Of a stretch of 64,000 nucleotides of DNA, positions 1 to 64,000 are shown in pieces. The translations under genes and the position numbers were made by a program. This DNA is from Acidocella sp. (GTDB lineage Bacteria > Pseudomonadota > Alphaproteobacteria > Acetobacterales > Acetobacteraceae): positions 1-64,000 of the forward strand of contig JAMFRU010000001.1 of assembly GCA_026224875.1 (NCBI GenBank), written 5' to 3'. The stretch's first letter is position 1. Each line of letters begins with the position of its first letter. The notes under the pieces were generated by a model. That model was given only the letters and a program-made list of their open reading frames with translations, was not told where the DNA came from and ran no database searches.

Positions 1-310
1 CGTTGGCGCGTAAGGCCAGTCGCGCCCGATCATAGTCGCCCGGTGCTTCGACACGGCACGCGAGATGAAGGCAGTAGGATAGAACAGATATCGAAGCTCT
101 TTGGCGACATTGAACCGGCTTCGCTGAACAAGAGATGCCAGCCGTAGTCACGAGCGTGTCGTGTGGGAGGATACGGTAGCGACCGCTCTGTGAATGCTTC
201 GTTGGCTCGGACATTTTCAGGGCCATTTGTACCACGTTCCTGTACCAGAAGAAAGCGGAAAGCCCTTGATTTACCTGATGTCTTTGAAATCGCTAAACAA
301 TTTAGAGCGT
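1..310. other. Left-edge region, no recognised gene
   Basis: No gene can be assigned here. On the minus strand an open frame runs from a possible GTG at 151 off the left edge; its tail reads like a folded protein (it includes HLACRVEAPGDYDRARLAL), but there is no clear ribosome binding site and I do not recognise the family. It could be the start of a truncated gene or a fragment of a mobile element. The 163-408 open frame on the plus strand runs across the tRNA gene and is rejected. Confidence 0.25.
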
Positions 311-384
311 TGGCTGGGGGACCTGGATTCGAACCAAGGCTGCCCGGGTCAGAGCCAGGAGTTCTACCGCTAAACTATCCCCCA
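311..384 (-). tRNA. tRNA-Gln (anticodon CTG)
   Basis: Read on the minus strand, this is a full 74-nt cloverleaf with an encoded 3' CCA (311-313). The acceptor stem pairs TGGGGGA with TCCCCCA, the discriminator base is G, and the T arm carries GGTTCGAATCC. The anticodon stem CCTGG/CCGGG encloses the loop CTCTGAC, which puts CTG at positions 34-36, reading the glutamine codon CAG. It lies about 150 bp upstream of the next gene, on the opposite strand. Confidence 0.95.
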
Positions 385-531
385 ACGGTATCAGCGCCGC
401 CGCTCTAGCACCGGGCGCGGCGCCGGGCAAGCAGGGTGTGTCACCGGCACGTCACAAATTTAATGCCCAGTTCGCCCCGTCGCGGTGTTTCCGCTTGCCC
501 CTTCCGGTTAAAGCGCGAATATATAAGTACA

Positions 532-1602
532 ATGGGCACGTCTTTAACCTCACCGCCGGACGAAAAGGTGCCGCACCCGCGCCGCGGGCGGAGGCCGGTT
601 TTTGGCGGCATAGACCTTGGCACCAATAATTGCCGCATGTTGCTCGGCACGCCGTCAAGCCAGGGCTTCCATGTGCTGGACAGTTTTTCCCGCGTCGTGC
701 GCCTGGGCGAAGGCCTGTACGAGACCGGCCGGCTCTCACCCGTCGCCATGGATCGCGCGATCGCTAGCCTACAAATTTGCGCCGAGCGCGCCCTGCGCTG
801 GGCCGACAGCAACGGGGCAGGGGCCGGCATAAGGCTGCGCGCCATCGCCACGGAAGCCTGCCGCCAGGCCGAGAACGGTGCGGATTTCATCGCCGCCGCC
901 CGTGCCGCCACCGGTCTGCCGCTGGAAATCATCAACGCGCGGGAGGAAGCCGAGCTCGCCGTGGAAAGCTGCGCCCCGCTCATCGGCAAAACCGTGCGCC
1001 GGGCGTTGTTGTTCGACATCGGCGGCGGCTCCACCGAAATTGCCTGGGTGCGCGTACAGCCCGGCGAAGCCCCGGTGCTCATCGGCTATCTCTCGCTGCC
1101 CATCGGCGTCGTCACCCTCTCGGAGCGCTGCGCCCAGAGCTGCTACAGTCCCGCCGGCTTCTCGCGCCTGGTCGATGATATCACCGGCATGCTGCACTCA
1201 TTCGAGGCCGTACACCGCATCGGCGAGGAAATCCGCCGCGGCGGCGTGCAAATGCTCGGCACCTCCGGCACCGTCACCACCCTCGCCGGCGTGTCCCTAA
1301 AGCTAGACCGCTACCGCCGTGGCCTGGTCGATGGCGTCGCCCTCAACCGCGAGGCCGTCGATGCCGCTTTGGCCGAGGCCCGGGCCCTGGGGCGCGAAGG
1401 CCTCTCGCGCCATCCCTGCATCGGCGCCGAGCGCGTCGATTACGTCCTCCCCGGCTGCGCGATTTTCGCCGCCATCCACGAATTATGGCAGGTGCCGGAG
1501 CTGATCGTCGCCGATCGCGGCCTGCGCGAAGGCATGTTGATGCGTCTCATCCGTGCCTCCCCCGCAGCCCGTACAGCATACCGGCGCAGCTACAACGCAT
1601 GA
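532..1602 (+). CDS. Ppx/GppA family phosphatase (exopolyphosphatase / pppGpp phosphohydrolase)
   Basis: This is a 356-aa member of the ASKHA (actin-like ATPase) superfamily that hydrolyses terminal phosphates of polyphosphate and/or pppGpp in the cytoplasm. The first phosphate loop is GGIDLGTNNCRMLLG near residue 25, the second is FDIGGGSTEIAW near residue 165, and the adenosine-type motif LGTSGTVTTLAG follows. I chose ATG 532 because family alignment begins just after MGTSL; the frame is open back to 436, but that extension looks non-homologous. No strong Shine-Dalgarno is visible. The stop overlaps the rlmE start (ATGA), so the two are probably translationally coupled, a neighbourhood seen often in alphaproteobacteria. 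Ppx and GppA activity cannot be separated by sequence alone. Confidence 0.9.
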   Translation: MGTSLTSPPDEKVPHPRRGRRPVFGGIDLGTNNCRMLLGTPSSQGFHVLDSFSRVVRLGEGLYETGRLSPVAMDRAIASLQICAERALRWADSNGAGAGIRLRAIATEACRQAENGADFIAAARAATGLPLEIINAREEAELAVESCAPLIGKTVRRALLFDIGGGSTEIAWVRVQPGEAPVLIGYLSLPIGVVTLSERCAQSCYSPAGFSRLVDDITGMLHSFEAVHRIGEEIRRGGVQMLGTSGTVTTLAGVSLKLDRYRRGLVDGVALNREAVDAALAEARALGREGLSRHPCIGAERVDYVLPGCAIFAAIHELWQVPELIVADRGLREGMLMRLIRASPAARTAYRRSYNA

Positions 1603-2270
1603 CCAATCCGACCCAGTTTCCGCCCCGCCGCGAGGCGGTGCGGCTTAAAAACGCGAAAAAACTGTCCACCTCCAGCCAGAAATGGCTGAACCGGCAGCTG
1701 AACGACCCGTACGTTACCGCCGCCAAGGCGCAGGGCTGGCGCTCGCGCGCCGCGTTCAAGCTCACCGAGTTGGACGATAAATACCATCTCATCGGCAAAA
1801 ACGCGCGCGTGGTAGACCTTGGTGCCGCCCCCGGCGGCTGGAGCCAGGTCTCACTCGCGCGCGGTGCCGTCAGCGTCGTCGGCATAGATCTTCTGCCCAT
1901 CGACCATGTCGAGGGCGCCGAATTCATCCTCGGCGATTTCATGGAAGAGGGCATGGAACAGCGCCTGACCGAAATGCTCGGCGGCAAGGCCGATCTCGTC
2001 CTGTCAGACATGGCGCCCAACACCTCCGGCCATACCGCCACCGACCATATCCGCATCATGGCCCTGGCCGAGCTGGCCTTGGCCTTTGCGTGTGACGTGC
2101 TCACCCCCGGCGGCTCGTTCGTGGCAAAATTGTTCCAGGGCGGTGCGGAAAAAGACATGCTGACCACGCTGAAATTGCGCTTCAAAACCGTACGCCACGC
2201 CAAACCGCCGGCCTCGCGTAAGGATTCGAAAGAGATGTACGTCATCGCCATGGGCTTCCGCCCGGAATAG
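1599..2270 (+). CDS. rlmE: 23S rRNA 2'-O-ribose U2552 methyltransferase RlmE (FtsJ/RrmJ)
   Basis: This 223-aa SAM-dependent methyltransferase should methylate the A-loop uridine of 23S rRNA late in 50S assembly. The SAM-binding motif VVDLGAAPGGWSQV is at residues 71-84. The K-D-K-E catalytic tetrad of the FtsJ family is visible: K54 (in RAAFKL), D137 (in LSDMAPN), K177 (in VAKLFQGG) and E212 (in SKEMY). Start ATG 1599 overlaps the preceding stop by 4 nt and leaves a short basic N-terminal extension typical of alphaproteobacterial RlmE. A GC-rich hairpin (about 2275-2304, GCCGGC arms) follows the stop but lacks a T-run, so it is only a weak terminator candidate. Confidence 0.95.
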   Translation: MTNPTQFPPRREAVRLKNAKKLSTSSQKWLNRQLNDPYVTAAKAQGWRSRAAFKLTELDDKYHLIGKNARVVDLGAAPGGWSQVSLARGAVSVVGIDLLPIDHVEGAEFILGDFMEEGMEQRLTEMLGGKADLVLSDMAPNTSGHTATDHIRIMALAELALAFACDVLTPGGSFVAKLFQGGAEKDMLTTLKLRFKTVRHAKPPASRKDSKEMYVIAMGFRPE

Positions 2271-2392
2271 CGCTTGGCCGGCCGGCTTCAAGCCGCCGGC
2301 TTTCAGCAAAACAACCCTCTACAATCACAAAGCCGCGCGGCACCGGTCCGGGAGCGGCAAGTTTAACATTGGAAAAATCAAAAACCAAGCGC

Positions 2393-2421
2393 TTGCTACA
2401 TAAGCCGCGACTAGCTATGAC
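2393..2421 (+). promoter_or_regulatory. Possible sigma-70 promoter for the 2480 monooxygenase
   Basis: TTGCTA at 2393-2398 and TATGAC at 2416-2421 are separated by 17 nt and lie about 60 bp before the start codon. The match to the -35/-10 consensus is moderate and rests on sequence only. Confidence 0.4.
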
Positions 2422-2479
2422 AAAGGAATAGGGCAGACCGGCCGAGACGGTTTAAGAGACAAAAAGGCGGATTATGAGC

Positions 2480-3808
2480 ATGGCAAAGCGGCAATTGAAG
2501 TTAAGCGCCTTCACCCCGGCGTCCAGTTATCACCAGGCGGGCTGGCGGCATCCGCAGGCCGATCTCAGCGTCTACGAGGATTTCAGCCGCTGGGTGACCA
2601 TCGCCAAAAAGCTGGAAGCCGCCAAATTCGACATGATCTTCATAGCCGACACCGCCTCGCCGGCAAAAGCCAGCGAGCCCGACACGTTCCGCCGTCTCGC
2701 CGGCGGCGACCAGTTCGAACCCATGACTCTGCTGGCGGCACTCTCCGCCCACACCACCCATCTGGGCCTCGCCGGCACCATCCCCACCTCCTACCGCCCG
2801 CCATATGATGCGGCGCGTGAGCTGCTCTCGCTCGACCGCATCAGCGGCGGCCGCGGCGGCTGGAACATCGTCACCGGCATCTCCCCGGATGATGGCGCCC
2901 AGTACGCCGACCAGATTCACCCACCCCAATCGGAGCGCTATGCCCGCGGCGAAGAGTTCGTAGATGTGGTGCTGAAACTATGGGCCAGCGTCGAGCCAGG
3001 CGGGTACATCCGCAACAAGGAAACCGGCATTTTTAAGGATCTGGATAAGATCCACCTCATCAACCACGTCGGCAAATTCTACAACGTACGCGGCCCGCTC
3101 GCGGGTCTGCCCTCACCGCAAGGCCGGCCGGTAACCGTCCAGGCCGGCCAGTCGGAAGATGGCCGCGCGCTGGCCTCCCGCGTCGCGGAGGCCGTGTTCA
3201 CCGCCCAATCCACATTCGAACAGGCAAAAGCCTTCCGCGACGACATTCGCAGCCGCGCCACCGCCTGGGGCCGCAATCCCGATCACCTGAAACTTCTCCC
3301 CGGGGTCATCATGGTCGTGGGCGAAACCCGCCAGGAAGCCGAGGACAAATGGGCCGAGATGGACTCCTATCTCGACATGCAGGCAGCGATGTCAGCCCTG
3401 CAGCTGAACTTGAAACATGTCGATCTCAGCGCGCATGACCTGGATGCACCGTTTCCCAAACTCCCGCCCGAAGCGGTTGTCAGCCGTGGCAGCCATCTCG
3501 TGGAAGCCGCGAAGAAAGAAGGGCTGACCCTGCGCCAGGTGCTGGTCCGCTCAGCCGGTGCCAACGCGCATTTCACCTTGAAAGGCACCCCCAAGGATAT
3601 TGCCGACGAGCTCGAACATTGGTTCGAGAACGGTGCCTGCGACGGCTTCAACGTGCAGACCGCGGTCTCCCCGGTCTCGCTCGACGACATCCTCGAAAAA
3701 GTCGTGCCCGAACTGCGCCGCCGCGGCCTGTTCAGAACCGAATACGAGGGCAAAACCCTACGGGAAAATCTCGGCATCCCCGCCGACCCCATCCCAATGC
3801 GTTATTAG
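2480..3808 (+). CDS. FMN-dependent LLM-class monooxygenase, NtaA/SnaA/DszA type
   Basis: This flavin monooxygenase of about 442 aa belongs to the bacterial-luciferase-like group that includes nitrilotriacetate monooxygenase A, DszA and LadA. These enzymes use FMNH2 from a separate reductase and O2 to oxidise small organic molecules. Family hallmarks seen are an N-terminal KLSAFTPASSYHQAGWRHP segment, FDMIFIADT, the SGGRGGWNIVTG stretch near residue 130, and QAGQSEDGRALAS near 220. The length is normal. ATG 2480 sits 9 nt after an AAGGCGG ribosome site; ATG 2474 would be only 3 nt from it. The 55-bp gap to the next gene suggests co-transcription with a PhyH dioxygenase. No reductase partner is nearby, and the substrate cannot be told from sequence. 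Confidence 0.85.
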   Translation: MAKRQLKLSAFTPASSYHQAGWRHPQADLSVYEDFSRWVTIAKKLEAAKFDMIFIADTASPAKASEPDTFRRLAGGDQFEPMTLLAALSAHTTHLGLAGTIPTSYRPPYDAARELLSLDRISGGRGGWNIVTGISPDDGAQYADQIHPPQSERYARGEEFVDVVLKLWASVEPGGYIRNKETGIFKDLDKIHLINHVGKFYNVRGPLAGLPSPQGRPVTVQAGQSEDGRALASRVAEAVFTAQSTFEQAKAFRDDIRSRATAWGRNPDHLKLLPGVIMVVGETRQEAEDKWAEMDSYLDMQAAMSALQLNLKHVDLSAHDLDAPFPKLPPEAVVSRGSHLVEAAKKEGLTLRQVLVRSAGANAHFTLKGTPKDIADELEHWFENGACDGFNVQTAVSPVSLDDILEKVVPELRRRGLFRTEYEGKTLRENLGIPADPIPMRY

Positions 3809-3862
3809 GCCGCGCCGCCCGAAAATTTTGAAGACCAGCCTTTGAAAAAAGGGAATGAAACA

Positions 3863-4894
3863 ATGACCACGGAAATCCTGCACGAACCCCAGGCAGCCAG
3901 CATCGATGAGCTTCCAGATTCGGCCCCTCTGCTGAATGATCCCGAGAAACTGCGCGCACGCTGGGAAGCCGACGGCGCGCTGTACTTCAAAAACATTATC
4001 GACGCAGACGCCATCGCCGCGGTCCGAAACGATTACCTGGGCCGCTTAAAGGATATAGGCGTCGTCGCGCCAGGCGAATCCCAGCCAATATGGAACGGCG
4101 TAAACCGTCTGGACGGCAAACTCGCCAGGCCGATAAGTGACAGCATCTGGCAAAATCTGGTGGCGCATTCATCATTCGATGCAGCCGTGCGCAGTTTTCT
4201 AGGCGAGGTGCCGGTATGGGTACCCATCGTCGTACACCGCTCGGCACCGCCGGCTGACCCAGCCAAGGTCCCCGCCGACTCCTTCGCTGCCGGCCATCAG
4301 GACGGTGTCTATAATTACGGAATAGATTTCATCACCTGTTGGGTGCCGTTGATGGAAATCGATGAGCAAGTGGGTGGGCTCGCCGTGGTTCCCGGCTCAC
4401 ACAAGGCAGTTCATTACGCAAAACATTCCGGCCCGGCGGGCGTAAACCGCACTGGCGTTTTCCCGGATTCCGCCTGGCGCCGGCCCAACTACAAACCGGG
4501 CGATCTCCTGATGTTCCACAGCATGACCGCGCATGCCGGCCTGCCCAACAGATCAGACAAGATACGCCTGTCAGTCGATATCCGTTTCCTGCCAAGCTCC
4601 GTGCCCAAGCCCATCGTAGGCGCGGTCGTCAATTTCGATGGAACGACGCTGAACATAAAAACGGAATCCGGCGAGACCCAGAGTTTCGTCATCGACGATA
4701 CGACCATCGTGCGTGGCCCCAAAGGCACACCGGTCATCGCCGATGCACGCCTGGGCGTGCTGTTTCCAGGTGCCACCATCATCACGGCCCCCGGCCCCAA
4801 CGGGCGGGCGCAACTGGTGCGCTCGGTATCCAGAAAATATCTGGACCTGCCGGCAGCCTGGTTTACGGAGCTGCCACCCAACTGGGTGAGCTGA
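3863..4894 (+). CDS. Phytanoyl-CoA dioxygenase (PhyH) family Fe(II)/2-oxoglutarate oxygenase
   Basis: This is a predicted non-haem iron dioxygenase of 343 aa. Probable iron ligands are H145 and D147 in GHQDGVYNYGIDF and a distal histidine in LLMFHSMTAHAGLPN (H224, or less likely H219). The motif LAVVPGSHK, typical of PhyH proteins, lies between them. Start 3863 is preceded at 8 nt by AAAAAAGGGA; the frame stays open to 3842 but lacks such a site there. Sitting directly downstream of the flavin monooxygenase, it may act on the same substrate in sequence, which is an inference from position only. The C-terminal ~100 residues after the distal His are longer than in minimal PhyH proteins and have no recognised domain. 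Confidence 0.8.
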   Translation: MTTEILHEPQAASIDELPDSAPLLNDPEKLRARWEADGALYFKNIIDADAIAAVRNDYLGRLKDIGVVAPGESQPIWNGVNRLDGKLARPISDSIWQNLVAHSSFDAAVRSFLGEVPVWVPIVVHRSAPPADPAKVPADSFAAGHQDGVYNYGIDFITCWVPLMEIDEQVGGLAVVPGSHKAVHYAKHSGPAGVNRTGVFPDSAWRRPNYKPGDLLMFHSMTAHAGLPNRSDKIRLSVDIRFLPSSVPKPIVGAVVNFDGTTLNIKTESGETQSFVIDDTTIVRGPKGTPVIADARLGVLFPGATIITAPGPNGRAQLVRSVSRKYLDLPAAWFTELPPNWVS

Positions 4895-4925
4895 CGCCCC
4901 CCACAGCCCCCCTCCCGCCGCATAG

Positions 4926-6500
<1,575 letters not shown>

Positions 6501-6503
<3 letters not shown>

Positions 6504-6668
6504 GAGACTGTTTGAGAAATCCCACACGCTCCCGTCATCCCCGCGAAAGTCCCGTCATCCCCGGATAAGCGGGGATCTCTGGCTCCCAAGGCCATGGAAG
6601 TCACACCTCCCCGCATTCGCGGGAATGAAGAGGTAATGTCGCCGGAGGGCTTCTCAAACAGTCTCTTA
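6501..6668. mobile_element. MITE-like element, copy 1 (168 bp, 18-bp perfect TIRs)
   Basis: The ends are perfect 18-bp inverted repeats: TAAGAGACTGTTTGAGAA at 6501-6518 and its reverse complement at 6651-6668. The interior has no gene and contains the motif CCCGTCATCCCCGCGAAAG and a small hairpin around CGGATAAGCGGGGATC. A second copy of identical length lies at 12864-13031. The TA at both outer ends would fit TA target-site duplication as in IS630/Tc1-mariner MITEs. The element supplies the stop codons of both flanking convergent genes (guaB and the MarR gene) and can form a very long hairpin, so it may also act as a bidirectional terminator. Confidence 0.8.
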
Positions 6669-7133
6669 CCCCGCCTCCCCCGTCAGCGCGCAAAGCAGGC
6701 GCTGCACGTCATCGTTCAGCCGCAAAAGCTCCTCGCCCGACATACCGGATTTGGCGATCATGGCATCTTTCAAGCAATGCGTCTGAGCCCGCACGTCCCA
6801 CCCCTGCTGGGTCAGGCTCACATGCACCTGCCGCTCATCTATATTGCAGCGTTTACGCGCCACAAACCCCGCCTGCTCCAGCCGTTTTACCAGCGGGGTA
6901 ATGGTGCTCGGCTCCAGCGCCAGGAAGCCGGCAATGCTGCCGATGGACTGGCCGTCCTCCCCCCACAGCGCACCCAGCACCAGATACTGCGGGTAGGTGA
7001 GGCCGAGCGGGTCCAGCATCGGCTTATACAGCCGGTTAATGGCGATGGCGGTGGAATAGACGGAGAAGCAAAGCTGGTCGCGCATCTCGTCCCGCTTAAT
7101 CTCGGTCCCAATCTCAGTATCGGTGTCCGGCAT
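6666..7133 (-). CDS. MarR-family regulator, OhrR-like
   Basis: This 155-aa winged-helix repressor resembles OhrR. The N-terminal helix carries the segment DQLCFSVYSTAIAINR with C22 at the position of the peroxide-sensing cysteine of OhrR. The wing and recognition-helix region includes EPSTITPLVKRLEQAGFVARKR and DERQVHVSLTQQG. ATG 7133 is chosen because AAAGGAG precedes it at 8 nt; an open frame extends to 7193 without a ribosome site. The gene faces a small secreted-protein gene, and the region between them holds two near-identical 16-bp palindromes suited to a dimeric MarR protein. No ohr peroxidase gene is adjacent, so organic-peroxide sensing is plausible but not shown. The stop codon falls in the terminal repeat of the neighbouring MITE. 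Confidence 0.85.
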   Translation of the reverse strand: MPDTDTEIGTEIKRDEMRDQLCFSVYSTAIAINRLYKPMLDPLGLTYPQYLVLGALWGEDGQSIGSIAGFLALEPSTITPLVKRLEQAGFVARKRCNIDERQVHVSLTQQGWDVRAQTHCLKDAMIAKSGMSGEELLRLNDDVQRLLCALTGEAG

Positions 7134-7191
7134 AACTGAACTCCTTTGTGCCAGAAAGTGTGTCGTACCAGAGGGCACGTATTGGAATAAC

Positions 7192-7207
7192 ATTTATCAC
7201 GATAAAT
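7192..7207. promoter_or_regulatory. Operator-like palindrome 1 (OhrR/MarR site)
   Basis: ATTTATCACGATAAAT is a 16-bp near-perfect palindrome located 59 bp upstream of the MarR start and matching the second palindrome at 7245. It probably mediates autorepression. Confidence 0.6.
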
Positions 7208-7213
7208 AAGGTG

Positions 7214-7242
7214 TTGACAAACAAATTCTGCTGCCCTAGATA
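7214..7242 (+). promoter_or_regulatory. Strong sigma-70 type promoter for the secreted-protein gene
   Basis: A consensus TTGACA (7214-7219) is followed after 17 nt by TAGATA (7237-7242). The expected transcription start falls inside the palindrome at 7245-7260, so repressor binding there would block the promoter. Confidence 0.7.
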
Positions 7243-7244
7243 AA

Positions 7245-7260
7245 GTTTATCGCGATAAAC
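7245..7260. promoter_or_regulatory. Operator-like palindrome 2 (perfect 16 bp)
   Basis: GTTTATCGCGATAAAC is a perfect 16-bp palindrome starting 3 bp after the -10 box. It shares the TTTATC-N4-GATAAA core with the site at 7192, so one dimeric repressor probably binds both. Confidence 0.7.
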
Positions 7261-7290
7261 ATTGTCGCGGACAAATCAAGGATCACTACC

Positions 7291-7542
7291 ATGTCGCATT
7301 TCTCGAAATTCCTGCCGGTTGTTGCTTTAGCCGCTGCCCTGGCCACCCCGTTCGCCGCCAGCGCGCGCAGTGACCATGGCCCGCAAGTGCCGGCGCAGCA
7401 GCAGCTTCTGGTGGGCCAGTTCGGCACCGCGCAGTCGCATGGGCGCGCCGCTGAAGCAAACGCCCCCGGCGGCCAGCTGATTGTCGTAAGTGCGCCGCAA
7501 TATGCCGCCGCCGCCGGCGTTGCAGGGCCCGAAGTCAACTAA
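7291..7542 (+). CDS. Small secreted protein of unknown function
   Basis: This is an 83-aa protein with a clear Sec signal peptide (hydrophobic VVALAAALATPFAASA, probable cleavage after ASA near residue 25). The mature part is short, rich in Ala, Gly and Gln, and contains no cysteine or known motif. AAGGAT lies just upstream of the ATG. It is the only gene between a strong promoter overlapped by a MarR palindrome and a good intrinsic terminator, so it forms a single-gene transcription unit that is almost certainly controlled by the neighbouring OhrR-like protein. I do not recognise the family and assign no function. Confidence 0.7.
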   Translation: MSHFSKFLPVVALAAALATPFAASARSDHGPQVPAQQQLLVGQFGTAQSHGRAAEANAPGGQLIVVSAPQYAAAAGVAGPEVN

Positions 7543-7582
7543 ACGCCTCCCATTTCCGAGGCTAACGGCCTAACGGCCCATC

Positions 7583-7627
7583 ACCATCAACTCAGCCGGA
7601 AACGACTGAGCTGATGGTTATTTTTTG
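7583..7627 (+). terminator. Intrinsic terminator of the secreted-protein gene
   Basis: ACCATCAACTCAG pairs with CTGAGCTGATGGT (one mismatch) around a 10-nt loop, and the stem is followed by TATTTTTTG. Confidence 0.85.
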
Positions 7628-7781
7628 CGTTGTTGCGCACTCACGTGTGGCCCCGTTTATCTCAACAAAATTCACAATTTATAATTGGTTTTATCCACAC
7701 GCCCAATCACCAGGGGTTGTTTCCAGCGTCGTCTCACCTAAGTCTTGTTGAAAACACAACAAAACGAGGGGGGATACATCA

Positions 7782-9161
7782 ATGAAACGGCGCAATTTCA
7801 ACTTTCTGGCCGGTTCCAGCCTTATTGCCGTAAGCACCGCCGCGCAAGCGCAAGCGGCAACACCGGACCCCAGCCTGCTCGGCACAAGCCTAACGCCGAT
7901 GGGCGGGGAGCGCGCCGGCAATGCGGATGGGTCCATTCCGGCCTGGACCGGCGGGTTCACCGGCCCGGCTTTGCCGCCCGGTGAGCCGGTGGTGAAACCG
8001 GTGTTTGCCGATGAGCAATCCTTATACACAGTGGACGGCGGCAACTTGGCGCAATATGCAAATCTGCTGTCGGCGGGTACGCAAAAAATGATCACGCAAT
8101 TGGGTTTCAGCCTGAAAGTGTACCCAACCCACCGCACCGCCGCCGCACCGCAATATGTGTATGACAACACCCTCAAAAATGTAACGAATGCGCAGCTCGA
8201 CCCGGCCGGCGGGCGGCTTGGTTTTTCCGGTGCCTATGGCGGTGTGCCGTTTCCCATCATCGATACGGCGGACCCGCTGGCGGGCGGCGCGCAGCTCATC
8301 TGGAATCATCTCACCGCGTGGAACGGGGCGTCTTACCATACGACATTCGTGCCGAGCTATGTGATGATCAAGGGCGAGCTGCTGCTCTCGGGCGGCGGCC
8401 TGGTGCGGTTCACCTATCCGTATTACGATCCGAATGGGTCGCTTGATGATTTCGATGGGTATTACAGCAAACTTCATGTTTATTATGCGGCCCCCGCGGT
8501 GGACGTGGGGCAGGAGCAATTGGTCTGGCACAGCACCAATGTCAATGCGAACGCGGATATTGTGTGGACGCTGTTGAACGGCCAGGGGCGTGTGCGCAAG
8601 GCACCCAACGAGGCCTTCGACACGCCGAACCCGGCAACCAACGGCATTGCCAATCTGGATGAAAGCTCCTGCTTCTACGGCAATCCCTCGCAATATGACT
8701 GGACCTACATCGGCAAGCAGGAGATGCTGGTGCCGTATAATTGCAACAACATGCATTCGCACAGCGCGCAGGAGCTTATGCTGGTGCATTTCTTGAACCC
8801 CGATATCGTGCGGTGGGAGAAGCACCGGGTATGGGTGGTGGAGGCTAATCTGCACCCTGGCCAGCGCAACGTGAATGCAAAGCGGCGCTTTTATATCGAT
8901 GAGGACAGCTGGTACGCGTTGTTGGGCGAGGCCTATGATGCAGATGGCAATATGGTGAAAACCTATGCGCTTTATAATGAAGCCGTACCGTCATTGCCCG
9001 GAACGACGCAGCAGGCCGAGGCGATCTTCAGCCTGGTGACCGGCGATTATACGCTTGGCGGTTCGGTGACCTATCCGCCGTTTAAGTCCGAAACCTATAT
9101 TGGCCCGCAAGCGCCGAGCTTTTTTGAATCGCAAACGATGGCGGCGAATGCGGCATTCTGA
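7782..9161 (+). CDS. DUF1329 family envelope protein
   Basis: This 459-aa exported protein has an N-terminal signal (MKRRNFNFLAGSSLIAVSTAAQAQA), then the DUF1329 body with the family pattern GSIPAWTGG near residue 50, YPTHRTAAAPQYVYDNT near 110, and a C-terminal segment rich in Trp and Tyr. DUF1329 proteins are usually found with outer-membrane DUF1302 proteins or RND/MMPL-type transporters in gammaproteobacteria and are linked to lipid or terpene/steroid handling. Here it stands alone, bounded by its own terminator, so the partner, if any, is elsewhere. GAGGGGGG lies 8 nt before ATG 7782. G+C is slightly lower than in the neighbours. Confidence 0.8.
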   Translation: MKRRNFNFLAGSSLIAVSTAAQAQAATPDPSLLGTSLTPMGGERAGNADGSIPAWTGGFTGPALPPGEPVVKPVFADEQSLYTVDGGNLAQYANLLSAGTQKMITQLGFSLKVYPTHRTAAAPQYVYDNTLKNVTNAQLDPAGGRLGFSGAYGGVPFPIIDTADPLAGGAQLIWNHLTAWNGASYHTTFVPSYVMIKGELLLSGGGLVRFTYPYYDPNGSLDDFDGYYSKLHVYYAAPAVDVGQEQLVWHSTNVNANADIVWTLLNGQGRVRKAPNEAFDTPNPATNGIANLDESSCFYGNPSQYDWTYIGKQEMLVPYNCNNMHSHSAQELMLVHFLNPDIVRWEKHRVWVVEANLHPGQRNVNAKRRFYIDEDSWYALLGEAYDADGNMVKTYALYNEAVPSLPGTTQQAEAIFSLVTGDYTLGGSVTYPPFKSETYIGPQAPSFFESQTMAANAAF

Positions 9162-9221
9162 AGTAGATTCCCAGATGTTCGGGCACGGGCGTTAGCAGTC
9201 CAACACCCATGCCCCCAGCAT

Positions 9222-9267
9222 TAAAAGTTTTTGGTGCAGCTTTTTCAAAAAGCTGCTGCTTTTTCCT
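9222..9267 (+). terminator. Intrinsic terminator; dispersed-repeat copy (a)
   Basis: GCAGCTTTTT/AAAAAGCTGC forms the stem at 9236-9256, followed by TGCTTTTTCC. The 5' flank AAAAGTTTTTGGTGC and the 3' GCTGCTTTTT recur at 13783-13840, 31734-31779 and 51409-51451, so this terminator belongs to a repeat family. Confidence 0.8.
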
Positions 9268-10303
9268 AAAACAAATTATCAGCCGCATGCCTGAAATAAG
9301 ACTCCACCAACGCCGGGGTCACTTCCTCCAGCGTCGCCGGATTCCATTTCGGATTCCGGTCCTTATCCACCACCGCAGCTCGCACACCTTCATAAAATTC
9401 ATCCGAACCCAAAACAGCATGGCTGGCATCAAACTCCCGCTGCAGGCATTCCTCAAGCGATTTGGAAGTCCGTCCGGCGCGCAGCAGGCGCAGGGCAACC
9501 TTCAGGCTGGTGGGGGATTTGCGGGCCAGATCGCCTAATGTCTTTTTGGCAAATTCGGTACCGGCGGCCTCCAAAGCCGCGACGATTTCCTCCACCGTAT
9601 CGAAGGCAAAGGCGGTATCGATGTCGGTACGGTGCGCCGCGAGCGGCGGGGTAACCTCAATGGAAAACCCCTGCACGGCGCTGCGGACCGATGCGATATC
9701 GGCCGTGGCGGGCAGCGCGCTGAGTTTCTCAATAAGCGCTGGGAGTTTCGCGCTCTCGACATAATGATCCGCAAGCCCCGCATAAATCGCATCAGCGCCC
9801 GAAAACCCCTCGCCGGTCAGCCCAAGGCAGGTGCCGATTTCGCCCGGCGCGTGGGCAAGCAGCCAGGTACCGCCAACATCGGGGAAAAACCCGATGCCGG
9901 TTTCCGGCATGGCAAGCTTCGTGCGTTCGGTCACAATCCGGATAGCGCCATGCGAAGAAATGCCGACACCGCCGCCCATGGTAATACCGTCCATAATGGC
10001 GATATACGGCTTTTCATAAGCCGCAATATGCGCGTTGACGCGATATTCGGCGCGAAAAAACTCCGCCCCAAATCCGGAACGTCCATGGTCGTAAAGCGCT
10101 CGGATATCACCCCCGGCGCACAAGCCCCGTTCACCCTCGCCGCTGATCAGCACGGCGGCAATCCCGGGGGCGGTCTCGTATTCGGTGAGTGCTGTTTGAA
10201 TGGCCTGGATCATTGGCAGAGTAAGGGCGTTGATCGCCTTCGGCCGGTTGAGGCGGATGCGCCCCAGGCTGCCCGTGGTGCCAATCAGAACGTCATCGGT
10301 CAT
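9266..10303 (-). CDS. 3-hydroxyisobutyryl-CoA hydrolase (enoyl-CoA hydratase/isomerase superfamily)
   Basis: This 345-aa crotonase-fold protein probably hydrolyses 3-hydroxyisobutyryl-CoA in valine breakdown. The oxyanion-hole motifs are visible as RGLCAGGDIRALYD near residue 65 and MDGITMGGGVG near 108, and the HIBYL-CoA hydrolase signature MPETGIGFFPDVGGT is at about 135-150. The C-terminal segment FREYG-like (REFDASHAVLGSDEFYEGVRA) and the length of about 345 aa distinguish it from simple enoyl-CoA hydratases of about 260 aa. ATG 10303 has TAGGAG upstream; an extension to 10327 lacks a site. It lies just downstream of mmsA on the same strand, though a terminator separates them, so the two may be only partly co-transcribed. 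Confidence 0.88.
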   Translation of the reverse strand: MTDDVLIGTTGSLGRIRLNRPKAINALTLPMIQAIQTALTEYETAPGIAAVLISGEGERGLCAGGDIRALYDHGRSGFGAEFFRAEYRVNAHIAAYEKPYIAIMDGITMGGGVGISSHGAIRIVTERTKLAMPETGIGFFPDVGGTWLLAHAPGEIGTCLGLTGEGFSGADAIYAGLADHYVESAKLPALIEKLSALPATADIASVRSAVQGFSIEVTPPLAAHRTDIDTAFAFDTVEEIVAALEAAGTEFAKKTLGDLARKSPTSLKVALRLLRAGRTSKSLEECLQREFDASHAVLGSDEFYEGVRAAVVDKDRNPKWNPATLEEVTPALVESYFRHAADNLF

Positions 10304-10324
10304 GCTTTTTCTCCTACCCTTTAA

Positions 10325-10357
10325 CAAAAACGGCCTCCCGTGGGGGAGACCGTTTTA
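10325..10357 (-). terminator. Intrinsic terminator downstream of mmsA
   Basis: On the minus strand AAAACGGTCTCCC pairs with GGGAGGCCGTTTT and is followed by a T-rich tail. It lies between mmsA and the hydrolase gene and would attenuate read-through into the latter. Confidence 0.75.
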
Positions 10358-10382
10358 ACATTATACCAAACGCAAAGTGAAC

Positions 10383-11879
10383 TTAGGCCATCGTCGGGAT
10401 GACAAAGCTGGCACCGTCCTTGTTTGTGGACGGCCAGCGCGAGGTCACGGTCTTGGTCTTGGTGTAGAAGCGGATCGAATCCGGACCATGCTGGTTCAAA
10501 TCGCCAAAGCCCGAAGCCTTCCAGCCGCCAAAGGTGTAGTACGCGATTGGCACCGGAATCGGCACATTCACGCCGACCATGCCAATCTGGATGCGGGCGG
10601 CGAAATCGCGCGCCGCATCGCCGGACTGGGTGAAGATGGCAACGCCATTGCCGTATTCATGGTCATTGACCAGCTTGACCGCATCTTCGTAATGCTCGGC
10701 GCGCACAACCGCGAGCACGGGCCCAAAGATTTCTTCCTTATAGATGCGCATGTCCGGCGTAACGTTATCGAACAACGTGCCGCCAACATAGAAACCGTCC
10801 TCATAGCCCTGCAGCTTGAAGCCGCGGCCATCAACGGCCAGGGTCGCCCCCTCCGCCACACCAATGTCGATATAGCCGGACACGCGGTTGACGGCATCGC
10901 GCGTCACCAGCGGGCCGTAATCAGCCGCGGCGTCGGTCGAGGGTCCGATTTTCAGGTTTTCCACGCGCGAAACCAGTTTCTCCATCAGGCGGTCGGCGGT
11001 GTCCTTGCCAACCGGCACGGCAACGGAGAGGGCCATGCAGCGCTCGCCGGCGGAGCCATAGGCGGCGCCGATAATCCCGTCCACAGCCTGGTCCAGATCC
11101 GCATCCGGCATGATCACGGCATGGTTCTTGGCCCCGCCAAAACACTGGCAGCGCTTACCATTGGCCGTGGCGCGGGAGTAAATATACTGCGCAATCGGCG
11201 TGGACCCCACAAAGCCAACGGCCTTGATGTCCGGATCGTCCAGAATCGCATCCACGGAAACCTTATCGCCATTCACCACGTTCAGCACACCAGGCGGCAG
11301 CCCGGCCTCGATGAACAATTCCGCGATGCGCATCGGCACTGAAGGATCACGCTCGGAAGGCTTCAAAATCATCGCATTGCCGCAGGCCAGAGCCGGCGCC
11401 AGCTTCCACAGCGGGATCATCGCCGGGAAGTTAAAGGGCGTAATGCCCGCGACCACGCCGAGCGGCTGGCGCATGGAATAAACGTCGATGCCGGTACCGG
11501 CATTGTCGGAATACTCGCCCTTCAACAAATGCGGAATGCCAATGGCGAATTCCACCACTTCCAGCCCGCGCTGAATGTCGCCCTTGGCGTCCGGCACGGT
11601 CTTGCCATGCTCGGAGGAGAGCAATTCGGCCAGCGAGTCATATTCCTTATTAAGCAGCTCCAAAAACTTCATCAGCACGCGGGCGCGGCGCTGCGGGTTG
11701 GTCGCACCCCATTTAACCTGGGCAACCTTGGCGTTTTCCACCGCGGCGCGCAGCTCTTCCGGGCTGGCCAGGGAAACGCGGGCCTGCACGGCACCGGTCG
11801 AAGGGTTGAAAACGTCGGAAAAGCGGCCGGACGTGCCAGCCACGCGCTTACCGCCGATAAAATGTCCAATCTCACGCAT
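10383..11879 (-). CDS. mmsA: Methylmalonate-semialdehyde dehydrogenase (CoA-acylating)
   Basis: This 498-aa aldehyde dehydrogenase converts methylmalonate semialdehyde to propionyl-CoA in valine (and thymine/inositol) catabolism. Family marks are TPFNFPAMIPLWKLAPALACGN, the NAD-binding ILKPSERDPS, GSTPIAQYIY, and the catalytic C281 in GSAGERCMA. MmsA-type enzymes lack the general-base glutamate of ordinary ALDHs; the corresponding region reads CFGGAKNHAVIMPDAD, as expected. The length is normal. AGGAG lies upstream of the ATG on the minus strand. It is divergent from a LysR regulator gene and upstream of a 3-hydroxyisobutyryl-CoA hydrolase, which fits a valine-degradation role. Confidence 0.95.
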   Translation of the reverse strand: MREIGHFIGGKRVAGTSGRFSDVFNPSTGAVQARVSLASPEELRAAVENAKVAQVKWGATNPQRRARVLMKFLELLNKEYDSLAELLSSEHGKTVPDAKGDIQRGLEVVEFAIGIPHLLKGEYSDNAGTGIDVYSMRQPLGVVAGITPFNFPAMIPLWKLAPALACGNAMILKPSERDPSVPMRIAELFIEAGLPPGVLNVVNGDKVSVDAILDDPDIKAVGFVGSTPIAQYIYSRATANGKRCQCFGGAKNHAVIMPDADLDQAVDGIIGAAYGSAGERCMALSVAVPVGKDTADRLMEKLVSRVENLKIGPSTDAAADYGPLVTRDAVNRVSGYIDIGVAEGATLAVDGRGFKLQGYEDGFYVGGTLFDNVTPDMRIYKEEIFGPVLAVVRAEHYEDAVKLVNDHEYGNGVAIFTQSGDAARDFAARIQIGMVGVNVPIPVPIAYYTFGGWKASGFGDLNQHGPDSIRFYTKTKTVTSRWPSTNKDGASFVIPTMA

Positions 11880-11912
11880 GTCGAGGGTTCTCCTGCTTAA
11901 TGACCGCCGTGT

Positions 11913-11972
11913 TGCACGATTTCACGCGCAGACATAGGCTCTATTTCCCAATTCCATTGTGCAAGAATTCAC
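11913..11972. promoter_or_regulatory. Direct 13-bp repeats between mmsA and the LysR gene
   Basis: TGCACGATTTCAC (11913-11925) and TGCAAGAATTCAC (11960-11972) match at 11 of 13 positions and lie 47 bp apart in the divergent intergenic region. The second ends directly at the LysR start codon. They are candidate binding sites for the LysR protein. Confidence 0.45.
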
Positions 11973-12866
11973 ATGAGTCAAATTTTCGACTGGGACCTGT
12001 TACAGTCCTTCCTCTCCGTGGCGCGCGCCGGGCGCCTCACCGTGGCCGCGCGCCGGCTGGGCGTCGATCATTCAACCCTGAGCCGGCGGCTGGTAACCCT
12101 AGAGACGGCCCTGGGCGCCAAACTCTTCGACCGCTCCCTCTCCGGCTACAGCCTGACCCACCAGGGCGAGGATCTGCTGGCCCGCGCCGAAAGCATGGAA
12201 AGTACCGCTCTGGCGATACAATCGGAGGTGGGGCAAGCCCGCAGCCAGGTCTCCGGCACAGTCCGCATCGGCGCGCCCGACGGTTTCGGCACGGCGTTCC
12301 TGGCCCCCGTCATCCACGAGCTGACAGCAGCCCAGCCCGCGCTGCAAATAGACCTGGTGCCAACCCCCAGCGGTTTCTCCCTGTCCAAGCGCGAGGCAGA
12401 CATCGCCATAAGCCTGGCCCGCCCGGCCGAAGGGCGCCTGCACGTCCGCAAACTCACCGACTACCGCCTGGGCCTATACGCGGCGGCGGCCGGCCTAATG
12501 GTAGAGAGTATCGAGGAAGCAGCCAAACACCCCTTCATCTCCTACATAGACGACCTGCTCTACACCCCGGAACTGGACTACGTACCGCCCGCACTCAAAA
12601 TCGTAGAGCCACGGCTACGGTTCTCAAACCTGCTGGCCCAACACGCAGCCTGCGCGGCGGGGGCAGGGCTATGCATCCTCCCCTGCTTCCTGGCGGACCC
12701 AGATGCACGGCTGGCACGGATACTGGCGGACCAAATAAATCTCACCCGCAGCTTTTGGATGATCGTGCACTCAGACATGCGCGACCTGGCACGAATACGC
12801 GTAACAGGCGATTTCATCGCCGAGGCAGCGCATAAAGCCCTGGCGCGGTTCATGCCGGGTATTTAG
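11973..12866 (+). CDS. LysR-family transcriptional regulator (probable regulator of mmsA)
   Basis: This 297-aa protein has an N-terminal LysR winged helix-turn-helix (LLQSFLSVARAGRLTVAARR and LGVDHSTLSRRLVTLETALG, residues 9-50), followed by a substrate-binding domain of periplasmic-binding-protein fold with SGTVRIGAPDGFGTAFLAP. It diverges from mmsA across a 93-bp gap, the usual LysR arrangement, so control of valine catabolism is likely but inferred. The last codon and TAG stop (12864-12866) lie at the outer end of the second MITE-like element, so insertion may have trimmed or replaced the original C terminus. Confidence 0.88.
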   Translation: MSQIFDWDLLQSFLSVARAGRLTVAARRLGVDHSTLSRRLVTLETALGAKLFDRSLSGYSLTHQGEDLLARAESMESTALAIQSEVGQARSQVSGTVRIGAPDGFGTAFLAPVIHELTAAQPALQIDLVPTPSGFSLSKREADIAISLARPAEGRLHVRKLTDYRLGLYAAAAGLMVESIEEAAKHPFISYIDDLLYTPELDYVPPALKIVEPRLRFSNLLAQHAACAAGAGLCILPCFLADPDARLARILADQINLTRSFWMIVHSDMRDLARIRVTGDFIAEAAHKALARFMPGI

Positions 12867-13031
12867 AAGGCTGTTTAAGAAGTCCCATACGCTCCCGTCA
12901 CCCCTGCGAAAGCCCCGGCACCCCGCGAAAGCTGGGATCTCTGGCTCCCAAGGCCATGGGAGTCACAGCTTCCCGCGTACGCGGGAATGGCGGGATAATA
13001 CCGCCAGAGGGGCTTCTGAAACAGCCTCTTA
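12864..13031. mobile_element. MITE-like element, copy 2 (168 bp)
   Basis: It has the same length as the copy at 6501-6668. The terminal repeats TAGAAGGCTGTTTAAGAAG and CTTCTGAAACAGCCTCTTA match as inverted repeats at 16 of 19 positions. The interior shares GATCTCTGGCTCCCAAGG and the CCCGTCA-CCC block with copy 1 but carries substitutions, so this copy is older or diverged. It starts on the stop codon of the LysR gene and ends 22 bp before the SDR start. Confidence 0.8.
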
Positions 13032-13052
13032 ACCACTTTGAGGAGAGATAAT

Positions 13053-13778
13053 ATGGATTTAGTAATCGCGATTACCGGTGCGAGCAGCGGCATCGGCAAA
13101 GCGGCGGCGCGGCTGCTGGCCAGCCGCGGCAACGCGGTGGTGCTCGGCGCACGGCGCGAAAAAATTCTGGCGGAGCTGGCCTCGGAGCTGAACGATGCCG
13201 GTGGCCGGGCGGCGTATCTCGCCACGGACGTCACGAAGCGTGCCGATCTCGAAGCTCTCGTCGCCCTCGCGGTCCATCGCTTCGGCCGGCTGGACGCCAT
13301 CATCAACAACGCCGGCATCGGCCCCATTTCACGCTTCGACGCGCTGCACGTCGAAGATTGGGACGCGATGATCGACGTCAATCTGCGCGGCACTCTCTAC
13401 GGCATCGCCGCCGCTCTGCCCGTGTTCGCGCAACAAAAAAGCGGCCACGTCATCAACGTAATCTCCACCGCCGGCCTCAGGATTCTACCGACCATGGGCG
13501 TGTACGCCGCCACCAAAAACGCCGTGCGTACAGTAACAGAGGTACTGCGGCAGGAGGCCGGCCCACACCTGCGCGTCACCGAAATATCGCCGGGCGTAAT
13601 CGCCACGGATTTCGCCAGTTCCATCACCGACCAAGCGGCGCGGGAAGCGATCGAGAAACGCCTGGGCGGTATCGCCATCCCGCCAGATGCCATCGCACGC
13701 GGTATCCTGTTCGCGCTGGAACAGCCGCCCGAGGTGGACGTAGGCAGCATCGTCATCCGGCCAACCGCACAGGATTGA
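13053..13778 (+). CDS. Short-chain dehydrogenase/reductase, YdfG-like
   Basis: This 241-aa classical SDR carries the NAD(P)-binding GASSGIG at residues 9-15, the NNAG motif near 86, and the catalytic S-Y-K arrangement (STAGLRILPTMGVYAATKNAV). A basic residue at the first-strand end (GARREK) favours NADP(H). ATG 13053 is preceded by GAGGAGAG at 6 nt, so the longer frame from 13038 is not used. Any promoter would have to lie in or before the adjacent MITE copy. The substrate is unknown; similar enzymes reduce 3-hydroxy acids or small carbonyls. Confidence 0.85.
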   Translation: MDLVIAITGASSGIGKAAARLLASRGNAVVLGARREKILAELASELNDAGGRAAYLATDVTKRADLEALVALAVHRFGRLDAIINNAGIGPISRFDALHVEDWDAMIDVNLRGTLYGIAAALPVFAQQKSGHVINVISTAGLRILPTMGVYAATKNAVRTVTEVLRQEAGPHLRVTEISPGVIATDFASSITDQAAREAIEKRLGGIAIPPDAIARGILFALEQPPEVDVGSIVIRPTAQD

Positions 13779-13782
13779 GCGC

Positions 13783-13840
13783 AGAAAAAGCAGCCGCTTT
13801 TTTGTAAAAAACCGGCACCAAAAAATTTTATTTTTTAAGA
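13783..13840 (-). repeat. Dispersed terminator-like repeat, copy (b), inverted
   Basis: Read on the minus strand this contains AAAATTTTTTGGTGCCGG, then TTTTTTACAAAAAAGC and GGCTGCTTTTTC. This is the same series of blocks as the copies at 9222, 31734 and 51409. It lies 4 bp after the SDR stop and could terminate in either direction. Confidence 0.65.
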
Positions 13841-14063
13841 ATACGCGCCATCTGGTGGCTGCTTCCGGCCAAGTCTAAAGTCCAGTGGCCCGGGAGGCAG
13901 ACCCAGGAGCAGACGTACAGCGTCGCCTTATACCGGTAGCTTTGCGGCCATCCCGGACGAATCGCCTGCGCTTGCCCGCACCCAAAAGCGGACGGGGGAA
14001 TTACCGTCGCAACGGCGGCGCTAGCCCGTCCCCCGCCGGTATCATGTTGCTTAGAATTACACC

Positions 14064-14534
14064 TCAGTTATGTAACGCTGGCTGTGGGCCGTGCAGGTGC
14101 TTTACCTTATCGGCGCCGGCAATCATTGGCGGAGTGTCATAGCTGCGTTCGACGCGGAGGTAGGAGAGCTTCATGGTCTTTATATACCAGCGCTCGCCCT
14201 GCTTTTCGTAGGTTTCGAGATAATGGCCCCAGCCGTGATTCTGGCTGCTATCCTCCCAAATGTTGTAATCCTCCATTGACCAAACGCCGGTCGCCGTGGC
14301 CGGCCCGGTCAGGTCGATTTCCGGCATATGCCCGTGATGCACGCTCCGGACAATCTTCAGCGAACTTGCATAGGCCACGAAATTTTCGATGCCGTTATGC
14401 AATTCGCCGCCCGCTCTGCGCAGATCGACAACGACATCGTCCGCGAATACCGATCGATACACATCCCAATCCTTCGAATCGAGCGACCGGAAGTACCGGG
14501 CCTTCAGTTTTTTGATTTCTTCCAGATCATCCAT
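14064..14534 (-). CDS. NTF2/SnoaL-like protein
   Basis: This 156-aa protein has the cone-shaped NTF2-like fold signature of SnoaL_4 polyketide-cyclase and hydroxylating-dioxygenase small-subunit relatives: EIKKLKARYFRSLDSKDWD at residues 5-23, FADDVVVDL, the HHGHMPEIDL strand, and WYIKTMKLSYLRV near 120. TAAAGGAGAAGG precedes the ATG. It is followed on the same strand, 46 bp upstream, by a luciferase-like oxidoreductase, so it is probably the second gene of a two-gene operon. The family includes isomerases, dehydratases and binding proteins; the specific reaction cannot be assigned. Confidence 0.75.
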   Translation of the reverse strand: MDDLEEIKKLKARYFRSLDSKDWDVYRSVFADDVVVDLRRAGGELHNGIENFVAYASSLKIVRSVHHGHMPEIDLTGPATATGVWSMEDYNIWEDSSQNHGWGHYLETYEKQGERWYIKTMKLSYLRVERSYDTPPMIAGADKVKHLHGPQPALHN

Positions 14535-14580
14535 AACCTTCTCCTTTAAAATTTAGAAATACACATCCAAAATCTGAAAA

Positions 14581-15558
14581 TTATCTGAATGCTGGTAGAA
14601 CTTCCCGCTCCAGCATACGCAAATTCTCCCACGCAAGTTCGATCGGCATGCCGCCACAAAGCGGATGCAACGCGAACTGAGGACGTGGCATTCCTTTGAG
14701 CTTCGCCACGAGCGTCTCGGGAGCTACGATATTGTACCGGCCGCTCGCCCGCAGATCGTCGGTACCGGCAACACGGCGGTATGGGCCGTCGAGCCGATCC
14801 GGCTCCGCCCAGGCGCCATAGGCGTTCATCTCATACGCGAAATAGGGCGCCATCCGCCGCCAGCCCGCCTCGGGATCGCGCGAAAGCACGGTCACTTCGG
14901 TCTCACCGATCTGGCAAGGTCCAGGGTCCGGTCTACCGAGCCGAATGACCTCGTCACGATAGTAATCCCAGAGATGCACCACCGGGGGGACGAAGCCATC
15001 GCCAATCCTCGCCGCGCGTCTTGCGGCAGCCTCGGTACTGCCTCCCATGAGAACCAGCGGCCCTCCAGGGCGATAGGGCGCGGGCGTGATCTTTACCACG
15101 CGGCCGCGGAATTCGAATGGTTCACCGGCAAAGGCCGCCTTCAGCGTCTTCACCACTTCGGTTACCCGCTGGGGCCTCTCCTTCATCGGCACGTCAAACA
15201 TCGCGAACTCTTCGCGCACATAGCCCCCGGCCACGATCACATCGACACGGCCGCGGGTGAGATTATCCAGGACGCAGAAATCTTCAGCGATCCGGAGCGG
15301 ATCATGGAAAGGCGCGATGAGCGCCCCCACCGTAAACCTTAGCGTCTTGGTCCGCGCTCCCATCGCCGCCAGAAGCGCGACCGGACTGGGAATATAGCCG
15401 TCCTCCGCGCCGTGATGTTCGGCCACACCGATGCCGGCACACCCATTGGCCTCGGCCCACTCCGCCATCTCCAATGCCGCGGCATAGCGATCTGCCATGG
15501 CGGTTTTCGCAAAGGCTGGATTGCGAAAGTCAAACCGCATCGAAAAATGTAGCGCCAA
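14581..15558 (-). CDS. LLM-class flavin-dependent oxidoreductase
   Basis: This 325-aa TIM-barrel protein of the bacterial-luciferase family resembles the F420/FMN group. It has GIGVAEHHGAEDGYIPSP near residue 45, LRFTVGALIAPFHDPLRIAED near 75, LTRGRVDVIVAGGYVREEF near 100, and LMGGSTEAAARRAARIGDGF near 175. It is transcribed with an NTF2-like gene and lies next to an oppositely placed but same-strand AraC regulator gene at 15706-16563, so the three may form one regulated unit. Oxidation of a small lipid or terpenoid would be usual for the family; no substrate can be named. Confidence 0.8.
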   Translation of the reverse strand: MALHFSMRFDFRNPAFAKTAMADRYAAALEMAEWAEANGCAGIGVAEHHGAEDGYIPSPVALLAAMGARTKTLRFTVGALIAPFHDPLRIAEDFCVLDNLTRGRVDVIVAGGYVREEFAMFDVPMKERPQRVTEVVKTLKAAFAGEPFEFRGRVVKITPAPYRPGGPLVLMGGSTEAAARRAARIGDGFVPPVVHLWDYYRDEVIRLGRPDPGPCQIGETEVTVLSRDPEAGWRRMAPYFAYEMNAYGAWAEPDRLDGPYRRVAGTDDLRASGRYNIVAPETLVAKLKGMPRPQFALHPLCGGMPIELAWENLRMLEREVLPAFR

Positions 15559-15705
15559 ATCGCCCCCTACCCACCCTCAAGCTGCCGAGGAGCGGTGCGT
15601 GGATAGGTGGCTGTTCAGGGGGAAGTTGCCAAGCCGATTATATGTAGAGTTCTTACTAAGCCTTTCGGAATTAGGACATTCGCCGCCGGGAGGGCAGCAT
15701 TCGCG

Positions 15706-16563
15706 TCATCGTTCGCACTTCCACGCGCCTGGTGCCAAGCCCGTTGCCTGCCGGAATGCGGAGCAGAAGCTGGAAGGCGAAGAGAAGCCGAGGCCATAGG
15801 CCACCGATTTGACCGCCTCACCGCATGCCAGCCGCTCCTTTGCCTGCTCAACCTTCTGCTGGAAAACATAGCGGCCGGGCGGCACTCCCCTGGCCGCAAG
15901 GAAGCCCCGTGACATCTGGCGCACGGAAAGACCGCAAAGATCGGCCAGATCGGCCAGCGAAGGGAGAGGCCCGTCTTGCTTCACGCGTTTCTCGATCAAA
16001 TCGAGGCGCCACGCAGCCATTCCAACGGCGTTCAACCGGTGGACCATATCATGGAAATGGCGCCGCAATTCGATGGCAATCTGGACGATCAAGGCGTCAC
16101 AAAGCATTTTGCTATCTAAACCAGGACGTGCCATTTCCGCTGCGAGACGGTGAAGCAGAACCTTCACCGTTCTGCTGGCAACATCCACGCTCGCCGATCG
16201 CAGCGGATCGGTCCATTTGATGTCCGTTTCAAAGAAACGGACCAAATCTTCCATCATGAACTGGCATGAAATAGCGCGCTGCGAGCCCCGGCCGCTTCTG
16301 ATTTGCACTGGCTGTCCTGGGGGCCGCATGATGAGCCGTCCCGCCGGCTCGAAATGCCCGCCGTGCCAAATCTCGCTGAACCGCAGTTCCGTGAACGATT
16401 CCCTTTCGGTAAGGCAGAAGTCGAGGCTGCAGGCATGGCCCGGGTCAAGTACCACATCAATTGGATGGCCGAGTTCGGAGCGCATCAAACTGACCTGCGC
16501 ATGCCTGCTGTGAAAGGCAGCTTCCTGCCTGACATGACCGACGTCAGCACCCGTGACTTGCAT
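15706..16563 (-). CDS. AraC-family transcriptional regulator
   Basis: This 285-aa protein has an N-terminal cupin-like sensing half and a C-terminal double helix-turn-helix (LPSLADLADLCGLSVRQMSR and the family signature VAYGLGFSSPSSFCSAFRQATG near residues 255-276). It lies 147 bp upstream of the LLM oxidoreductase on the same strand and is the probable local activator of that pair. The region upstream of its start (544 bp) has no other gene. Confidence 0.85.
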   Translation of the reverse strand: MQVTGADVGHVRQEAAFHSRHAQVSLMRSELGHPIDVVLDPGHACSLDFCLTERESFTELRFSEIWHGGHFEPAGRLIMRPPGQPVQIRSGRGSQRAISCQFMMEDLVRFFETDIKWTDPLRSASVDVASRTVKVLLHRLAAEMARPGLDSKMLCDALIVQIAIELRRHFHDMVHRLNAVGMAAWRLDLIEKRVKQDGPLPSLADLADLCGLSVRQMSRGFLAARGVPPGRYVFQQKVEQAKERLACGEAVKSVAYGLGFSSPSSFCSAFRQATGLAPGAWKCER

Positions 16564-17107
16564 CCACAGTCCTCCCAGGGACTCTACGCCCCGTTATTTT
16601 ATCTCACTTTGCAATCCCCTGCTCAGGCCAGTCAATGCTGAAGGTGCCCATGGCGTTTGGAGATGAGCCCAGCAGACCCAGATTCCCGGAAATGCTCCAA
16701 GGGCATGAAAACCACCTTGGCTATCTACAAGCACGAACGTCTCCTTGATCGTCCCCCCGCTCCAAACCAGCCGGTCAGCTCCCGGCCCATTACGGCGATA
16801 AGGCGAATGTCCGGTATTCATAGCCCCGCTTCAGAAGCGGACAGGCAGCTATCCACCTAAGGAGGCTATTTGCCGAACGCAAGGTTTTTGCATCGCCAGA
16901 TGCGAGGTCGCGATAGAGGAAGGCTGAAGGCCAGTACCGCCGGCACCGCACTTCAGGGGCAACCTCACTGCCTTCCGGCCACGGCAGATGATGCATATCT
17001 CAACATGCCAGGGTATGGATAACCAGCCGGTAGCTGGCCTGGGCGGCGCTAGACACCCCTAAGCAACTTGAGGCAACATCGGCCGGGGGCCCAGAGAGGT
17101 TGAGCGC
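16564..17107. other. Intergenic stretch, nothing recognised
   Basis: These 544 bp have no convincing gene. Short minus-strand frames at 16594-16821 and 16790-16996 lack ribosome sites and recognisable domains. The sequence could include remnants of a lost gene, but I cannot identify one. Confidence 0.4.
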
Positions 17108-18253
17108 GTGACACCAGCCATTGAAGCCGCTTTTGCCGCCACGCTACAGCGCATTGCAGCGCCCGGCTGGACCGGGGATTTTTCCGCGCCGCAGCCCGTG
17201 GTGGGGCCGCAATTCGACCCGCTTGCCGAACTCCCGCCACCAGACCAATGGAGCGATCTGCAGCACGAGCTGCTGGGCGAGCTGCGCCAGATCAAGCCCA
17301 AACACAAACTCGCCGTGCTCACCATGATGTGCAACGACGCACCCTATATCGCCGAATTCATCGCCCATCATCTCGCCATCGGCGTAGAGCGCATCTTCGT
17401 CTACACGAACAACAACACGGATTCATCGCTCGCCGTGCTGCGCTGGTTCGAAGCAAACGGGCTGGTCACCGTACTGCCGATGGCAACGGCGGGTGGCATT
17501 CACCTCCAGCGTAAAAATTATCACCACGCTTTGTTTCTACTGCCGGAATTACGGCTGTACGACTGGGTCGGGGTCATCGACAGCGACGAATTTTTGACCC
17601 CCGATGCGCGCTATAACCACCATCTTCCCACAATGCTGGACGCGGCACCGGCGGATGCGGAGGCGATTGTGTTTCCCTGGCACTGGCGGCTCGGCCCCGT
17701 CACCTTCGAGCCCACGCCGGGCCTGCTGGCGGAGCGCTTCTCCCATGCCAATCACTGGGACCACGGTAAATCCGTAATGCGGATGCGCCATGTCTGTTCG
17801 CTGTTCATGTTGCATTACCCGTTGTTCTTCGGCGCGTTTCCGTTATACGATACGTTGTTCAACCGTATCGTCAGGGACCAGGGCCGGCCAGACCGCAACT
17901 GCACCGGCGCGGGAGGCTGGACGGAGCATTTCTGGACCAAATCCTTCGCCGAATTCGTGGTCAAAAAACGCCGCGGCGAGGTCCCGGGCCTCGGTGGCGA
18001 AACGGCCTTCCTGCGGCAGTACGAAACTTATTTTGAATGGAACCAGCCTTGCACGCCGGCCAACCGCGCCCCCTGGCCGGCGGCGGTGCTGCAACGCACC
18101 CGTGAATGGCTCGCGCGCTTCGCCATGCGGCCGGGCTATGCCGCCTTGCGGGAAAAATGGGAAGCAGACTTTGCCGCCAATACCCAAGCCACGAGCGCGG
18201 ACCCTGAACTGCGCAAGATATTCGCAGACATGCAGGCGCGCCTCCCCTCTTAA
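17108..18253 (+). CDS. Glycosyltransferase, family 2 / GT92-like
   Basis: This is a 381-aa predicted glycosyltransferase. The segment LAVLTMMCNDAPYIAEFIAHH (residues 74-94), then GVERIFVYTNNNTD, and the metal-binding WVGVIDSDEFL (D158, D160) are characteristic of the Glyco_transf_92/DUF23 and related GT2 enzymes. HHALFLLP and the C-terminal TEHFWTKSFAEF are also typical. It has no signal peptide or membrane helix and is therefore cytoplasmic. The start is GTG 17108 with AGAGAGG at 7 nt. It stands alone, with no sugar-nucleotide genes beside it, so acceptor and sugar are unknown. Confidence 0.75.
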   Translation: MTPAIEAAFAATLQRIAAPGWTGDFSAPQPVVGPQFDPLAELPPPDQWSDLQHELLGELRQIKPKHKLAVLTMMCNDAPYIAEFIAHHLAIGVERIFVYTNNNTDSSLAVLRWFEANGLVTVLPMATAGGIHLQRKNYHHALFLLPELRLYDWVGVIDSDEFLTPDARYNHHLPTMLDAAPADAEAIVFPWHWRLGPVTFEPTPGLLAERFSHANHWDHGKSVMRMRHVCSLFMLHYPLFFGAFPLYDTLFNRIVRDQGRPDRNCTGAGGWTEHFWTKSFAEFVVKKRRGEVPGLGGETAFLRQYETYFEWNQPCTPANRAPWPAAVLQRTREWLARFAMRPGYAALREKWEADFAANTQATSADPELRKIFADMQARLPS

Positions 18254-18275
18254 TCTATCACGGACAGCCGGCCAA

Positions 18276-19064
18276 TCATGGGCGGCTTAAAGGTACCCTT
18301 GTTTGGGTGAGGATGACGAGCCGGTAACTGGGATGCGCCGCCGGCGTTAAATTATGCTGGGTATAAGTCACAGTTCCTCGTTCCGGATGGTTGAATTTTC
18401 GCAATCCCCCTTCGCGCGCCAGCACCGTAAAACTGTTCCAGTATTGCGCAAAATCCGGACTGTCCCGGCACAGGCTTTCAGCCAGTGTGCGGCGCGCCGG
18501 AACATCTGGTTTTTGCCCGGTTTCAGCATGGAATTCAGCAACCAGGCGCTGCGCCCGTTCCGGCCAGTTCTCGATAAAATCCCGGGCGTTGGGATAGAGG
18601 AAAACATAGCGGAGCAGGTTGAACTCGCCACTTTTCAGCCAAGGCGCAAGCAGATCGCGGGCAGGCATATTCCAGACGCGTGCATTATAGCCGGCGTCGA
18701 GCACATAGGCGGGAGAGGAGATGGCACTGGGCAAAGAGGACAGGTCCGGCGGCAATTTCTGGTCCTCAGGCTCATGCGGCGGGGCCGGGTCCAGCCGCGC
18801 CGCCAAAGCGAACATATAGGCGCGCTCGGCGGGGGTAAGGCGCAACGCACCGGCAAGCCGGGCGAGGGCGCGTGGGGAAAGAGAAATATCGCGGCCCTGC
18901 TCGGCCCACATATACCAGGTGGTGCTGACGCTGCCCAAAGCCGCCACCTCCTCGCGCCGCATCCCGGGCGTGCGCCGGCGCCCGGTGGCGGGTGCGGGCA
19001 TTGCCTCACGGCGGGCGCGGAGAAAATTACCCAGGGCACGGCGCTGGTTTTGGTCTGGTTCCAT
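18276..19064 (-). CDS. XRE-family regulator with MmyB-like ligand-binding domain
   Basis: This 262-aa protein has an N-terminal Cro/C1-type HTH (GNFLRARREAMP through GMRREEVAALGSVSTTWYMWAEQ, residues 11-70) and the PAS-like MmyB ligand-binding domain after about residue 105 (AYVLDAGYNARVWN, then FIENWPERAQRLVAEFH). It diverges from a SAM-dependent methyltransferase gene with an 84-bp AT-rich gap. This pairing is common, and it suggests the regulator controls that gene and itself. Confidence 0.85.
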   Translation of the reverse strand: MEPDQNQRRALGNFLRARREAMPAPATGRRRTPGMRREEVAALGSVSTTWYMWAEQGRDISLSPRALARLAGALRLTPAERAYMFALAARLDPAPPHEPEDQKLPPDLSSLPSAISSPAYVLDAGYNARVWNMPARDLLAPWLKSGEFNLLRYVFLYPNARDFIENWPERAQRLVAEFHAETGQKPDVPARRTLAESLCRDSPDFAQYWNSFTVLAREGGLRKFNHPERGTVTYTQHNLTPAAHPSYRLVILTQTRVPLSRP

Positions 19065-19148
19065 GGAGGTATTTTATACCATGATATTTTTGGTCCTTAT
19101 ACTAGTTTATTTTAGGCCCGATGCTCAGGCGCATCAAAGGAGTGCGAC

Positions 19149-19910
19149 ATGACCCAGACCCAGCAGGACTTCGCCGAGCAAACCTACGCCCCCCGCGCGG
19201 CGGATTACGTGACCAGTGCCATACATTCATCAGGCCCCGATCTGGACCAGATAGAGGGGCTGCTGACCGGACAAAATGATGCCATCGTGCTGGATCTGGG
19301 CTGCGGCGGCGGGCATGTAAGCTATCGCGCAGCGCCCCATGTGGCCCGTGTAGTGGCGGTGGACGTGACCGAGGCCATGCTGGACCAGGTGCGTAAAACC
19401 GCCGCCGGGAAGGGGATCACCAATATCGAGACACGCCAGGCTCCAGCCGAGGCTTTACCCTTCGCGGACGGGGCGTTCGATATCGTGCTGTGCCGCTTCA
19501 CCGCCCACCACTGGCAGGATTTTTACGCCGGGCTGCGCGAGGCGCACCGCGTGCTGAAATCCGGCGGTTTGACTGTGTTTATCGATACCGTAGCACCAAC
19601 CCAGCCCGTGCTGGACACGCATTTGCAGGCCATAGAATTGCTGCGTGATGCCTCGCATGTGCGCAATTTTACGGTAGCCGAATGGGTAACGGCAGTAACG
19701 CAAGCCGGATTTGCCCTGGAGGATTTTACCCTGCGCCGCCTGCGCATGGATTTTCCGGTATGGACCGCGCGGACAAAAACCCCGCCTGGACTGGTAACCG
19801 CCATCCGCCACTTGCAGCAAAACGCGCCAGAGGGCGTAAAAACCTATTTCGCCATAGGCGAGGACGGTGGTTTCGACATTGACTCCGCAACCCTCGTGCT
19901 ACGCGCATAA
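19149..19910 (+). CDS. Class I SAM-dependent methyltransferase (UbiE/Methyltransf_11-like)
   Basis: This 253-aa protein has the SAM-binding motif I VLDLGCGGGHVSYRAAP at about residue 50, motif II VVAVDVTEAML, and a post-II acidic loop (RQAPAEALPFADGAFDIVLCRFTAHH). AAAGGAG lies 7 nt upstream of ATG 19149. An intrinsic terminator follows. It is likely regulated by the divergent XRE protein. The substrate is a small molecule of unknown kind; the closest architecture is that of UbiE/YcgJ-type enzymes. Confidence 0.85.
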   Translation: MTQTQQDFAEQTYAPRAADYVTSAIHSSGPDLDQIEGLLTGQNDAIVLDLGCGGGHVSYRAAPHVARVVAVDVTEAMLDQVRKTAAGKGITNIETRQAPAEALPFADGAFDIVLCRFTAHHWQDFYAGLREAHRVLKSGGLTVFIDTVAPTQPVLDTHLQAIELLRDASHVRNFTVAEWVTAVTQAGFALEDFTLRRLRMDFPVWTARTKTPPGLVTAIRHLQQNAPEGVKTYFAIGEDGGFDIDSATLVLRA

Positions 19911-19924
19911 AAATGCTGCACGCA

Positions 19925-19953
19925 TAAAAAACCCCCGCCGGAGCGGGGGTTTG
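19925..19953. terminator. Bidirectional intrinsic terminator
   Basis: AAACCCCCGC and GCGGGGGTTT pair around CGGA, flanked by A-runs on the left and TTT on the right. It serves the methyltransferase gene and probably the convergent small gene at 19975. Confidence 0.85.
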
Positions 19954-19974
19954 CATCTCACACCGTAGTAAAAA

Positions 19975-20277
19975 TTACTTCGCGGTGGCGTGGTAATGGT
20001 TATAGGCGCGCACGCGGCTGCCATATTTACGCCAGCAGGAGGTGCCCTCGTAATGCGCAAAAGGGGCGGCCTTCCGCGGTTTTAACGCGCGGCTCAAAGG
20101 CTGCTCAGCGGCGGCCTTGCGGGCGCCGGCCAGCCATTCGGCGGACAGGCTGGCGGTGGCGGTGTTCTGCGCAGGTGCCGCAATTTTGCCGGTGCGGATG
20201 GCGTGGCGAAGAACCCGCAGCGAAACGCCGAGCTGGCGCGCGGCCTCGGGGAAGCCAAAATTCGAAGTGTCGGTCAT
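19975..20277 (-). CDS. Small putative HTH protein, unknown
   Basis: This is a 100-aa basic protein. The N-terminal stretch GFPEAARQLGVSLRVLRHAIRTGKI (residues 7-31) looks like an excisionase/MerR-type helix-turn-helix. The C-terminal third is Arg/Lys/Tyr-rich (SCWRKYGSRVRAYNHY). Start ATG 20277 is chosen because the HTH follows at once; the extended frame to 20376 has no ribosome site. It is convergent with the methyltransferase gene, sharing its terminator. It may be a DNA-binding protein or a phage-type relic; no function is assigned. Confidence 0.55.
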   Translation of the reverse strand: MTDTSNFGFPEAARQLGVSLRVLRHAIRTGKIAAPAQNTATASLSAEWLAGARKAAAEQPLSRALKPRKAAPFAHYEGTSCWRKYGSRVRAYNHYHATAK

Positions 20278-20499
20278 GTATGATGTTCCAGGTTGATTTG
20301 CCGCTCTCGTAGCCGTGCCCTGGTTTTGTGGCAAGCTACGTGCGTTGTTCAATGCGCTTAAAGCGCCGGCGCGCAACGCTTGGCAAAAACACTGCCGCCG
20401 ATTTGGCCCTGCGCGTTTTCAAGCGGTTTCTGCGTGCCACGCATCCCGGAGACAGTAAAACCCCCGCCGTGGCAGAGATTTTACTGTAAGGGCAACGGC

Positions 20500-20673
20500 T
20501 TAAAGCTCGCTGCTGACACTATTGAAGGTGGAGCTTACCTGGCTGCCGAGCGTGGTGGCGGCACCTACAATGACCACGGCGATAAGGGCCGCGATCAGAG
20601 CATATTCAATGGCGGTGACGGCACGGGTGTCGCGGCTAAGCAAAGGCAGCAAGTAACGGATATGGGCGAGCAT
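20500..20673 (-). CDS. Flp-family type IVb pilin (57 aa)
   Basis: The translated product is 57 aa: a short leader ending RDTRAVT, then AIEYALIAALIAVVIVGAA with the conserved glutamate at position 3 of this hydrophobic helix, then a Gly/Ser-rich tail SQVSSTFNSVSSEL. This is the hallmark of Flp/Fap pilins processed by TadV-type prepilin peptidases and assembled by Tad secretion. AGGAG lies 9 nt before ATG 20673. No tad/cpa assembly genes are nearby, so the pilin is either an orphan or served by a distant locus. A perfect 9-bp inverted repeat (ACAGTAAAA/TTTTACTGT, 20452-20487) follows the gene. Confidence 0.88.
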   Translation of the reverse strand: MLAHIRYLLPLLSRDTRAVTAIEYALIAALIAVVIVGAATTLGSQVSSTFNSVSSEL

Positions 20674-21393
20674 GGTTCGGTACTCCTGGTTAAAGATTTA
20701 TCACATTTAGGTGATACGTCCTTACCTTCCAGTTATTCTATAGTAAGTCAATCGGTTATCGTTAAAATTCTCTTAGAAAAACTAAAGTTTCAGCATACTG
20801 AAATTGTTAAATTTATATAGATATATATGCTGGCTCGTTACGATAAAGCTGATTATTCATCATAAGTTTATGCGCACAACAAGTTAATATTTTGTTAGGA
20901 TTTTGATGGCTTTTGGCTGGGTTTTTGGGGGATTCCTGAAGCGAGTTTGACCCGATTCAACATTCGGGCTGGCTGGGCGCCCAGTTTGGATGGCGAGCCT
21001 TATACGATTTATTTACGTGAGCGAGCGCTGCGTGTCTGCGGGCGAGAGTGTGCGTTCTGTTGCGTCTGTTCTGCGCATAAGCGCTTCCAGTCTCGTGAAA
21101 TAGGCGCAGCGTGAACGCTCGACGAGGCGTGTGGTACCTGGCCAGATGGGGGCCACCGGCCTCGGGTGTTGGTCGGCGTGTGCCGGGGCTGGCTTTCGCA
21201 ATGGGTAAGGCCTGATTTTACGTTGCGCGGCTTGGTGGCAGCTTGCGGACCAGGTTTGTTTGGGCCGGCTCAGTCCCTCTGTGGCGATGATCCCGGATAT
21301 AAACATTAAGCCGCCTGAGACCGCATGCCATTCGTGAGAGATGGCTTACTGTCAAAAAAACGCTGACATCGGTCAAGACCATGGGCGCCTTAA
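20674..21393. other. AT-rich pilin upstream region and unassigned sequence
   Basis: About 20700-20900 is strongly AT-rich and probably holds the pilin promoter. From about 20940 to 21393 the base composition returns to normal, but I see no gene. The minus-strand frame 21013-21306 has no recognisable domain or ribosome site. Since decayed genes start immediately to the right, this may be eroded coding sequence. Confidence 0.4.
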
Positions 21394-21588
21394 CATGCAA
21401 CAAAATGGGAAGAGCCGGAGCAGGTCGATTATCCCAAAGAGCTTCCAGTATTTCAGAATTTTTTCAAACCGCGTGGTGTATTGCACTGCAAGGCGGCGGA
21501 TGTTGATGACCCGGCCGAGAACCCGCGTTTTGGGCGGGTCGGCAAGCAGACGATTGAAGATACCGGGCCGCTATCGATCAATGGATAA
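21394..21588 (+). pseudogene. Arylsulfatase fragment (internal piece only)
   Basis: An open frame between TAA (21391) and TAA (21586) translates to 64 residues strongly resembling the middle of alkaline-phosphatase-superfamily arylsulfatases. It reads DYPKELPVFQNFFKPRGVL, then HCKAADVDDPAENPRFGRVG and KQTIEDTGPL. There is no start codon, no catalytic Cys/Ser-x-P-x-R site and no C-terminal part, so this is a remnant of a gene that would normally exceed 500 codons. It abuts the next remnant directly. Confidence 0.75.
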
Positions 21589-22039
21589 GAGGCATCGGCG
21601 AGGCTGTCGATGTCCTCGGTATCGTGGTGATCGCTCTTGGCATCGTCTGGCCAACCGGCGTTTTTTTCCAAAACATACCCTTGGAAAAGCGTTATGACCA
21701 TTACCGGGTGCAGATTGGCCGCTGCTGCTTCTGGGTTTGGAAATTCTCGTCGCCGCGGATATTATAAGGACCGTTGCTTTGCAGCTGAGTTTCAGCGGGC
21801 TTGGTGTTTTGGCCGGGCTGGTACTTATCCGCGTGCTGGCCGCCTGGCTGACGGCGTTGTTTTTCAGTTTTGGGATATTTGCCCGGGGCAATTTAACCGT
21901 TGTCGTGACGATGTTCTGCGGTGCACTCTCGGTTGCCACGGCGATATTTCTCATTATCGATATGAGCCAGCCGTATAGCGGATTGACCAGGGTATCCGTG
22001 GCGCCGATTCAAAGCGCACTGGTGCAGATCGACCGGTAA
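21573..22039 (+). pseudogene. Decayed DUF1622 gene fused to the C-terminus of a DUF4239 protein
   Basis: The first part (frame of 21582) encodes QWIRGIGEAVDVLGIVVIAL and ends YDHYRVQIGR, the N-terminal half of DUF1622 membrane proteins. Near 21710-21722 the frame shifts, and the match continues as LLLLGLEILVAADIIRTVAL up to VLIRVLAAW. Without interruption this runs into LTALFFSFGIFARGN and MSQPYSGLTRVS, which is the C-terminal end of DUF4239 (bestrophin-like) proteins, ending with the stop at 22037. So there is one frameshift and one deletion junction joining two unrelated genes. The part after 21737 is still open and could yield a 100-aa membrane protein from a TTG start, but no ribosome site supports that. 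Confidence 0.7.
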
Positions 22040-22131
22040 AGCCGGGCGCTTGCAACATCATATCCTGAAACCCTATAAATAGCATCCAACGGCGCGATCC
22101 ATGGCGTTTCATGTTCCGGGAAGTGATTGCT

Positions 22132-24009
22132 ATGAATATGTTGTTTTTCCGGCTTCATCATTCGCTTGCGGCACCGGTGGTTTTAGGGCTCTTGCTCTGT
22201 GGATGCTCGGCCCCGCTTACAATCAGCCATCTCAATCTGACCCAGAGCTATGCCCAGGCTGACAGCTCCGCGCTGGCGGGGGATTCTTTAAGCAACAGCA
22301 CGAAAATCACTTTGCGGCGATACGCTTTGTTGGATGAATGGCGGACCTCACCCCCGGCCGCCATCGCCGCGTTGCACTTGCGTGTCGCCGGGCAGCCAAG
22401 CCGATGGCAGGATTATTTCGCGCTTGCCGAGCTGAGTTATCTTGAGGGCAAGACGGCAAATTCGCGCCAGGATTTTCTGGCCGCTGCGTTGTATGCCTAT
22501 GCATTTCTGGACCCAGGTGCCACGGCCGACGTGCCGACCCCGTATGACGGACGGTTTTCGCAGGCTGTGAACATCTATAACCTGTCCCTGCTCGCGGCCT
22601 TCCCGCAAAACCAGGACGAGCTGATCCAATTTTCCTCCGGCAGCCAGGCAGTGCCGTTCGGTGCCATTGATCTGGCCATGGATGAAAACCAGCTGGATTG
22701 GCACGGCTACCGGATGGCCGGATTTGTCCCGACATCCAATCTGGCGGTGACGGGTTTGCAGAACATATACCGCAATCCCGGTATCGGGGAGCCGCTTGCG
22801 GCCAAGCTGAATGTGCCGGAGGACCCGAACGCCAGCCTGGTGGTTTCGCCGGATTCGTGGGTTCCCGCGAATTTACTGCTGACTTTCGATCACCCCCGCC
22901 AGCAGCTGGCGCAGTCCCAACTCCATGGCAAGCTTGAAATTCATACTTTTGATGTTCAGCAGAATGCGCAGATCGGGCAGCAATCCGTACCACTGGAATA
23001 TGATCAGACCACGGCCCAGGCATTGGCGCTTAAGGCACGGGCACCATGGTCAAGTGAAATAAGCGGGTTTCTGAATGCCGCAACGTCCGACAACACAAAG
23101 CCGCACCTCATAGTACTTGAGCCACATCAATACGGCCATATGCCGATCATTTTTGTACATGGCACGGCCTCCAGCCCATTCCGTTGGGCGGATATGGTCA
23201 ACGATCTGACGCAGGACCCGCAAATCAGGGATCATTTCGAGTTCTGGTTCTTCTCCTACGCGTCGGGTAATCCAATCCCCTATTCCGCACTGCAGCTGCG
23301 TAAAGCGATAAACGGCGCCGTTGCCCAGCTCGGCGGCACGCAGGCAGACCCGGCACTTGGGAAAATAACGCTGATCGGGCATAGCCAGGGTGGTCTTCTG
23401 GTCAAAATGATGGTGATCGATCCGGGCGACAAAATCTGGAACGGCCTGTTCACAAAACCGATTTCGCAGTTGAATTTAACGCCCAAATCGAGGGCCCTGT
23501 TCGCAGCGGGTTTGATGCCGAAGCCCTTGCCTGAAGTTCAACGGGTTATTTTCATTGCAACACCGCATCGCGGAAGCTACCTCGCGGCGTTTTCACTGAG
23601 CCAGCTTATCGGCCGGCTGGTGAAATTACCGGCAACGATTCTCGATGCCACCTTTGAAGTCATGAATATAAATGCGAAGGACACTGTTCTGGGGAAGAAC
23701 AAATTGCGCGTGGTGAGTATCAACGGCATGTCTCCCAACAGCCCCTTTATCAAAATATTGGCAACGATTCCCATTGTTCCCTGTGTGCATGCGCACTCAA
23801 TTATTCCCGTGCAAAATATGAGGCAGATTGCCAGCGGCAATGATGGGGTGGTCCAATACAGCAGCGCGCATATTGCCGGTGTCGATTCCGAACTGATTGT
23901 TCACTCCGGCCATTCGACCCAGTCAAACCCGGAGACGATTGCGGAAGTACATAGAATCCTGCTTCTGCAGCTGGCGCAGGCGGATACCCCGCCGCTTTGC
24001 GGTCCTTAA
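22132..24009 (+). CDS. Lipoprotein with C-terminal alpha/beta-hydrolase domain
   Basis: This protein of about 625 aa has a lipoprotein signal (VVLGLLLCGC, lipidated Cys25), an N-terminal half of about 300 residues without known domain, and a lipase-like alpha/beta-hydrolase domain. The domain shows IIFVHGTASSPFRW (oxyanion region), GHSQGG with nucleophile S418, IATPHRGS and a likely catalytic His in IVHSGHS near the end. ATG 22132 has GGGAAG at 7 nt; the frame extends to 22111. Membrane-anchored esterase/lipase activity is likely, facing the periplasm or outer membrane. Its G+C is lower than that of most neighbours. It follows the pseudogene cluster and stands alone. Confidence 0.75.
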   Translation: MNMLFFRLHHSLAAPVVLGLLLCGCSAPLTISHLNLTQSYAQADSSALAGDSLSNSTKITLRRYALLDEWRTSPPAAIAALHLRVAGQPSRWQDYFALAELSYLEGKTANSRQDFLAAALYAYAFLDPGATADVPTPYDGRFSQAVNIYNLSLLAAFPQNQDELIQFSSGSQAVPFGAIDLAMDENQLDWHGYRMAGFVPTSNLAVTGLQNIYRNPGIGEPLAAKLNVPEDPNASLVVSPDSWVPANLLLTFDHPRQQLAQSQLHGKLEIHTFDVQQNAQIGQQSVPLEYDQTTAQALALKARAPWSSEISGFLNAATSDNTKPHLIVLEPHQYGHMPIIFVHGTASSPFRWADMVNDLTQDPQIRDHFEFWFFSYASGNPIPYSALQLRKAINGAVAQLGGTQADPALGKITLIGHSQGGLLVKMMVIDPGDKIWNGLFTKPISQLNLTPKSRALFAAGLMPKPLPEVQRVIFIATPHRGSYLAAFSLSQLIGRLVKLPATILDATFEVMNINAKDTVLGKNKLRVVSINGMSPNSPFIKILATIPIVPCVHAHSIIPVQNMRQIASGNDGVVQYSSAHIAGVDSELIVHSGHSTQSNPETIAEVHRILLLQLAQADTPPLCGP

Positions 24010-24321
24010 TTTCGCCGCCCGCTCATTTACCTAATCGTCGGCCTTGTCCAGCGCCTGCCAGCCCCAGGAGCCATTTTCCCCCCAAGCCCCTGCACAAGAG
24101 CGCCCAGCTCCGCGCGCCCCAGCAGCACCGGCTTCAACCAGCTGAACCGCGGCATGGGTGCCCGCCAGGGCGGCATGTAATTGCGGGGGCGGGCGGCGCA
24201 GCCGTTAGGCCGTAAGCACAATCCCGCGTTCTTGCCATTGCACACAGTGCGGCGGGCAAGCATTGTTCAGGGGCCAACCTTACACGGCAGCCACCCCAAC
24301 CCGCGCCAGTAAAGAAACAAT
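24010..24321. other. Intergenic stretch, possible gene remnant
   Basis: No intact gene is seen. On the minus strand a frame reading HAALAGTHAAVQLVEAG runs into a TAG near 24032 and may be the tail of a lost gene, but the family is not recognisable. Confidence 0.3.
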
Positions 24322-25038
24322 ATGCCCAGCCCCGACCAGAACCTGAGCGCTATCCCACCGAATAACGTGGATGCACCCATGAGCGTCAGCGAAGCCGTCG
24401 CCAGCCGCAGAACCATTCGCGATTTCACCAACCACCCGGTGCCTTACGAGGCATTGCTGCGGGTGATGGAAAAGGCGCGGCTTGCTCCTTCGGGCAGCAA
24501 TTTCCAACCCTGGGAGGCCACCATCCTCACCGGCGAACCGTTGCGGGTGCTGCGCGAAAAAATGAGCGTATCGCCGCCGCAGCAGCCCATGGAATACGTA
24601 ATCCAGCCGGCAAATGTTCCGGCGGAATATCCGGCCCGCCTGGCCGAGACGATGGCCAAGCAATACGAGGTGCAAGGCATCGCCCGCGACGACAATAACG
24701 GCCGCATGGCGGCGATCATGCGCAATGTGGTGAGCTTCGGCGCGCCGGTGCTGCTGCTGTGTTATCTCCCCCGCGTGATGGGGCCGCCGCAATGGTCCGA
24801 TGTCGGCATGTGGCTGCAAACCATCATGCTGCTGCTGCGCGAGGAGGGGCTGGACAGCTGCCCGCAGGAGTTTCTCTCCATCCATGGCCGGCTGATCAAA
24901 GAGCATATCGGTGTCAGCGACGAGACGCATATTTTCTTTTGCGGCATGGGCATCGGCTACCGCGCCGGCACCCCGGTGAACGGGTTTGAGCGCTCGCGCG
25001 TGGCGCTGGAGCGGCAGGTACGGTTTGTTGGTTTTTGA
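24322..25038 (+). CDS. Nitroreductase-family FMN oxidoreductase
   Basis: This 238-aa protein carries VSEAVASRRTIRDFTNHPVP (residues 22-41) with the FMN-phosphate-binding SRRT/R, APSGSNFQPWEATILTG near 57, and a C-terminal WLQTIMLLLREEGLDSCP followed by GMGIGYRAGTPVN. These are the standard FMN-contact motifs of the NfsA/NfsB-like dimeric reductases. An SDR gene follows 87 bp downstream on the same strand. The physiological substrate is unknown; quinones, nitroaromatics or enones are typical. Confidence 0.85.
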   Translation: MPSPDQNLSAIPPNNVDAPMSVSEAVASRRTIRDFTNHPVPYEALLRVMEKARLAPSGSNFQPWEATILTGEPLRVLREKMSVSPPQQPMEYVIQPANVPAEYPARLAETMAKQYEVQGIARDDNNGRMAAIMRNVVSFGAPVLLLCYLPRVMGPPQWSDVGMWLQTIMLLLREEGLDSCPQEFLSIHGRLIKEHIGVSDETHIFFCGMGIGYRAGTPVNGFERSRVALERQVRFVGF

Positions 25039-25125
25039 AAAAGACACCCCGCCTGGATGCGTTTGACCTGGCTGGCAGGCGCGCGATAGATTGCAGGCAA
25101 TTGCAAATACACACGGGAAATGTTC

Positions 25126-25902
25126 ATGAAAATTGACAATGGTTCGGTCCTCATCACCGGCGGCGCCGGCGGGTTTGGCGGTGCAACGGCACGGCGGCTG
25201 GCCGCCCTCGGTGCCCGGGTGGTAATCTGCGATGTGGCCGACGAGCGTGGCGAAGCCCTGGCCAAGGAGCTCGGCAACGGCGCGGTCTATGTGCATACCG
25301 ACATCATGGACGAAGCCTCGATTGCCGCGGCCGTGGAGACGGCGGCCAAGCTGGCCCCCTTACGCGCCGCCGTTATCGCGCATGGCGGCCCGCCGGGCCC
25401 GGGGCCAGGTGGCCGCGTTATCGGACGGGACGGCACACGCCTCTCGGTCGGCGTGTTCGCCCATGCCGTGCAGGTGTTCCTCACCAGCGCCTTCACCGTG
25501 ACCAGCTACGCCGCCGAAGCCATGTCCAAGAACGAGCCGCTCGAATCCGGCCAGCGCGGCGTGATCATCAACACCTCCTCCATCGCCGGGTTTGAAGGCC
25601 AGCCGGGCCTGGTGCCCTATTCCGCCGCCAAGGGCGGGATCATCGGCATGACACTCACCCTCGCGCGCGATATGGCTCCGCTCGGCATCCGCGCCATGGC
25701 CATCGCACCCGGCACCTTCCTCACCTTCGCCTATGGGGCAATGAGTGCCGAGGACGCCCAGGCGAAATTCGGCCCGAGCATCCCGAACCCCAAGCGCATG
25801 GGCGACCCGGATGAATACGCCCAGCTCGCGGCGCATATCGTCGAGAATGATTTTCTCAACGGCACCACCATCCGCCTCGACGGCGCGCAGCGCTTTCAAT
25901 AA
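25126..25902 (+). CDS. SDR-family 3-hydroxyacyl-CoA dehydrogenase type II-like
   Basis: This 258-aa SDR resembles the HSD17B10/HADH2 group. The NAD-binding motif is GGAGGFGGATARRLA at residues 12-26, with an acidic strand end (VICDVADE) that predicts NAD specificity. The catalytic region is NTSSIAGFEGQPGLVPYSAAKGG (S, Y, K). The insertion after the NNAG-equivalent (IAHGGPPGPGPGGRVI) is typical for this group. The product ends with DGAQRFQ. ATG 25126 has GGGA at 7 nt, better than ATG 25120. The 3' end overlaps the convergent AraC gene by 7 bp. It probably oxidises a hydroxyacyl-CoA in a local beta-oxidation-type pathway. Confidence 0.82.
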   Translation: MKIDNGSVLITGGAGGFGGATARRLAALGARVVICDVADERGEALAKELGNGAVYVHTDIMDEASIAAAVETAAKLAPLRAAVIAHGGPPGPGPGGRVIGRDGTRLSVGVFAHAVQVFLTSAFTVTSYAAEAMSKNEPLESGQRGVIINTSSIAGFEGQPGLVPYSAAKGGIIGMTLTLARDMAPLGIRAMAIAPGTFLTFAYGAMSAEDAQAKFGPSIPNPKRMGDPDEYAQLAAHIVENDFLNGTTIRLDGAQRFQ

Positions 25903-26372
25903 GCAGCAGGCAGAGACGCCGGCCCGGCCGCAATTTTGCGGTGCGCCGGCGCCTGATGCACTTTCCGCCATAAAGCCGGGCTGGTCCCCACATGGTGGCG
26001 AAACAGCCGGGTAAGATGCGGCTGGTCGGCCAGCCCGCAATCCAGGGCAATTTGCGTCAGCGGCAGGGTCGTGCGGATCATCATCTCCTGGGCGCAGCCA
26101 ATCCGGCAGGCGGTAACGTAGCCATGCGGCGATTGCCCGAGACTCCGCCGGAACGCCTGGAAAAAATAGCTGTCGCTCAGCCGCACGCAGGCGGCGAGAT
26201 CGCTGATGCGGATGTTTGTGGTGATATGCGCGGCGATATAGGTTTTTACGCGCTGCAACTGCCATGGTGCCAGCCCGCCGCGGCCCGGCCCTTGTGCCCT
26301 GTTAAGGGCCAGAGCCATAATGGCATGAAGTGCCGGCGGATTGCGTGGCTTGTCGGTGACGATATCGGTCAT
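25896..26372 (-). CDS. Compact AraC-family regulator
   Basis: This 158-aa protein consists almost entirely of the AraC DNA-binding domain: VKTYIAAHITTNIRISDLAACVRLSDSYFFQAFRRSLG (first HTH, about residues 43-80) and LTQIALDCGLADQPHLTRLFRHHVGTSP (second HTH, about 104-131). GGGAG lies upstream of the ATG. Lacking a sensing domain, it is likely a constitutive or partner-controlled activator. It is convergent with the SDR gene. Confidence 0.82.
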   Translation of the reverse strand: MTDIVTDKPRNPPALHAIMALALNRAQGPGRGGLAPWQLQRVKTYIAAHITTNIRISDLAACVRLSDSYFFQAFRRSLGQSPHGYVTACRIGCAQEMMIRTTLPLTQIALDCGLADQPHLTRLFRHHVGTSPALWRKVHQAPAHRKIAAGPASLPAAY

Positions 26373-26540
26373 AGAGGCTCCCGCTGCTGGTTGTGCCGGC
26401 TTTCAGTCTCGTCGGGATATTGCCGGTCGAGGGCATTTCCGCCGGATGAGTTTAGGCTGGTAACGGCGTAGGAATATTTGTTAATTTTGCGGAATTTTGG
26501 CGTTTTTTGCGGTGATGGCAAGAGGGCGGGGGCGTTTTGT

Positions 26541-27127
26541 TCAAAAACGGTAAGTGCGCCGCCATACGCCGGGGCTCACACCGGTGATTTTGGTGAACAC
26601 CCAGGTAGAATGGCTTTGGCCGGCAAAGTCCGAAAGCAGGCCAATCGCAGAAAGCGGCAATTGCGTTTCCAGCATCAGGGTTTTTGCCTGCTCAAGCCGC
26701 AATGCGGTGAGCCAGCGGTCAGGCTATTATACTCGTAGCGCAGCTCCTCGAATTTCCAATGCGGGATAAAGACATTGAAGGTTTCATGCGGCTGCAATAT
26801 TTCCGGCTGCCAGATGTGGCGATAGTCATAGATGCTTGTCGTTCCGGGCTGGCAGAAACGCGGACCCAGGCTTTTGCCGTCACGGGTCATGTTCTCAGCG
26901 CTGAAACGATTTAGGGCCACAGAAATATGGTATTTATCATCCAGCTGGTTTTGCAGGAGCAAGCCGAAATTCGGGCGATTCACACGATGGTGAAACGCTG
27001 ACATCTCTCTAGGTCCAGAGCGCAGCGCAAGCGCATGAACAATGCGCCCGTCCATACGGGGCGGGCCGACGTCGGGGATTATCTCGTACGGCGGGGCAGG
27101 GGGCATGCCAAGGGAGCCTATCCCCAA
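26541..27127 (-). pseudogene. AraC-family regulator, internally deleted and frameshifted
   Basis: Reading the minus strand, the 5' part (from about 27127) encodes an AraC-type sensing half. It includes SAFHHRVNRPNFGLLLQ, then LDDKYHISVALNRFSAEN and PHETFNVFIPHWKFEELR. At about 26720 this frame is abandoned, and another frame continues with the end of an AraC DNA-binding domain: RWLTALRLEQAKTLML, LSAIGLLSDFAGQSHSTW and GVSPGVWRRTYRF followed by TGA at 26541. About 60-100 residues of the usual middle are missing at the junction. The gene is therefore not functional as an AraC protein. Confidence 0.7.
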
Positions 27128-27188
27128 AACGCCCTGCGGATAAAGAGGCTAAAATGCCGGCAGAAGCACTGCCTCTGCCGGCTATGGG

Positions 27189-28013
27189 TCAGCCCTTGAT
27201 GAAGGCCAGCAGATCGGCGTTGATGGTTGCCGCCTCGGTCGTCGGCATGCCGTGCGGGAAGCCGGCATAGGTTTTCAAACTGCCGTTTTTCAGCAGTTTG
27301 GCCGAGAGCGGGCCGGAATCTGCATAGGGGACGATCTGGTCGTCATCGCCATGCATCACCAGCACCGGCACGGTGATCTTCTTGAGGTCCTCGGTGAAAT
27401 CGGTCTGGGAAAACGCAACGACACCGTCGTAATGCGCCTTCGCCCCGCCGTTCATGCCCTGGCGCCACCAATTCCAGATTACGCCCTGGGACGGCTTGGC
27501 CCCCGGCCGATTATAGCCATAGAACGGCCCAGCCGGCAGATCGTAATAAAACTGCGCGCGGTTGGTCGCTACCTGCGCCTGAATCCCGTCAAACACATCC
27601 TTCGGCGTGCCGCCCGGATTGGCCTCGGTTTTAACCATCAGCGGCGGCACGGCGGAGATGAGACAGCCCTTGGCCACGCGCGCCTCGCCGTGCCGGGCGA
27701 TGTAATGCGCAACCTCGCCGCCGCCGGTGGAATGCCCCACATGCACGGCGTTTTTCAGGTCGAGATGTTCGGTGAGTGCCGCCAGATCATCGGCGTAATG
27801 GTCCATGTCATGACCATCCGCCACCTGGGTGGAGCGGCCATGCCCGCGCCGGTCATGCGCAATCACCCGGTAGCCCGTGGCCAGAAAGAACATCATCTGC
27901 GCATCCCAATCGTCGGACGACAACGGCCAGCCATGGCTGAACACGATGGGTTGCCCGGTGCCCCAGTCTTTGTAGAATATTTCGACGCCGTCCTTGGTGG
28001 TGATCGTCGGCAT
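27189..28013 (-). CDS. Alpha/beta hydrolase, non-haem chloroperoxidase/esterase type
   Basis: This 274-aa cofactor-free hydrolase has the triad S95 (GHSTGGG), D225 ([10 protein letters not shown]) and H254 (GFPHGMPTT). [15 protein letters not shown] and [11 protein letters not shown] are typical of the perhydrolase/bromoperoxidase BPO-A2 group. GGAGGG lies 5 nt upstream of the start. A TetR gene lies 83 bp upstream on the same strand and may share its transcript. The native role is probably ester or lactone hydrolysis. Confidence 0.88.
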
Positions 28014-28096
28014 GGCTACCCTCCGTTGGCTTGTGATACGGACAGGCTACCCCCCGGTAGCGGCGGGGTCTTGAACATCCCAATGCAGAAACGCTG

Positions 28097-28705
28097 TTAT
28101 TCTGGCTTGAGCGGGTACGGCATTATGCCCTCGGCGGGGCCCGGCCCTTCAATCTGGTCCAGGTAATGTTCGATGAACGCAATCGTCTCCGCATGGCCTT
28201 CGGACGTACCGAGTGCCGCCTCCGAGTTGATCAGCCGGGACGCGCCATCGAGCAATATGGACAGCACAATCGGCGGCCATGCCCCGCGCTCCAGCCCGCG
28301 CTCTTCCAGCACCCGCGACAGCACCGCCGCATAAATCCGCCGCGTCCGCTCCGCCGCCCGCGCAATCTCCTTGCGCAGATGCTCGCGATGCGTCGCCAGC
28401 GCAATAAATTCCTTGTTCAGCCACGGCCCTTGCGCATCGATGCTGATTTTCCACAGCGTATGCAGCGGGGTTTTGGCGGCAATCGCCTGCGTTAAGCGTT
28501 GGAACTGCTGCTCCTCTACCCGCTGGAACAGGGCCAGAAACAGATCGTCCATGGAGCGGAAATAATAATGCACCAGCTGCGACTTCAGCCCTGCCTTGCT
28601 GGCGATCTTGCGCGAGCTGACGGCCGCATAGCCCTCCTCATGCATGATCTGCTCCGTCGCATCCAATATGGCGCTACGGGTGATGCTGCTCCTGTCCCCA
28701 CTCAT
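28097..28705 (-). CDS. TetR-family transcriptional regulator
   Basis: This 202-aa protein has the N-terminal TetR HTH (ITRSAILDATEQIMHEEGYA, then VSSRKIASKAGLKSQLVHYYFRSMDDLFLAL, residues 8-58) and a helical ligand-binding C terminus. It is flanked on the same strand by a hydrolase (downstream) and an SDR (upstream). The three TTAWGC-N4-GCWYAA palindromes at 29.5-30.7 kb are candidate targets, but the assignment is inference from proximity. Confidence 0.85.
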   Translation of the reverse strand: MSGDRSSITRSAILDATEQIMHEEGYAAVSSRKIASKAGLKSQLVHYYFRSMDDLFLALFQRVEEQQFQRLTQAIAAKTPLHTLWKISIDAQGPWLNKEFIALATHREHLRKEIARAAERTRRIYAAVLSRVLEERGLERGAWPPIVLSILLDGASRLINSEAALGTSEGHAETIAFIEHYLDQIEGPGPAEGIMPYPLKPE

Positions 28706-28764
28706 TCATCCGGCCCCATGCTTATACCGGGGACAATACGCGCACCGGAGCAATGGGACCAGTC

Positions 28765-29544
28765 TCAACCCACCATTACATTACCGGCATCCACATTTAT
28801 GGACTGGCCGGTGATGGTGCGCGCCATATCGGAGGCTAGAAACAGCGCCAGATTGGTAACGTCTTCCGGCGTGCTGACAACTTTCAGCGCCATATCCTTC
28901 AATGTCACCAACAGCCGGTCCTCATAGCTGATCCCCTGCTCCTTGGCCGTGCGCTCGACCCAGCTTTTCAGCAGCGCGGTCTCAATCTGCCCGGGCACGA
29001 CGCAATTGCAGCGAATACCATATTCCCCCACCTCGGTGGCAATCACCTTGGTCAGCACCCGCAACCCCGCCTTGGCCACGCTGTAATGGCTCTTGCGCGG
29101 CATGCCGTTCCACCCGGCGGTCGAAGAAAAATTCAGGATTACGCCCGATCTGCGCTCCAGCATCGAACGGCGCAGCACCTCGCGGCTGCACAGCATCGCG
29201 GCGGTCACATCCACCGCGATGGTTGCATTCCAATTCTCCAGCGTCTGCTCCCAGATGAATTTATCCGTGCCCGGCACGGCGGCATTATTCATCATGATAT
29301 CGACCTGACCCCAGTGCGTCATCGCGGCGTCCACCATCGCGGCAACGTCTTCTTCCTTGGTCACATCAGCACGTATGGCAATCGCATTCTCGCCGATCTG
29401 CGCTGCAGCTTCCTCCACCAGTTCGAACCTGCGTGCCGCCAGCACAACGCGCGCGCCTTCATCAGCCAGCATTTTGGACATCACAGGCCCCAGCCCTGTG
29501 CTTGCCCCGGTGACGATCGCGACTTTACCTGTAAAGCGGGCCAT
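28765..29544 (-). CDS. Short-chain dehydrogenase/reductase
   Basis: This 259-aa SDR has GASTGLGPVMSK as nucleotide-binding motif (residues 12-23), MMNNAAVPG near 86, FSSTAGWNGMPRKSHYSVAKAG as the S-Y-K catalytic region, and the C-terminal GQSINVDAGNVMVG. ATG 29544 is chosen because AGAGGAG precedes it at 7 nt; the open frame extends upstream to 29574. A palindrome shared with two other promoters lies at 29567-29582, directly upstream. A second, broken SDR gene is adjacent on the same strand. Confidence 0.85.
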   Translation of the reverse strand: MARFTGKVAIVTGASTGLGPVMSKMLADEGARVVLAARRFELVEEAAAQIGENAIAIRADVTKEEDVAAMVDAAMTHWGQVDIMMNNAAVPGTDKFIWEQTLENWNATIAVDVTAAMLCSREVLRRSMLERRSGVILNFSSTAGWNGMPRKSHYSVAKAGLRVLTKVIATEVGEYGIRCNCVVPGQIETALLKSWVERTAKEQGISYEDRLLVTLKDMALKVVSTPEDVTNLALFLASDMARTITGQSINVDAGNVMVG

Positions 29545-29566
29545 CGGAATCTCCTCTATTGTGTAA

Positions 29567-29582
29567 TTATGCATTCGCTTAA
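29567..29582. promoter_or_regulatory. Operator-like site TTATGC-ATTC-GCTTAA
   Basis: This inverted repeat of two 6-bp half-sites around 4 bp lies 23 bp upstream of the SDR start. It matches the site at 29958-29973 at 15 of 16 positions. Confidence 0.55.
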
Positions 29583-29613
29583 CATTGGCCGGGCTAGAAC
29601 GTCAATCAATCCG

Positions 29614-29924
29614 TTATTCGGCCATAAACCCCGCCAGCATATCGCGCATCGCCTCGGCTACCTGGCGGCGGGGCAGGGCGTTGAACATCGTGAATGCCTC
29701 TTGTATCTGCGGGCGCACCAGCACCGGGCCGTTGGCAATATCTGCCAGCGTGTCGCGCGCTATGTCATCCGGCGCGTCGATGATCTGGTCAGGCGCATCG
29801 TGCAAGCCCATCTTCGCGCGCTCCAGCGTATCGACCGCCCCAGCTGGCGCGCAAACGCGGCACCAACGCCTTCCGAGCCGCCGGTAATCAACGCCCATGG
29901 CCCGTATTGAGTCTTGGAAATCAT
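29614..29924 (-). pseudogene. SDR gene with large internal deletion
   Basis: The gene keeps its ribosome site (GGGAG) and start at 29924 and encodes MISKTQYGPWALITGGSEG and VGAAFARQLG, a normal SDR N terminus. After about 29 codons the match stops. In another frame the C-terminal end of the same kind of SDR follows: LERAKMGLHDAPDQIIDAPD, DIARDTLADIANGPVL and LPRRQVAEAMRDMLAGF, stopping at 29614. About 150-160 residues, including the active site, are missing, and the two parts are out of frame. This is a recent-looking deletion, since both ends are well preserved. Confidence 0.8.
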
Positions 29925-29957
29925 GGTGTTCTCCCGTTTTTTCTGCGCTGATATTTA

Positions 29958-29973
29958 TTATGCAGTCGCTTAA
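29958..29973. promoter_or_regulatory. Operator-like site TTATGC-AGTC-GCTTAA
   Basis: It is the same palindrome as at 29567, here 34 bp upstream of the broken SDR gene's start, and probably part of its original promoter. Confidence 0.55.
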
Positions 29974-30025
29974 TGCTCATTAGGCCGGATATTTACGCCT
30001 GCGGTCAAGCTATTTACGCGTCTTA

Positions 30026-30496
30026 TTAAGCATCGGCGGGCGGCATTGCCGGTGGTGGCCCGTAATCTTCCTGCGCAAAAAACTCGCCGGACATATCCTC
30101 CTTGCCCATGTAATGCAGTTGGAAGAAGGCCCAGGCGCGGCGCCATACACCGTTCTGCTCGGCAAACCGCTCATAATACGTGGCAACCGTGTGGCTGGGC
30201 GGCGTGTTCTTGTAAGCGTTCAGCTCCGTCACATAGGTCCGCCCCGTCGCCGTGCCCTGCCCAATCTCGAGGATAGGAGCACGGAAAGTCATAAGCACCC
30301 AATGGGAGTTCGCAATCCGCTCCTGCAGAAATGCCATGGCCTCCCGCCGCCCGCGCAATACATATGCTCCCAGCCGCCATTCGGCATCTTCCGTAAAACA
30401 ATCAGCGAAGCTGCTAAAATCCTTACGGAACACCGCATCGGCATAGCGTGCATGGAGCCGCCGGATTCCGGCCTCCGCCGAGAGATAATCGGTCAT
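30026..30496 (-). CDS. NTF2/SnoaL-like protein
   Basis: This 156-aa protein has the SnoaL-type cone fold: IRRLHARYADAVFRKDFSSFADCFTEDAEWRL at residues 10-41, LRGRREAMAFLQERI, and WRRAWAFFQLHYMGKED near 125. ATG 30496 is supported by AAGGGA at about 8 nt; a longer frame to 30553 is not. It is on the same strand as the SDR genes at 28.7-29.9 kb and could be the first gene of their transcript. Family members include ketosteroid-isomerase-like enzymes and scytalone-dehydratase relatives. Confidence 0.75.
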   Translation of the reverse strand: MTDYLSAEAGIRRLHARYADAVFRKDFSSFADCFTEDAEWRLGAYVLRGRREAMAFLQERIANSHWVLMTFRAPILEIGQGTATGRTYVTELNAYKNTPPSHTVATYYERFAEQNGVWRRAWAFFQLHYMGKEDMSGEFFAQEDYGPPPAMPPADA

Positions 30497-30650
30497 CCTC
30501 AATCCCTTCCCGCGCGTTTTTACGGCCGCGGATAATATGTTTTTTCTTTTCAATATTTAGCAAGCGCCCAAACCCGGAGCAAGGCAATATCGGGGGCGGC
30601 TCCAGCACATCTCTGGCATATCATCAGATTGACGAAATCGGAAAACATAT

Positions 30651-30666
30651 TTAAGCAGATGCTCAA
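30651..30666. promoter_or_regulatory. Operator-like site TTAAGC-AGAT-GCTCAA
   Basis: This is a third, weaker match to the TTAWGC-N4-GCWYAA palindrome, lying between the divergent NTF2-like genes at 30496 and 30750. Confidence 0.4.
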
Positions 30667-30749
30667 AAAAATACCGGCAATCCGGTATGGGCGGGGAAAA
30701 GGCGGTTGAATAGACCGCCGCCGGCGTTGCAAGAGATAGGAGAGCGTGA

Positions 30750-31241
30750 GTGGACATGGAACAGCGTTTGGCGGCCCTTGAGGCACGGCTTCTGGCGGCG
30801 GAGGACCATCTCGAAATTCTACGCCTGCTGAACAGTTATGGCCCGCTGGTCGATAGCGGCTCCAGCGAACCGGCCGCCGATTTATGGGTGGCAGGCGGCG
30901 GCTATAATTTCAGCGGGGGCTTAAGCGGCGGCACGTGCCTCACAGCGCCCGAGCAGCTGGTCGCCATGTATGAAACCGAGGGCCATAAAGGCCTGGTTGC
31001 CACCGGCGTGTCGCATCTCACCGCCACGCCGCGCATTACCGTGCATGGCGACACAGCCGAAGCCGTCGGCTATTCCTTCGTGGTGTTGAAAGAGGGCGAC
31101 CGCTGGTATTTCTGGCGTGCCGCCATCAACCACTGGATTCTCATGCGCACCCCCGCAGGCTGGCGCATCAAAGAGCGTTTCAACCGCGGGCTCGACGGCT
31201 CTCAGGATTCACACGACACGATGCGTAAAATACTGGACTGA
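30750..31241 (+). CDS. NTF2/SnoaL-like protein
   Basis: This 163-aa protein has LAALEARLLAAEDHLEILRLLNSYGPLVDSG at the N terminus, VSHLTATPRITVHGDTAEAVGYS in the middle, and FWRAAINHWILMRTPAGWRIKERFNR near the end, the usual SnoaL_4 pattern. The start could be GTG 30750 (AGGAGA 6 nt upstream) or ATG 30756 (12 nt). It is followed 16 bp downstream by another small protein of similar size, so the two form an operon, divergent from a third NTF2-like gene. Confidence 0.72.
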   Translation: MDMEQRLAALEARLLAAEDHLEILRLLNSYGPLVDSGSSEPAADLWVAGGGYNFSGGLSGGTCLTAPEQLVAMYETEGHKGLVATGVSHLTATPRITVHGDTAEAVGYSFVVLKEGDRWYFWRAAINHWILMRTPAGWRIKERFNRGLDGSQDSHDTMRKILD

Positions 31242-31257
31242 ACCAAGGGAGGTTAAT

Positions 31258-31692
31258 ATGGCGAATGAAATGCCGAATGCAGAGGAATTCACCGGGCTTT
31301 CCCGGAAAGTTCTGAAATATAGCGAAGGTTTCGCAAAGATCTCGGAGAAATTGCAGAAAGGTCCTGTGTCGGATGCGGATTGGGCGCATTTCGAACAGGT
31401 CGTGGATGTCGAGAATTTCGAGCGTCAGGGCGTGTTCCTGACCGCCGAGGCAGAAATATGCGGCTGGAAAAAATACAAGGAAATCATCTCCAGCTACGCT
31501 GGCGGCACCATATGGGAAGGCACGCTGCGGAACATCACGGAGAGCAAAAACCGTGTCATCCTAGAGCTTGAAGAACGCAATATCCGCAACGGCATCACCA
31601 ATGTTTCAAACACGGTAACAATCTACGAATTCAACGAGGCAGGGCAGGTGCGCCATCTCGAAGTTTACGTAATGCCATTACGGGAAAACTGA
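31258..31692 (+). CDS. Small NTF2-like/unknown protein
   Basis: This 144-aa protein has a well-placed start (AAGGGAGG, 6 nt before ATG 31258). The C-terminal half (GTIWEGTLRNITESKNRVILE through VTIYEFNEAGQVRHLEVYVMP) reads like the last strands of an NTF2-like sheet, where the phrase YEFNEAGQVRHLEVY is common. The N-terminal half is charged and helical. It is the last gene of its operon; a long perfect hairpin terminator begins on its stop codon. Confidence 0.65.
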   Translation: MANEMPNAEEFTGLSRKVLKYSEGFAKISEKLQKGPVSDADWAHFEQVVDVENFERQGVFLTAEAEICGWKKYKEIISSYAGGTIWEGTLRNITESKNRVILELEERNIRNGITNVSNTVTIYEFNEAGQVRHLEVYVMPLREN

Positions 31693-31730
31693 ATTTTTGC
31701 GGCGCTGGAAAAACCAGCGCCGCAAAAATT
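31692..31730. terminator. Bidirectional terminator, 17-bp perfect stem
   Basis: AATTTTTGCGGCGCTGG pairs perfectly with CCAGCGCCGCAAAAATT around a loop of five A. The T/A tracts at the stem base make it active in both directions. Confidence 0.85.
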
Positions 31731-31733
31731 ACC

Positions 31734-31779
31734 AAAAGTTTTTTGCGCCACTTTTTTACAAAAAAGCGGCTGCTTTTTA
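31734..31779 (+). repeat. Dispersed terminator-like repeat, copy (c)
   Basis: AAAAGTTTTTTGCGCCAC is followed by TTTTTTACAAAAAAGCGG and CTGCTTTTT, matching copies at 9222, 13783 and 51409. It lies directly behind another terminator and before the convergent CMD-family gene. Confidence 0.65.
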
Positions 31780-31781
31780 AC

Positions 31782-32450
31782 TTAAACTTTTTTCCCTTTA
31801 GCCGCATTATTAGCAGCCCAATCCTTGCTCTCTCCAGGCCGCTCGCCGGTCGTTGGGGTATCACCCGTTTCGGTCTTCAGGTCGTAACCGATCTTATTGA
31901 CGTTATCTTCAAGCTGCACACCTAGTACCGCGATCGTCCAGCTCAGCATGGTGTAATTGCCGACCGTGAATATAAAATCCATGATCTGTTGCTTGTCGAA
32001 ATGCTGGGTCAGCTTGGCCCAGCTCGCATCTGAAAGACAATTGTTCTGCAACAACTCGTCCACGGCCGTTAAAACGGCGTGGTCCTGCTCATTCCAGTCG
32101 CCGCCCGCCGGGAATTCCTTGATCGCCGCAATTTCTTCCAGCGTCACGCCGATTTTGAGCGCGTAGCCAACATGGTAATGCCACTCATAGGCTGATTTAA
32201 GCCGCCATGAGGTGCGTAGCACAACCAGCTCGCGCGGACGCGCCGGCAATGTGGAGTCCAGCAGCAAATGCTTGCCGAAAACATTATACGCCAAAGCCAG
32301 TTTGGGGTGATGCGCCTGCACCATAACGAGGTTGGAGACTGAGCCTACTTCCCGCGCATTCGGCTCGCCCCAAAAGGCAAATACGTCGCGCGCTGCATCT
32401 GTCCATTCTTCTTTCGGCAGAGGCAATATACGTGGTGTCGTCTCAGTCAT
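31782..32450 (-). CDS. Carboxymuconolactone decarboxylase (CMD) family protein
   Basis: This 222-aa all-helical protein has the CMD signature ARPRELVVLRTSWRLKSAYEWHYHVGYALKIGVT (residues about 71-104), including the E-W-x-x-H element. It lacks the CxxC redox pair of AhpD, so a non-thiol role (decarboxylation or an unknown reaction) is more likely than peroxidase activity. It is the last gene of a TetR - aldo/keto reductase - CMD operon, 14 bp after the reductase gene. The C terminus is Lys/Ala-rich and disordered. Confidence 0.8.
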   Translation of the reverse strand: MTETTPRILPLPKEEWTDAARDVFAFWGEPNAREVGSVSNLVMVQAHHPKLALAYNVFGKHLLLDSTLPARPRELVVLRTSWRLKSAYEWHYHVGYALKIGVTLEEIAAIKEFPAGGDWNEQDHAVLTAVDELLQNNCLSDASWAKLTQHFDKQQIMDFIFTVGNYTMLSWTIAVLGVQLEDNVNKIGYDLKTETGDTPTTGERPGESKDWAANNAAKGKKV

Positions 32451-32464
32451 TTCTTATCCGCCCT

Positions 32465-33532
32465 TTATGAACGTTGCGCGACTTTCACGCGCCCGAACAT
32501 CATGCTCGCAGGCCCATCCTTGAGCAAGTCATGCGGAAAGCCAAGCTCGATTTTACTGGCGGCATCAAGCTGGGCAATTTGCGCCGCGCTAAAATCCACA
32601 TCCAATGCCGCGAGATTATTCTCTAGCTGCGGCAATGTCCGCGCGCCGATCAGCGGTGAAACCACGGCGGGGTTGAGCATGGTCCAGGCCAGCGCCACCT
32701 GCGCGGAGGTAACACCCATCTCGGCCGCAACGTCAGAGACTACAGCTACGATCCCCAGATTATGTTCGGTGAGGCGGCCGGTTGCGATGTTGATATCCTT
32801 GCGCGAACCATCCTTGCCGAAATCCGCAGGTGGTTTTGCGTCGAGGTCGGCACGGCTGTATTTGCCGGAAAGCACGCCACCGGCGAGCGGCGACCAGGGC
32901 AGCACGCCCATGCCCATCTCAAGCGCCATCGGCATAAGTTCGCGCTCCACGGTGCGCTCGGTGAGGTTATAGGGGATCTGCAACGCAATCAGCGGAATCC
33001 ACCCGCGCAATTCGGCAATCGCCTGCATGCGCGAGGCCTGCCAGGCCGGGATATCGGAGAGACCCGCGTGTACGATCTTGCCCGCCCGCGCGAGGTCATC
33101 AAACGCGCGCAGAATCTCCTCAACCGGGGTACGATAATCCCACATATGCAGATACAATAAATCGATATAATCGGTCTCCAGCCGCCGCAAACTATCCTCC
33201 ACCGCGCGCACCATATTCTTGCGATGGTTGCCGCTGGCGTTCGGGTCGCCCGGGCGCATGGTGAGCGAATATTTGGTGGAGATGACCAGGCTATCGCGCC
33301 GTCCCGCGATCAATTTCGCCAGCACGCATTCCGACTGGCCGTTGCTGTAGAAATTCGCGGTATCGATAAAATTCCCGCCTTTTTCAACATATAAATCGAC
33401 CATTTTTTTCGCGGTCTCATCATCCGTGCCCCAGGCCCCGCTTACGCCAAAGGTCATGGTGCCGAGCGAAAGCGGCGAGACGCGCAGGCCGGAGCGGCCG
33501 AGCAGGCGATAATCATCGAGTTGAATCGGCAT
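32465..33532 (-). CDS. Aldo/keto reductase
   Basis: This 355-aa NADPH-dependent reductase has the AKR tetrad D57, Y62 (in DTANFYSNGQSE), K87 (in VISTKYS) and H129 (in LLYLHMWD). The C-terminal cofactor loop includes VSPLIGARTLPQLENNL. It belongs to the potassium-channel-beta/YajO-like group. It is transcribed 20 bp downstream of a TetR gene and before a CMD gene, all on the minus strand. It probably reduces an aldehyde or ketone intermediate of the local pathway. Confidence 0.9.
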   Translation of the reverse strand: MPIQLDDYRLLGRSGLRVSPLSLGTMTFGVSGAWGTDDETAKKMVDLYVEKGGNFIDTANFYSNGQSECVLAKLIAGRRDSLVISTKYSLTMRPGDPNASGNHRKNMVRAVEDSLRRLETDYIDLLYLHMWDYRTPVEEILRAFDDLARAGKIVHAGLSDIPAWQASRMQAIAELRGWIPLIALQIPYNLTERTVERELMPMALEMGMGVLPWSPLAGGVLSGKYSRADLDAKPPADFGKDGSRKDINIATGRLTEHNLGIVAVVSDVAAEMGVTSAQVALAWTMLNPAVVSPLIGARTLPQLENNLAALDVDFSAAQIAQLDAASKIELGFPHDLLKDGPASMMFGRVKVAQRS

Positions 33533-33552
33533 TTAGTCCTCCGTTTATTGTT

Positions 33553-34194
33553 TCAGGCTTTGCCAGGGTCTTTCGCATAACCGGTTATGGCGATGCCGGT
33601 GAGATGTTCGGCCAAAACGGCCAAATCCACTTTCTCCTCGCCGAGTGTCTGGTCCATGGCGAGTGCGAAAATCATTCCGAACACGGCCACCTCGATGAGC
33701 CTGGCATCAAACCCGGGTTTAAGCAGTCGGCCGATGGCCTCCGCGCGTTCCTGTAAAATCGGCGTGATCTGTTCGCGATACAGTTTTTTGCCGAGTTCGA
33801 GGTCGGAAAACATGGCCGCGGTGAAGAGCGGAAAAATCTCCACCATGGTCGCAATCTGCCGCTGCGCCGTGGTCTGGGCCAGCGCGCGCATACCCTCCAG
33901 CGATCCGACTGCCTCGTAGCTTTGTACCCGGTCATTCATGCCGCGCACGGCCTCCACCAGTGGCTCCACCACCGCGGCGTGAAACAGCGCCTCCTTGGAT
34001 TCGAAATGCTCGAACAGCGTCGCCTGATTGACCTCGGCCGCCTTGGCGATATCGCGCGTGCGCGCCCCTTGCAGGTTGCTGCGGGCGAAAACCTGCTGCG
34101 CCGCCTCTATGATCAGCCGCCGACGCTCCTTGGCCGGCAGATACGCCCGGCGCAGTTTAACGGGCAGCTCGGCGGTTTTGTCTTTTTCTGTCAC
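33553..34194 (-). CDS. TetR-family transcriptional regulator (autoregulated operon leader)
   Basis: This 213-aa protein has the HTH at residues 23-70 (RRLIIEAAQQVFARSNLQGARTRDIAKAAEVNQATLFEHFESKEALFHAA). It is the first gene of the operon with the aldo/keto reductase and CMD genes. A 20-bp palindrome AATCAA-N8-TTGATT lies 11 bp upstream of its start and is probably its own operator. Confidence 0.85.
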   Translation of the reverse strand: MTEKDKTAELPVKLRRAYLPAKERRRLIIEAAQQVFARSNLQGARTRDIAKAAEVNQATLFEHFESKEALFHAAVVEPLVEAVRGMNDRVQSYEAVGSLEGMRALAQTTAQRQIATMVEIFPLFTAAMFSDLELGKKLYREQITPILQERAEAIGRLLKPGFDARLIEVAVFGMIFALAMDQTLGEEKVDLAVLAEHLTGIAITGYAKDPGKA

Positions 34195-34205
34195 GTCCCC
34201 GCCTT

Positions 34206-34225
34206 AATCAATCATCTGGTTGATT
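34206..34225. promoter_or_regulatory. Palindrome AATCAA-N8-TTGATT upstream of the TetR operon
   Basis: The arms are perfect 6-mers; spacing suits a TetR dimer. It lies between the TetR gene start and the end of the kinase-like gene. Confidence 0.5.
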
Positions 34226-34253
34226 TATGCCGTGGCACGCGGATTTTTGCAAC

Positions 34254-35486
34254 CTATCCCCGTGTCCGCGCCAGCACGAGATCGAGGCTGGCGCCAAAAT
34301 CATGCGCTTTCCAGAGGCTCAGGAAAATCGTGAAAATATGCAGGAAGCTGCGGGCGGATTCCTGCCTGCGGAACACCGGATCAAGCGGCCCGGTGGCCGT
34401 TGCCGCTTCCGGCAGCCGTGCCAGCACGATGTATGGCGCGTTGATCAGCCCAGCGAGGCCGATCATTGCGGCGTATGAATTCAAATTCAGCGTCAGCTCG
34501 GCGATGTCGAGTTTCGGCCCGCCATGCGCCTGTAATTCATGGATGAACAGGGTCAACAACTCGCCCAGATGATGATCCCAGATGTCCAGACCAGCGCCGC
34601 ACAACCCGCCCCAGAGCGCATAAGCAACATTCATCTGCCGTGCCCGTTGCCAGTCGAGCAGCCCGCATTGCAGGGCGCCAAAAGCATCACGCCAGAACCA
34701 GGCGTTATCAATATGTGCGTTGAAATGGTTGAAGGCAATGAATTCCGGCGTGGCGATATGTGCCGGCAACAACTGCGGATAGCGCGCGGAAAATTCCGCA
34801 TACAGCGCCACACGCTCCCGCATGCCCGCCGCATCCAGCCCAATCGGGTCCTGGCGCACCACCTCGTCTACATCGAACGGAAACAGCTCCTCCACCTGTG
34901 GCGATAAAACCCCGGCCTTATGCGCGCCGGCGAGCCGCGCCAAAGCGGTGACGATGGCGCGATAATGCGCGAGCGGCTCTGCAAGTTCGTGGTCCATGCA
35001 TTTGGCATGCATTTTCTCAATCCCGCCTTCGCCAAAATCAATCCGCCCGGTGATGATCATGCCGGTACCCGATGCGGCGTGGAAATCAGCAAAGCAGGCG
35101 CGCGGCACGGCGATGGGGAAATTCTCCGAACGTGAAAGCTCGGCCAGCCTTATCTCAGCCTCCAGCTCCCCACGCCGCCGGTCACGAAAAATATCCTTGA
35201 AATCGCGCGAGAATTTCACGAACAGATCGCGCGGTAGCCCCGGCTCTTCGCGCGCATATTCCACGGACAAGAAAAGCTTCTCGCCCGTGCTGCCGAACGG
35301 GCAGGGCTCGAAGCGCGTAATCCTGGTCACCCGGTTATCGGCGGCAAGCGAGCCGAAGGCCCGGAACGCATCGGTCAGAAAATCCTCGCCTGCTTCCCGC
35401 AATGCCTTGGTATGTGCCGGTATGGCCAGCCCGGTGGCATCGCCAATCGCATTTTCCAGCACGTCGTCGTCATTATAGGGCTTCAT
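34254..35486 (-). CDS. Aminoglycoside-phosphotransferase/ecdysteroid-kinase-like protein
   Basis: This 410-aa protein kinase-like fold phosphotransferase resembles the DUF1679/EcKinase-like group, which is frequent in mycobacterial and alphaproteobacterial catabolic regions. The catalytic loop reads FNHFNAHIDNAWFW (the equivalent of HGDxxxxN, here with H, D and N retained), and the metal-binding motif is GLLDWQRAR. ATG 35486 is chosen; the frame runs on to 35549 without support. It may phosphorylate a small alcohol so that it can be retained or activated. Divergent from an SDR gene with a palindrome in between. Confidence 0.7.
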   Translation of the reverse strand: MKPYNDDDVLENAIGDATGLAIPAHTKALREAGEDFLTDAFRAFGSLAADNRVTRITRFEPCPFGSTGEKLFLSVEYAREEPGLPRDLFVKFSRDFKDIFRDRRRGELEAEIRLAELSRSENFPIAVPRACFADFHAASGTGMIITGRIDFGEGGIEKMHAKCMDHELAEPLAHYRAIVTALARLAGAHKAGVLSPQVEELFPFDVDEVVRQDPIGLDAAGMRERVALYAEFSARYPQLLPAHIATPEFIAFNHFNAHIDNAWFWRDAFGALQCGLLDWQRARQMNVAYALWGGLCGAGLDIWDHHLGELLTLFIHELQAHGGPKLDIAELTLNLNSYAAMIGLAGLINAPYIVLARLPEAATATGPLDPVFRRQESARSFLHIFTIFLSLWKAHDFGASLDLVLARTRG

Positions 35487-35556
35487 GGTTTTGTCCGTGC
35501 ATCGCTGTCCATCGCTAGCCCGCGTTATTCGGGGGCTTCTAAATCCCATTATTGCC

Positions 35557-35576
35557 TGCTAACGAGGTCATTAGCA
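35557..35576. promoter_or_regulatory. Palindrome TGCTAA-N8-TTAGCA in a divergent promoter region
   Basis: Perfect 6-bp arms with an 8-bp spacer between the kinase-like gene and the SDR gene. It has the same arm and spacer lengths as the palindrome at 34206 but a different sequence, so it would serve a different TetR-type repressor. Confidence 0.45.
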
Positions 35577-35631
35577 AAACGCGAGCAAAACCCGCCGGCC
35601 GGTGTAAGGCGGCGCAGAGGGAGGGAAAAAT

Positions 35632-36378
35632 ATGTCGTTAAAAGGTAAAGTAGCGGTCGTCACCGGCGGCGGCTCAGGCATTGGCCGGGCCGTGGCCATA
35701 CGCCTGGCGCGCGACGAAGCCGCGATTGCGATCTGGGATCTGAACACCGCGGGTGCGGCCGAGACGGCGAAATTGATCACCGATGCCGGCGGCACAGCGC
35801 TCCCCCTCACGGTCGATGCCGCCAATACCGCCGCCATCAAGGCCGCGGCCGAGCAGACCCGCGCCAAATTCGGGCCCATCACCATTCTCGTCAACAATGC
35901 CGGCATCACCGGCTTCGTGCCCTTCCTGCAGCTTGAGGAAGATGTGTTCGACCGCATGATCGCGATCAACCTGCGCGGCCCGTTCCTGTGCATGAAGGAG
36001 ATCGTCCCTGACATGCTGGCCACCGGCTGGGGCCGCATCATCAACATCACCTCCTCCTCCATCCAGACCGGCGCGCCGGGCATGGTACATTATGTCGGCG
36101 CCAAGAGCGGGCTGCTCGGCATGAGCAAGGCGCTGGCCGTGGAATATGCGGATAAGGGCATCACCGTGAACACCGTGCCGCCCGGCTTTATCGACACGCC
36201 GATGCTGCGCGCCTCGCCGGTGGATGTGGATGCCTATGCCGCCCAACAGCTGATGAAGCGCCCGGGCAAGCCCGAGGATATCGCCGGCGCCGTCGCCTAC
36301 CTGGCCTCGGACGAAGCGGGTTACGTTACCGGCCAGACCATCAGCGTTAACGGCGGCCGTTATATGGGCTCGGCGTAA
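35632..36378 (+). CDS. Short-chain dehydrogenase/reductase, FabG-like
   Basis: This 248-aa classical SDR has GGGSGIGRAVAIRLA at residues 12-26, an acidic NAD-type strand end (AIWDLN), NNAG at about 86, the catalytic ITSSSIQTGAPGMVHYVGAKSG, the motif PPGFIDTPML, and GQTISVNGGRYMGSA at the end. GAGGGAGG lies 7 nt upstream of the start. A small ABM-type monooxygenase follows 18 bp downstream in the same operon. Confidence 0.88.
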   Translation: MSLKGKVAVVTGGGSGIGRAVAIRLARDEAAIAIWDLNTAGAAETAKLITDAGGTALPLTVDAANTAAIKAAAEQTRAKFGPITILVNNAGITGFVPFLQLEEDVFDRMIAINLRGPFLCMKEIVPDMLATGWGRIINITSSSIQTGAPGMVHYVGAKSGLLGMSKALAVEYADKGITVNTVPPGFIDTPMLRASPVDVDAYAAQQLMKRPGKPEDIAGAVAYLASDEAGYVTGQTISVNGGRYMGSA

Positions 36379-36396
36379 GCCTGAAGGAGCGAAAAA

Positions 36397-36681
36397 ATGA
36401 TCCTAGAACGTGCGGAAATCACAACCAAATCCGGCATGGCGGCTGGGCTTCTTGGCGCTTTGCGGGAGCAGGGGCTGACGCTGCTGCGCGGCATCCCGGG
36501 CTGCCATTCGGCGCGTGCCGGCGGCGGCGTGGAAACACCGGACAAGGTTCTGCTCCTTGTGGAGTGGGACTCGCTGGCGGCCCATGAGGCATTCAAGAAA
36601 ATGCCCGAATACGGCACGCTTAACGGTCTGTTCGGGCCCTTTGCCGCTGGCGGGGCCGTTGAACATTTCACCATGATCTAG
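36397..36681 (+). CDS. Antibiotic-biosynthesis-monooxygenase (ABM) domain protein
   Basis: This 94-aa ferredoxin-like dimeric alpha/beta-barrel protein has IPGCHSARAGGGVETPDKVLLLVEWDSLAAHEAF, where the VEWDS-AH-F string is the ABM signature. AAGGAG precedes the start by 7 nt. Proteins of this type oxidise anthrone-like substrates without cofactor or act as stress-related quinone monooxygenases. It is in an operon with the upstream SDR. Confidence 0.78.
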   Translation: MILERAEITTKSGMAAGLLGALREQGLTLLRGIPGCHSARAGGGVETPDKVLLLVEWDSLAAHEAFKKMPEYGTLNGLFGPFAAGGAVEHFTMI

Positions 36682-36790
36682 CGTGCTCTAAGCGGATTAA
36701 AGTGCCGGGGCATAACCCCCGGCCATCCGCACTAACTTGCCAATAAAATCAACGCGCTCCAGTACCGGGTACGGTTACATTCCTCGAATT

Positions 36791-36825
36791 GGGTATTGGC
36801 AATAATATTCTGGGCCAATTTACCC
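36791..36825. promoter_or_regulatory. Imperfect inverted repeat upstream of the efflux operon
   Basis: GGGTATTGGC and GCCAATTTACCC form an imperfect dyad about 120 bp before the RND gene. It may be a regulator site; no cognate regulator gene is adjacent. Confidence 0.3.
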
Positions 36826-36911
36826 CATCTCGCGCATGACTGGGTTTCTTAATTTGGGTAGTGACACTGTCTTATGCTGTCCTGCAAACAGAACCCAGCG
36901 GAGGTGCATAA

Positions 36912-36947
36912 GTGTTAATTACCGGTAAGCGGAATTTCACCCGATGA
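36912..36947 (+). CDS. 11-codon leader ORF coupled to the RND gene
   Basis: A consensus ribosome site GGAGGT (36900-36905) lies 6 nt before GTG 36912, which opens a reading frame encoding MLITGKRNFTR. Its TGA (36945-36947) overlaps the ATG of the RND gene (ATGA). The RND start itself has no ribosome site, so translation of the pump may depend on termination-reinitiation after this leader. Whether the peptide has a regulatory role, for example drug-induced stalling, is not visible from the sequence. Confidence 0.5.
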   Translation: MLITGKRNFTR

Positions 36948-39900
36948 TTTGGCTCGTCCGCGTCGCCCTTGCGCGTCCCTATACGTTTATCGTGCTCGCG
37001 CTGGTCATTCTCATTATCGGCCCGCTGGCGGCGTTCAACACCGCCACCGATATTTTTCCCGCCATCAAAATCCCCGTCATCGGCGTGGCCTGGACCTATA
37101 CCGGCCTCTCGCCGGACCAGATGTCGGCCCGCATCATCACGCCCTATGAGCGCGTGCTGACCACCACGGTCGATAATATCCAGCATATCGAGAGCACCTC
37201 GCTGCCCGGCATCGGCATTGTCAAAATCTACTTCCAGCCGAATGTCGATATCCGCACCGCCACCGCCCAGGTCACCTCGATCTCGCAGACCCTGCTGAAG
37301 AACATGCCGCCCGGCGCGACCCCGCCGTTGATCCTCAATTACGACGCCTCGACCGTGCCGGTGGTGCAGATCACCACCTCCGGCCAGGGATTGTCCGAAC
37401 AGCAGATCCTCGACCTCACGCTGAATTTTATGCGCCCGGCATTAACCACAATCCCCGGCATCGCCATCCCCTATTCCTACGGCGGCAAAATCCGCCAGAT
37501 CCAGGTGGATTTGAACCCGCAGGCGCTGCAGGCCGATGGGCTCTCCGCCCAGGACGTTTCCAATACCATCGCCAACCAGAATCAGATCGTCCCGGCCGGC
37601 AATGCCAAGATCGGCTCGAAACAATATACCATCAGCCTCAACGATGCCGCCCCCACCATCAAGGCGCTCAACGACCTGCCGATCAAGACCGTCAACGGCG
37701 CCACCATCTTCGTCCGCGATGTCGCCAATGTGCGCGACGGCTCGCCGCCGCAGCAGAGCATCGTGCATGTCAACGGCCTGCGCGCCGTGCTCACCTCGGT
37801 ACTCAAAACCGGCGACGGCTCGACGCTCGCGGTGGTTCAGGGCGTCAAGGATGCCATCCCGGGCATTCTCGCGACCATGCCGCCCGGCTTCAAAATCAAC
37901 CTGATCAACGACCAGTCGGTGTTCGTGAAAGCCGCCATCTCGGGCGTGATCCGCGAAGGTGTCATCGCCGCCTCGCTCACGGCACTCATGATCCTGCTGT
38001 TCCTGGGGTCCTGGCGCTCGACCATCATCATTGCCACCTCCATTCCCTTGTCCGTGCTCTGCTCTGTCGCCGCCCTTTCGGCCGTGGGCCAGACGCTGAA
38101 CATCATGACCCTGGGCGGTCTGGCTCTGGCCGTGGGCATTCTCGTCGATGACGGCACGGTGACCATCGAGAACATCAACTGGCATCTGGAGAAGGGCAAG
38201 GATGTTCGCACCGCCATCATGGATGGCGCCAGCCAGATCGTCACCCCGGCCTTTGTTTCCCTGCTGTGCATCTGCGTCGTGTTCGTGCCTATGTTCACGC
38301 TGGGCGGCGTCGCCGGCTTCCTGTTCCGGCCGATGGCCGAGGCGGTGATCTTCGCGATGATCGCCTCCTTCCTCCTTTCGCGCACCTTGGTGCCGACGCT
38401 GGCGGCCTATCTGCTCCGCCCGCATGAGGAGCATGCGGTGGAAACCAAGCGCAATGTCTTCCAGCGCTTCCAGGCCGGCTTCGAGAATCGTTTCGAACGC
38501 ATCCGCGAGGGCTACCGCAATCTGCTGGCCATGGCGCTGGCGCATCGCCCGCTCTTCGTCATCTGCTTCGTGCTGTTCTCTTTCGGCTCGCTCGGGCTGG
38601 AGCCGCTGCTGGGCTCGAACTTCTTCCCCAGTGTGGATTCCGGCCAGATCACCATCCATGTGCGCCCGCCGGTCGGCACGCGCATCGAGGATTCCTCGGC
38701 CGAGTTCGGCTCCATCGAGGCCGATATCCGCCAGGCCATCCCGCCCAGCCAGCTCGCCAATATCGTCGATAACATCGGCCTGCCGATCAGCGCGATCAAC
38801 CTGACCTACAGCACCGACGGCGTCATCGGCTATCAGGACGGCGACATTTTCATCTCCCTGAAGGAAGGCCACCGCCCCACGGCCGATTTTGTACGCAACT
38901 TGCGTAAGAGCCTGCCCCAGGCTTTCCCCGGCAGCACCTTTTCCTTCCTGCCGGCCGATATCGTCAGCCAGATTCTGAATTTCGGCTCGCCGGCGCCGAT
39001 CGATGTGCAGATCGCCGGCGCGAAACTCGGCCCCAACCGCGCCTATGCCACCGAGCTGCTGCGCAAGATGTTCACCGTTCCCGGCATTGCCGATGTGCGT
39101 ATCCAGCAATCGCCGGACAACCCGCAGCTCAATATCGATGTCGATCGCGCGCGCATCGCGCAGTTTGGCCTCAGCGAGCTTAATGTCACCAACTCTGTTT
39201 CCACCATGCTGGCCGGTACATCGCAGGCCGCCCCCACCTATTGGCTGGACCCCGTCAGCGGCGTGTCCTACCCCATCGTCACCCAGGCGCCGGAGTATAA
39301 TGTAGACAGCCTGTCCAAGCTGGAAAACATCCCCATCAATGCCCCGGGCACGGACCTCGCCGCGGAGATTCTGGGCGGCGTTGCCACAATGTCCCGCACC
39401 CAGACCAATGCGGTGATCTCGCATTACAACATCCGCCCGGTCATCGATATCTACGCAACGACGCAGGATCGCGATCTCGGCGGTGTCACCGCGGACATCC
39501 GCTCGATCATCGCCGGCACGCATGGCCTGCCCGAGGGCAGCACCATCACCGTGCGCGGCCAGGCGGCGACGATGCAGACCGCCTTCGCCAGCCTGCTCAT
39601 CGGCCTGCTCGGCGCCATCGTGCTGATCTATCTGATCATCGTGGTGAATTTCCAGTCCTGGCTCGACCCGTTCATCATCATCACCGCACTCCCTGCCGCT
39701 CTGGCCGGCATCGTCTGGATGTTGTTTGCCACCGGCACCACGCTTTCCGTGCCGGCGCTCACCGGCGCCATAATGTGCATGGGTGTGGCCACCGCCAACT
39801 CCATCCTGGTCGTCAGTTTTGCCCGCGAACAGCTGCAGGCCGGCGCCACGGCGGCTGCGGCTGCGGTCGAGGCCGGCATCGTGCGCTTCCGCCCGGTGCT

Positions 39901-40111
39901 GATGACGGCATTGGCCATGATCATCGGCATGACGCCCATGGCTTTGGGCATGGGCGAAGGCGGCGAGCAGAACGCCCCGCTGGGACGCGCCGTGATCGGC
40001 GGCTTGATTTTTGCCACCTGCGCGACCTTGCTGTTCGTGCCGGTCATCTTCAGTATTTTTCACGGACGGAAAGAGGCTACAACCTCCCGCCCCGGAGGCG
40101 CGCATGGCTGA
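36944..40111 (+). CDS. RND-family efflux transporter permease (AcrB-like)
   Basis: This 1055-aa inner-membrane proton/drug antiporter has the expected twelve helices and two large periplasmic loops. The first helix is FIVLALVILIIGPLAAF. TM4 carries GGLALAVGILVDDGTVTIENI, with the Asp pair used for proton relay. The second half repeats the fold, with GVATANSILVVSFAREQL and MTALAMIIGMTPMALGMGEG. The length is normal. It is followed by, and overlaps by 8 bp, its membrane-fusion protein; this permease-first order is the reverse of the usual acrAB order. No outer-membrane factor gene is adjacent. Substrates cannot be predicted. Confidence 0.93.
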   Translation: MIWLVRVALARPYTFIVLALVILIIGPLAAFNTATDIFPAIKIPVIGVAWTYTGLSPDQMSARIITPYERVLTTTVDNIQHIESTSLPGIGIVKIYFQPNVDIRTATAQVTSISQTLLKNMPPGATPPLILNYDASTVPVVQITTSGQGLSEQQILDLTLNFMRPALTTIPGIAIPYSYGGKIRQIQVDLNPQALQADGLSAQDVSNTIANQNQIVPAGNAKIGSKQYTISLNDAAPTIKALNDLPIKTVNGATIFVRDVANVRDGSPPQQSIVHVNGLRAVLTSVLKTGDGSTLAVVQGVKDAIPGILATMPPGFKINLINDQSVFVKAAISGVIREGVIAASLTALMILLFLGSWRSTIIIATSIPLSVLCSVAALSAVGQTLNIMTLGGLALAVGILVDDGTVTIENINWHLEKGKDVRTAIMDGASQIVTPAFVSLLCICVVFVPMFTLGGVAGFLFRPMAEAVIFAMIASFLLSRTLVPTLAAYLLRPHEEHAVETKRNVFQRFQAGFENRFERIREGYRNLLAMALAHRPLFVICFVLFSFGSLGLEPLLGSNFFPSVDSGQITIHVRPPVGTRIEDSSAEFGSIEADIRQAIPPSQLANIVDNIGLPISAINLTYSTDGVIGYQDGDIFISLKEGHRPTADFVRNLRKSLPQAFPGSTFSFLPADIVSQILNFGSPAPIDVQIAGAKLGPNRAYATELLRKMFTVPGIADVRIQQSPDNPQLNIDVDRARIAQFGLSELNVTNSVSTMLAGTSQAAPTYWLDPVSGVSYPIVTQAPEYNVDSLSKLENIPINAPGTDLAAEILGGVATMSRTQTNAVISHYNIRPVIDIYATTQDRDLGGVTADIRSIIAGTHGLPEGSTITVRGQAATMQTAFASLLIGLLGAIVLIYLIIVVNFQSWLDPFIIITALPAALAGIVWMLFATGTTLSVPALTGAIMCMGVATANSILVVSFAREQLQAGATAAAAAVEAGIVRFRPVLMTALAMIIGMTPMALGMGEGGEQNAPLGRAVIGGLIFATCATLLFVPVIFSIFHGRKEATTSRPGGAHG

Positions 40112-41309
40112 TCAACATCAACCTGACCAACATCAACCTGATCATCAACAGGACCTTCTGCACTACCAGGCGCCGCGCCGGCTGAAACTTTACGCCATTA
40201 TCGCGGCCTGCGTGTTCGCGTTCGTGCTGGTGTTCGGCATCATCAGCCGCATTACCGCGGCCCACAGCCTGGCCAATGCCGCCACGGCCAACGCAACACC
40301 CACGGTTGCCCTCATCACCCCCGCCACCGCCACCACCGCACCCACGCTGGTCCTGCCCGGCACCATCAAGGCCTTCTATGAGGCGCCAATCTACGCCCAG
40401 GTCAGCGGCTACCTGCAAAGCTGGACCGCCGATATCGGCACACAAGTAAAAGCCGGCCAGCTGCTCGCCACCATCTCCACCCCCAATCTCGACCAGCAAT
40501 TGGCCCAGGCCCAGGCCAATCTCGTCTCGGCCATGTCCAACGAGCAGATCGCCGCCACCACCGCGGCACGCTGGAACAAAATGCGCGTGGGCGATGCGGT
40601 CTCCCAGCAGGATGCCGACCAGAAAAACGCAGACTCCGCCGCCGCCCACGCCGCCACCGCCGCAGCGCAGGCCGCCGTGAACGGTTTCCAGGCGCAGGAG
40701 GGTTTCAAGCGCATCGTCGCCCCGTTCGACGGTATCGTCACCCAGCGCAATACCGATATCGGCGCGCTGATCTCCACCGGCACACCAAGCCAGATACCAC
40801 TTTTCGTCGTCGATGATGAATCCCGCCTGCGCATCTATGTCAGCGTGCCGGAGGCCTATGCCGCCGAGGTACAGCAAAGCAAAACCGCAAGCTTCACCGT
40901 GCCCGACTACCCCAGCCGTACCTTCCAGGCCGCCCTCGCCAGCACCGCCGGCGCCATCGCCCCCGCCTCCGGCACGCTGCTGGTGCAATTCCAGGTGGAC
41001 AATGCCTCGGGTGAACTGCAAGCCGGCGATTACGCCCAGGTGACGATCACCCTGCCGCTCGAAGACCAGGCGCTGAGCCTGCCCTCCAGCGCGCTGATGT
41101 TCCGCGATAATGGCATGCAGGTGGCAACCCTCGGCGCCAACAACCGGGTCGTCATCAAACCCATCACCATCAGCCGCGACCTCGGCAATGTCGTACAGAT
41201 CGCAACGGGCATCACCAAGGACGACAAAATCATCAACAACCCGCCCGATTCGCTGGCGCAAGGCGACCAGGTCGACGTGGCCCCGGCACAGGTGGCGAAG
41301 GCGAACTGA
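40104..41309 (+). CDS. RND efflux periplasmic adaptor (membrane-fusion protein)
   Basis: This 401-aa HlyD-family adaptor has an unusual N-terminal cytoplasmic tail MADQHQPDQHQPDHQQD, encoded by a 15-bp tandem duplication, one signal-anchor helix (residues 30-49), the lipoyl-like half-motif APIYAQVSGYLQSWTADIGTQVKAGQLLATIS, a coiled-coil hairpin rich in Ala/Gln (about 125-190), the second lipoyl half GFKRIVAPFDGIVTQRNTDIGALI, and a beta-barrel domain. CCGGAGG lies 6 nt before ATG 40104, inside the end of the permease gene. It links the permease to a TolC-type channel encoded elsewhere. A long inverted repeat begins on its stop codon. Confidence 0.9.
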   Translation: MADQHQPDQHQPDHQQDLLHYQAPRRLKLYAIIAACVFAFVLVFGIISRITAAHSLANAATANATPTVALITPATATTAPTLVLPGTIKAFYEAPIYAQVSGYLQSWTADIGTQVKAGQLLATISTPNLDQQLAQAQANLVSAMSNEQIAATTAARWNKMRVGDAVSQQDADQKNADSAAAHAATAAAQAAVNGFQAQEGFKRIVAPFDGIVTQRNTDIGALISTGTPSQIPLFVVDDESRLRIYVSVPEAYAAEVQQSKTASFTVPDYPSRTFQAALASTAGAIAPASGTLLVQFQVDNASGELQAGDYAQVTITLPLEDQALSLPSSALMFRDNGMQVATLGANNRVVIKPITISRDLGNVVQIATGITKDDKIINNPPDSLAQGDQVDVAPAQVAKAN

Positions 41310-41447
41310 GGAAAAAGGCGGGGGCTTTGCCGTCGTGCGAAGCACGCCTCCGGCGTGACGACCCGCCAAGGACCTCAGGCCCCTGCGGGGTCGTCACGCC
41401 GGGAGGCGTGCATTCGCACGACGGGCGGAGCCTCCGCCTTTTTCCTC
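41308..41447. repeat. 140-bp long inverted repeat (arms of about 60 bp)
   Basis: The left arm starts GAGGAAAAAGGCGGGGGC and continues through GTCGTGCGA and CACGCCTCC to GGCGTGACGACC. The right arm is its reverse complement with a few mismatches and 1-nt gaps, ending GCCTTTTTCCTC. The loop is about 20 nt. It begins on the TGA of the adaptor gene. It could be a terminator, a MITE-like insertion, or both. Confidence 0.75.
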
Positions 41448-41535
41448 ACCTTACCCGCAAGCCGCGTTGCGCCTAGTTTGCCGCTTGTTTTAAGCGCCGC
41501 CCGGCCATCGCTGCCCGGCATTTGATGGTCGTTGC

Positions 41536-42783
41536 ATGAGAATCCTGTTTGCCTTTGAAAACCCTCTGCCCAATGCCGAGGCCGATGCCGAGGTGTTCGT
41601 CACCACCGCCAAATATCTGCGCCCTTTCACTGCCAGCTCCTGGCTGCACGCGCCCGTCGCCGAAACCTCCACGGTTGAGGCTGTCAGCACCCTTGCCGGC
41701 ATGGAAATCGTGCGTGCCTGGGCGCCGCTCGCCCCCGCTGCTCTGCGGCATTTCTGTGCCGGGCTCACCATCGTGCTGCGTTCAGCCTTCCGCCAGGCAG
41801 ACCTCGTTTACACCCGCAATCTCTGGGTCGCCTTCATGTCGCTGCTGTTCGGCCAGCGCGTGGTATTTGACCATTACCGCCCTTGGCCGGACCAGATCCC
41901 GCCGCTGCAGTATTTTCTCTACCGCATGTTCTGCCACCGCCGGTTTCTCGGCAGCATCTGCCACTCCGAATACACGCGGCAGAAATACATCGAGCTCGGT
42001 GTGCCATCCGAAAAACTGCATTGCGTACATAACGGCTTCGAGCCCGCCCGCTTCGCGGCTCCCATCCATATCGCAGAGGCCAAAACCCTCATCGGCGTGC
42101 CGGTCGAGGCGAAAACCATCGTCTATACCGGCCGCATTAACCATAAAAAGGGGCTGGAGCTGGTCGTCGAGGCCGCCAAACGCCTGCCGGACCTCACCTT
42201 CCTGCTGGTCGGCTCCTACGGCGAAGGCCCCATCGAGCGTCTGGCCGCCGGCGTCCCCAACATCCGCATCATCCCTTGGCAGAGCGAGCCCGAACTCAGC
42301 CGCTATGTGTTCGCGGCCGATGTGCTGCTCATCCCACCCTCGCTGAGCCCCCTGGCCAAATTCGGGTCCACCGTGCTGCCCCTCAAACTCTTCTTCTACC
42401 TCGGTTCCGGCCGCCCAATTCTGGCGGGCAACACGCCAGATGTCGCCGAGGTTCTTAAAGCAGGCGAGACGGCGTATTTATGCCCGCCCGACTCACTGGA
42501 TACGCTGCTCGAAGGCCTGACACGCCTCACCAGCGAGCCCGATCTCGCCCAGCACTTGGCGGCCAATGCGGCGGCGGACAGCCATAATTTTACTTGGGGC
42601 GCGCGGGCGGCAAAAATCGCTGCCATCGTCGCTGCCTGGCGCCAGGGCGCACCGGCAGGGCAGGGCGGCTGGGGGGCGGAACAATCACGTATCTGGCGCA
42701 CCGAATCGCGCCGCTGGTTCGTGCATTTCGCCCGCACCCGCGCCGTTATTTTGCCCCCAGAGGCAGCGCCCGGCGCGGAATGA
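41536..42783 (+). CDS. Glycosyltransferase family 4
   Basis: This 415-aa GT-B fold enzyme retains VYTGRINHKKGLELVVEAAKRL (donor-site region, about residue 196), FLLVGSYGEGP, and the C-terminal SPLAKFGSTVLPLKLFFYLGSGRPILAG where the usual E-x7-E is only partly kept. It lies 24 bp upstream of a flippase gene in the same direction, so it probably builds an oligosaccharide that is then flipped. No signal peptide is present, implying action on the cytoplasmic face. The C-terminal ~45 residues (after GQGGWGAEQSR) are a basic extension outside the fold. Sugar specificity is unknown. Confidence 0.8.
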   Translation: MRILFAFENPLPNAEADAEVFVTTAKYLRPFTASSWLHAPVAETSTVEAVSTLAGMEIVRAWAPLAPAALRHFCAGLTIVLRSAFRQADLVYTRNLWVAFMSLLFGQRVVFDHYRPWPDQIPPLQYFLYRMFCHRRFLGSICHSEYTRQKYIELGVPSEKLHCVHNGFEPARFAAPIHIAEAKTLIGVPVEAKTIVYTGRINHKKGLELVVEAAKRLPDLTFLLVGSYGEGPIERLAAGVPNIRIIPWQSEPELSRYVFAADVLLIPPSLSPLAKFGSTVLPLKLFFYLGSGRPILAGNTPDVAEVLKAGETAYLCPPDSLDTLLEGLTRLTSEPDLAQHLAANAAADSHNFTWGARAAKIAAIVAAWRQGAPAGQGGWGAEQSRIWRTESRRWFVHFARTRAVILPPEAAPGAE

Positions 42784-42802
42784 GCTTCGCGGAATGAGCT
42801 TC
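42775..42802 (+). repeat. 14-bp tandem repeat at the GT4/flippase junction
   Basis: GCGGAATGAGCTTC occurs twice in tandem, followed by a degenerate third unit that contains the flippase start codon. The repeat spans the GT4 stop codon. Confidence 0.7.
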
Positions 42803-42807
42803 GCTGA

Positions 42808-44259
42808 ATGACTGAGCTTCACACGACGGAGGACCACCGCCGCCATCTCGGCCGCGGTTTCAACTGGCTCGGCGGTGCCGCCATCATCGCCAAAATCGTG
42901 GATTTCGCCACCATTCTGGTGGTGCTTTTGTACCTCACCAAAGCGCAGGTCGGCCTTGGCTCGCTGGTCATCGCCTTCGGCATGGTCATCGAGGCGTTCG
43001 ACGGGCTCGGCACCGGCGACGCTGTGTTGCAGGCGCCCTCCATCACCCGCGAACAGCTCGACAGCCTGTTCTGGTTCATTTTTGCCGTTGCCGTTCTGGT
43101 GGCGGGGCTGACGCTGCTGGCCGCCCCGCTGGTGCAAATGCTGTACGGCCAGCCCGGCATGGCCGCGTTTTTCCTGCTTGTGGCCATCAAACAGCCCCTC
43201 GTGGCGGCGGCCGTCATCCCTCTGGCTTTGCTCAACCGGGCTTTGCGGTACGAGGCAATCGCCGCCGTCAACGTCGGCGCCACGTTTGGCGCGGCACTTA
43301 CCCGCTTCGCCATAGCTTTGGCGGGCGGCGGGGCCTGGGCCATTGCCGGCGGGTATATGGCCAGCGGCGTGTTCATCCTGGCCGGCGCGCTGCTGGCCAG
43401 CCCGTTCCGCCCGCGTCTACATTTCCACTACCCCGAGATCGCGCCGCTGCTCCGCTTTGGCCTGCGCTCGGCCTCCGCCAACACCCTTGAGCAGATTTTC
43501 AAGAACATCGACTACATGCTGGTCGGCTGGTTCTATGGCGCGGCACCTTTGGCGTTGTACCGCGTCGCGTTTGATGTCGCGATGGAGCCGGCCATGGCGA
43601 TCGGCACCATCATCAACCGCACGGCACTGCCGGTGTTTGCCCGGGCGGCGGCGGTGCCGGGCCAGCTGGCAGATGCCTTGCTCTGGTCGCTGCGGCGGGT
43701 CGCCGTGCTCAACGCGCCGCTAATGGTGGGGCTGATCCTGATGGCGCGCCCGCTGATGACGCTGCTGCATGACAGCCAGGGGCATAATTACGCCGCCGCC
43801 GCTTTGCCGCTGCAGATTCTGGCTTTGGCCGCGATTCTGCGCATCACCTCGCAGCTCATCACCCCGGTGCTGGTCGGCTCCGGCGTGCCCGGTAAGGCAG
43901 CCTGGGTTTCAGCCGCAACGCTGGTGTTTTTAACGACGGGCATCTTCGCGGTAATGCTGTATTTCCCCGCGCGCAGCGGCATTGCCGGCGTTGCCGGCGT
44001 ATGGCTTGCCGCCTATCCGCCGCTGCTCATCTGGAGCGCGTTTTATCTGCGCCGCCACTGGCAGATCAGCCCTGCCACACTGCTCCGGCCATTCTTGCTC
44101 CCAGGTGCCGCCATTGCCGGGCTGCTGATTCTGAATTTTGCTGCCCGGAGCATTTTCCGCCACCCCGGGCTGGAAGCGCAAATCGCCATCGCTCTGGCGG
44201 CGACGTTACTCGCCTATGCCGGGCTGTTCTGGTCCACCCGCGCCCCCCGGCCCGCCTAG
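42808..44259 (+). CDS. Oligosaccharide/lipopolysaccharide flippase (Wzx-like, MOP superfamily)
   Basis: This 483-aa polytopic membrane protein has about 12-14 predicted helices. The N-terminal segment GFNWLGGAAIIAKIVDFATILVVLLYLTKAQVGLGSLVIAF is typical of WzxC/MurJ-type polysaccharide transporters, and FGLRSASANTLEQIFKNIDYMLVGWFYG is the classic middle motif of the WzxC/AmsL subgroup. It is in an operon with the GT4 gene and would translocate a lipid-linked or glycolipid substrate across the inner membrane. Given the sphingolipid genes nearby, a glycolipid substrate is possible but unproven. Confidence 0.87.
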   Translation: MTELHTTEDHRRHLGRGFNWLGGAAIIAKIVDFATILVVLLYLTKAQVGLGSLVIAFGMVIEAFDGLGTGDAVLQAPSITREQLDSLFWFIFAVAVLVAGLTLLAAPLVQMLYGQPGMAAFFLLVAIKQPLVAAAVIPLALLNRALRYEAIAAVNVGATFGAALTRFAIALAGGGAWAIAGGYMASGVFILAGALLASPFRPRLHFHYPEIAPLLRFGLRSASANTLEQIFKNIDYMLVGWFYGAAPLALYRVAFDVAMEPAMAIGTIINRTALPVFARAAAVPGQLADALLWSLRRVAVLNAPLMVGLILMARPLMTLLHDSQGHNYAAAALPLQILALAAILRITSQLITPVLVGSGVPGKAAWVSAATLVFLTTGIFAVMLYFPARSGIAGVAGVWLAAYPPLLIWSAFYLRRHWQISPATLLRPFLLPGAAIAGLLILNFAARSIFRHPGLEAQIAIALAATLLAYAGLFWSTRAPRPA

Positions 44260-44267
44260 CTGCCAGA

Positions 44268-44675
44268 TTAGCTACCAGACGGGGCGGTGCTGTTGCTCCC
44301 GGCCATTTCCGCGGCCGCAGCTGTCCCCAGGGACGCGATGGCCGTGTATGCGGCGACGGCATTGCTGGCGGTTTTGCCGCTGGCGCCGGAATTCCAGCCA
44401 CTTAGCCATGCCTCATGCCCGCTCGCCCCAACCGAAGAGATGCTTGGTGCCCCGGAGGACGAATCCCCCGCGGCGCGCGCCTCCCGGCCGGCCTGATACT
44501 CGACACTTGTCTGGGCCGAAGATGAAGATGAAGCCGAAGCGGCAAGAGCCGGCGCGGCTTTGGATGCGGCGGCGCTACTGCTGCCCTGCGTAGCCGTGGA
44601 TGAGGAGGCAGTGGCGGAGGCAGGGGCCGCTTGGGTGGTGGCAGCAGCATCAGAAAAGGTTGATGCAATGATCAT
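44268..44675 (-). CDS. Ala/Ser-rich low-complexity protein, unknown
   Basis: This 135-aa frame starts MIIASTFSDAAATTQAAPAS and is dominated by Ala, Ser, Thr and Gly. A short more complex stretch, SVEYQAGREARAAGD, then GHEAWLSGWNSGASG, lies in the middle. AAGG is 9 nt upstream of ATG 44675. There is no signal peptide or membrane segment. It is convergent with the flippase gene (8 bp apart) and points the same way as the PIG-L gene behind it. It may be a real disordered protein, but compositional bias in high-G+C DNA can create such frames, so confidence is modest. Confidence 0.5.
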   Translation of the reverse strand: MIIASTFSDAAATTQAAPASATASSSTATQGSSSAAASKAAPALAASASSSSSAQTSVEYQAGREARAAGDSSSGAPSISSVGASGHEAWLSGWNSGASGKTASNAVAAYTAIASLGTAAAAEMAGSNSTAPSGS

Positions 44676-44744
44676 GGCTTTTACCTTAGCTGGGAAGAGT
44701 ATGAACCTTTGTAAGCCTCGACTCTTAAACAAACACTAAGATGC

Positions 44745-45473
44745 TCAGCCAAGCACGGTTGACGCACCCCCCGCCCGCCAGCGCAGCCGTGAAACATCCA
44801 GCAGGACCTCGCCGCTTAGAGACTGCATAACCTCTCCTCCCGCCGGTTGCGCATAATAGGTCTCCGCGTCCGGCCAGCGGTGGCTCAGCGGCCAGGTCCA
44901 GGCGCCATGCCGCCAATACGTCCAAAACAGCCGTCGCGCCAAAGCCGTATCCGGCCGTAGTACCTCCCGCCGGGCCCAGCACGGCCCCATTTGCCGCGCC
45001 AGCCGCCAGGTGAGGGGGGACACATAATTAGAAAACCAGAGGGTAAAACCCAATTGCGCCTGTAACGCCGCAACGGCACGATATACCTGTACATGCTCGG
45101 GGTGCCCGTACTCGCCCCAGGGGTTATGCGTGTAAACATCAGTGCATCCCGCCAACACTGGCGTAAGTGCAGCCAATAATGCCGTGTAATTTGCGTCATA
45201 GCGCGCCTGACCCGCAGCATCCGCAATTTGTATCCCGGTGGTGCAAAACGCAGCACTTGCCCAATCCACGAGCTTGCGCGTTCCGCTTTCCACCAGAGCA
45301 AGGTTCACCAGCCCCGGCAGTTTCAGCCTCGCCACCGCCCGCGCCCGCGCGGCGGATTTTTTGCCGCCGTCAAGCTGATCGCCAAAACAGAACACGACCC
45401 GGTCCGCCTTGGACAAAACCGCGCTCAGCCACAACGCCTCGTCATCAGGATGTGCGACTACGACCGCTTTCAC
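44745..45473 (-). CDS. PIG-L family (LmbE-like) deacetylase
   Basis: This 242-aa zinc-dependent de-N-acetylase has the metal-binding AHPDDEA at residues 7-13 and HPEH at 124-127 (in NPWGEYGHPEHVQV), the complete H-x-D-D...H-x-x-H set of GlcNAc-PI deacetylases, MshB and LmbE. Its ATG overlaps the stop of a GT4 gene by 4 bp, so the two products probably act in sequence: addition of an N-acetylhexosamine and then deacetylation. In this neighbourhood the acceptor is probably an (inositol-phospho)sphingolipid, but this is inference. Confidence 0.85.
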   Translation of the reverse strand: MKAVVVAHPDDEALWLSAVLSKADRVVFCFGDQLDGGKKSAARARAVARLKLPGLVNLALVESGTRKLVDWASAAFCTTGIQIADAAGQARYDANYTALLAALTPVLAGCTDVYTHNPWGEYGHPEHVQVYRAVAALQAQLGFTLWFSNYVSPLTWRLARQMGPCWARREVLRPDTALARRLFWTYWRHGAWTWPLSHRWPDAETYYAQPAGGEVMQSLSGEVLLDVSRLRWRAGGASTVLG

Positions 45474-46597
45474 GCCAGCAGCCCATCATAGATCTCCTCA
45501 AGCACCGCGGTCTGCCGGACAATATCGAATTTCTGCTCAACCCGCAGCCTGGCCGCCTCGCCCATGCGCCGGCGCAATTCCGCATCCGCCAGCAATTCGC
45601 CCATGCGCGCCGCCAACGCCGCAGTGTCGCGCTCCGGCACCAGAAATCCTGTTTCGCCGTTCACGATTGTTTCGCGAATGCCGCCCATATCCGAGCCCAC
45701 GGACGGCACACCGGTCGCTGCGGCTTCCAGCACCACCATGCCAAGCCCCTCAACCCGGCCCGAGGGACTGCGCACGCTGGGCAGAGCCAGCAAAGCCGCC
45801 CGGCGCATCCAGGACAGCACTTCAACATGAGGCCGTGCGCCCAAAAACGCCACCTGCGCTGCCACGCCGCACTCCCGCGCCTGCTTCTCCAGCCGTTTGC
45901 GCAAAGCCCCGTCGCCGATAATGACGAGCCGGACCTTTGGGTGCTTTGACACCAGTGCGGCGAAGGCGCGGATCAAAAATTCCGTCCCTTTCATCTCCAC
46001 CAGCCGCGCGACATGCAGGATCACCGGCTCTTCTTCCCCCGGTGCGCGGGGCGAGATGAGCCCGCAATCCACGCCCATATAGTGAACTTGCGTACGCTCC
46101 GGCGGAAAGCCCTGTGCCAGCAGCCGTTCGCGGATGAATTCCGAAACGCACAGGAACAAATTGCCCCGCCGCATCAGCCCCCGCCGCAACAGCGGATACC
46201 AGGCCCAGGCCGGTGATGCGAAGAACCCCGCGGTTGAGAGCGTGGCGTCAAACCCATGAAAAGTGGTGACCAGCGGTACGCCTAACCTCTCGGCCAGCGG
46301 CAGCGCATAAACACCCTCGATGCCGAAATGTGCATGGATCAGCGCCGGGCGCCGTCCTGCCAGCAGCCGCTCATAAGGGGCGATGCTGCGGCTCGCCATC
46401 TGCAAGCCGGCCATCGGCAAAGCCATGCGTGGGTACAGATCCTCAAACGCCAGCGCGTCCACGCCCGGCGGCGCCGCGCCCTGGCGCAGCCGGCCCAAAA
46501 AAAGCGGGTGATATTTGCTGTAATGCCTGGCCTGCTCAGTGATGAAAACTTCCGAAATTCTGAACAAATTATGGCGGAACACCGCCACTTCCGGCAT
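45470..46597 (-). CDS. Glycosyltransferase family 4
   Basis: This 375-aa GT-B retaining glycosyltransferase has an N-terminal acceptor domain (PEVAVFRHNLFRISEVFITEQA; HAHFGIEGVYALPLAERLG), the donor-site VILHVARLVEMKGTEFLIRAF and the E-x7-E motif EGLGMVVLE near residue 290. ATG 46597 begins at the homologous MPEVAVF; the frame upstream to 46732 lies within the end of the spt gene. It is encoded 4 bp after spt and overlaps the PIG-L gene, which places it firmly in the sphingolipid operon. Probably it glycosylates a sphingolipid head group, perhaps with GlcNAc given the deacetylase that follows. Confidence 0.85.
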   Translation of the reverse strand: MPEVAVFRHNLFRISEVFITEQARHYSKYHPLFLGRLRQGAAPPGVDALAFEDLYPRMALPMAGLQMASRSIAPYERLLAGRRPALIHAHFGIEGVYALPLAERLGVPLVTTFHGFDATLSTAGFFASPAWAWYPLLRRGLMRRGNLFLCVSEFIRERLLAQGFPPERTQVHYMGVDCGLISPRAPGEEEPVILHVARLVEMKGTEFLIRAFAALVSKHPKVRLVIIGDGALRKRLEKQARECGVAAQVAFLGARPHVEVLSWMRRAALLALPSVRSPSGRVEGLGMVVLEAAATGVPSVGSDMGGIRETIVNGETGFLVPERDTAALAARMGELLADAELRRRMGEAARLRVEQKFDIVRQTAVLEEIYDGLLA

Positions 46598-46601
46598 GTT
46601 T

Positions 46602-47843
46602 TTATTTGGCGCCGGCAAAGTCCGGCTCACCCCAGGCAGGCTGGCTTGGCCGGGGAATAAGCCCCAGCTCCCGCCCGGCATCCGCGAACAACGCAATGGC
46701 ATGGTCCAATTGGGCCGGGCTATGCGCCGCACTCACGCTGGAGCGCAGCAGCGCCAGGCCCTTTGGCGTTGCCGGCGGCAGGCTCACATTGGTGTACAGC
46801 CCCATTTCCAGCAGCCGTGCCCAGAAGGCGAATGCCGTATCCGGGTCCGGCATGATGGTGGAGACCACCGGGCTCGGCTCCGGCCCCACGGTAAAGCCAA
46901 GCCGCGCCAGACCATCATACAACCGCCGCGAATTGGCATTGAGCTGATGGCGCAACCCAGGCCGCAGCCGCAATTGGTGCAAAGCCTCCAGCGTGGCCGC
47001 AATCACCCCCGGCGGCAGCGAGGCGGTGAACATATACGGCCGGCTGACAACGCGGAGGATATCAAACCCGTCTATATCCGCCACGCAGAACCCGCCGACA
47101 CCGCCCAGGCTTTTGGAGAACGTGCCGACGATGAAATCGACATCCGCCTCAACCCCGGCCGCTTCAGCCAGGCCGCGCCCGGTAGCACCCAGCACACCCA
47201 GGGAATGCGCCTCATCCACGACCAGATAGGCACCATATTCGCGCTTCACCGCGGCAAATTCGCGCAACGGGGCGGTATCGCCCAGCATCGAGTAAATCCC
47301 CTCGACGACGATGATCTTATCCCCCGGCACGTCCTTCAGCCGGCGTAGCCGGTTGGCCAGATCATCCGGGCTGTTGTGCCTGAACCGCGTCACCTGGGCG
47401 TGGCCCAGGCGCGCGCCATCGTAAATGCTGGCATGCGAATCGGCATCGAGGATCAAATGATCGTCCTTGCCCGCCAGCGCGGATAAAATGCCGAGATTGG
47501 CCTGATAGCCGGTGGAATACACCATGCCATGCTTGCGGCCGTAGAAATCCGCCAGCGCCTGCTCCAGCCCGCGATGCCCCTGATAGCTGCCATTGGCGAT
47601 GCGCGAACCCGTGGTGCCGGTGCCGGAAAGCTCCGTCGCCTCCATGGATTTGGCAATCACCGAGGGATCGTATGTAAGCCCCAGATAATTGTTCGTGCCC
47701 AGCAGCAATGTCGTGCGCCCGGAAATGATCGCCTCGGTCGGCGACAGCACAGCCTCGAACGCGACGTTGAAGGGGTTGGTCCCGGCCTCTTCCAGCCGGG
47801 CGTATTGCGCCGCGAGGGCCGCGTACTTGGCGAGTAATGTCAT
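46602..47843 (-). CDS. spt: Serine palmitoyltransferase (alpha-oxoamine synthase)
   Basis: This 413-aa PLP enzyme of the AOS family should condense L-serine with an acyl thioester to 3-ketodihydrosphingosine, the first step of sphingolipid synthesis. It shows GTNNYLGLTYDPSV (residue 49 on), the cofactor-stacking H137 in ADSHASIYDG, D210 and H213 in VVDEAHSLGVLG, and the PLP lysine K244 in GTFSKSLGGVGG. KBL, BioF and ALAS share this fold, but the adjacent dedicated acyl carrier protein, 4 bp upstream, and the ceramide genes nearby favour serine palmitoyltransferase. ATG 47843 follows the ACP stop; a longer frame to 47912 would overlap the ACP gene. It is expected to be cytoplasmic. Confidence 0.87.
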   Translation of the reverse strand: MTLLAKYAALAAQYARLEEAGTNPFNVAFEAVLSPTEAIISGRTTLLLGTNNYLGLTYDPSVIAKSMEATELSGTGTTGSRIANGSYQGHRGLEQALADFYGRKHGMVYSTGYQANLGILSALAGKDDHLILDADSHASIYDGARLGHAQVTRFRHNSPDDLANRLRRLKDVPGDKIIVVEGIYSMLGDTAPLREFAAVKREYGAYLVVDEAHSLGVLGATGRGLAEAAGVEADVDFIVGTFSKSLGGVGGFCVADIDGFDILRVVSRPYMFTASLPPGVIAATLEALHQLRLRPGLRHQLNANSRRLYDGLARLGFTVGPEPSPVVSTIMPDPDTAFAFWARLLEMGLYTNVSLPPATPKGLALLRSSVSAAHSPAQLDHAIALFADAGRELGLIPRPSQPAWGEPDFAGAK

Positions 47844-47847
47844 GTGG

Positions 47848-48099
47848 TTATACGTGCGCCTTGAGGTCGCGCAGCACTGTGAGCAAATCGCCCAAAGTTT
47901 CGATCTCCGCAATCTTGTCGAGCGGCACGGAAAGGTCCAGCCGGTCTTCGATCTCCATCACGAAATCCATCACCGCCACCGAGTCCAACCCGAGATCATC
48001 GACGATATGCGTCTGCTCGGTCAACGCCACGGGCCGTGGCAGCGCGTTGCGCAGCGTGTCGAAAATGATCTCACGGATATCCGCGTCCGAATCAGTCAT
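47848..48099 (-). CDS. Acyl carrier protein dedicated to sphingolipid synthesis
   Basis: This 83-aa four-helix carrier protein has the phosphopantetheine site S40 in DDLGLDSVAVMDFVMEIED. It is the first gene of the ACP-spt-GT4-PIG-L operon. In Caulobacter-type sphingolipid loci an ACP and an acyl-ACP synthetase supply the acyl thioester to serine palmitoyltransferase; the fatty acyl-AMP ligase at 54456 could be the loading enzyme here. It is distinct from the fatty-acid-synthesis AcpP in helix II (DFVMEIEDRLDLSVPLDK) but otherwise canonical. Confidence 0.9.
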   Translation of the reverse strand: MTDSDADIREIIFDTLRNALPRPVALTEQTHIVDDLGLDSVAVMDFVMEIEDRLDLSVPLDKIAEIETLGDLLTVLRDLKAHV

Positions 48100-48335
48100 C
48101 TTTAATGGTCAGCCTTCTGGTTTCCAATTGTGCAGCCTAGCATGCAGATAGCGGCGCGCGCGAGATGACAATTTGATAACATACGCTATACTTGGCAAGG
48201 TAAATTAATTAAAGGCGGCCATGCCTTTGCTGCCATGCGTTGCTATAACACCGTCGCGGCAGGGGCATTGTGGTATGCAGCCGGCCGGAAACAGGCCGTT
48301 ATACGAGCGAGCCGCGGAGTGGATGGCTTAACGCA

Positions 48336-49424
48336 TTGATTATACCTGAGTATCTGGCGCGTGAAATCGGCAGACCGTTCGCCGCCATCCTTGGCGTGCT
48401 TTGCGCGCTGTTCGGCGGCTACAGCATTTCCAGCAGCCTGGCCGACCCCGCCAACGGTCTGCTGCCGGCCGCCATCATCTTCGAACTAGCCGGGCTCAAA
48501 CTGCTGATTTCCCAGGATGTCCTCATCCCCGTGGCACTTTTTTTCGCCGTGCTCCTCAGCTTCAGCCGGCTGCATGCCGACCATGAGATTACGGCTATGG
48601 AAGCCCTGGGTGCCCGGCCGATGCAGGTGGCACGCGCGGTGCTGGGCTTTGCCACGGTCACAGCCCTGGCCGTGGGCGTAATGGCGATGCTGGCCCGCCC
48701 CTGGGCCTATCGCACCTCGCACGACATCACCTGGATGGGGGCCACCAAGGTAGATTTAAACGCCATGCAGGCCGGCACGTTCTACGCCAGCCAGGACGGC
48801 GACCGGGTCATCTACCTCAACCACCGTACCGCGCGCGGCGGGTTGGCCCAGGATGTATTCGTGCGGCGCAATATCGGCGGCCATACCGAGGTGATTTTCG
48901 CCCAATCAGCCACACCGCTGCCAAGCCTAGACGCCACTGGCCAGCGCGAGGTGTATCTCTCTAACGCGCATATTTATGAAATCGACCCCGCCGACCCGCA
49001 TAAGGATAATCTGCTGAGTGCCGCGGGGATGAAGATAGACCCAGCCGCCGTGCCTGGGAGTGCACCCGGCTACAGCCCTGTCGCCGCCAGCAACCGGCTG
49101 CTCGCCACCTCAACCGCGCCCCGGGATGTCGCGGAACTCCAGTGGCGGCTTTCCACCCCGGTTTCCACTTTTTTACTGGCGCTGATGGGCATACCGCTCA
49201 GCCGCACTCAGTCGCGGCAGGGCCGCTATGCCCGCTTCGGCCCGGCCATCCTGATTTACGCCGGCTATTACCTGCTGTGTACCACGGCGCGCACCTGGGT
49301 GGAGCATGGCGATATCGGCCCGCTGCCCGGCATATGGTGGGCGCCGATGCTACTGGCCGTGTTGTTGTTTGCGGCCCTTAATGAGACCCGCATCCGCCGC
49401 CGCCTGACTGGCCGCGTGGCATGA
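48336..49424 (+). CDS. lptF: LptF-like permease (YjgP/YjgQ family)
   Basis: This protein of about 362 aa has the YjgP/YjgQ layout: two N-terminal helices (ILGVLCALFGGYSISSSLA), the coupling segment ITAMEALGARPMQVARAVLGF that touches the ABC ATPase LptB, a periplasmic beta-jellyroll region (about 110-260), and three C-terminal helices (STFLLALMGIPLSRTQS on). I prefer the TTG start at 48336 (LIIPEYLAREIGRPF), as family members begin that way; GTG 48270 gives an unrelated extension. It is followed 10 bp later by lptG. Divergent from the ACP-spt operon and upstream of inositol-lipid genes, it may move a sphingolipid rather than, or as well as, LPS. Confidence 0.82.
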   Translation: MIIPEYLAREIGRPFAAILGVLCALFGGYSISSSLADPANGLLPAAIIFELAGLKLLISQDVLIPVALFFAVLLSFSRLHADHEITAMEALGARPMQVARAVLGFATVTALAVGVMAMLARPWAYRTSHDITWMGATKVDLNAMQAGTFYASQDGDRVIYLNHRTARGGLAQDVFVRRNIGGHTEVIFAQSATPLPSLDATGQREVYLSNAHIYEIDPADPHKDNLLSAAGMKIDPAAVPGSAPGYSPVAASNRLLATSTAPRDVAELQWRLSTPVSTFLLALMGIPLSRTQSRQGRYARFGPAILIYAGYYLLCTTARTWVEHGDIGPLPGIWWAPMLLAVLLFAALNETRIRRRLTGRVA

Positions 49425-49434
49425 GCGGGGCGGC

Positions 49435-50520
49435 ATGAATATTGTCGACCGCTACATCGGCGTGCTCACCTTGCGCATATTTCTCCTCGCCATGGCCGGG
49501 CTGACGGCATTGTTCAGCCTGCTGGATTTCGTGCAGCAGCTCTCGCTGGTCGGGCAGGGCAGTTACGATGCGCGCGATGCGCTGATCTACACCGCCTTCA
49601 CCGCCCCCGCGCGGGTGCTGCAGCTAGCGCCTGTGGGGATGCTGCTGGCCAGCCTGCTGGCGCTGGGAGGGCTGGCCCGTAATGCCGAGCTTACCGCCTG
49701 GCGCAGCCTCGGCGTCTCCGAGGCGCGCATCATCGGCGCGCTGGTGAAACTCTCGCTGCCGATTATTTTCGCTTTGTTCCTGATCGCGCAATATGTGGTG
49801 CCCACGGCGCAGCAGCTGGCCCAGCGCCAGCAGGAGGCGGCTTTGGTCGAGACTGCCACGACGATGCATTACGGCGGTTTCTGGGTGGCGCATGACCAGC
49901 AATACCTCAACGTGCAGCAGTTCGGTTACGACCGCGCGCCGCAGGATATCGATATCTACAGCTTCGCGCCCGACGGCAGCATGACGGATTACAAACATGC
50001 CGACAGCGCCACAGTAAACCCAGATGGCAGCTGGCAGTTGCAGAATGTGCTGGAAAAGCGGGTGCAGGGTACGCAGTTCGTCACCACCTGGCAGCCCAGC
50101 GTGATATGGCAATCCTTCGTCACGCCGCGGCATATGCAGTTATTGCAGCTGCCGGCCTCGACGATGCCGCCGGTCGAATTGTTCCGCTATATCCATGAGC
50201 AGAAGCGCAACGACCAGCGGGCGATCAGTGACGAGCTGGTGTTCTGGAACATGGTCAGCATCCCGCTTTCGCTGCTGGCGCTGGTGATCGTGGCGGCCCC
50301 TTTCGCCTTCGGTGCGCAGCGGATGCAAAGTGCCGGGCGGCAGGTGCTGGTGGGGGCTCTGCTGGGCATCGGGTTTGAGCTGACCCAGCAACTGGTGCTC
50401 ACGTTCGGCGCGCGGTCCAGCGTGGCACCGGCGCTCGTGGCGCTGGCACCCACACTGCTGCTGGGCGGGGCCGGGATCTATGTGTTGCAGCGGGCGCATA
50501 ACGCTCTGCGCTCAGGCTAG
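49435..50520 (+). CDS. lptG: LptG-like permease (YjgP/YjgQ family)
   Basis: This 361-aa partner of the LptF-like protein has the starting helix DRYIGVLTLRIFLLAMAGLTALFSLLDFVQQL, the coupling helix ELTAWRSLGVSEARIIGALVK, a periplasmic domain (about 130-255), and three C-terminal helices with IPLSLLALVIVAAPFAFGAQRMQS. The gene order LptF-LptG is conserved in LPS export systems, where both bind the LptB2 ATPase and pass lipid to LptC. No lptB, lptC, lptA or lptD lies here, so ATPase and bridge would be shared or encoded elsewhere. Confidence 0.85.
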   Translation: MNIVDRYIGVLTLRIFLLAMAGLTALFSLLDFVQQLSLVGQGSYDARDALIYTAFTAPARVLQLAPVGMLLASLLALGGLARNAELTAWRSLGVSEARIIGALVKLSLPIIFALFLIAQYVVPTAQQLAQRQQEAALVETATTMHYGGFWVAHDQQYLNVQQFGYDRAPQDIDIYSFAPDGSMTDYKHADSATVNPDGSWQLQNVLEKRVQGTQFVTTWQPSVIWQSFVTPRHMQLLQLPASTMPPVELFRYIHEQKRNDQRAISDELVFWNMVSIPLSLLALVIVAAPFAFGAQRMQSAGRQVLVGALLGIGFELTQQLVLTFGARSSVAPALVALAPTLLLGGAGIYVLQRAHNALRSG

Positions 50521-50526
50521 CGGCGC

Positions 50527-51381
50527 TCAGGCTTTGAACGAAAAAGCCTCGTAACGGTGGCGCTGGTCCGCGAGCAAAGCGCCCAGAACGGCGTTGAGGA
50601 TTAAAAATTCCAGCAGGAAAAAGAGCAGCGGGGCGCCTGCCACCGCACAGAGAAAAATACCTATCGTGCGGGCATTGGAGGAAAGCAAAGCCCAGCGCCG
50701 GATGGCCGGGGCGAAGGTCGCGCAATAGCGCGCGCGCAAAGTGTCAGCCGTTTCCGGGTGTGCGGCCATGGCAGCCGCCAGTTTTTGATGGAAGGGCGCC
50801 GCCTCGCCGCCGATGAGTAGCTGCGCGCGCGTATAAATATTATTCAGCCAGGCGGCCGTGCCTTTCCGGGCGGGCGCATCAAGGTCGGGCAGTGCCGAGG
50901 GTGTGCGGCCGAGGCCATAGACATTGTAATATTGCCGTTGCAGCTCAAAGGCGGCGGATTGCAAAGCATGGCTCAACCCCGCGGCGATAACGAGATACCA
51001 GACCCAGCCGCCATGGATTGTAGCGAGGGTGAGGGCCAGCCCGACATAGACCGCGGTGAAGGTCACATAGTCGCAGATGCCGTCGATGACCTTGCCGAAT
51101 TCGGAGTAGGTGTTCGTGAGGCGGGCGAGCTGTCCGTCGGCGCCATCCAGTACATGCCAGGCGAACATAAGGGCGAAGCCGAGAAACACGCACCATGTAT
51201 GCGGATAGAAATGATAAGCGATGCCGGCGGCAATGCCGCAGCCCATACCGGCAAGCGAAACCTGATTAGGAATGATTTTCGCCCGCGCGAAGTAAGGAAC
51301 GATCCAAGCAGAGAGCGGATGAATAACATAAAGATTGCTAGGCGTCTCAATCTCAACCGCCCGCCGCACCGGCTCACTCAT
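50527..51381 (-). CDS. CDP-alcohol phosphotransferase (inositol-phospholipid/sphingolipid head-group transferase candidate)
   Basis: This 284-aa integral membrane enzyme has the complete CDP-alcohol phosphotransferase motif D79-x2-D82-G83-x2-A86-R87-x8-G96-x3-D100-x3-D104 and at least five further hydrophobic segments. It transfers a phospho-alcohol from a CDP-activated donor to an alcohol acceptor, with two metal ions. It is the last gene of a minus-strand set with inositol-1-phosphate synthase and a nucleotidyltransferase. The simplest reading is that it uses CDP-inositol made by those genes and a lipid alcohol such as ceramide. The alternative, inositol-1-P plus CDP-diacylglycerol (PIP synthase), is possible, but it would leave the nucleotidyltransferase unexplained. 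Confidence 0.85.
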   Translation of the reverse strand: MSEPVRRAVEIETPSNLYVIHPLSAWIVPYFARAKIIPNQVSLAGMGCGIAAGIAYHFYPHTWCVFLGFALMFAWHVLDGADGQLARLTNTYSEFGKVIDGICDYVTFTAVYVGLALTLATIHGGWVWYLVIAAGLSHALQSAAFELQRQYYNVYGLGRTPSALPDLDAPARKGTAAWLNNIYTRAQLLIGGEAAPFHQKLAAAMAAHPETADTLRARYCATFAPAIRRWALLSSNARTIGIFLCAVAGAPLLFFLLEFLILNAVLGALLADQRHRYEAFSFKA

Positions 51382-51408
51382 GAAGCTTTGTCCTAAAATG
51401 ATAAAGTT

Positions 51409-51451
51409 TTTTTGGGTACCTTTTTGTTCACAAAAAGGTACTGCTTTACTT
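51409..51451 (+). repeat. Dispersed terminator-like repeat, copy (d)
   Basis: AAAGTTTTTTTGGGTACC, then TTTTTGTTCACAAAAAGGTA and CTGCTTTA: a diverged member of the family at 9222, 13783 and 31734. GTACCTTTTTG/CAAAAAGGTAC form its stem. It sits between the nucleotidyltransferase stop and the phosphotransferase start, both on the minus strand, so it may reduce read-through within this operon. Confidence 0.6.
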
Positions 51452-52165
51452 CAACTGCCCCGTTTCAAGCAGCGTCTCCGCCTTGGTAAACGCCACCGGA
51501 TCATCAACATCCACCCACATCCGGTCGCCGATATCAAACACCCGCGCCTTGCCCCATTCCGCCAGCATATTCATGGCGCCGGAGATACTGTCATCGCCAC
51601 GGAGCTGGCTTTCGATCAGGGCATCGAACATCACCGGGGTGCAGAGAAACACACCAGTATCAAAGCAATTAAAATCGCGGATGATTTTCCCGATATGCTT
51701 GAGCAATGTGCCGTCGCATTTTACCCGGGTCACATCCTCGGGGTCGTTGAGCGGGTTCTCGATGTTGAAATCGACCGCGAGTGTCACCGTATCGGGCTCG
51801 GCTTGGGTGGCGATGAGGGCACGGAAAATCTCGGGATCGACGAGATGGTCGCACATTGTGAGCAGAAACGGCTCATCGAGATATTGCTTGGCCGCGAGCA
51901 CGGATACGCCGTTGGCACGGTCCCAGGCGCGGTTGTAGATGCGGGTGATATGCACACCAGACCGCGTGGAAAGCTCGCCGAGGCGGGCCTGCAATTCATC
52001 GGAATGGTAGCCGGTGACGATTAAAAACTCATCCGCCCCACCGGCGCGGGCATTGGCGATGACGCGTTCGATGAGCGGCACGCCCTTGATGGGAATAAGG
52101 GGTTTAAGCTCCCCTTTCTCCCGCAGGCGCGTACCCTGGCCCGCCGCGACGATCAGGCATTTCAT
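51446..52165 (-). CDS. NTP-transferase-family nucleotidyltransferase (candidate CTP:inositol-1-phosphate cytidylyltransferase)
   Basis: This 239-aa protein has the nucleotidyltransferase signature AAGQGTRLREKGELKPLIPI (residues 7-26), metal-binding LTMCDHLVD near 105 and a C-terminal WVDVDDPVAFTKAE. The overall form resembles the cytidylyltransferase domain of archaeal and thermophile enzymes that make CDP-inositol from inositol-1-phosphate (IPCT). Its ATG overlaps the end of the inositol-1-phosphate synthase gene by 4 bp, which strongly implies a shared pathway. A phosphocholine or sugar-1-phosphate nucleotidyltransferase is the alternative; the substrate is inferred from context only. Confidence 0.75.
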   Translation of the reverse strand: MKCLIVAAGQGTRLREKGELKPLIPIKGVPLIERVIANARAGGADEFLIVTGYHSDELQARLGELSTRSGVHITRIYNRAWDRANGVSVLAAKQYLDEPFLLTMCDHLVDPEIFRALIATQAEPDTVTLAVDFNIENPLNDPEDVTRVKCDGTLLKHIGKIIRDFNCFDTGVFLCTPVMFDALIESQLRGDDSISGAMNMLAEWGKARVFDIGDRMWVDVDDPVAFTKAETLLETGQLK

Positions 52166-53295
52166 TCGGCGGCGGCGACCTTTGCCTGGACGCAGCCGGC
52201 GATGAAGTCTTCGGTCATGTCATACGCCACATCGTCAGTGTACTGCGCGGGTGGATGCTTGCAGAAATACGCGCTGGGGCCGGCCAGCACGCCGCCGATG
52301 CCGTTCTCAAGTGCTATCTTACAACAGCGGATCATGTCGATGACCACGCCGGCGGAGTTCGGGCTGTCCTGCACCGAGAGGCGCAGTTCCAGATCCATCG
52401 GCACGTCGCCGAACATCTGGCCTTCCATGCGGATGAAGCAGATCTTGTTGTCATTCTGCCAGGGCACGTAGTCGCTCGGGCCGATATGGATGTTCTCGCT
52501 GTCGAGCCGCGTTTTGGTCACGGACTGCACGGCTTCGGTCTTGGACTTCTTCTTGGAGGCCAGGCGGTCCTGGTTCTTCATGTTGAGGAAATCGGTATTG
52601 CCGCCGGTGTTCAGCTGGTAGGTGCGCAGCAGCTTGATGCCGCGCTTGGCGAACAGATCCGTCAGTACACGATGCGTAATGGTCGCACCCAGCTGGGATT
52701 TGATGTCATCGCCGATGATCGGCAGGTTGCGCGCGGCAAAACGGTCGGCAAAGGCTTTGTCCGAGGCGATGAACACCGGCATGTTGTTGATGAAGCCGAT
52801 ATGGGCTTCCAGCGCGCATTCGGCATAGAAGCGCGCGGCTTTTTCGGAGCCGACCGGCATGTAGTTGAGCAGCACATCGGCGCCGGTGCGCTTCAGCTCG
52901 GCGACAACTTCGGCCTTGCTCAGCTCGTGCGCGTCGGATTTAATAAAGGTGCGGTCGTCGGCATAATTTTCCATATGCTCGGAAATACCGTCCAGCACCG
53001 GGCCCATGAGCACGGTCACGCCGGCATCGGGGATTTCGGCCTGGAAGATCTTGGTACAGTTCGGCTTGGCGAAAATCGCCTGGTGAACATCGATGCCGAC
53101 CTTACGCACATCAACGTCAAACGCGGCGACCACATCGATGTCGCACGGCCGGTAGCCGCCGATTTCCGTGTGCATCAGCCCGATAACATCCTCGCGGCAG
53201 CGCTGTGGGGTATAATAATGGATGCCCTGAATGAGAGAGCTTGCACAATTGCCAACCCCGGCGATCGCGATACGAATGCCGTTCTTCTTAACCAT
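52162..53295 (-). CDS. ino1: Inositol-3-phosphate (myo-inositol-1-phosphate) synthase
   Basis: This 377-aa NAD-dependent isomerase converts glucose-6-phosphate to myo-inositol phosphate. It is the short prokaryotic/actinobacterial form: GVGNCASSLIQGIHYY (NAD-binding, near residue 12), VVAAFDVDVRKVG, NYMPVGSEKAARFYAECALEA, the conserved GDDIKSQLGATITHR, and LLRTYQLNTGGNTDFLNM. ATG 53295 has GAGG at 6 nt. The enzyme is unusual in alphaproteobacteria and supplies the inositol used by the two genes downstream on the same strand. Overlap with the nucleotidyltransferase gene indicates translational coupling. Confidence 0.95.
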   Translation of the reverse strand: MVKKNGIRIAIAGVGNCASSLIQGIHYYTPQRCREDVIGLMHTEIGGYRPCDIDVVAAFDVDVRKVGIDVHQAIFAKPNCTKIFQAEIPDAGVTVLMGPVLDGISEHMENYADDRTFIKSDAHELSKAEVVAELKRTGADVLLNYMPVGSEKAARFYAECALEAHIGFINNMPVFIASDKAFADRFAARNLPIIGDDIKSQLGATITHRVLTDLFAKRGIKLLRTYQLNTGGNTDFLNMKNQDRLASKKKSKTEAVQSVTKTRLDSENIHIGPSDYVPWQNDNKICFIRMEGQMFGDVPMDLELRLSVQDSPNSAGVVIDMIRCCKIALENGIGGVLAGPSAYFCKHPPAQYTDDVAYDMTEDFIAGCVQAKVAAAE

Positions 53296-53408
53296 GTGAA
53301 CCTCGCCTGCCTGAAAACGCCGGAAAATCACGGATATTACCGATTTGTGACCTTACAGCCAGGGTAAACGAGCCGCAAGTATTACGGCGGGAGGCAGCGT
53401 TGCAGGCG

Positions 53409-54362
53409 TTACAGTTGCGGTAAGGCCTTGCAAACCAGTGCGCTATACAGCTGATTTTGGCAATTTGCGCGTATATAGGCGGGGTCGATGACCGCGATGT
53501 GCCGCTTGGCGCGTACCGAGGCATACCAGTGTACGATGCGAGTCTCGGGCCGCAGCACGCGGGAAAGCGGCGCGCGGCTGGGGCGGAACCAATGCTCCGA
53601 GATTTCCGGGGCCAAAGGGTAAAAGGCGGCGGGCTCATGGATGGTGAGTTCGGCCGTGGAGAACCCGCCAACGAGGGTTTGCAGCAGATGCGGACCCAGA
53701 GCGTAGGGCTGCGTCTGCCGTGCCGGCGGCAGTTGCACCATGGCTGCCAAATAGGCGGCAAACAGCGCGGCGCCAGGTGCCGCACCCATAATGGCGTTGT
53801 TCACACCCTTGAAATACCAGCTTTCTACGGCGCGAAAACCGCGCCAGCCGCCCGGCGTCAGGCGCAGGATTTTACGCAGCACATCCAGCGCCAGATGCCT
53901 TGCCCAGACCACGGGCGAGCGCGATGTGCGCACCCAATCCGGCCAGACGATGTGCTCCGTGCCGACAAATTGCGGCGCCGCCAGCAATGGGCGCAGCGAG
54001 GCCACCGTTATGGTATCGAGGTCGAGATAGATACCGCCTTGCACGTAGAGAATCGCCGCGCGCAGCACGTCGGCCCGCTGCACCGGGCTGGTCAGCCCGG
54101 CATAAAGTGCGGCGAGCTTTGTACCCAATCCCAGCGGTGCCCCGGCCTGCTCAAGGAAGAGTTTCGCGTCCACATGTTCCAGCCGCACGCCAGGTGCCGC
54201 GCGCAAAGCGGCAACGCCAAGTGTATCCTGCAACTCATCGGTATGATGCAGCACAACTTCGTCCATCTGCGCCTGCGCTGCCGCGGAAAGCACGGCAAAC
54301 ACATAGGCCCAGGGCAGCGTCGGGCCGATCCAGCAAAAATGTACGCGCGCGGGAATTGGCAT
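53409..54362 (-). CDS. GT32-like glycosyltransferase (DxD, Och1/Sur1-like)
   Basis: This 317-aa GT-A enzyme matches the Gly_transf_sug DXD group. It begins IPARVHFCWIGP and carries SPVQRADVLRAAILYVQGGIYLDLDTITV with D114-x-D116, the arrangement seen in GT32 enzymes such as fungal Och1 and Sur1/Csg1 (the inositol-phosphoryl-ceramide mannosyltransferase). ATG 54362 starts directly at the conserved domain; the frame is open far upstream to 54866, but only as a shadow of the divergent ligase gene. It is transcribed toward the inositol genes (114-bp gap). Sugar and acceptor are inferred from context. Confidence 0.75.
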   Translation of the reverse strand: MPIPARVHFCWIGPTLPWAYVFAVLSAAAQAQMDEVVLHHTDELQDTLGVAALRAAPGVRLEHVDAKLFLEQAGAPLGLGTKLAALYAGLTSPVQRADVLRAAILYVQGGIYLDLDTITVASLRPLLAAPQFVGTEHIVWPDWVRTSRSPVVWARHLALDVLRKILRLTPGGWRGFRAVESWYFKGVNNAIMGAAPGAALFAAYLAAMVQLPPARQTQPYALGPHLLQTLVGGFSTAELTIHEPAAFYPLAPEISEHWFRPSRAPLSRVLRPETRIVHWYASVRAKRHIAVIDPAYIRANCQNQLYSALVCKALPQL

Positions 54363-54455
54363 GTGCGCAGATAGGCCGCGCGCCAATCCGCCGTCAAATG
54401 CAGGCCTGTCACGCCATTGCCATGGCGGGGTGGTTCTGTTAGCCGGGAAAATACT

Positions 54456-56213
54456 GTGCCGAGCCAAGACATTTCTACTCTCGCGGAGCCGACCCCGACC
54501 AGGACACCGGGCCGCGCGATCTCCTACGCCGCTTTCGGTACCATTGCCGAGGCGCTGGATTATGCCGCCCAGGGCGTGACGGGTTTCAACATCTACTCCG
54601 GCAAAGGCAGGCTCGTCGAAGTTTTGCCGTACAGCCTGCTGCGCGAACAGGCTGTTGCGCTCGCCCGCCGTATGCTGGGCGCCGGTTTGCAACCCGGCGA
54701 GCGCGTCGGGCTGGTAGCCGAGAGCGACGGCGATTTTTTGCGTGCTTTCTGCGCCTGCCAATATGCGGGACTCGTACCCGCCCCCTTGCCGCTGCCGGCG
54801 GCGTTCGGCGGGCGGGAGGGTTATATCGCCCATTTGCGCCGCATGGTGGAAACCGCCCAGGCGCATGCGTTGTTTGGCCCCGACATGCTGGAAAGCTGGA
54901 TCGCGGAAGCCGCCGAGGGGCTGAATTTGCGCCTCTCCGGCAGCTACAAACAGCTGGAAGCCGCACCCGAAGCCGCACTACCGCCGCAAAATCCGGATGC
55001 GCTGGCCTATCTGCAATTCTCCTCCGGCAGCACGCGCTTCCCGCTCGGCGTGGCTGTCACGCAGCGCGCCTTCCTGACCAACGCGCATTACATGGCGCGC
55101 GACGGCCTTGGCGTTACGGAAGCCGACCGCTGCACCAGCTGGCTGCCCTTCTACCACGACATGGGGCTGGTCGGGTTTTTCCTGATGCCGCTCGCCTGCC
55201 AGCTCTCGGTCGATATTCTGCCCACACGCGAATTTGCCCGCCGGCCTTTATTGTGGCTGGAGCTGATCAGCCGCAACCGCGGCACCGTCTCCTTCAGCCC
55301 CTCCTTCGGCTATGAATTATCGCTCCGCCGCGCCGAGACCGCCTCCACCGAGGGCCTCGACCTTTCCAGCTGGCGCCGCGCCGGCATCGGTGGAGACATG
55401 GTGCGCCCCGCCGTACTCACCCGCTTCGCCGCGCGTTTTGCCGAACGCGGCTTTGGCGAGGAGGTTTTCGTGCCCTGCTACGGCATGGCCGAGGCGACAC
55501 TGGCGCTGAGTTTTACGCCGCCAGGGCAGGGGGCGAAGCAGGACGTCATCGATGGTGTGATCCTGGAGCGCGAGCACCGCGCCGTGCCGGCCAATAAATC
55601 GAGCACACGCACACGCGGTTTTGTGCTGTGCGGCCGCATGCTGCCGCAGCACGAGGCCGAGGTACGCGGTGAAGGCGGCGAGATTTTGCCAGAGCGCCTG
55701 GTAGGCCGCATTTTCGTGCGTGGCCCCAGCCTTATGCTCGGCTATTTCGGCGCCCCGGAAGAAACCGCGCAGGTGCTCTCCGCCGATGGCTGGCTCGATA
55801 CCGGCGACCTTGGCTATTTCACCGATGGCCAGCTCGTTATCACCGGCCGCGCCAAAGACCTCATCCTCGTCAACGGCCGCAATGTCTGGCCGCAGGATTT
55901 GGAATGGGCGGCGGAGGCGGATATGGCCTCCCTGCGCAGCGGCGATGTCGCGGTGTTCTCGGTCGATAACGGCGTTGCGGAAGAAGTTGTGGTGCTCGTG
56001 CAATGCCGCACCACCGATGCCCTCGCGCGAGAAAAACTAATCCACGACAGCACCAAATTCTTCCGTGGCCGGCATGGATTGGAGACGCGGGTTGTTCTGG
56101 TGCCGCCGCGCAGCCTGCCGCAGACATCCTCTGGCAAACTCAGCCGCTCGCGCGCGCGCGCGATGTATCTGGCGAATGAATATCCCACACAGGTTATCGC
56201 CGGGGCAGCGTGA
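54456..56213 (+). CDS. Fatty acyl-AMP ligase / acyl-ACP synthetase
   Basis: This adenylate-forming enzyme of about 585 aa belongs to the FAAL-like group. It has the P-loop equivalent LQFSSGSTRFPLGVAVTQRA, SWLPFYHDMGLVGFFLMPL (a FAAL hallmark), PCYGMAEATLALSF, WLDTGDLGYFTDGQLVITGRAKDLILVNGRNVWPQDLE and the C-terminal lysine region LPQTSSGKLSRSRAR. FAALs pass the acyl-adenylate to a carrier protein rather than CoA, which suits the ACP at 47848. GTG 54456 has GGGA at 7 nt; ATG 54417 lacks a site. Its stop overlaps the epimerase gene (GTGA). This pair matches the ligase-reductase arrangement of bacterial ceramide loci. Confidence 0.87.
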   Translation: MPSQDISTLAEPTPTRTPGRAISYAAFGTIAEALDYAAQGVTGFNIYSGKGRLVEVLPYSLLREQAVALARRMLGAGLQPGERVGLVAESDGDFLRAFCACQYAGLVPAPLPLPAAFGGREGYIAHLRRMVETAQAHALFGPDMLESWIAEAAEGLNLRLSGSYKQLEAAPEAALPPQNPDALAYLQFSSGSTRFPLGVAVTQRAFLTNAHYMARDGLGVTEADRCTSWLPFYHDMGLVGFFLMPLACQLSVDILPTREFARRPLLWLELISRNRGTVSFSPSFGYELSLRRAETASTEGLDLSSWRRAGIGGDMVRPAVLTRFAARFAERGFGEEVFVPCYGMAEATLALSFTPPGQGAKQDVIDGVILEREHRAVPANKSSTRTRGFVLCGRMLPQHEAEVRGEGGEILPERLVGRIFVRGPSLMLGYFGAPEETAQVLSADGWLDTGDLGYFTDGQLVITGRAKDLILVNGRNVWPQDLEWAAEADMASLRSGDVAVFSVDNGVAEEVVVLVQCRTTDALAREKLIHDSTKFFRGRHGLETRVVLVPPRSLPQTSSGKLSRSRARAMYLANEYPTQVIAGAA

Positions 56214-57151
56214 ACCGGCGGGTTGTTGCGGTAACCGGTGCGACGGGTTTTTTAGGGCTGCATCTGGTGGCGGCTCTTTCCCGCGCGGGCGCAAAAATCC
56301 GCATTCTGGCGCGGCGTGATCCTGCCCATGAATTCTGGTCCGGCATCGAATACGAAACAATTTTTGGCGATCTCGCGGACGAAGCAGCACTGGCCCGGCT
56401 GGTGCATGGTGCTGATGCCGTGGTGCATGCCGCCGGGCTGATCAAGGCACAAAACCGCGCGGCATTTTTGCGCGTCAACCGCGATGGTGCGGCGGCCGTG
56501 GCGAAGGCCGCGCGGTTGCATGCGCCGGATGCAAGGTTCGTCGCGGTTTCAACACTTGCAGCGCGCATACCGGAAATTTCAGACTACGCATTTTCAAAAC
56601 ACGCGGGGGAAGAAGCGGTTCGCGCCGTTTATACGGGAACGGAATCACAGCTCGTCACCATCCGCCCGCCGGTTTTGTACGGGCCGTGGGATAAAGCAAC
56701 ATTATCAGTCTTCCAGACAGCGGCCCTGCCCATCGTGCCGGTGCTGAGCCGTGGGCGCGTAACCATCCTGCACGTAACGGACGCAGCTACAGCGCTGGCG
56801 CACGTGGCGCTGGGCGCCGGCGAGAGCGGATTATTCGCACTTCCCGGCGGCGATTATACACTGGCAGAGGTGGCAACAGAGGCCATGCGGGCGCAGGGCC
56901 GAAAAGCAAATTTGCTTCATGTTCCAGGGGTTTTACTCCGCGCCGCGGGCGCAGCCTCCGGCCTATGGGGGCGCTTACGCGGCGCCGCACCGGTGTTTTC
57001 CGCAGGCAAGGCAAGAGAAATGCTGTATCCGGATTGGACGGTGCATACCGATGAGGCGCTGCCGGCATCGGTGTATCACCCCGCCATAGGTCTGGAAGAG
57101 GGTTTCGCCAGCACCGTAGCCTGGTACCGCGCCCACGGCTGGTTACGCTAA
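56210..57151 (+). CDS. NAD(P)-dependent epimerase/dehydratase-fold reductase (ceramide-reductase candidate)
   Basis: This 313-aa extended-SDR protein has the Rossmann motif VTGATGFLG (residues 8-16), HAAGLIKA near 73, and the catalytic S114, Y126 and K130 (DYAFSKH). It starts with GTG overlapping the ligase stop. In Caulobacter-type loci an epimerase-like protein beside the acyl-ACP synthetase reduces the 3-keto group of oxidised ceramide (CerR); the same position and fold here suggest that role. A sugar epimerase function is the alternative, but no sugar-nucleotide genes adjoin it. Confidence 0.78.
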   Translation: MNRRVVAVTGATGFLGLHLVAALSRAGAKIRILARRDPAHEFWSGIEYETIFGDLADEAALARLVHGADAVVHAAGLIKAQNRAAFLRVNRDGAAAVAKAARLHAPDARFVAVSTLAARIPEISDYAFSKHAGEEAVRAVYTGTESQLVTIRPPVLYGPWDKATLSVFQTAALPIVPVLSRGRVTILHVTDAATALAHVALGAGESGLFALPGGDYTLAEVATEAMRAQGRKANLLHVPGVLLRAAGAASGLWGRLRGAAPVFSAGKAREMLYPDWTVHTDEALPASVYHPAIGLEEGFASTVAWYRAHGWLR

Positions 57152-57362
57152 CGCCAGGAGCTAATCGGCCAAGCCGTGGTCCGGCTTTTTCGCAGTGGTG
57201 CAGTATCTTCACTTCTATTAACGCAACCCCTGCGGTCGGCGCAGCAGGAATGCGGCCAACGTTGTCGTTACCGGCTTGGTCGAAGTGCTCAACAAGCTGA
57301 CATTCGTCCGGGTAAGCAACCTTGAGGTGGCTTAAAATTCGGATCTCAGATAGCCTAGCTCA

Positions 57363-58793
57363 ATGGTCAGTTGGGAAATTGAGGCTGTCGATCTGATTAA
57401 CCGGGGGCTCTTCGAGATCACTGATCCAGGCCCCCTGCACGCACCAATTCGTGGGTTCGTGCTAAGCCGCAATGATGACCTTGCATTGATTCTTGAAACC
57501 AACGCGACGCCAGACGCCAAAACGGATATAGTTCAGCCCCCGACAGGTACCGTACGTTTTAACAAAGACTTAGTTAAACTTGCAGAAATCGGCGGCAATG
57601 AGGCTACGCTAACTGGAATACAGTCTTTTAATGTCACAATATCCCACGGTCATTCTCAGCAAAGCGCCCTGAGAGAGTGCGCACGTATTCACGAGCTGAC
57701 GGTAACGCTCGATGATCCAGGAAAGGCGGCCTACACAATTGAATGGTTGGAAAACCTGCCGCTTAGTCCCTTCATTTGGCCGGATTCTATTACGACTATA
57801 ACAGAAACGAGCGTTACTTGCAGTATCGCGCTCTTGAATGGTGGTTTAACGCTTTCCAATTCGAGTAGCGGGCATAATTCTAGCCAAAACGCCGCTAAGC
57901 TGACCGTGGCCGGCCAGACGCTATTTGTTTGCGCCCAGAGTACTCAGGGCTCTGATGCAATCAAGCGGGGAAGTATCGTCTATATTGGAACTCCTGACGA
58001 TTTAATCCGAAAGAAAATCCGTAATGCGCTATCCTTCGCACTCGGCTTCTATCTCGTTGAACTGGGTCACACGCTTTATGATCAAGACTGGCACATCGTC
58101 GCCGCTACTTCGCGGAGTGCCTATAGTCTTGCCAAGAGAACTTTCGATCCCTCGCCAATGCCACTGGCCCATCTCAGCAGCAGGAGCTTCCAGCACGATC
58201 TTGGTCACACTAAGCTTACGCAAATGGTAGATGCCCTTGTGGCCAACTACGACCAGCTTGATCTGGGTAATCTTAGTTGGGCATATTGGCATGCTGGCAC
58301 TGCAACGGTACATATTGCACCAGCACATTTTGGCGCTGCCATAGAGGCGTTACAGGAGGCATACTGCAAGAGCCATCCCAACATAGGCAAAACAAAAATA
58401 CTGCCAACTGCGCAATGGAAAGGACTAAGAGAAACTATTAATGGAGTCATTGAAGCGGCCCTAATTAACGAAGACAACAAAGGCGCGTTGAAGGAAAAGC
58501 TTCAGGATATTAACAGACCCCCGCAGCGCGTAATTTTAAAATCCGTTTTAGAAGCAATGGGTATAGAGTTAGGTGCTGCTGAAAATGAAGCGTGGAAGCG
58601 CCGTAATGATGCGGCTCATGGTACCCCTATCCCCGAAGGCGAGGAACTCGCCGCCATTAGGGACATGAAGCTTCTGCGTGGTCTGTTTAACCGCATGCTG
58701 TTACGCATGACCAACGCCGCCGACAACTATGTGGACTATGTCACACCAGGCCATGCAATCCGCTATCTGCAGGATCCGGTGCCATCCACTTAA
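57363..58793 (+). CDS. ApeA-like HEPN-domain protein (probable anti-phage abortive-infection RNase)
   Basis: This 476-aa protein resembles the ApeA family: a long beta-rich N-terminal domain (about residues 20-300) followed by a helical C-terminal HEPN domain. The HEPN RNase motif R-x4-H is visible as R414...H419 in WKRRNDAAHGTPI. ApeA proteins protect cells by degrading RNA on phage infection. G+C is visibly lower than in the flanking genes, codon use differs, and it stands alone between sphingolipid genes without its own operon partners, all signs of horizontal acquisition. No clear ribosome site precedes ATG 57363. Assignment rests on domain architecture seen by eye. Confidence 0.6.
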   Translation: MVSWEIEAVDLINRGLFEITDPGPLHAPIRGFVLSRNDDLALILETNATPDAKTDIVQPPTGTVRFNKDLVKLAEIGGNEATLTGIQSFNVTISHGHSQQSALRECARIHELTVTLDDPGKAAYTIEWLENLPLSPFIWPDSITTITETSVTCSIALLNGGLTLSNSSSGHNSSQNAAKLTVAGQTLFVCAQSTQGSDAIKRGSIVYIGTPDDLIRKKIRNALSFALGFYLVELGHTLYDQDWHIVAATSRSAYSLAKRTFDPSPMPLAHLSSRSFQHDLGHTKLTQMVDALVANYDQLDLGNLSWAYWHAGTATVHIAPAHFGAAIEALQEAYCKSHPNIGKTKILPTAQWKGLRETINGVIEAALINEDNKGALKEKLQDINRPPQRVILKSVLEAMGIELGAAENEAWKRRNDAAHGTPIPEGEELAAIRDMKLLRGLFNRMLLRMTNAADNYVDYVTPGHAIRYLQDPVPST

Positions 58794-58832
58794 AAAATTG
58801 CCGTAATTACGGGCCGACCTACTAGCGCTCCC

Positions 58833-59963
58833 CTAAATCGCCTTCTCGTAAATCCGGTACGTCTTATAAGCCTTCGCCCCCAGGCTCTCATTCATCCGCC
58901 GCATCGGCAAATTATCCTCCAGAATCCACGATAATTCGATATGCGTGAACCCCATCTTGAGCGCCTCTTTCCGCACCATGTCGATCATCAGAAACGGCAT
59001 CAAACTACCGATCATATCATGCGCCGCCGCACGCCGTACCCCCATCAGCGGCACACGCGCGGTTTTCACCCCGCTCACCTTCAGCCGCCACAGCAATTTA
59101 GCCCAACCGAACGGCAGCATCTTGCCCTTCAAATCGCGTATCGCCTCATTCAAATTCGGCAGGCCGATCATGAATCCCACCGGCTCGCCATTGCGTTCAA
59201 TCAGGCTCGTCAGCCGCGGGTTCAGCAACGGCTTCAGCGCTTTTGCCAGATAATCCGCCTCGGTTTCCGTCCACGGCACAAACCCCCAATTACCGGACCA
59301 GGCATCGTTGAAAATATCCGTCACAGTGCGGATTTCAGCATTGATCTTCTTCAAATCCAGCTGCCGCACGGTCAGGTCTTTGGGCAGCTCGCGGTCCAGC
59401 AGCCGCCGCACGGATTTGGGCAGCTCCATGGTAATATCATAGAGATAGGCATAAACATCCTTCTCCTTCACCAGCCCATATTCCTCCAGCCGCGCCGCGA
59501 TATAGGGCTTGTCATGTCCCATCATCAGCACCGGCGGCGTGTCGAAACCATCGATCAACAGCCCGGTTTCCTCGTTGATATTGAGGTTGAACGGGCCCTC
59601 CATCCGAATCTTGCCCCGGGCCCGCAGCCACTCTGCTGCCGTATCCAAAAGCACCTTAAAAATCGCAGGATCATCCTCAGCCGCAATCATCCCGAACTGC
59701 CCCGGCGCATCCGGGCGAATGGTCAGCGCCAGCTGGTCGATCTGCGCGCTGATACGCCCCACATCCCGGCCATCCCGCACCGCCAGCCAGAATTGCACCT
59801 CGGCATGGCCAAAGAACGGGTTTTTATCCGTCAGCCCTTCCTCGCGCTCCATATGCAGCGGAGCGATGTAATACGGGTCGTCGGCATGCAGCCGCTCGGG
59901 GAGCAGAATAAAGCGTTTCAGCAGCGCCTTGCCTGCAACCGGGGTGATAATAATATCGCTCAA
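58833..59963 (-). CDS. GNAT-fold acyltransferase, bacterial ceramide-synthase (bCerS) candidate
   Basis: This 376-aa protein starts at TTG 59963, seven nt after a consensus AGGAGG. It contains PDDPYYIAPLHMEREEGL-like ADDPYYIAPLHMEREEGL near residue 25, WLAVRDGRDVGRISAQID (GNAT beta-strand region), EGPFNLNINEETGLLIDGFDTPPVLMMGH near 125, and a C-terminal second GNAT-like half (EPVGFMIGLPNLNEAIRDLKG; HIELSWILEDNLPMRRMNESLGA). Proteins of this length and pattern lie beside serine palmitoyltransferase in alphaproteobacteria, and a GNAT-family protein there was described as the N-acyltransferase of bacterial ceramide synthesis. The role here is by analogy; only the acyltransferase fold is directly supported. 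The ApeA-like gene separates it from the ligase/reductase pair. Confidence 0.68.
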   Translation of the reverse strand: MSDIIITPVAGKALLKRFILLPERLHADDPYYIAPLHMEREEGLTDKNPFFGHAEVQFWLAVRDGRDVGRISAQIDQLALTIRPDAPGQFGMIAAEDDPAIFKVLLDTAAEWLRARGKIRMEGPFNLNINEETGLLIDGFDTPPVLMMGHDKPYIAARLEEYGLVKEKDVYAYLYDITMELPKSVRRLLDRELPKDLTVRQLDLKKINAEIRTVTDIFNDAWSGNWGFVPWTETEADYLAKALKPLLNPRLTSLIERNGEPVGFMIGLPNLNEAIRDLKGKMLPFGWAKLLWRLKVSGVKTARVPLMGVRRAAAHDMIGSLMPFLMIDMVRKEALKMGFTHIELSWILEDNLPMRRMNESLGAKAYKTYRIYEKAI

Positions 59964-60094
59964 AATAGGGCCTCCTGCGCCGATTCGGATAGCAGCCGAG
60001 CGTTGGGCTGGCAAACACGCCCCCCCTTCCTGCGCGCTTCGCTGCGACGCAAAAAACGCTTGCCCGGCGCGGCAATCAGCGTTTGATTAACCCC

Positions 60095-62884
<2,790 letters not shown>

Positions 62885-62974
62885 TCTTCATTTTACCGCG
62901 ATTCGCTTGTATGGGGGCTGGCCCGGCGCCACCGGCCAAGGCTAAACAGCCTTACAGGAGCAGATCGAGATTTC

Positions 62975-63904
62975 ATGAGCCGTTTGAGCGTCATCACCCC
63001 GTGCTATAACGAGGAAGCCAATGTCCAGGAGCTGTGCGCGCGCGTCGCCGCCGCCATGGCAACGGTGCCCGATTGCGAATACGAGCATATCCTCATCGAC
63101 AATGCCTCCACGGACCGCACGGTCGAGCTGCTCAAAGAGATCGCGGCAGGCGACGCCCGTATCAAAATCATCGTCAACGCGCGTAATTTCGGCCATATCC
63201 GATCACCCATGCACGCCTTCCTCACAGCCAGCGGCGAGGCCGTGATCAGCATCGTGGCCGACCTCCAGGACCCGCCGGAGATGATCCCCGAGCTGATCGC
63301 CAAATGGCGCGAAGGCTTCAAGGTCGTCGTCTGCACCAAGCGCGGCTCGGAAGAAGACCCGGTGATGTTCTGGGTCCGTAAATTCTATTACCGCCTGGTC
63401 GAGCGCCTCTCCTCCATCCGCACCATCCAGAATTTCACCGGCTTCGGCCTGTACGACCGCCAGTTCGTCGAAGCCGTGCGCCGTTTCGGCGACCCCTACC
63501 CGTATTTCCGCGGCATGGTCTCCGAGATCGGCCTGCCGACCATCACCATCCCCTACGACCAGCCGGTGCGCCGGCGCGGCATCACCAGCAATAATTTTTA
63601 TTCGCTTTACGATATGGCGATGCTCGGCATCACCAACCTCTCCAAAGTACCATTGCGCCTGGTTACGGGCCTGGGCTTCGTCACCGCCCTGGGCTCGCTG
63701 CTCACCGGCATCGGCTACCTGCTCTACAAGCTGATCTTCTGGCAAAGTTTCGATGTCGGCATGGCGCCCATGATCATCGGCCTGTTCTTCCTGGGTGCGG
63801 TGCAGCTGGTTTCCATCGGCATCATCGGCGAATATGTCGGCGCCATCCACACCCAGGTGCAGAAACGCCCTTACGTGATCGAAAAAGAACGGGTCGGCTT
63901 TTAA
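62975..63904 (+). CDS. Glycosyltransferase family 2 with C-terminal membrane helices (GtrB/ArnC-like)
   Basis: This 309-aa enzyme has the GT2 start RLSVITPCYNEEANVQELCAR, the metal-binding region VISIVADLQDPPEMIPELIAKWREG, and two C-terminal transmembrane helices (LVTGLGFVTALGSLLTGIGYLLY; APMIIGLFFLGAVQLVSIGIIGEYVGAI). Such enzymes transfer a sugar from a nucleotide donor to undecaprenyl (or dolichyl) phosphate on the cytoplasmic face for later use by a periplasmic transferase. It probably heads an operon with the gene cut off by the window's right edge. Confidence 0.88.
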   Translation: MSRLSVITPCYNEEANVQELCARVAAAMATVPDCEYEHILIDNASTDRTVELLKEIAAGDARIKIIVNARNFGHIRSPMHAFLTASGEAVISIVADLQDPPEMIPELIAKWREGFKVVVCTKRGSEEDPVMFWVRKFYYRLVERLSSIRTIQNFTGFGLYDRQFVEAVRRFGDPYPYFRGMVSEIGLPTITIPYDQPVRRRGITSNNFYSLYDMAMLGITNLSKVPLRLVTGLGFVTALGSLLTGIGYLLYKLIFWQSFDVGMAPMIIGLFFLGAVQLVSIGIIGEYVGAIHTQVQKRPYVIEKERVGF

Positions 63905-63927
63905 CCGCCGCCGCCCAGGAGTTTGCC

Positions 63928-64000
63928 ATGAACGATATCCCCCTGGAACAAGATGCCGCATTGCTGCGCGCGGAAATCCTACGCCTCTCCGCGCGCTATG
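63928..64000 (+). CDS. Start of a gene truncated by the window edge
   Basis: CAGGAG lies 6 nt before ATG 63928. The 24 visible residues begin MNDIPLEQDAALLRAEILRL and continue SARY. A short helical start with RAEILRLSARY resembles the beginning of PLP-dependent sugar aminotransferases/dehydrases of the DegT/RfbH group, which would fit the glycosyltransferase upstream, but 24 residues are too few for an assignment. Confidence 0.55.
   Translation, partial: MNDIPLEQDAALLRAEILRLSARY

Follow-up and report, generated by a model that had tools for sequence, protein, structure and literature searches.

How some Alphaproteobacteria might produce inositol sphingolipids, and by what route bacterial sphingolipids travel to the outer membrane, are questions raised by a locus of Acidocella sp. 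(assembly GCA_026224875.1). The window analyzed here is a stretch of 64,000 nucleotides, positions 1 to 64,000 of contig JAMFRU010000001.1. An earlier note, made from the sequence alone, had read positions 44745 to 59963 as a probable locus for an inositol-phosphoryl-ceramide with further sugars. We have examined this reading by family and structure comparisons and by following the genes across related genomes.

MATERIALS AND METHODS

Comparisons covered 80 loci kept from 138 relatives, a sample of family genomes and a class sample of 385 genomes of the 400 requested; the family and named genome sets overlap. Among 54 loci without serine palmitoyltransferase (SPT) over >40% of its length, 49 were searched for SPT in the genome, giving 45 with SPT at an E value of 1e-60 or better and 4 without; among the 45 matches, those of G150, G154, G166 and G177 are partial and that of G198 is weak (40%). 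L118, L123 and L132 were scored from the family sample, in which G086 and G037 have SPT and G132 does not. The overall count of 73 of 78 is the sum of 26, 45 and 2, with L109 and L135 left out. Alignments held the window's sequence plus 9 (A1), 9 (A2), 45 of 81 and L045 (A3), 21 of 26 (A4), 17 of 29 (A5), 20 of 24 (A6) or 17 of 34 (A7) relatives; the in-frame stop in L039 (G132) led to its omission from A1. Correlations of distances between the cluster proteins (0.70 to 0.93) were set aside as evidence because genome divergence alone can yield such values.

RESULTS

The gene inventory given in the earlier note was correct: the ceramide, inositol, Lpt and sugar-enzyme genes are all intact ORFs with family support, and for genes on the minus strand both the start and the stop codons were verified. 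Family matches in the window comprise PIG-L, GT4, SPT, LptF, LptG, CDP-OH transferase, NTP transferase, Ino1, GT32, AMP-binding ligase and SDR epimerase. The ceramide genes are interleaved with those for Ino1, the cytidylyltransferase, the CDP-alcohol phosphotransferase, LptF/LptG, GT32, GT4 and PIG-L, and the recurrent block reaches further left than first noted, to 41536, adding a GT4 and a MOP/Wzx flippase. Its members are as follows.

41536..42783, plus strand: GT4 glycosyltransferase, left edge of the block (Pfam Glycos_transf_1; in 34 of 80 relatives' loci)
42808..44259, plus strand: MOP/Wzx-type flippase, proposed lipid flippase (Polysacc_synt_3, MOP flippase family; in 23 of 80 loci)
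44745..45473, minus strand: PIG-L family deacetylase (PF02585, 29.4 bits, barely above the 28.2 cut-off)
45470..46597, minus strand: GT4 glycosyltransferase, coupled to PIG-L (PF00534)
46602..47843, minus strand: SPT (NCBIfam NF047599, 656.8 bits, cut-off 500; PDB 2x8u, 4.5e-136)
47848..48099, minus strand: acyl carrier protein (ACP), 83 aa (NCBIfam ACP models, below their cut-offs; GLDSV motif)
48270..49424, plus strand: LptF2 permease, proposed lipid exporter (TIGR04407, 263.3 bits, cut-off 230)
49435..50520, plus strand: LptG2 permease (TIGR04408, 294.4 bits, cut-off 240)
50527..51381, minus strand: CDP-alcohol phosphotransferase, proposed CDP-inositol:ceramide phosphoinositol transferase (PF01066)
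51446..52165, minus strand: cytidylyltransferase, proposed CTP:inositol-1-phosphate cytidylyltransferase (solved relatives)
52162..53295, minus strand: Ino1, myo-inositol-phosphate synthase (PF01658; PDB 1gr0, 1e-114)
53409..54362, minus strand: GT32-type glycosyltransferase with DXD motif (PF04488; DLD intact)
54417..56213, plus strand: fatty acyl-AMP ligase, start uncertain (NF006624, 843.5 bits, cut-off 600)
56210..57151, plus strand: SDR epimerase-type reductase, CerR-like (PF01370; CerR assignment from position in the block)
58833..59963, minus strand: tandem-GNAT acyltransferase, proposed ceramide synthase (model pLDDT 81; top Foldseek matches are tandem GNATs)

Chance clustering is discounted, as the same genes are found together again in other genera and families. 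A 476-aa ORF inside the block (57363-58793) was rejected as a member: it is present in 0 of 80 relatives' loci, has no match in Pfam, NCBIfam or PADLOC, and has a GC3 of 0.50 versus 0.63 to 0.83 for the surrounding block genes. The PEPC gene at 60083-62884, present in 1 of 80 loci, was also rejected. No RNA family reached the gathering threshold in positions 41000 to 62000.

The SPT retains its PLP-lysine motif, TFSKS. The CerR-like reductase matched the SDR epimerase family and no curated CerR model. The tandem-GNAT protein has no Pfam match of its own, and a profile search gave no solved relative by sequence; 12 of the 22 aligned members of its family match Acetyltransf_1. Its gene is present in all 48 SPT-positive family genomes and in 14 of 102 SPT-negative ones, the latter at 31 to 43% identity. 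On the basis of fold and co-occurrence with SPT, rather than of comparison with a named bCerS, we propose this protein as a candidate GNAT-type ceramide synthase (bCerS).

For the cytidylyltransferase, the three best solved relatives by profile are inositol-1-phosphate cytidylyltransferases (2xme, 4mnd and 4jd0; E values of 3.5e-26 to 3e-23), the next match being at 4.4e-11. Its catalytic residues R13, K21 and D106 are kept in 10/10 aligned sequences; against the curated bifunctional DIP model of NCBIfam it scores 107.2 bits, below the cut-off of 580. Ino1 directly adjoins this gene in 57 of the 64 loci that have it, and 5 of the other 7 are cut by a contig end at that point; in L073 and L089, GT32 occupies the position expected for Ino1. 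Wherever both genes occur (57/57 loci) they lie on the same strand with a gap of 75 nt or less, and 16 of 80 loci show neither. We propose, from homology and this genomic linkage, that the cytidylyltransferase takes inositol-1-phosphate as its substrate. The CDP-alcohol signature DxxDGxxAR...GxxxDxxxD is complete, with all eight residues, in 47/47 aligned sequences, and the structures nearest to the enzyme's model (pLDDT 92) are AF2299 and phosphatidylinositol-phosphate (PIP) synthases. It scores below the cut-offs of both the phosphatidylinositol-phosphate synthase model NF045883 (45.9 bits, cut-off 170) and the BT_1523 model (20 bits, cut-off 350). No PAP2 match, as would mark a PAP2/AUR1-type protein, was obtained among the 20 ORFs scanned in the window, and no kinase match, as for a ceramide kinase, among the block's scanned ORFs. 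One DAGK_cat protein is encoded elsewhere in the genome, on C24.

The PIG-L protein has intact AHPDD and HPEH motifs, and its sole solved relatives by profile are MshB proteins (E value of about 1e-4). The nearest solved relatives of the GT4 enzyme coupled to it are group-1 and GlcNAc-malate transferases and PI mannosyltransferases; the two genes adjoin in 22/22 loci that contain both. The GT32 protein, present in 24 of 80 loci, has relatives 55 to 73% identical along its full length, and its one solved match, a weak one to a GT32 protein (E value of 2.5e-4), says nothing on substrate. LptF2/LptG2, found in 48 of 80 loci, are a second, divergent LptF/LptG pair of the genome: LptF2 shares 24% identity over 238 aa with the other pair versus 46 to 50% with the cluster copies of relatives.

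The earlier note had held that its reading would fail if spt and the inositol genes were unlinked in relatives. Acidocella, Nitrospirillum and Elstera, and likewise some MAGs that carry the label Gammaproteobacteria, have both on a common locus; in L085 and L124 the SPT, GNAT and CDP-alcohol genes are neighbors. No ceramide or Lpt gene lies nearby in 26 of 80 loci, and the same is true for 9 of 36 long loci; Ino1 and the cytidylyltransferase are nevertheless present in 4 of these 9. In the unlinked cases (Gluconacetobacter, Emcibacter and Kordiimonadaceae), the genome usually encodes SPT at another site (45 of 49 searched); no close SPT was found in G156, G183, G185 or G196. Overall, 73 of 78 examined named loci have SPT, either on the locus itself or at another place in the genome; these loci come partly from the same genomes as the family set. 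Within the family, SPT is present in 10 of 11 genomes with the CDP-alcohol enzyme versus 38 of 139 without it, although the Fisher tests disregard relatedness, and an Ino1 clade of at least 71% is found in 9 genomes, each of which also has the CDP-alcohol enzyme. In the class sample, where 49 genomes have SPT, the enzyme occurs in 3, all with SPT, one being the window's own genome. G132 (99% complete) has the module and lacks both SPT and a close acyl-AMP ligase; a TAG interrupts the reading frame of its CDP-alcohol gene at residue 181 of 284. This suggests decay of the gene; the TAG could also be an assembly error, and SPT may possibly have been on a lost contig. G029 has a 40% homologue and no Ino1 at an E value of 1e-10 or better.

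DISCUSSION

Our results indicate that this block is likely to make and export an inositol-phosphoryl-ceramide, which probably bears sugars. Substrates, order of steps and transport are here those that we infer. SPT and ACP, together with the acyl-AMP ligase, the CerR-like reductase and the tandem-GNAT enzyme, would make a (dihydro)ceramide, while Ino1 would supply inositol-1-phosphate for conversion to CDP-inositol by the cytidylyltransferase. The CDP-alcohol phosphotransferase would then move phosphoinositol from CDP-inositol to ceramide with release of CMP, such that inositol-phosphoceramide is formed without CDP-diacylglycerol or an AUR1-type step. The head group may be modified by GT4 with PIG-L, by GT32 and by the outer GT4, through addition and trimming of sugars, after which the MOP protein may flip the lipid and LptF2/LptG2 may pass it on to the outer membrane. 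Homology and comparative genomics give good support to the part of the original proposal that places phosphoinositol on ceramide. Further sugars are plausible because GT4 and PIG-L are adjacent in all 22 loci with both and GT32 is in 24 of 80, with acceptor, donor and order as predictions.

The inositol trio might instead make phosphatidylinositol on diacyl- or dialkylglycerol from CDP-inositol and lie beside ceramide genes merely as fellow makers of envelope lipids. Hyperthermophile CDP-inositol routes to dialkylether-glycerol inositol lipids are cited in PMC9246714, a 43% homologue is present in a Rhodothermia MAG (L134), G132 carries the module without SPT, and the Emcibacter and Kordiimonadaceae loci have no ceramide genes nearby. 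However, the CDP-alcohol enzyme co-occurs with SPT, to which it is directly adjacent in L085 and L124, and SPT, being present in only 38 of 139 family genomes without this enzyme, is therefore no universal background; hence, we regard this explanation as unlikely. It is also conceivable, if rather improbable, that the cytidylyltransferase and CDP-alcohol enzyme move another alcohol phosphate, such as glycerate, onto ceramide or a derivative while Ino1 serves elsewhere. Caulobacter CpgD, which is 24% identical to an inositol enzyme and uses phosphoglycerate (PMC12275187), offers a close parallel in mechanism from a comparable locus and shows that active-site residues cannot separate inositol from glycerate use; in addition, no Ino1 adjoins these enzymes in G029, L073 and L089. 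Set against this are the position of Ino1 as the immediate neighbor in 57 of 64 cytidylyltransferase loci and the best relatives of the enzymes, which are inositol enzymes. Production of a soluble inositol solute, for example, di-myo-inositol phosphate, is scarcely credible: the best NCBIfam and PDB relatives of the cytidylyltransferase do belong to that pathway, but the genes are linked to LptF/LptG (48 of 80 loci) and to SPT, and for the CDP-alcohol model the solved DIPPS (4mnd) ranks under AF2299 and several PIP synthases.

If inositol-phosphoceramide is indeed the product, it may, more tentatively, be the base of a bacterial lipid that is analogous to the GPI/GIPC core but built on ceramide. 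The GPI and mycothiol pathways both use the logic of a GT4 plus a PIG-L enzyme. Similarly, GT4 could add N-acetylhexosamine to the inositol of inositol-phosphoceramide and PIG-L could de-N-acetylate it, giving a glucosaminyl-inositol-phosphoceramide to be extended by GT32 and the outer GT4 and placed on the surface by the dedicated flippase and LptF2/LptG2. Such a lipid, if this reading of GT4 and PIG-L is true, would be a case of convergence on the GlcN-inositol-phosphate-lipid core of eukaryotes. For culturable bacteria (Acidocella, Gluconacetobacter and Nitrospirillum), our analysis names a candidate CDP-inositol-dependent inositol-phosphoceramide synthase that belongs neither to the AUR1 nor to the PIP route, and connects this enzyme with a second Lpt pair. 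Both the production of inositol sphingolipids by some Alphaproteobacteria and the route of bacterial sphingolipids to the outer membrane are thereby made testable.

Fungal MIPC and plant GIPC have an inositol-phosphate head group extended by sugars, whereas the step forming inositol-phosphoceramide in the present block is predicted to be of the CDP-alcohol type. The earlier view that the bacterial enzymes are unrelated to the eukaryotic ones holds for this step, with its CDP-alcohol rather than AUR1 fold, and less so for GT32, a family to which the fungal MIPC synthases also belong. In the literature searched, we found no report of this gene combination. The head group, considered notable for Alphaproteobacteria, is not wholly without precedent, as the accessible part of PMC9246714 describes a phosphatidylinositol-dihydroceramide-like signal in Novosphingobium acidiphilum. 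According to the same part of that paper, Bacteroides thetaiotaomicron BT_1522/1523/1525/1526 also yield inositol-phosphoceramide with MIPS acting first, but proceed via CDP-diacylglycerol, PIP and an AUR1-like synthase. Bacteroides vulgatus and Prevotella have an alternative inositol-lipid cluster that, compared by description rather than sequence, shares MIPS, an NTP transferase and a CDP-alcohol enzyme with the present block, and its product is predicted to be PI-dihydroceramide, with functions described as unconfirmed (PMC9246714). That cluster has a HAD hydrolase, for which no match was obtained among the present block's genes; linkage to ceramide and Lpt genes is a feature of the block described here. 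Caulobacter crescentus CC_1152-CC_1168, compared by gene content rather than sequence, likewise holds ceramide genes, a cytidylyltransferase, a CDP-alcohol enzyme, a flippase and a second LptF/LptG in one region (PMC11324152, PMC12275187). As presented in the accessible parts of these two papers, the Caulobacter locus differs in its phosphoglycerate head group, the ceramide kinase CpgB and LptC2, whereas the present block has Ino1, GT32, GT4 and PIG-L.

Gene content and the predicted ceramide enzymes

We consider it likely that the block makes inositol-phosphoceramide, which is the best explanation of the locus; the enzymatic steps are all predictions based on sequence, fold and genomic setting. 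The window is one contig (C114) of a genome that totals 3.87 Mb in 145 contigs. The gene list that the earlier note had drawn up for 44745-59963, as a probable glycosyl inositol-phosphoryl-ceramide-like biosynthesis locus, was borne out by ORF and family searches, and the enzymes' motifs are intact in a motif check on the sequences. Features discussed here are:

44271-44732, minus strand, 154-aa Ala/Ser-rich low-complexity ORF between flippase and PIG-L
50527-51381, minus strand, CDP-alcohol phosphotransferase (CDP-alcohol enzyme)
51446-52165, minus strand, cytidylyltransferase
52162-53295, minus strand, Ino1
56210-57151, SDR epimerase-type reductase
57363-58793, plus strand, 476-aa ORF (GC3 0.50) between the reductase and GNAT genes

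Stop-start overlaps join Ino1 and the cytidylyltransferase (52162-52165), the acyl-AMP ligase and reductase (56210-56213), and GT4 and PIG-L (45470-45473), as in co-translated genes. The 476-aa ORF, without a match in Pfam, NCBIfam or PADLOC and found in 0 of 80 relatives' loci, is apparently a foreign insertion; the 154-aa ORF may be no gene.

Serine palmitoyltransferase (SPT) scores 656.8 bits against a curated-model cut-off of 500, and its closest solved structure is likewise an SPT; the acyl-AMP ligase scores 843.5 bits (cut-off, 600). The reductase is called CerR-like solely from its SDR family and its place in the block. The window's own GNAT candidate, the proposed ceramide synthase, has no match in Pfam; 12 of 22 aligned relatives match Acetyltransf_1, and its predicted model (pLDDT 81) resembles tandem GNATs in a structure search. 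Its presence in 48/48 SPT-positive and 14/102 SPT-negative genomes, in our sample of 150 from the family, is as would be expected of a ceramide synthase. Since the 14 SPT-negative copies exist, at 31-43% identity, the GNAT family is wider than that function.

Proposed inositol head group, sugars and export

Ino1 matches a solved inositol-3-phosphate synthase (E 1e-114), and solved inositol-1-phosphate cytidylyltransferases rank first in the cytidylyltransferase profile (3.5e-26 to 3e-23; next, 4.4e-11). All 47 aligned sequences of the CDP-alcohol enzyme retain its signature. Its model (pLDDT 92) is nearest to AF2299, the sole match with E <0.001, with PIP synthases next; by curated models it is not classed as a PIP synthase (45.9 bits against the 170 required). 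Family Ino1 proteins with at least 71% identity occur in 9 genomes, 9/9 with the CDP-alcohol enzyme; those with 51-56% identity occur in 20, of which 19 lack it (exception, G049).

Sugars on the inositol-phosphoceramide are plausible from the gene families present. The closest solved structures to GT4 are group-1 transferases, a GlcNAc-malate synthase and phosphatidylinositol mannosyltransferases; 2jjm and 3mbo are BshA, and 3c48 and 3c4q are MshA. The sole solved relatives of PIG-L, weakly matched, are MshB (GlcNAc-inositol deacetylase). In mycothiol and GPI synthesis, a GT4 enzyme adds GlcNAc to an inositol, which a PIG-L protein then deacetylates; hence GT4 and PIG-L may build and trim GlcNAc on the inositol head group. 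This is a lead only, because bacillithiol synthesis pairs the same families on malate. The block's LptF/LptG are a second pair, with 23-24% identity to the genome's other pair (contig C48) versus 45-50% to relatives' cluster copies.

Conservation of the gene neighbourhood

A strong CDP-alcohol enzyme homologue (E <=3.4e-44; the next match is far off, at 5.9e-11) occurs in 11/150 family genomes, including the window's. The earlier note had raised the question of one conserved block in relatives. Among 80 named loci kept of 138, those of Acidocella, Nitrospirillum and Elstera retain most of the order as far as contigs reach (GNAT, reductase, ligase, GT32, Ino1, cytidylyltransferase, CDP-alcohol enzyme, LptG, LptF, then ACP, SPT, GT4, PIG-L, flippase, GT4). 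In the other 10 family genomes, parts of the block recur near the homologue, rearranged.

Within the 80 loci, Ino1 and the cytidylyltransferase lie on the same strand, at most 75 nt apart, in 57/57 loci with both, as do GT4 and PIG-L, at most 300 nt apart, in 22/22. Seven more loci have the cytidylyltransferase without Ino1, 5 of them stopping at that point; in L073 and L089 GT32 occupies Ino1's place beside it. Sixteen have neither gene. Nine of the 36 loci of at least 20 kb lack any ceramide or Lpt gene; the remaining 27 all carry Ino1, cytidylyltransferase, LptF and LptG, and 13 carry SPT. Two loci (L085, L124) read Ino1, cytidylyltransferase, ACP, SPT, GNAT, CDP-alcohol enzyme.

L076, from a MAG labelled Geothrix, has a nearly complete alphaproteobacterial block, probably on a misbinned contig, otherwise by transfer. 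In an Emcibacter MAG, a 452-aa ORF (L116:8630-9985, plus strand) adjoining the CDP-alcohol gene resembles, by eye, a fusion of a nucleotidyltransferase domain with a further domain of CDP-alcohol type, the second at this site.

Association with SPT

SPT is present in 10/11 family genomes with the CDP-alcohol enzyme versus 38/139 without (Fisher 5e-5, a test that ignores the genomes' relatedness). In a class sample of 385 genomes, SPT occurs in 49, among them all 3 with the CDP-alcohol enzyme (one being the window's). For 73 of 78 named loci examined, SPT is encoded either at the locus itself or at another site in that genome; no close SPT was found in G132, G156, G183, G185 and G196, and the assemblies of G183, G185 and G196 span 1.2 to 2.0 Mb. 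Among well-assembled family genomes, G132 (contig C232; L039/L132) alone combines the inositol module with a lack of SPT: it is 99% complete, and a genome search found neither SPT nor a close acyl-AMP ligase. An in-frame TAG also interrupts its CDP-alcohol gene, at residue 181 of 284. These features could reflect decay, loss of a contig or an error in the assembly.

A 40% CDP-alcohol homologue lies with LptF, LptG and GT4 in G029, a 1.9-Mb genome (L045, G029:C1:1549700-1569600), where Ino1 was not found in the genome nor a cytidylyltransferase near the homologue. Some homologues may therefore use an alcohol other than inositol.

Comparison with known systems

Our literature search, which covered few subscription journals and so does not prove novelty, found no account of this locus and none of an alphaproteobacterial route to ceramide through CDP-inositol. 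In one study, a MIPS/NTP-transferase/CDP-alcohol/HAD route to PI-dihydroceramide is predicted in Bacteroidetes, and Novosphingobium acidiphilum gives PI-dihydroceramide-like fragments yet is described there as lacking homologues of that route (PMC9246714). For Caulobacter, export of phosphosphingolipids is predicted to rely on LptC2/F2/G2 together with a flippase (PMC11324152). The Caulobacter locus does a similar job, but for a phosphoglycerate head group (PMC11324152, PMC12275187, PMC10331486).
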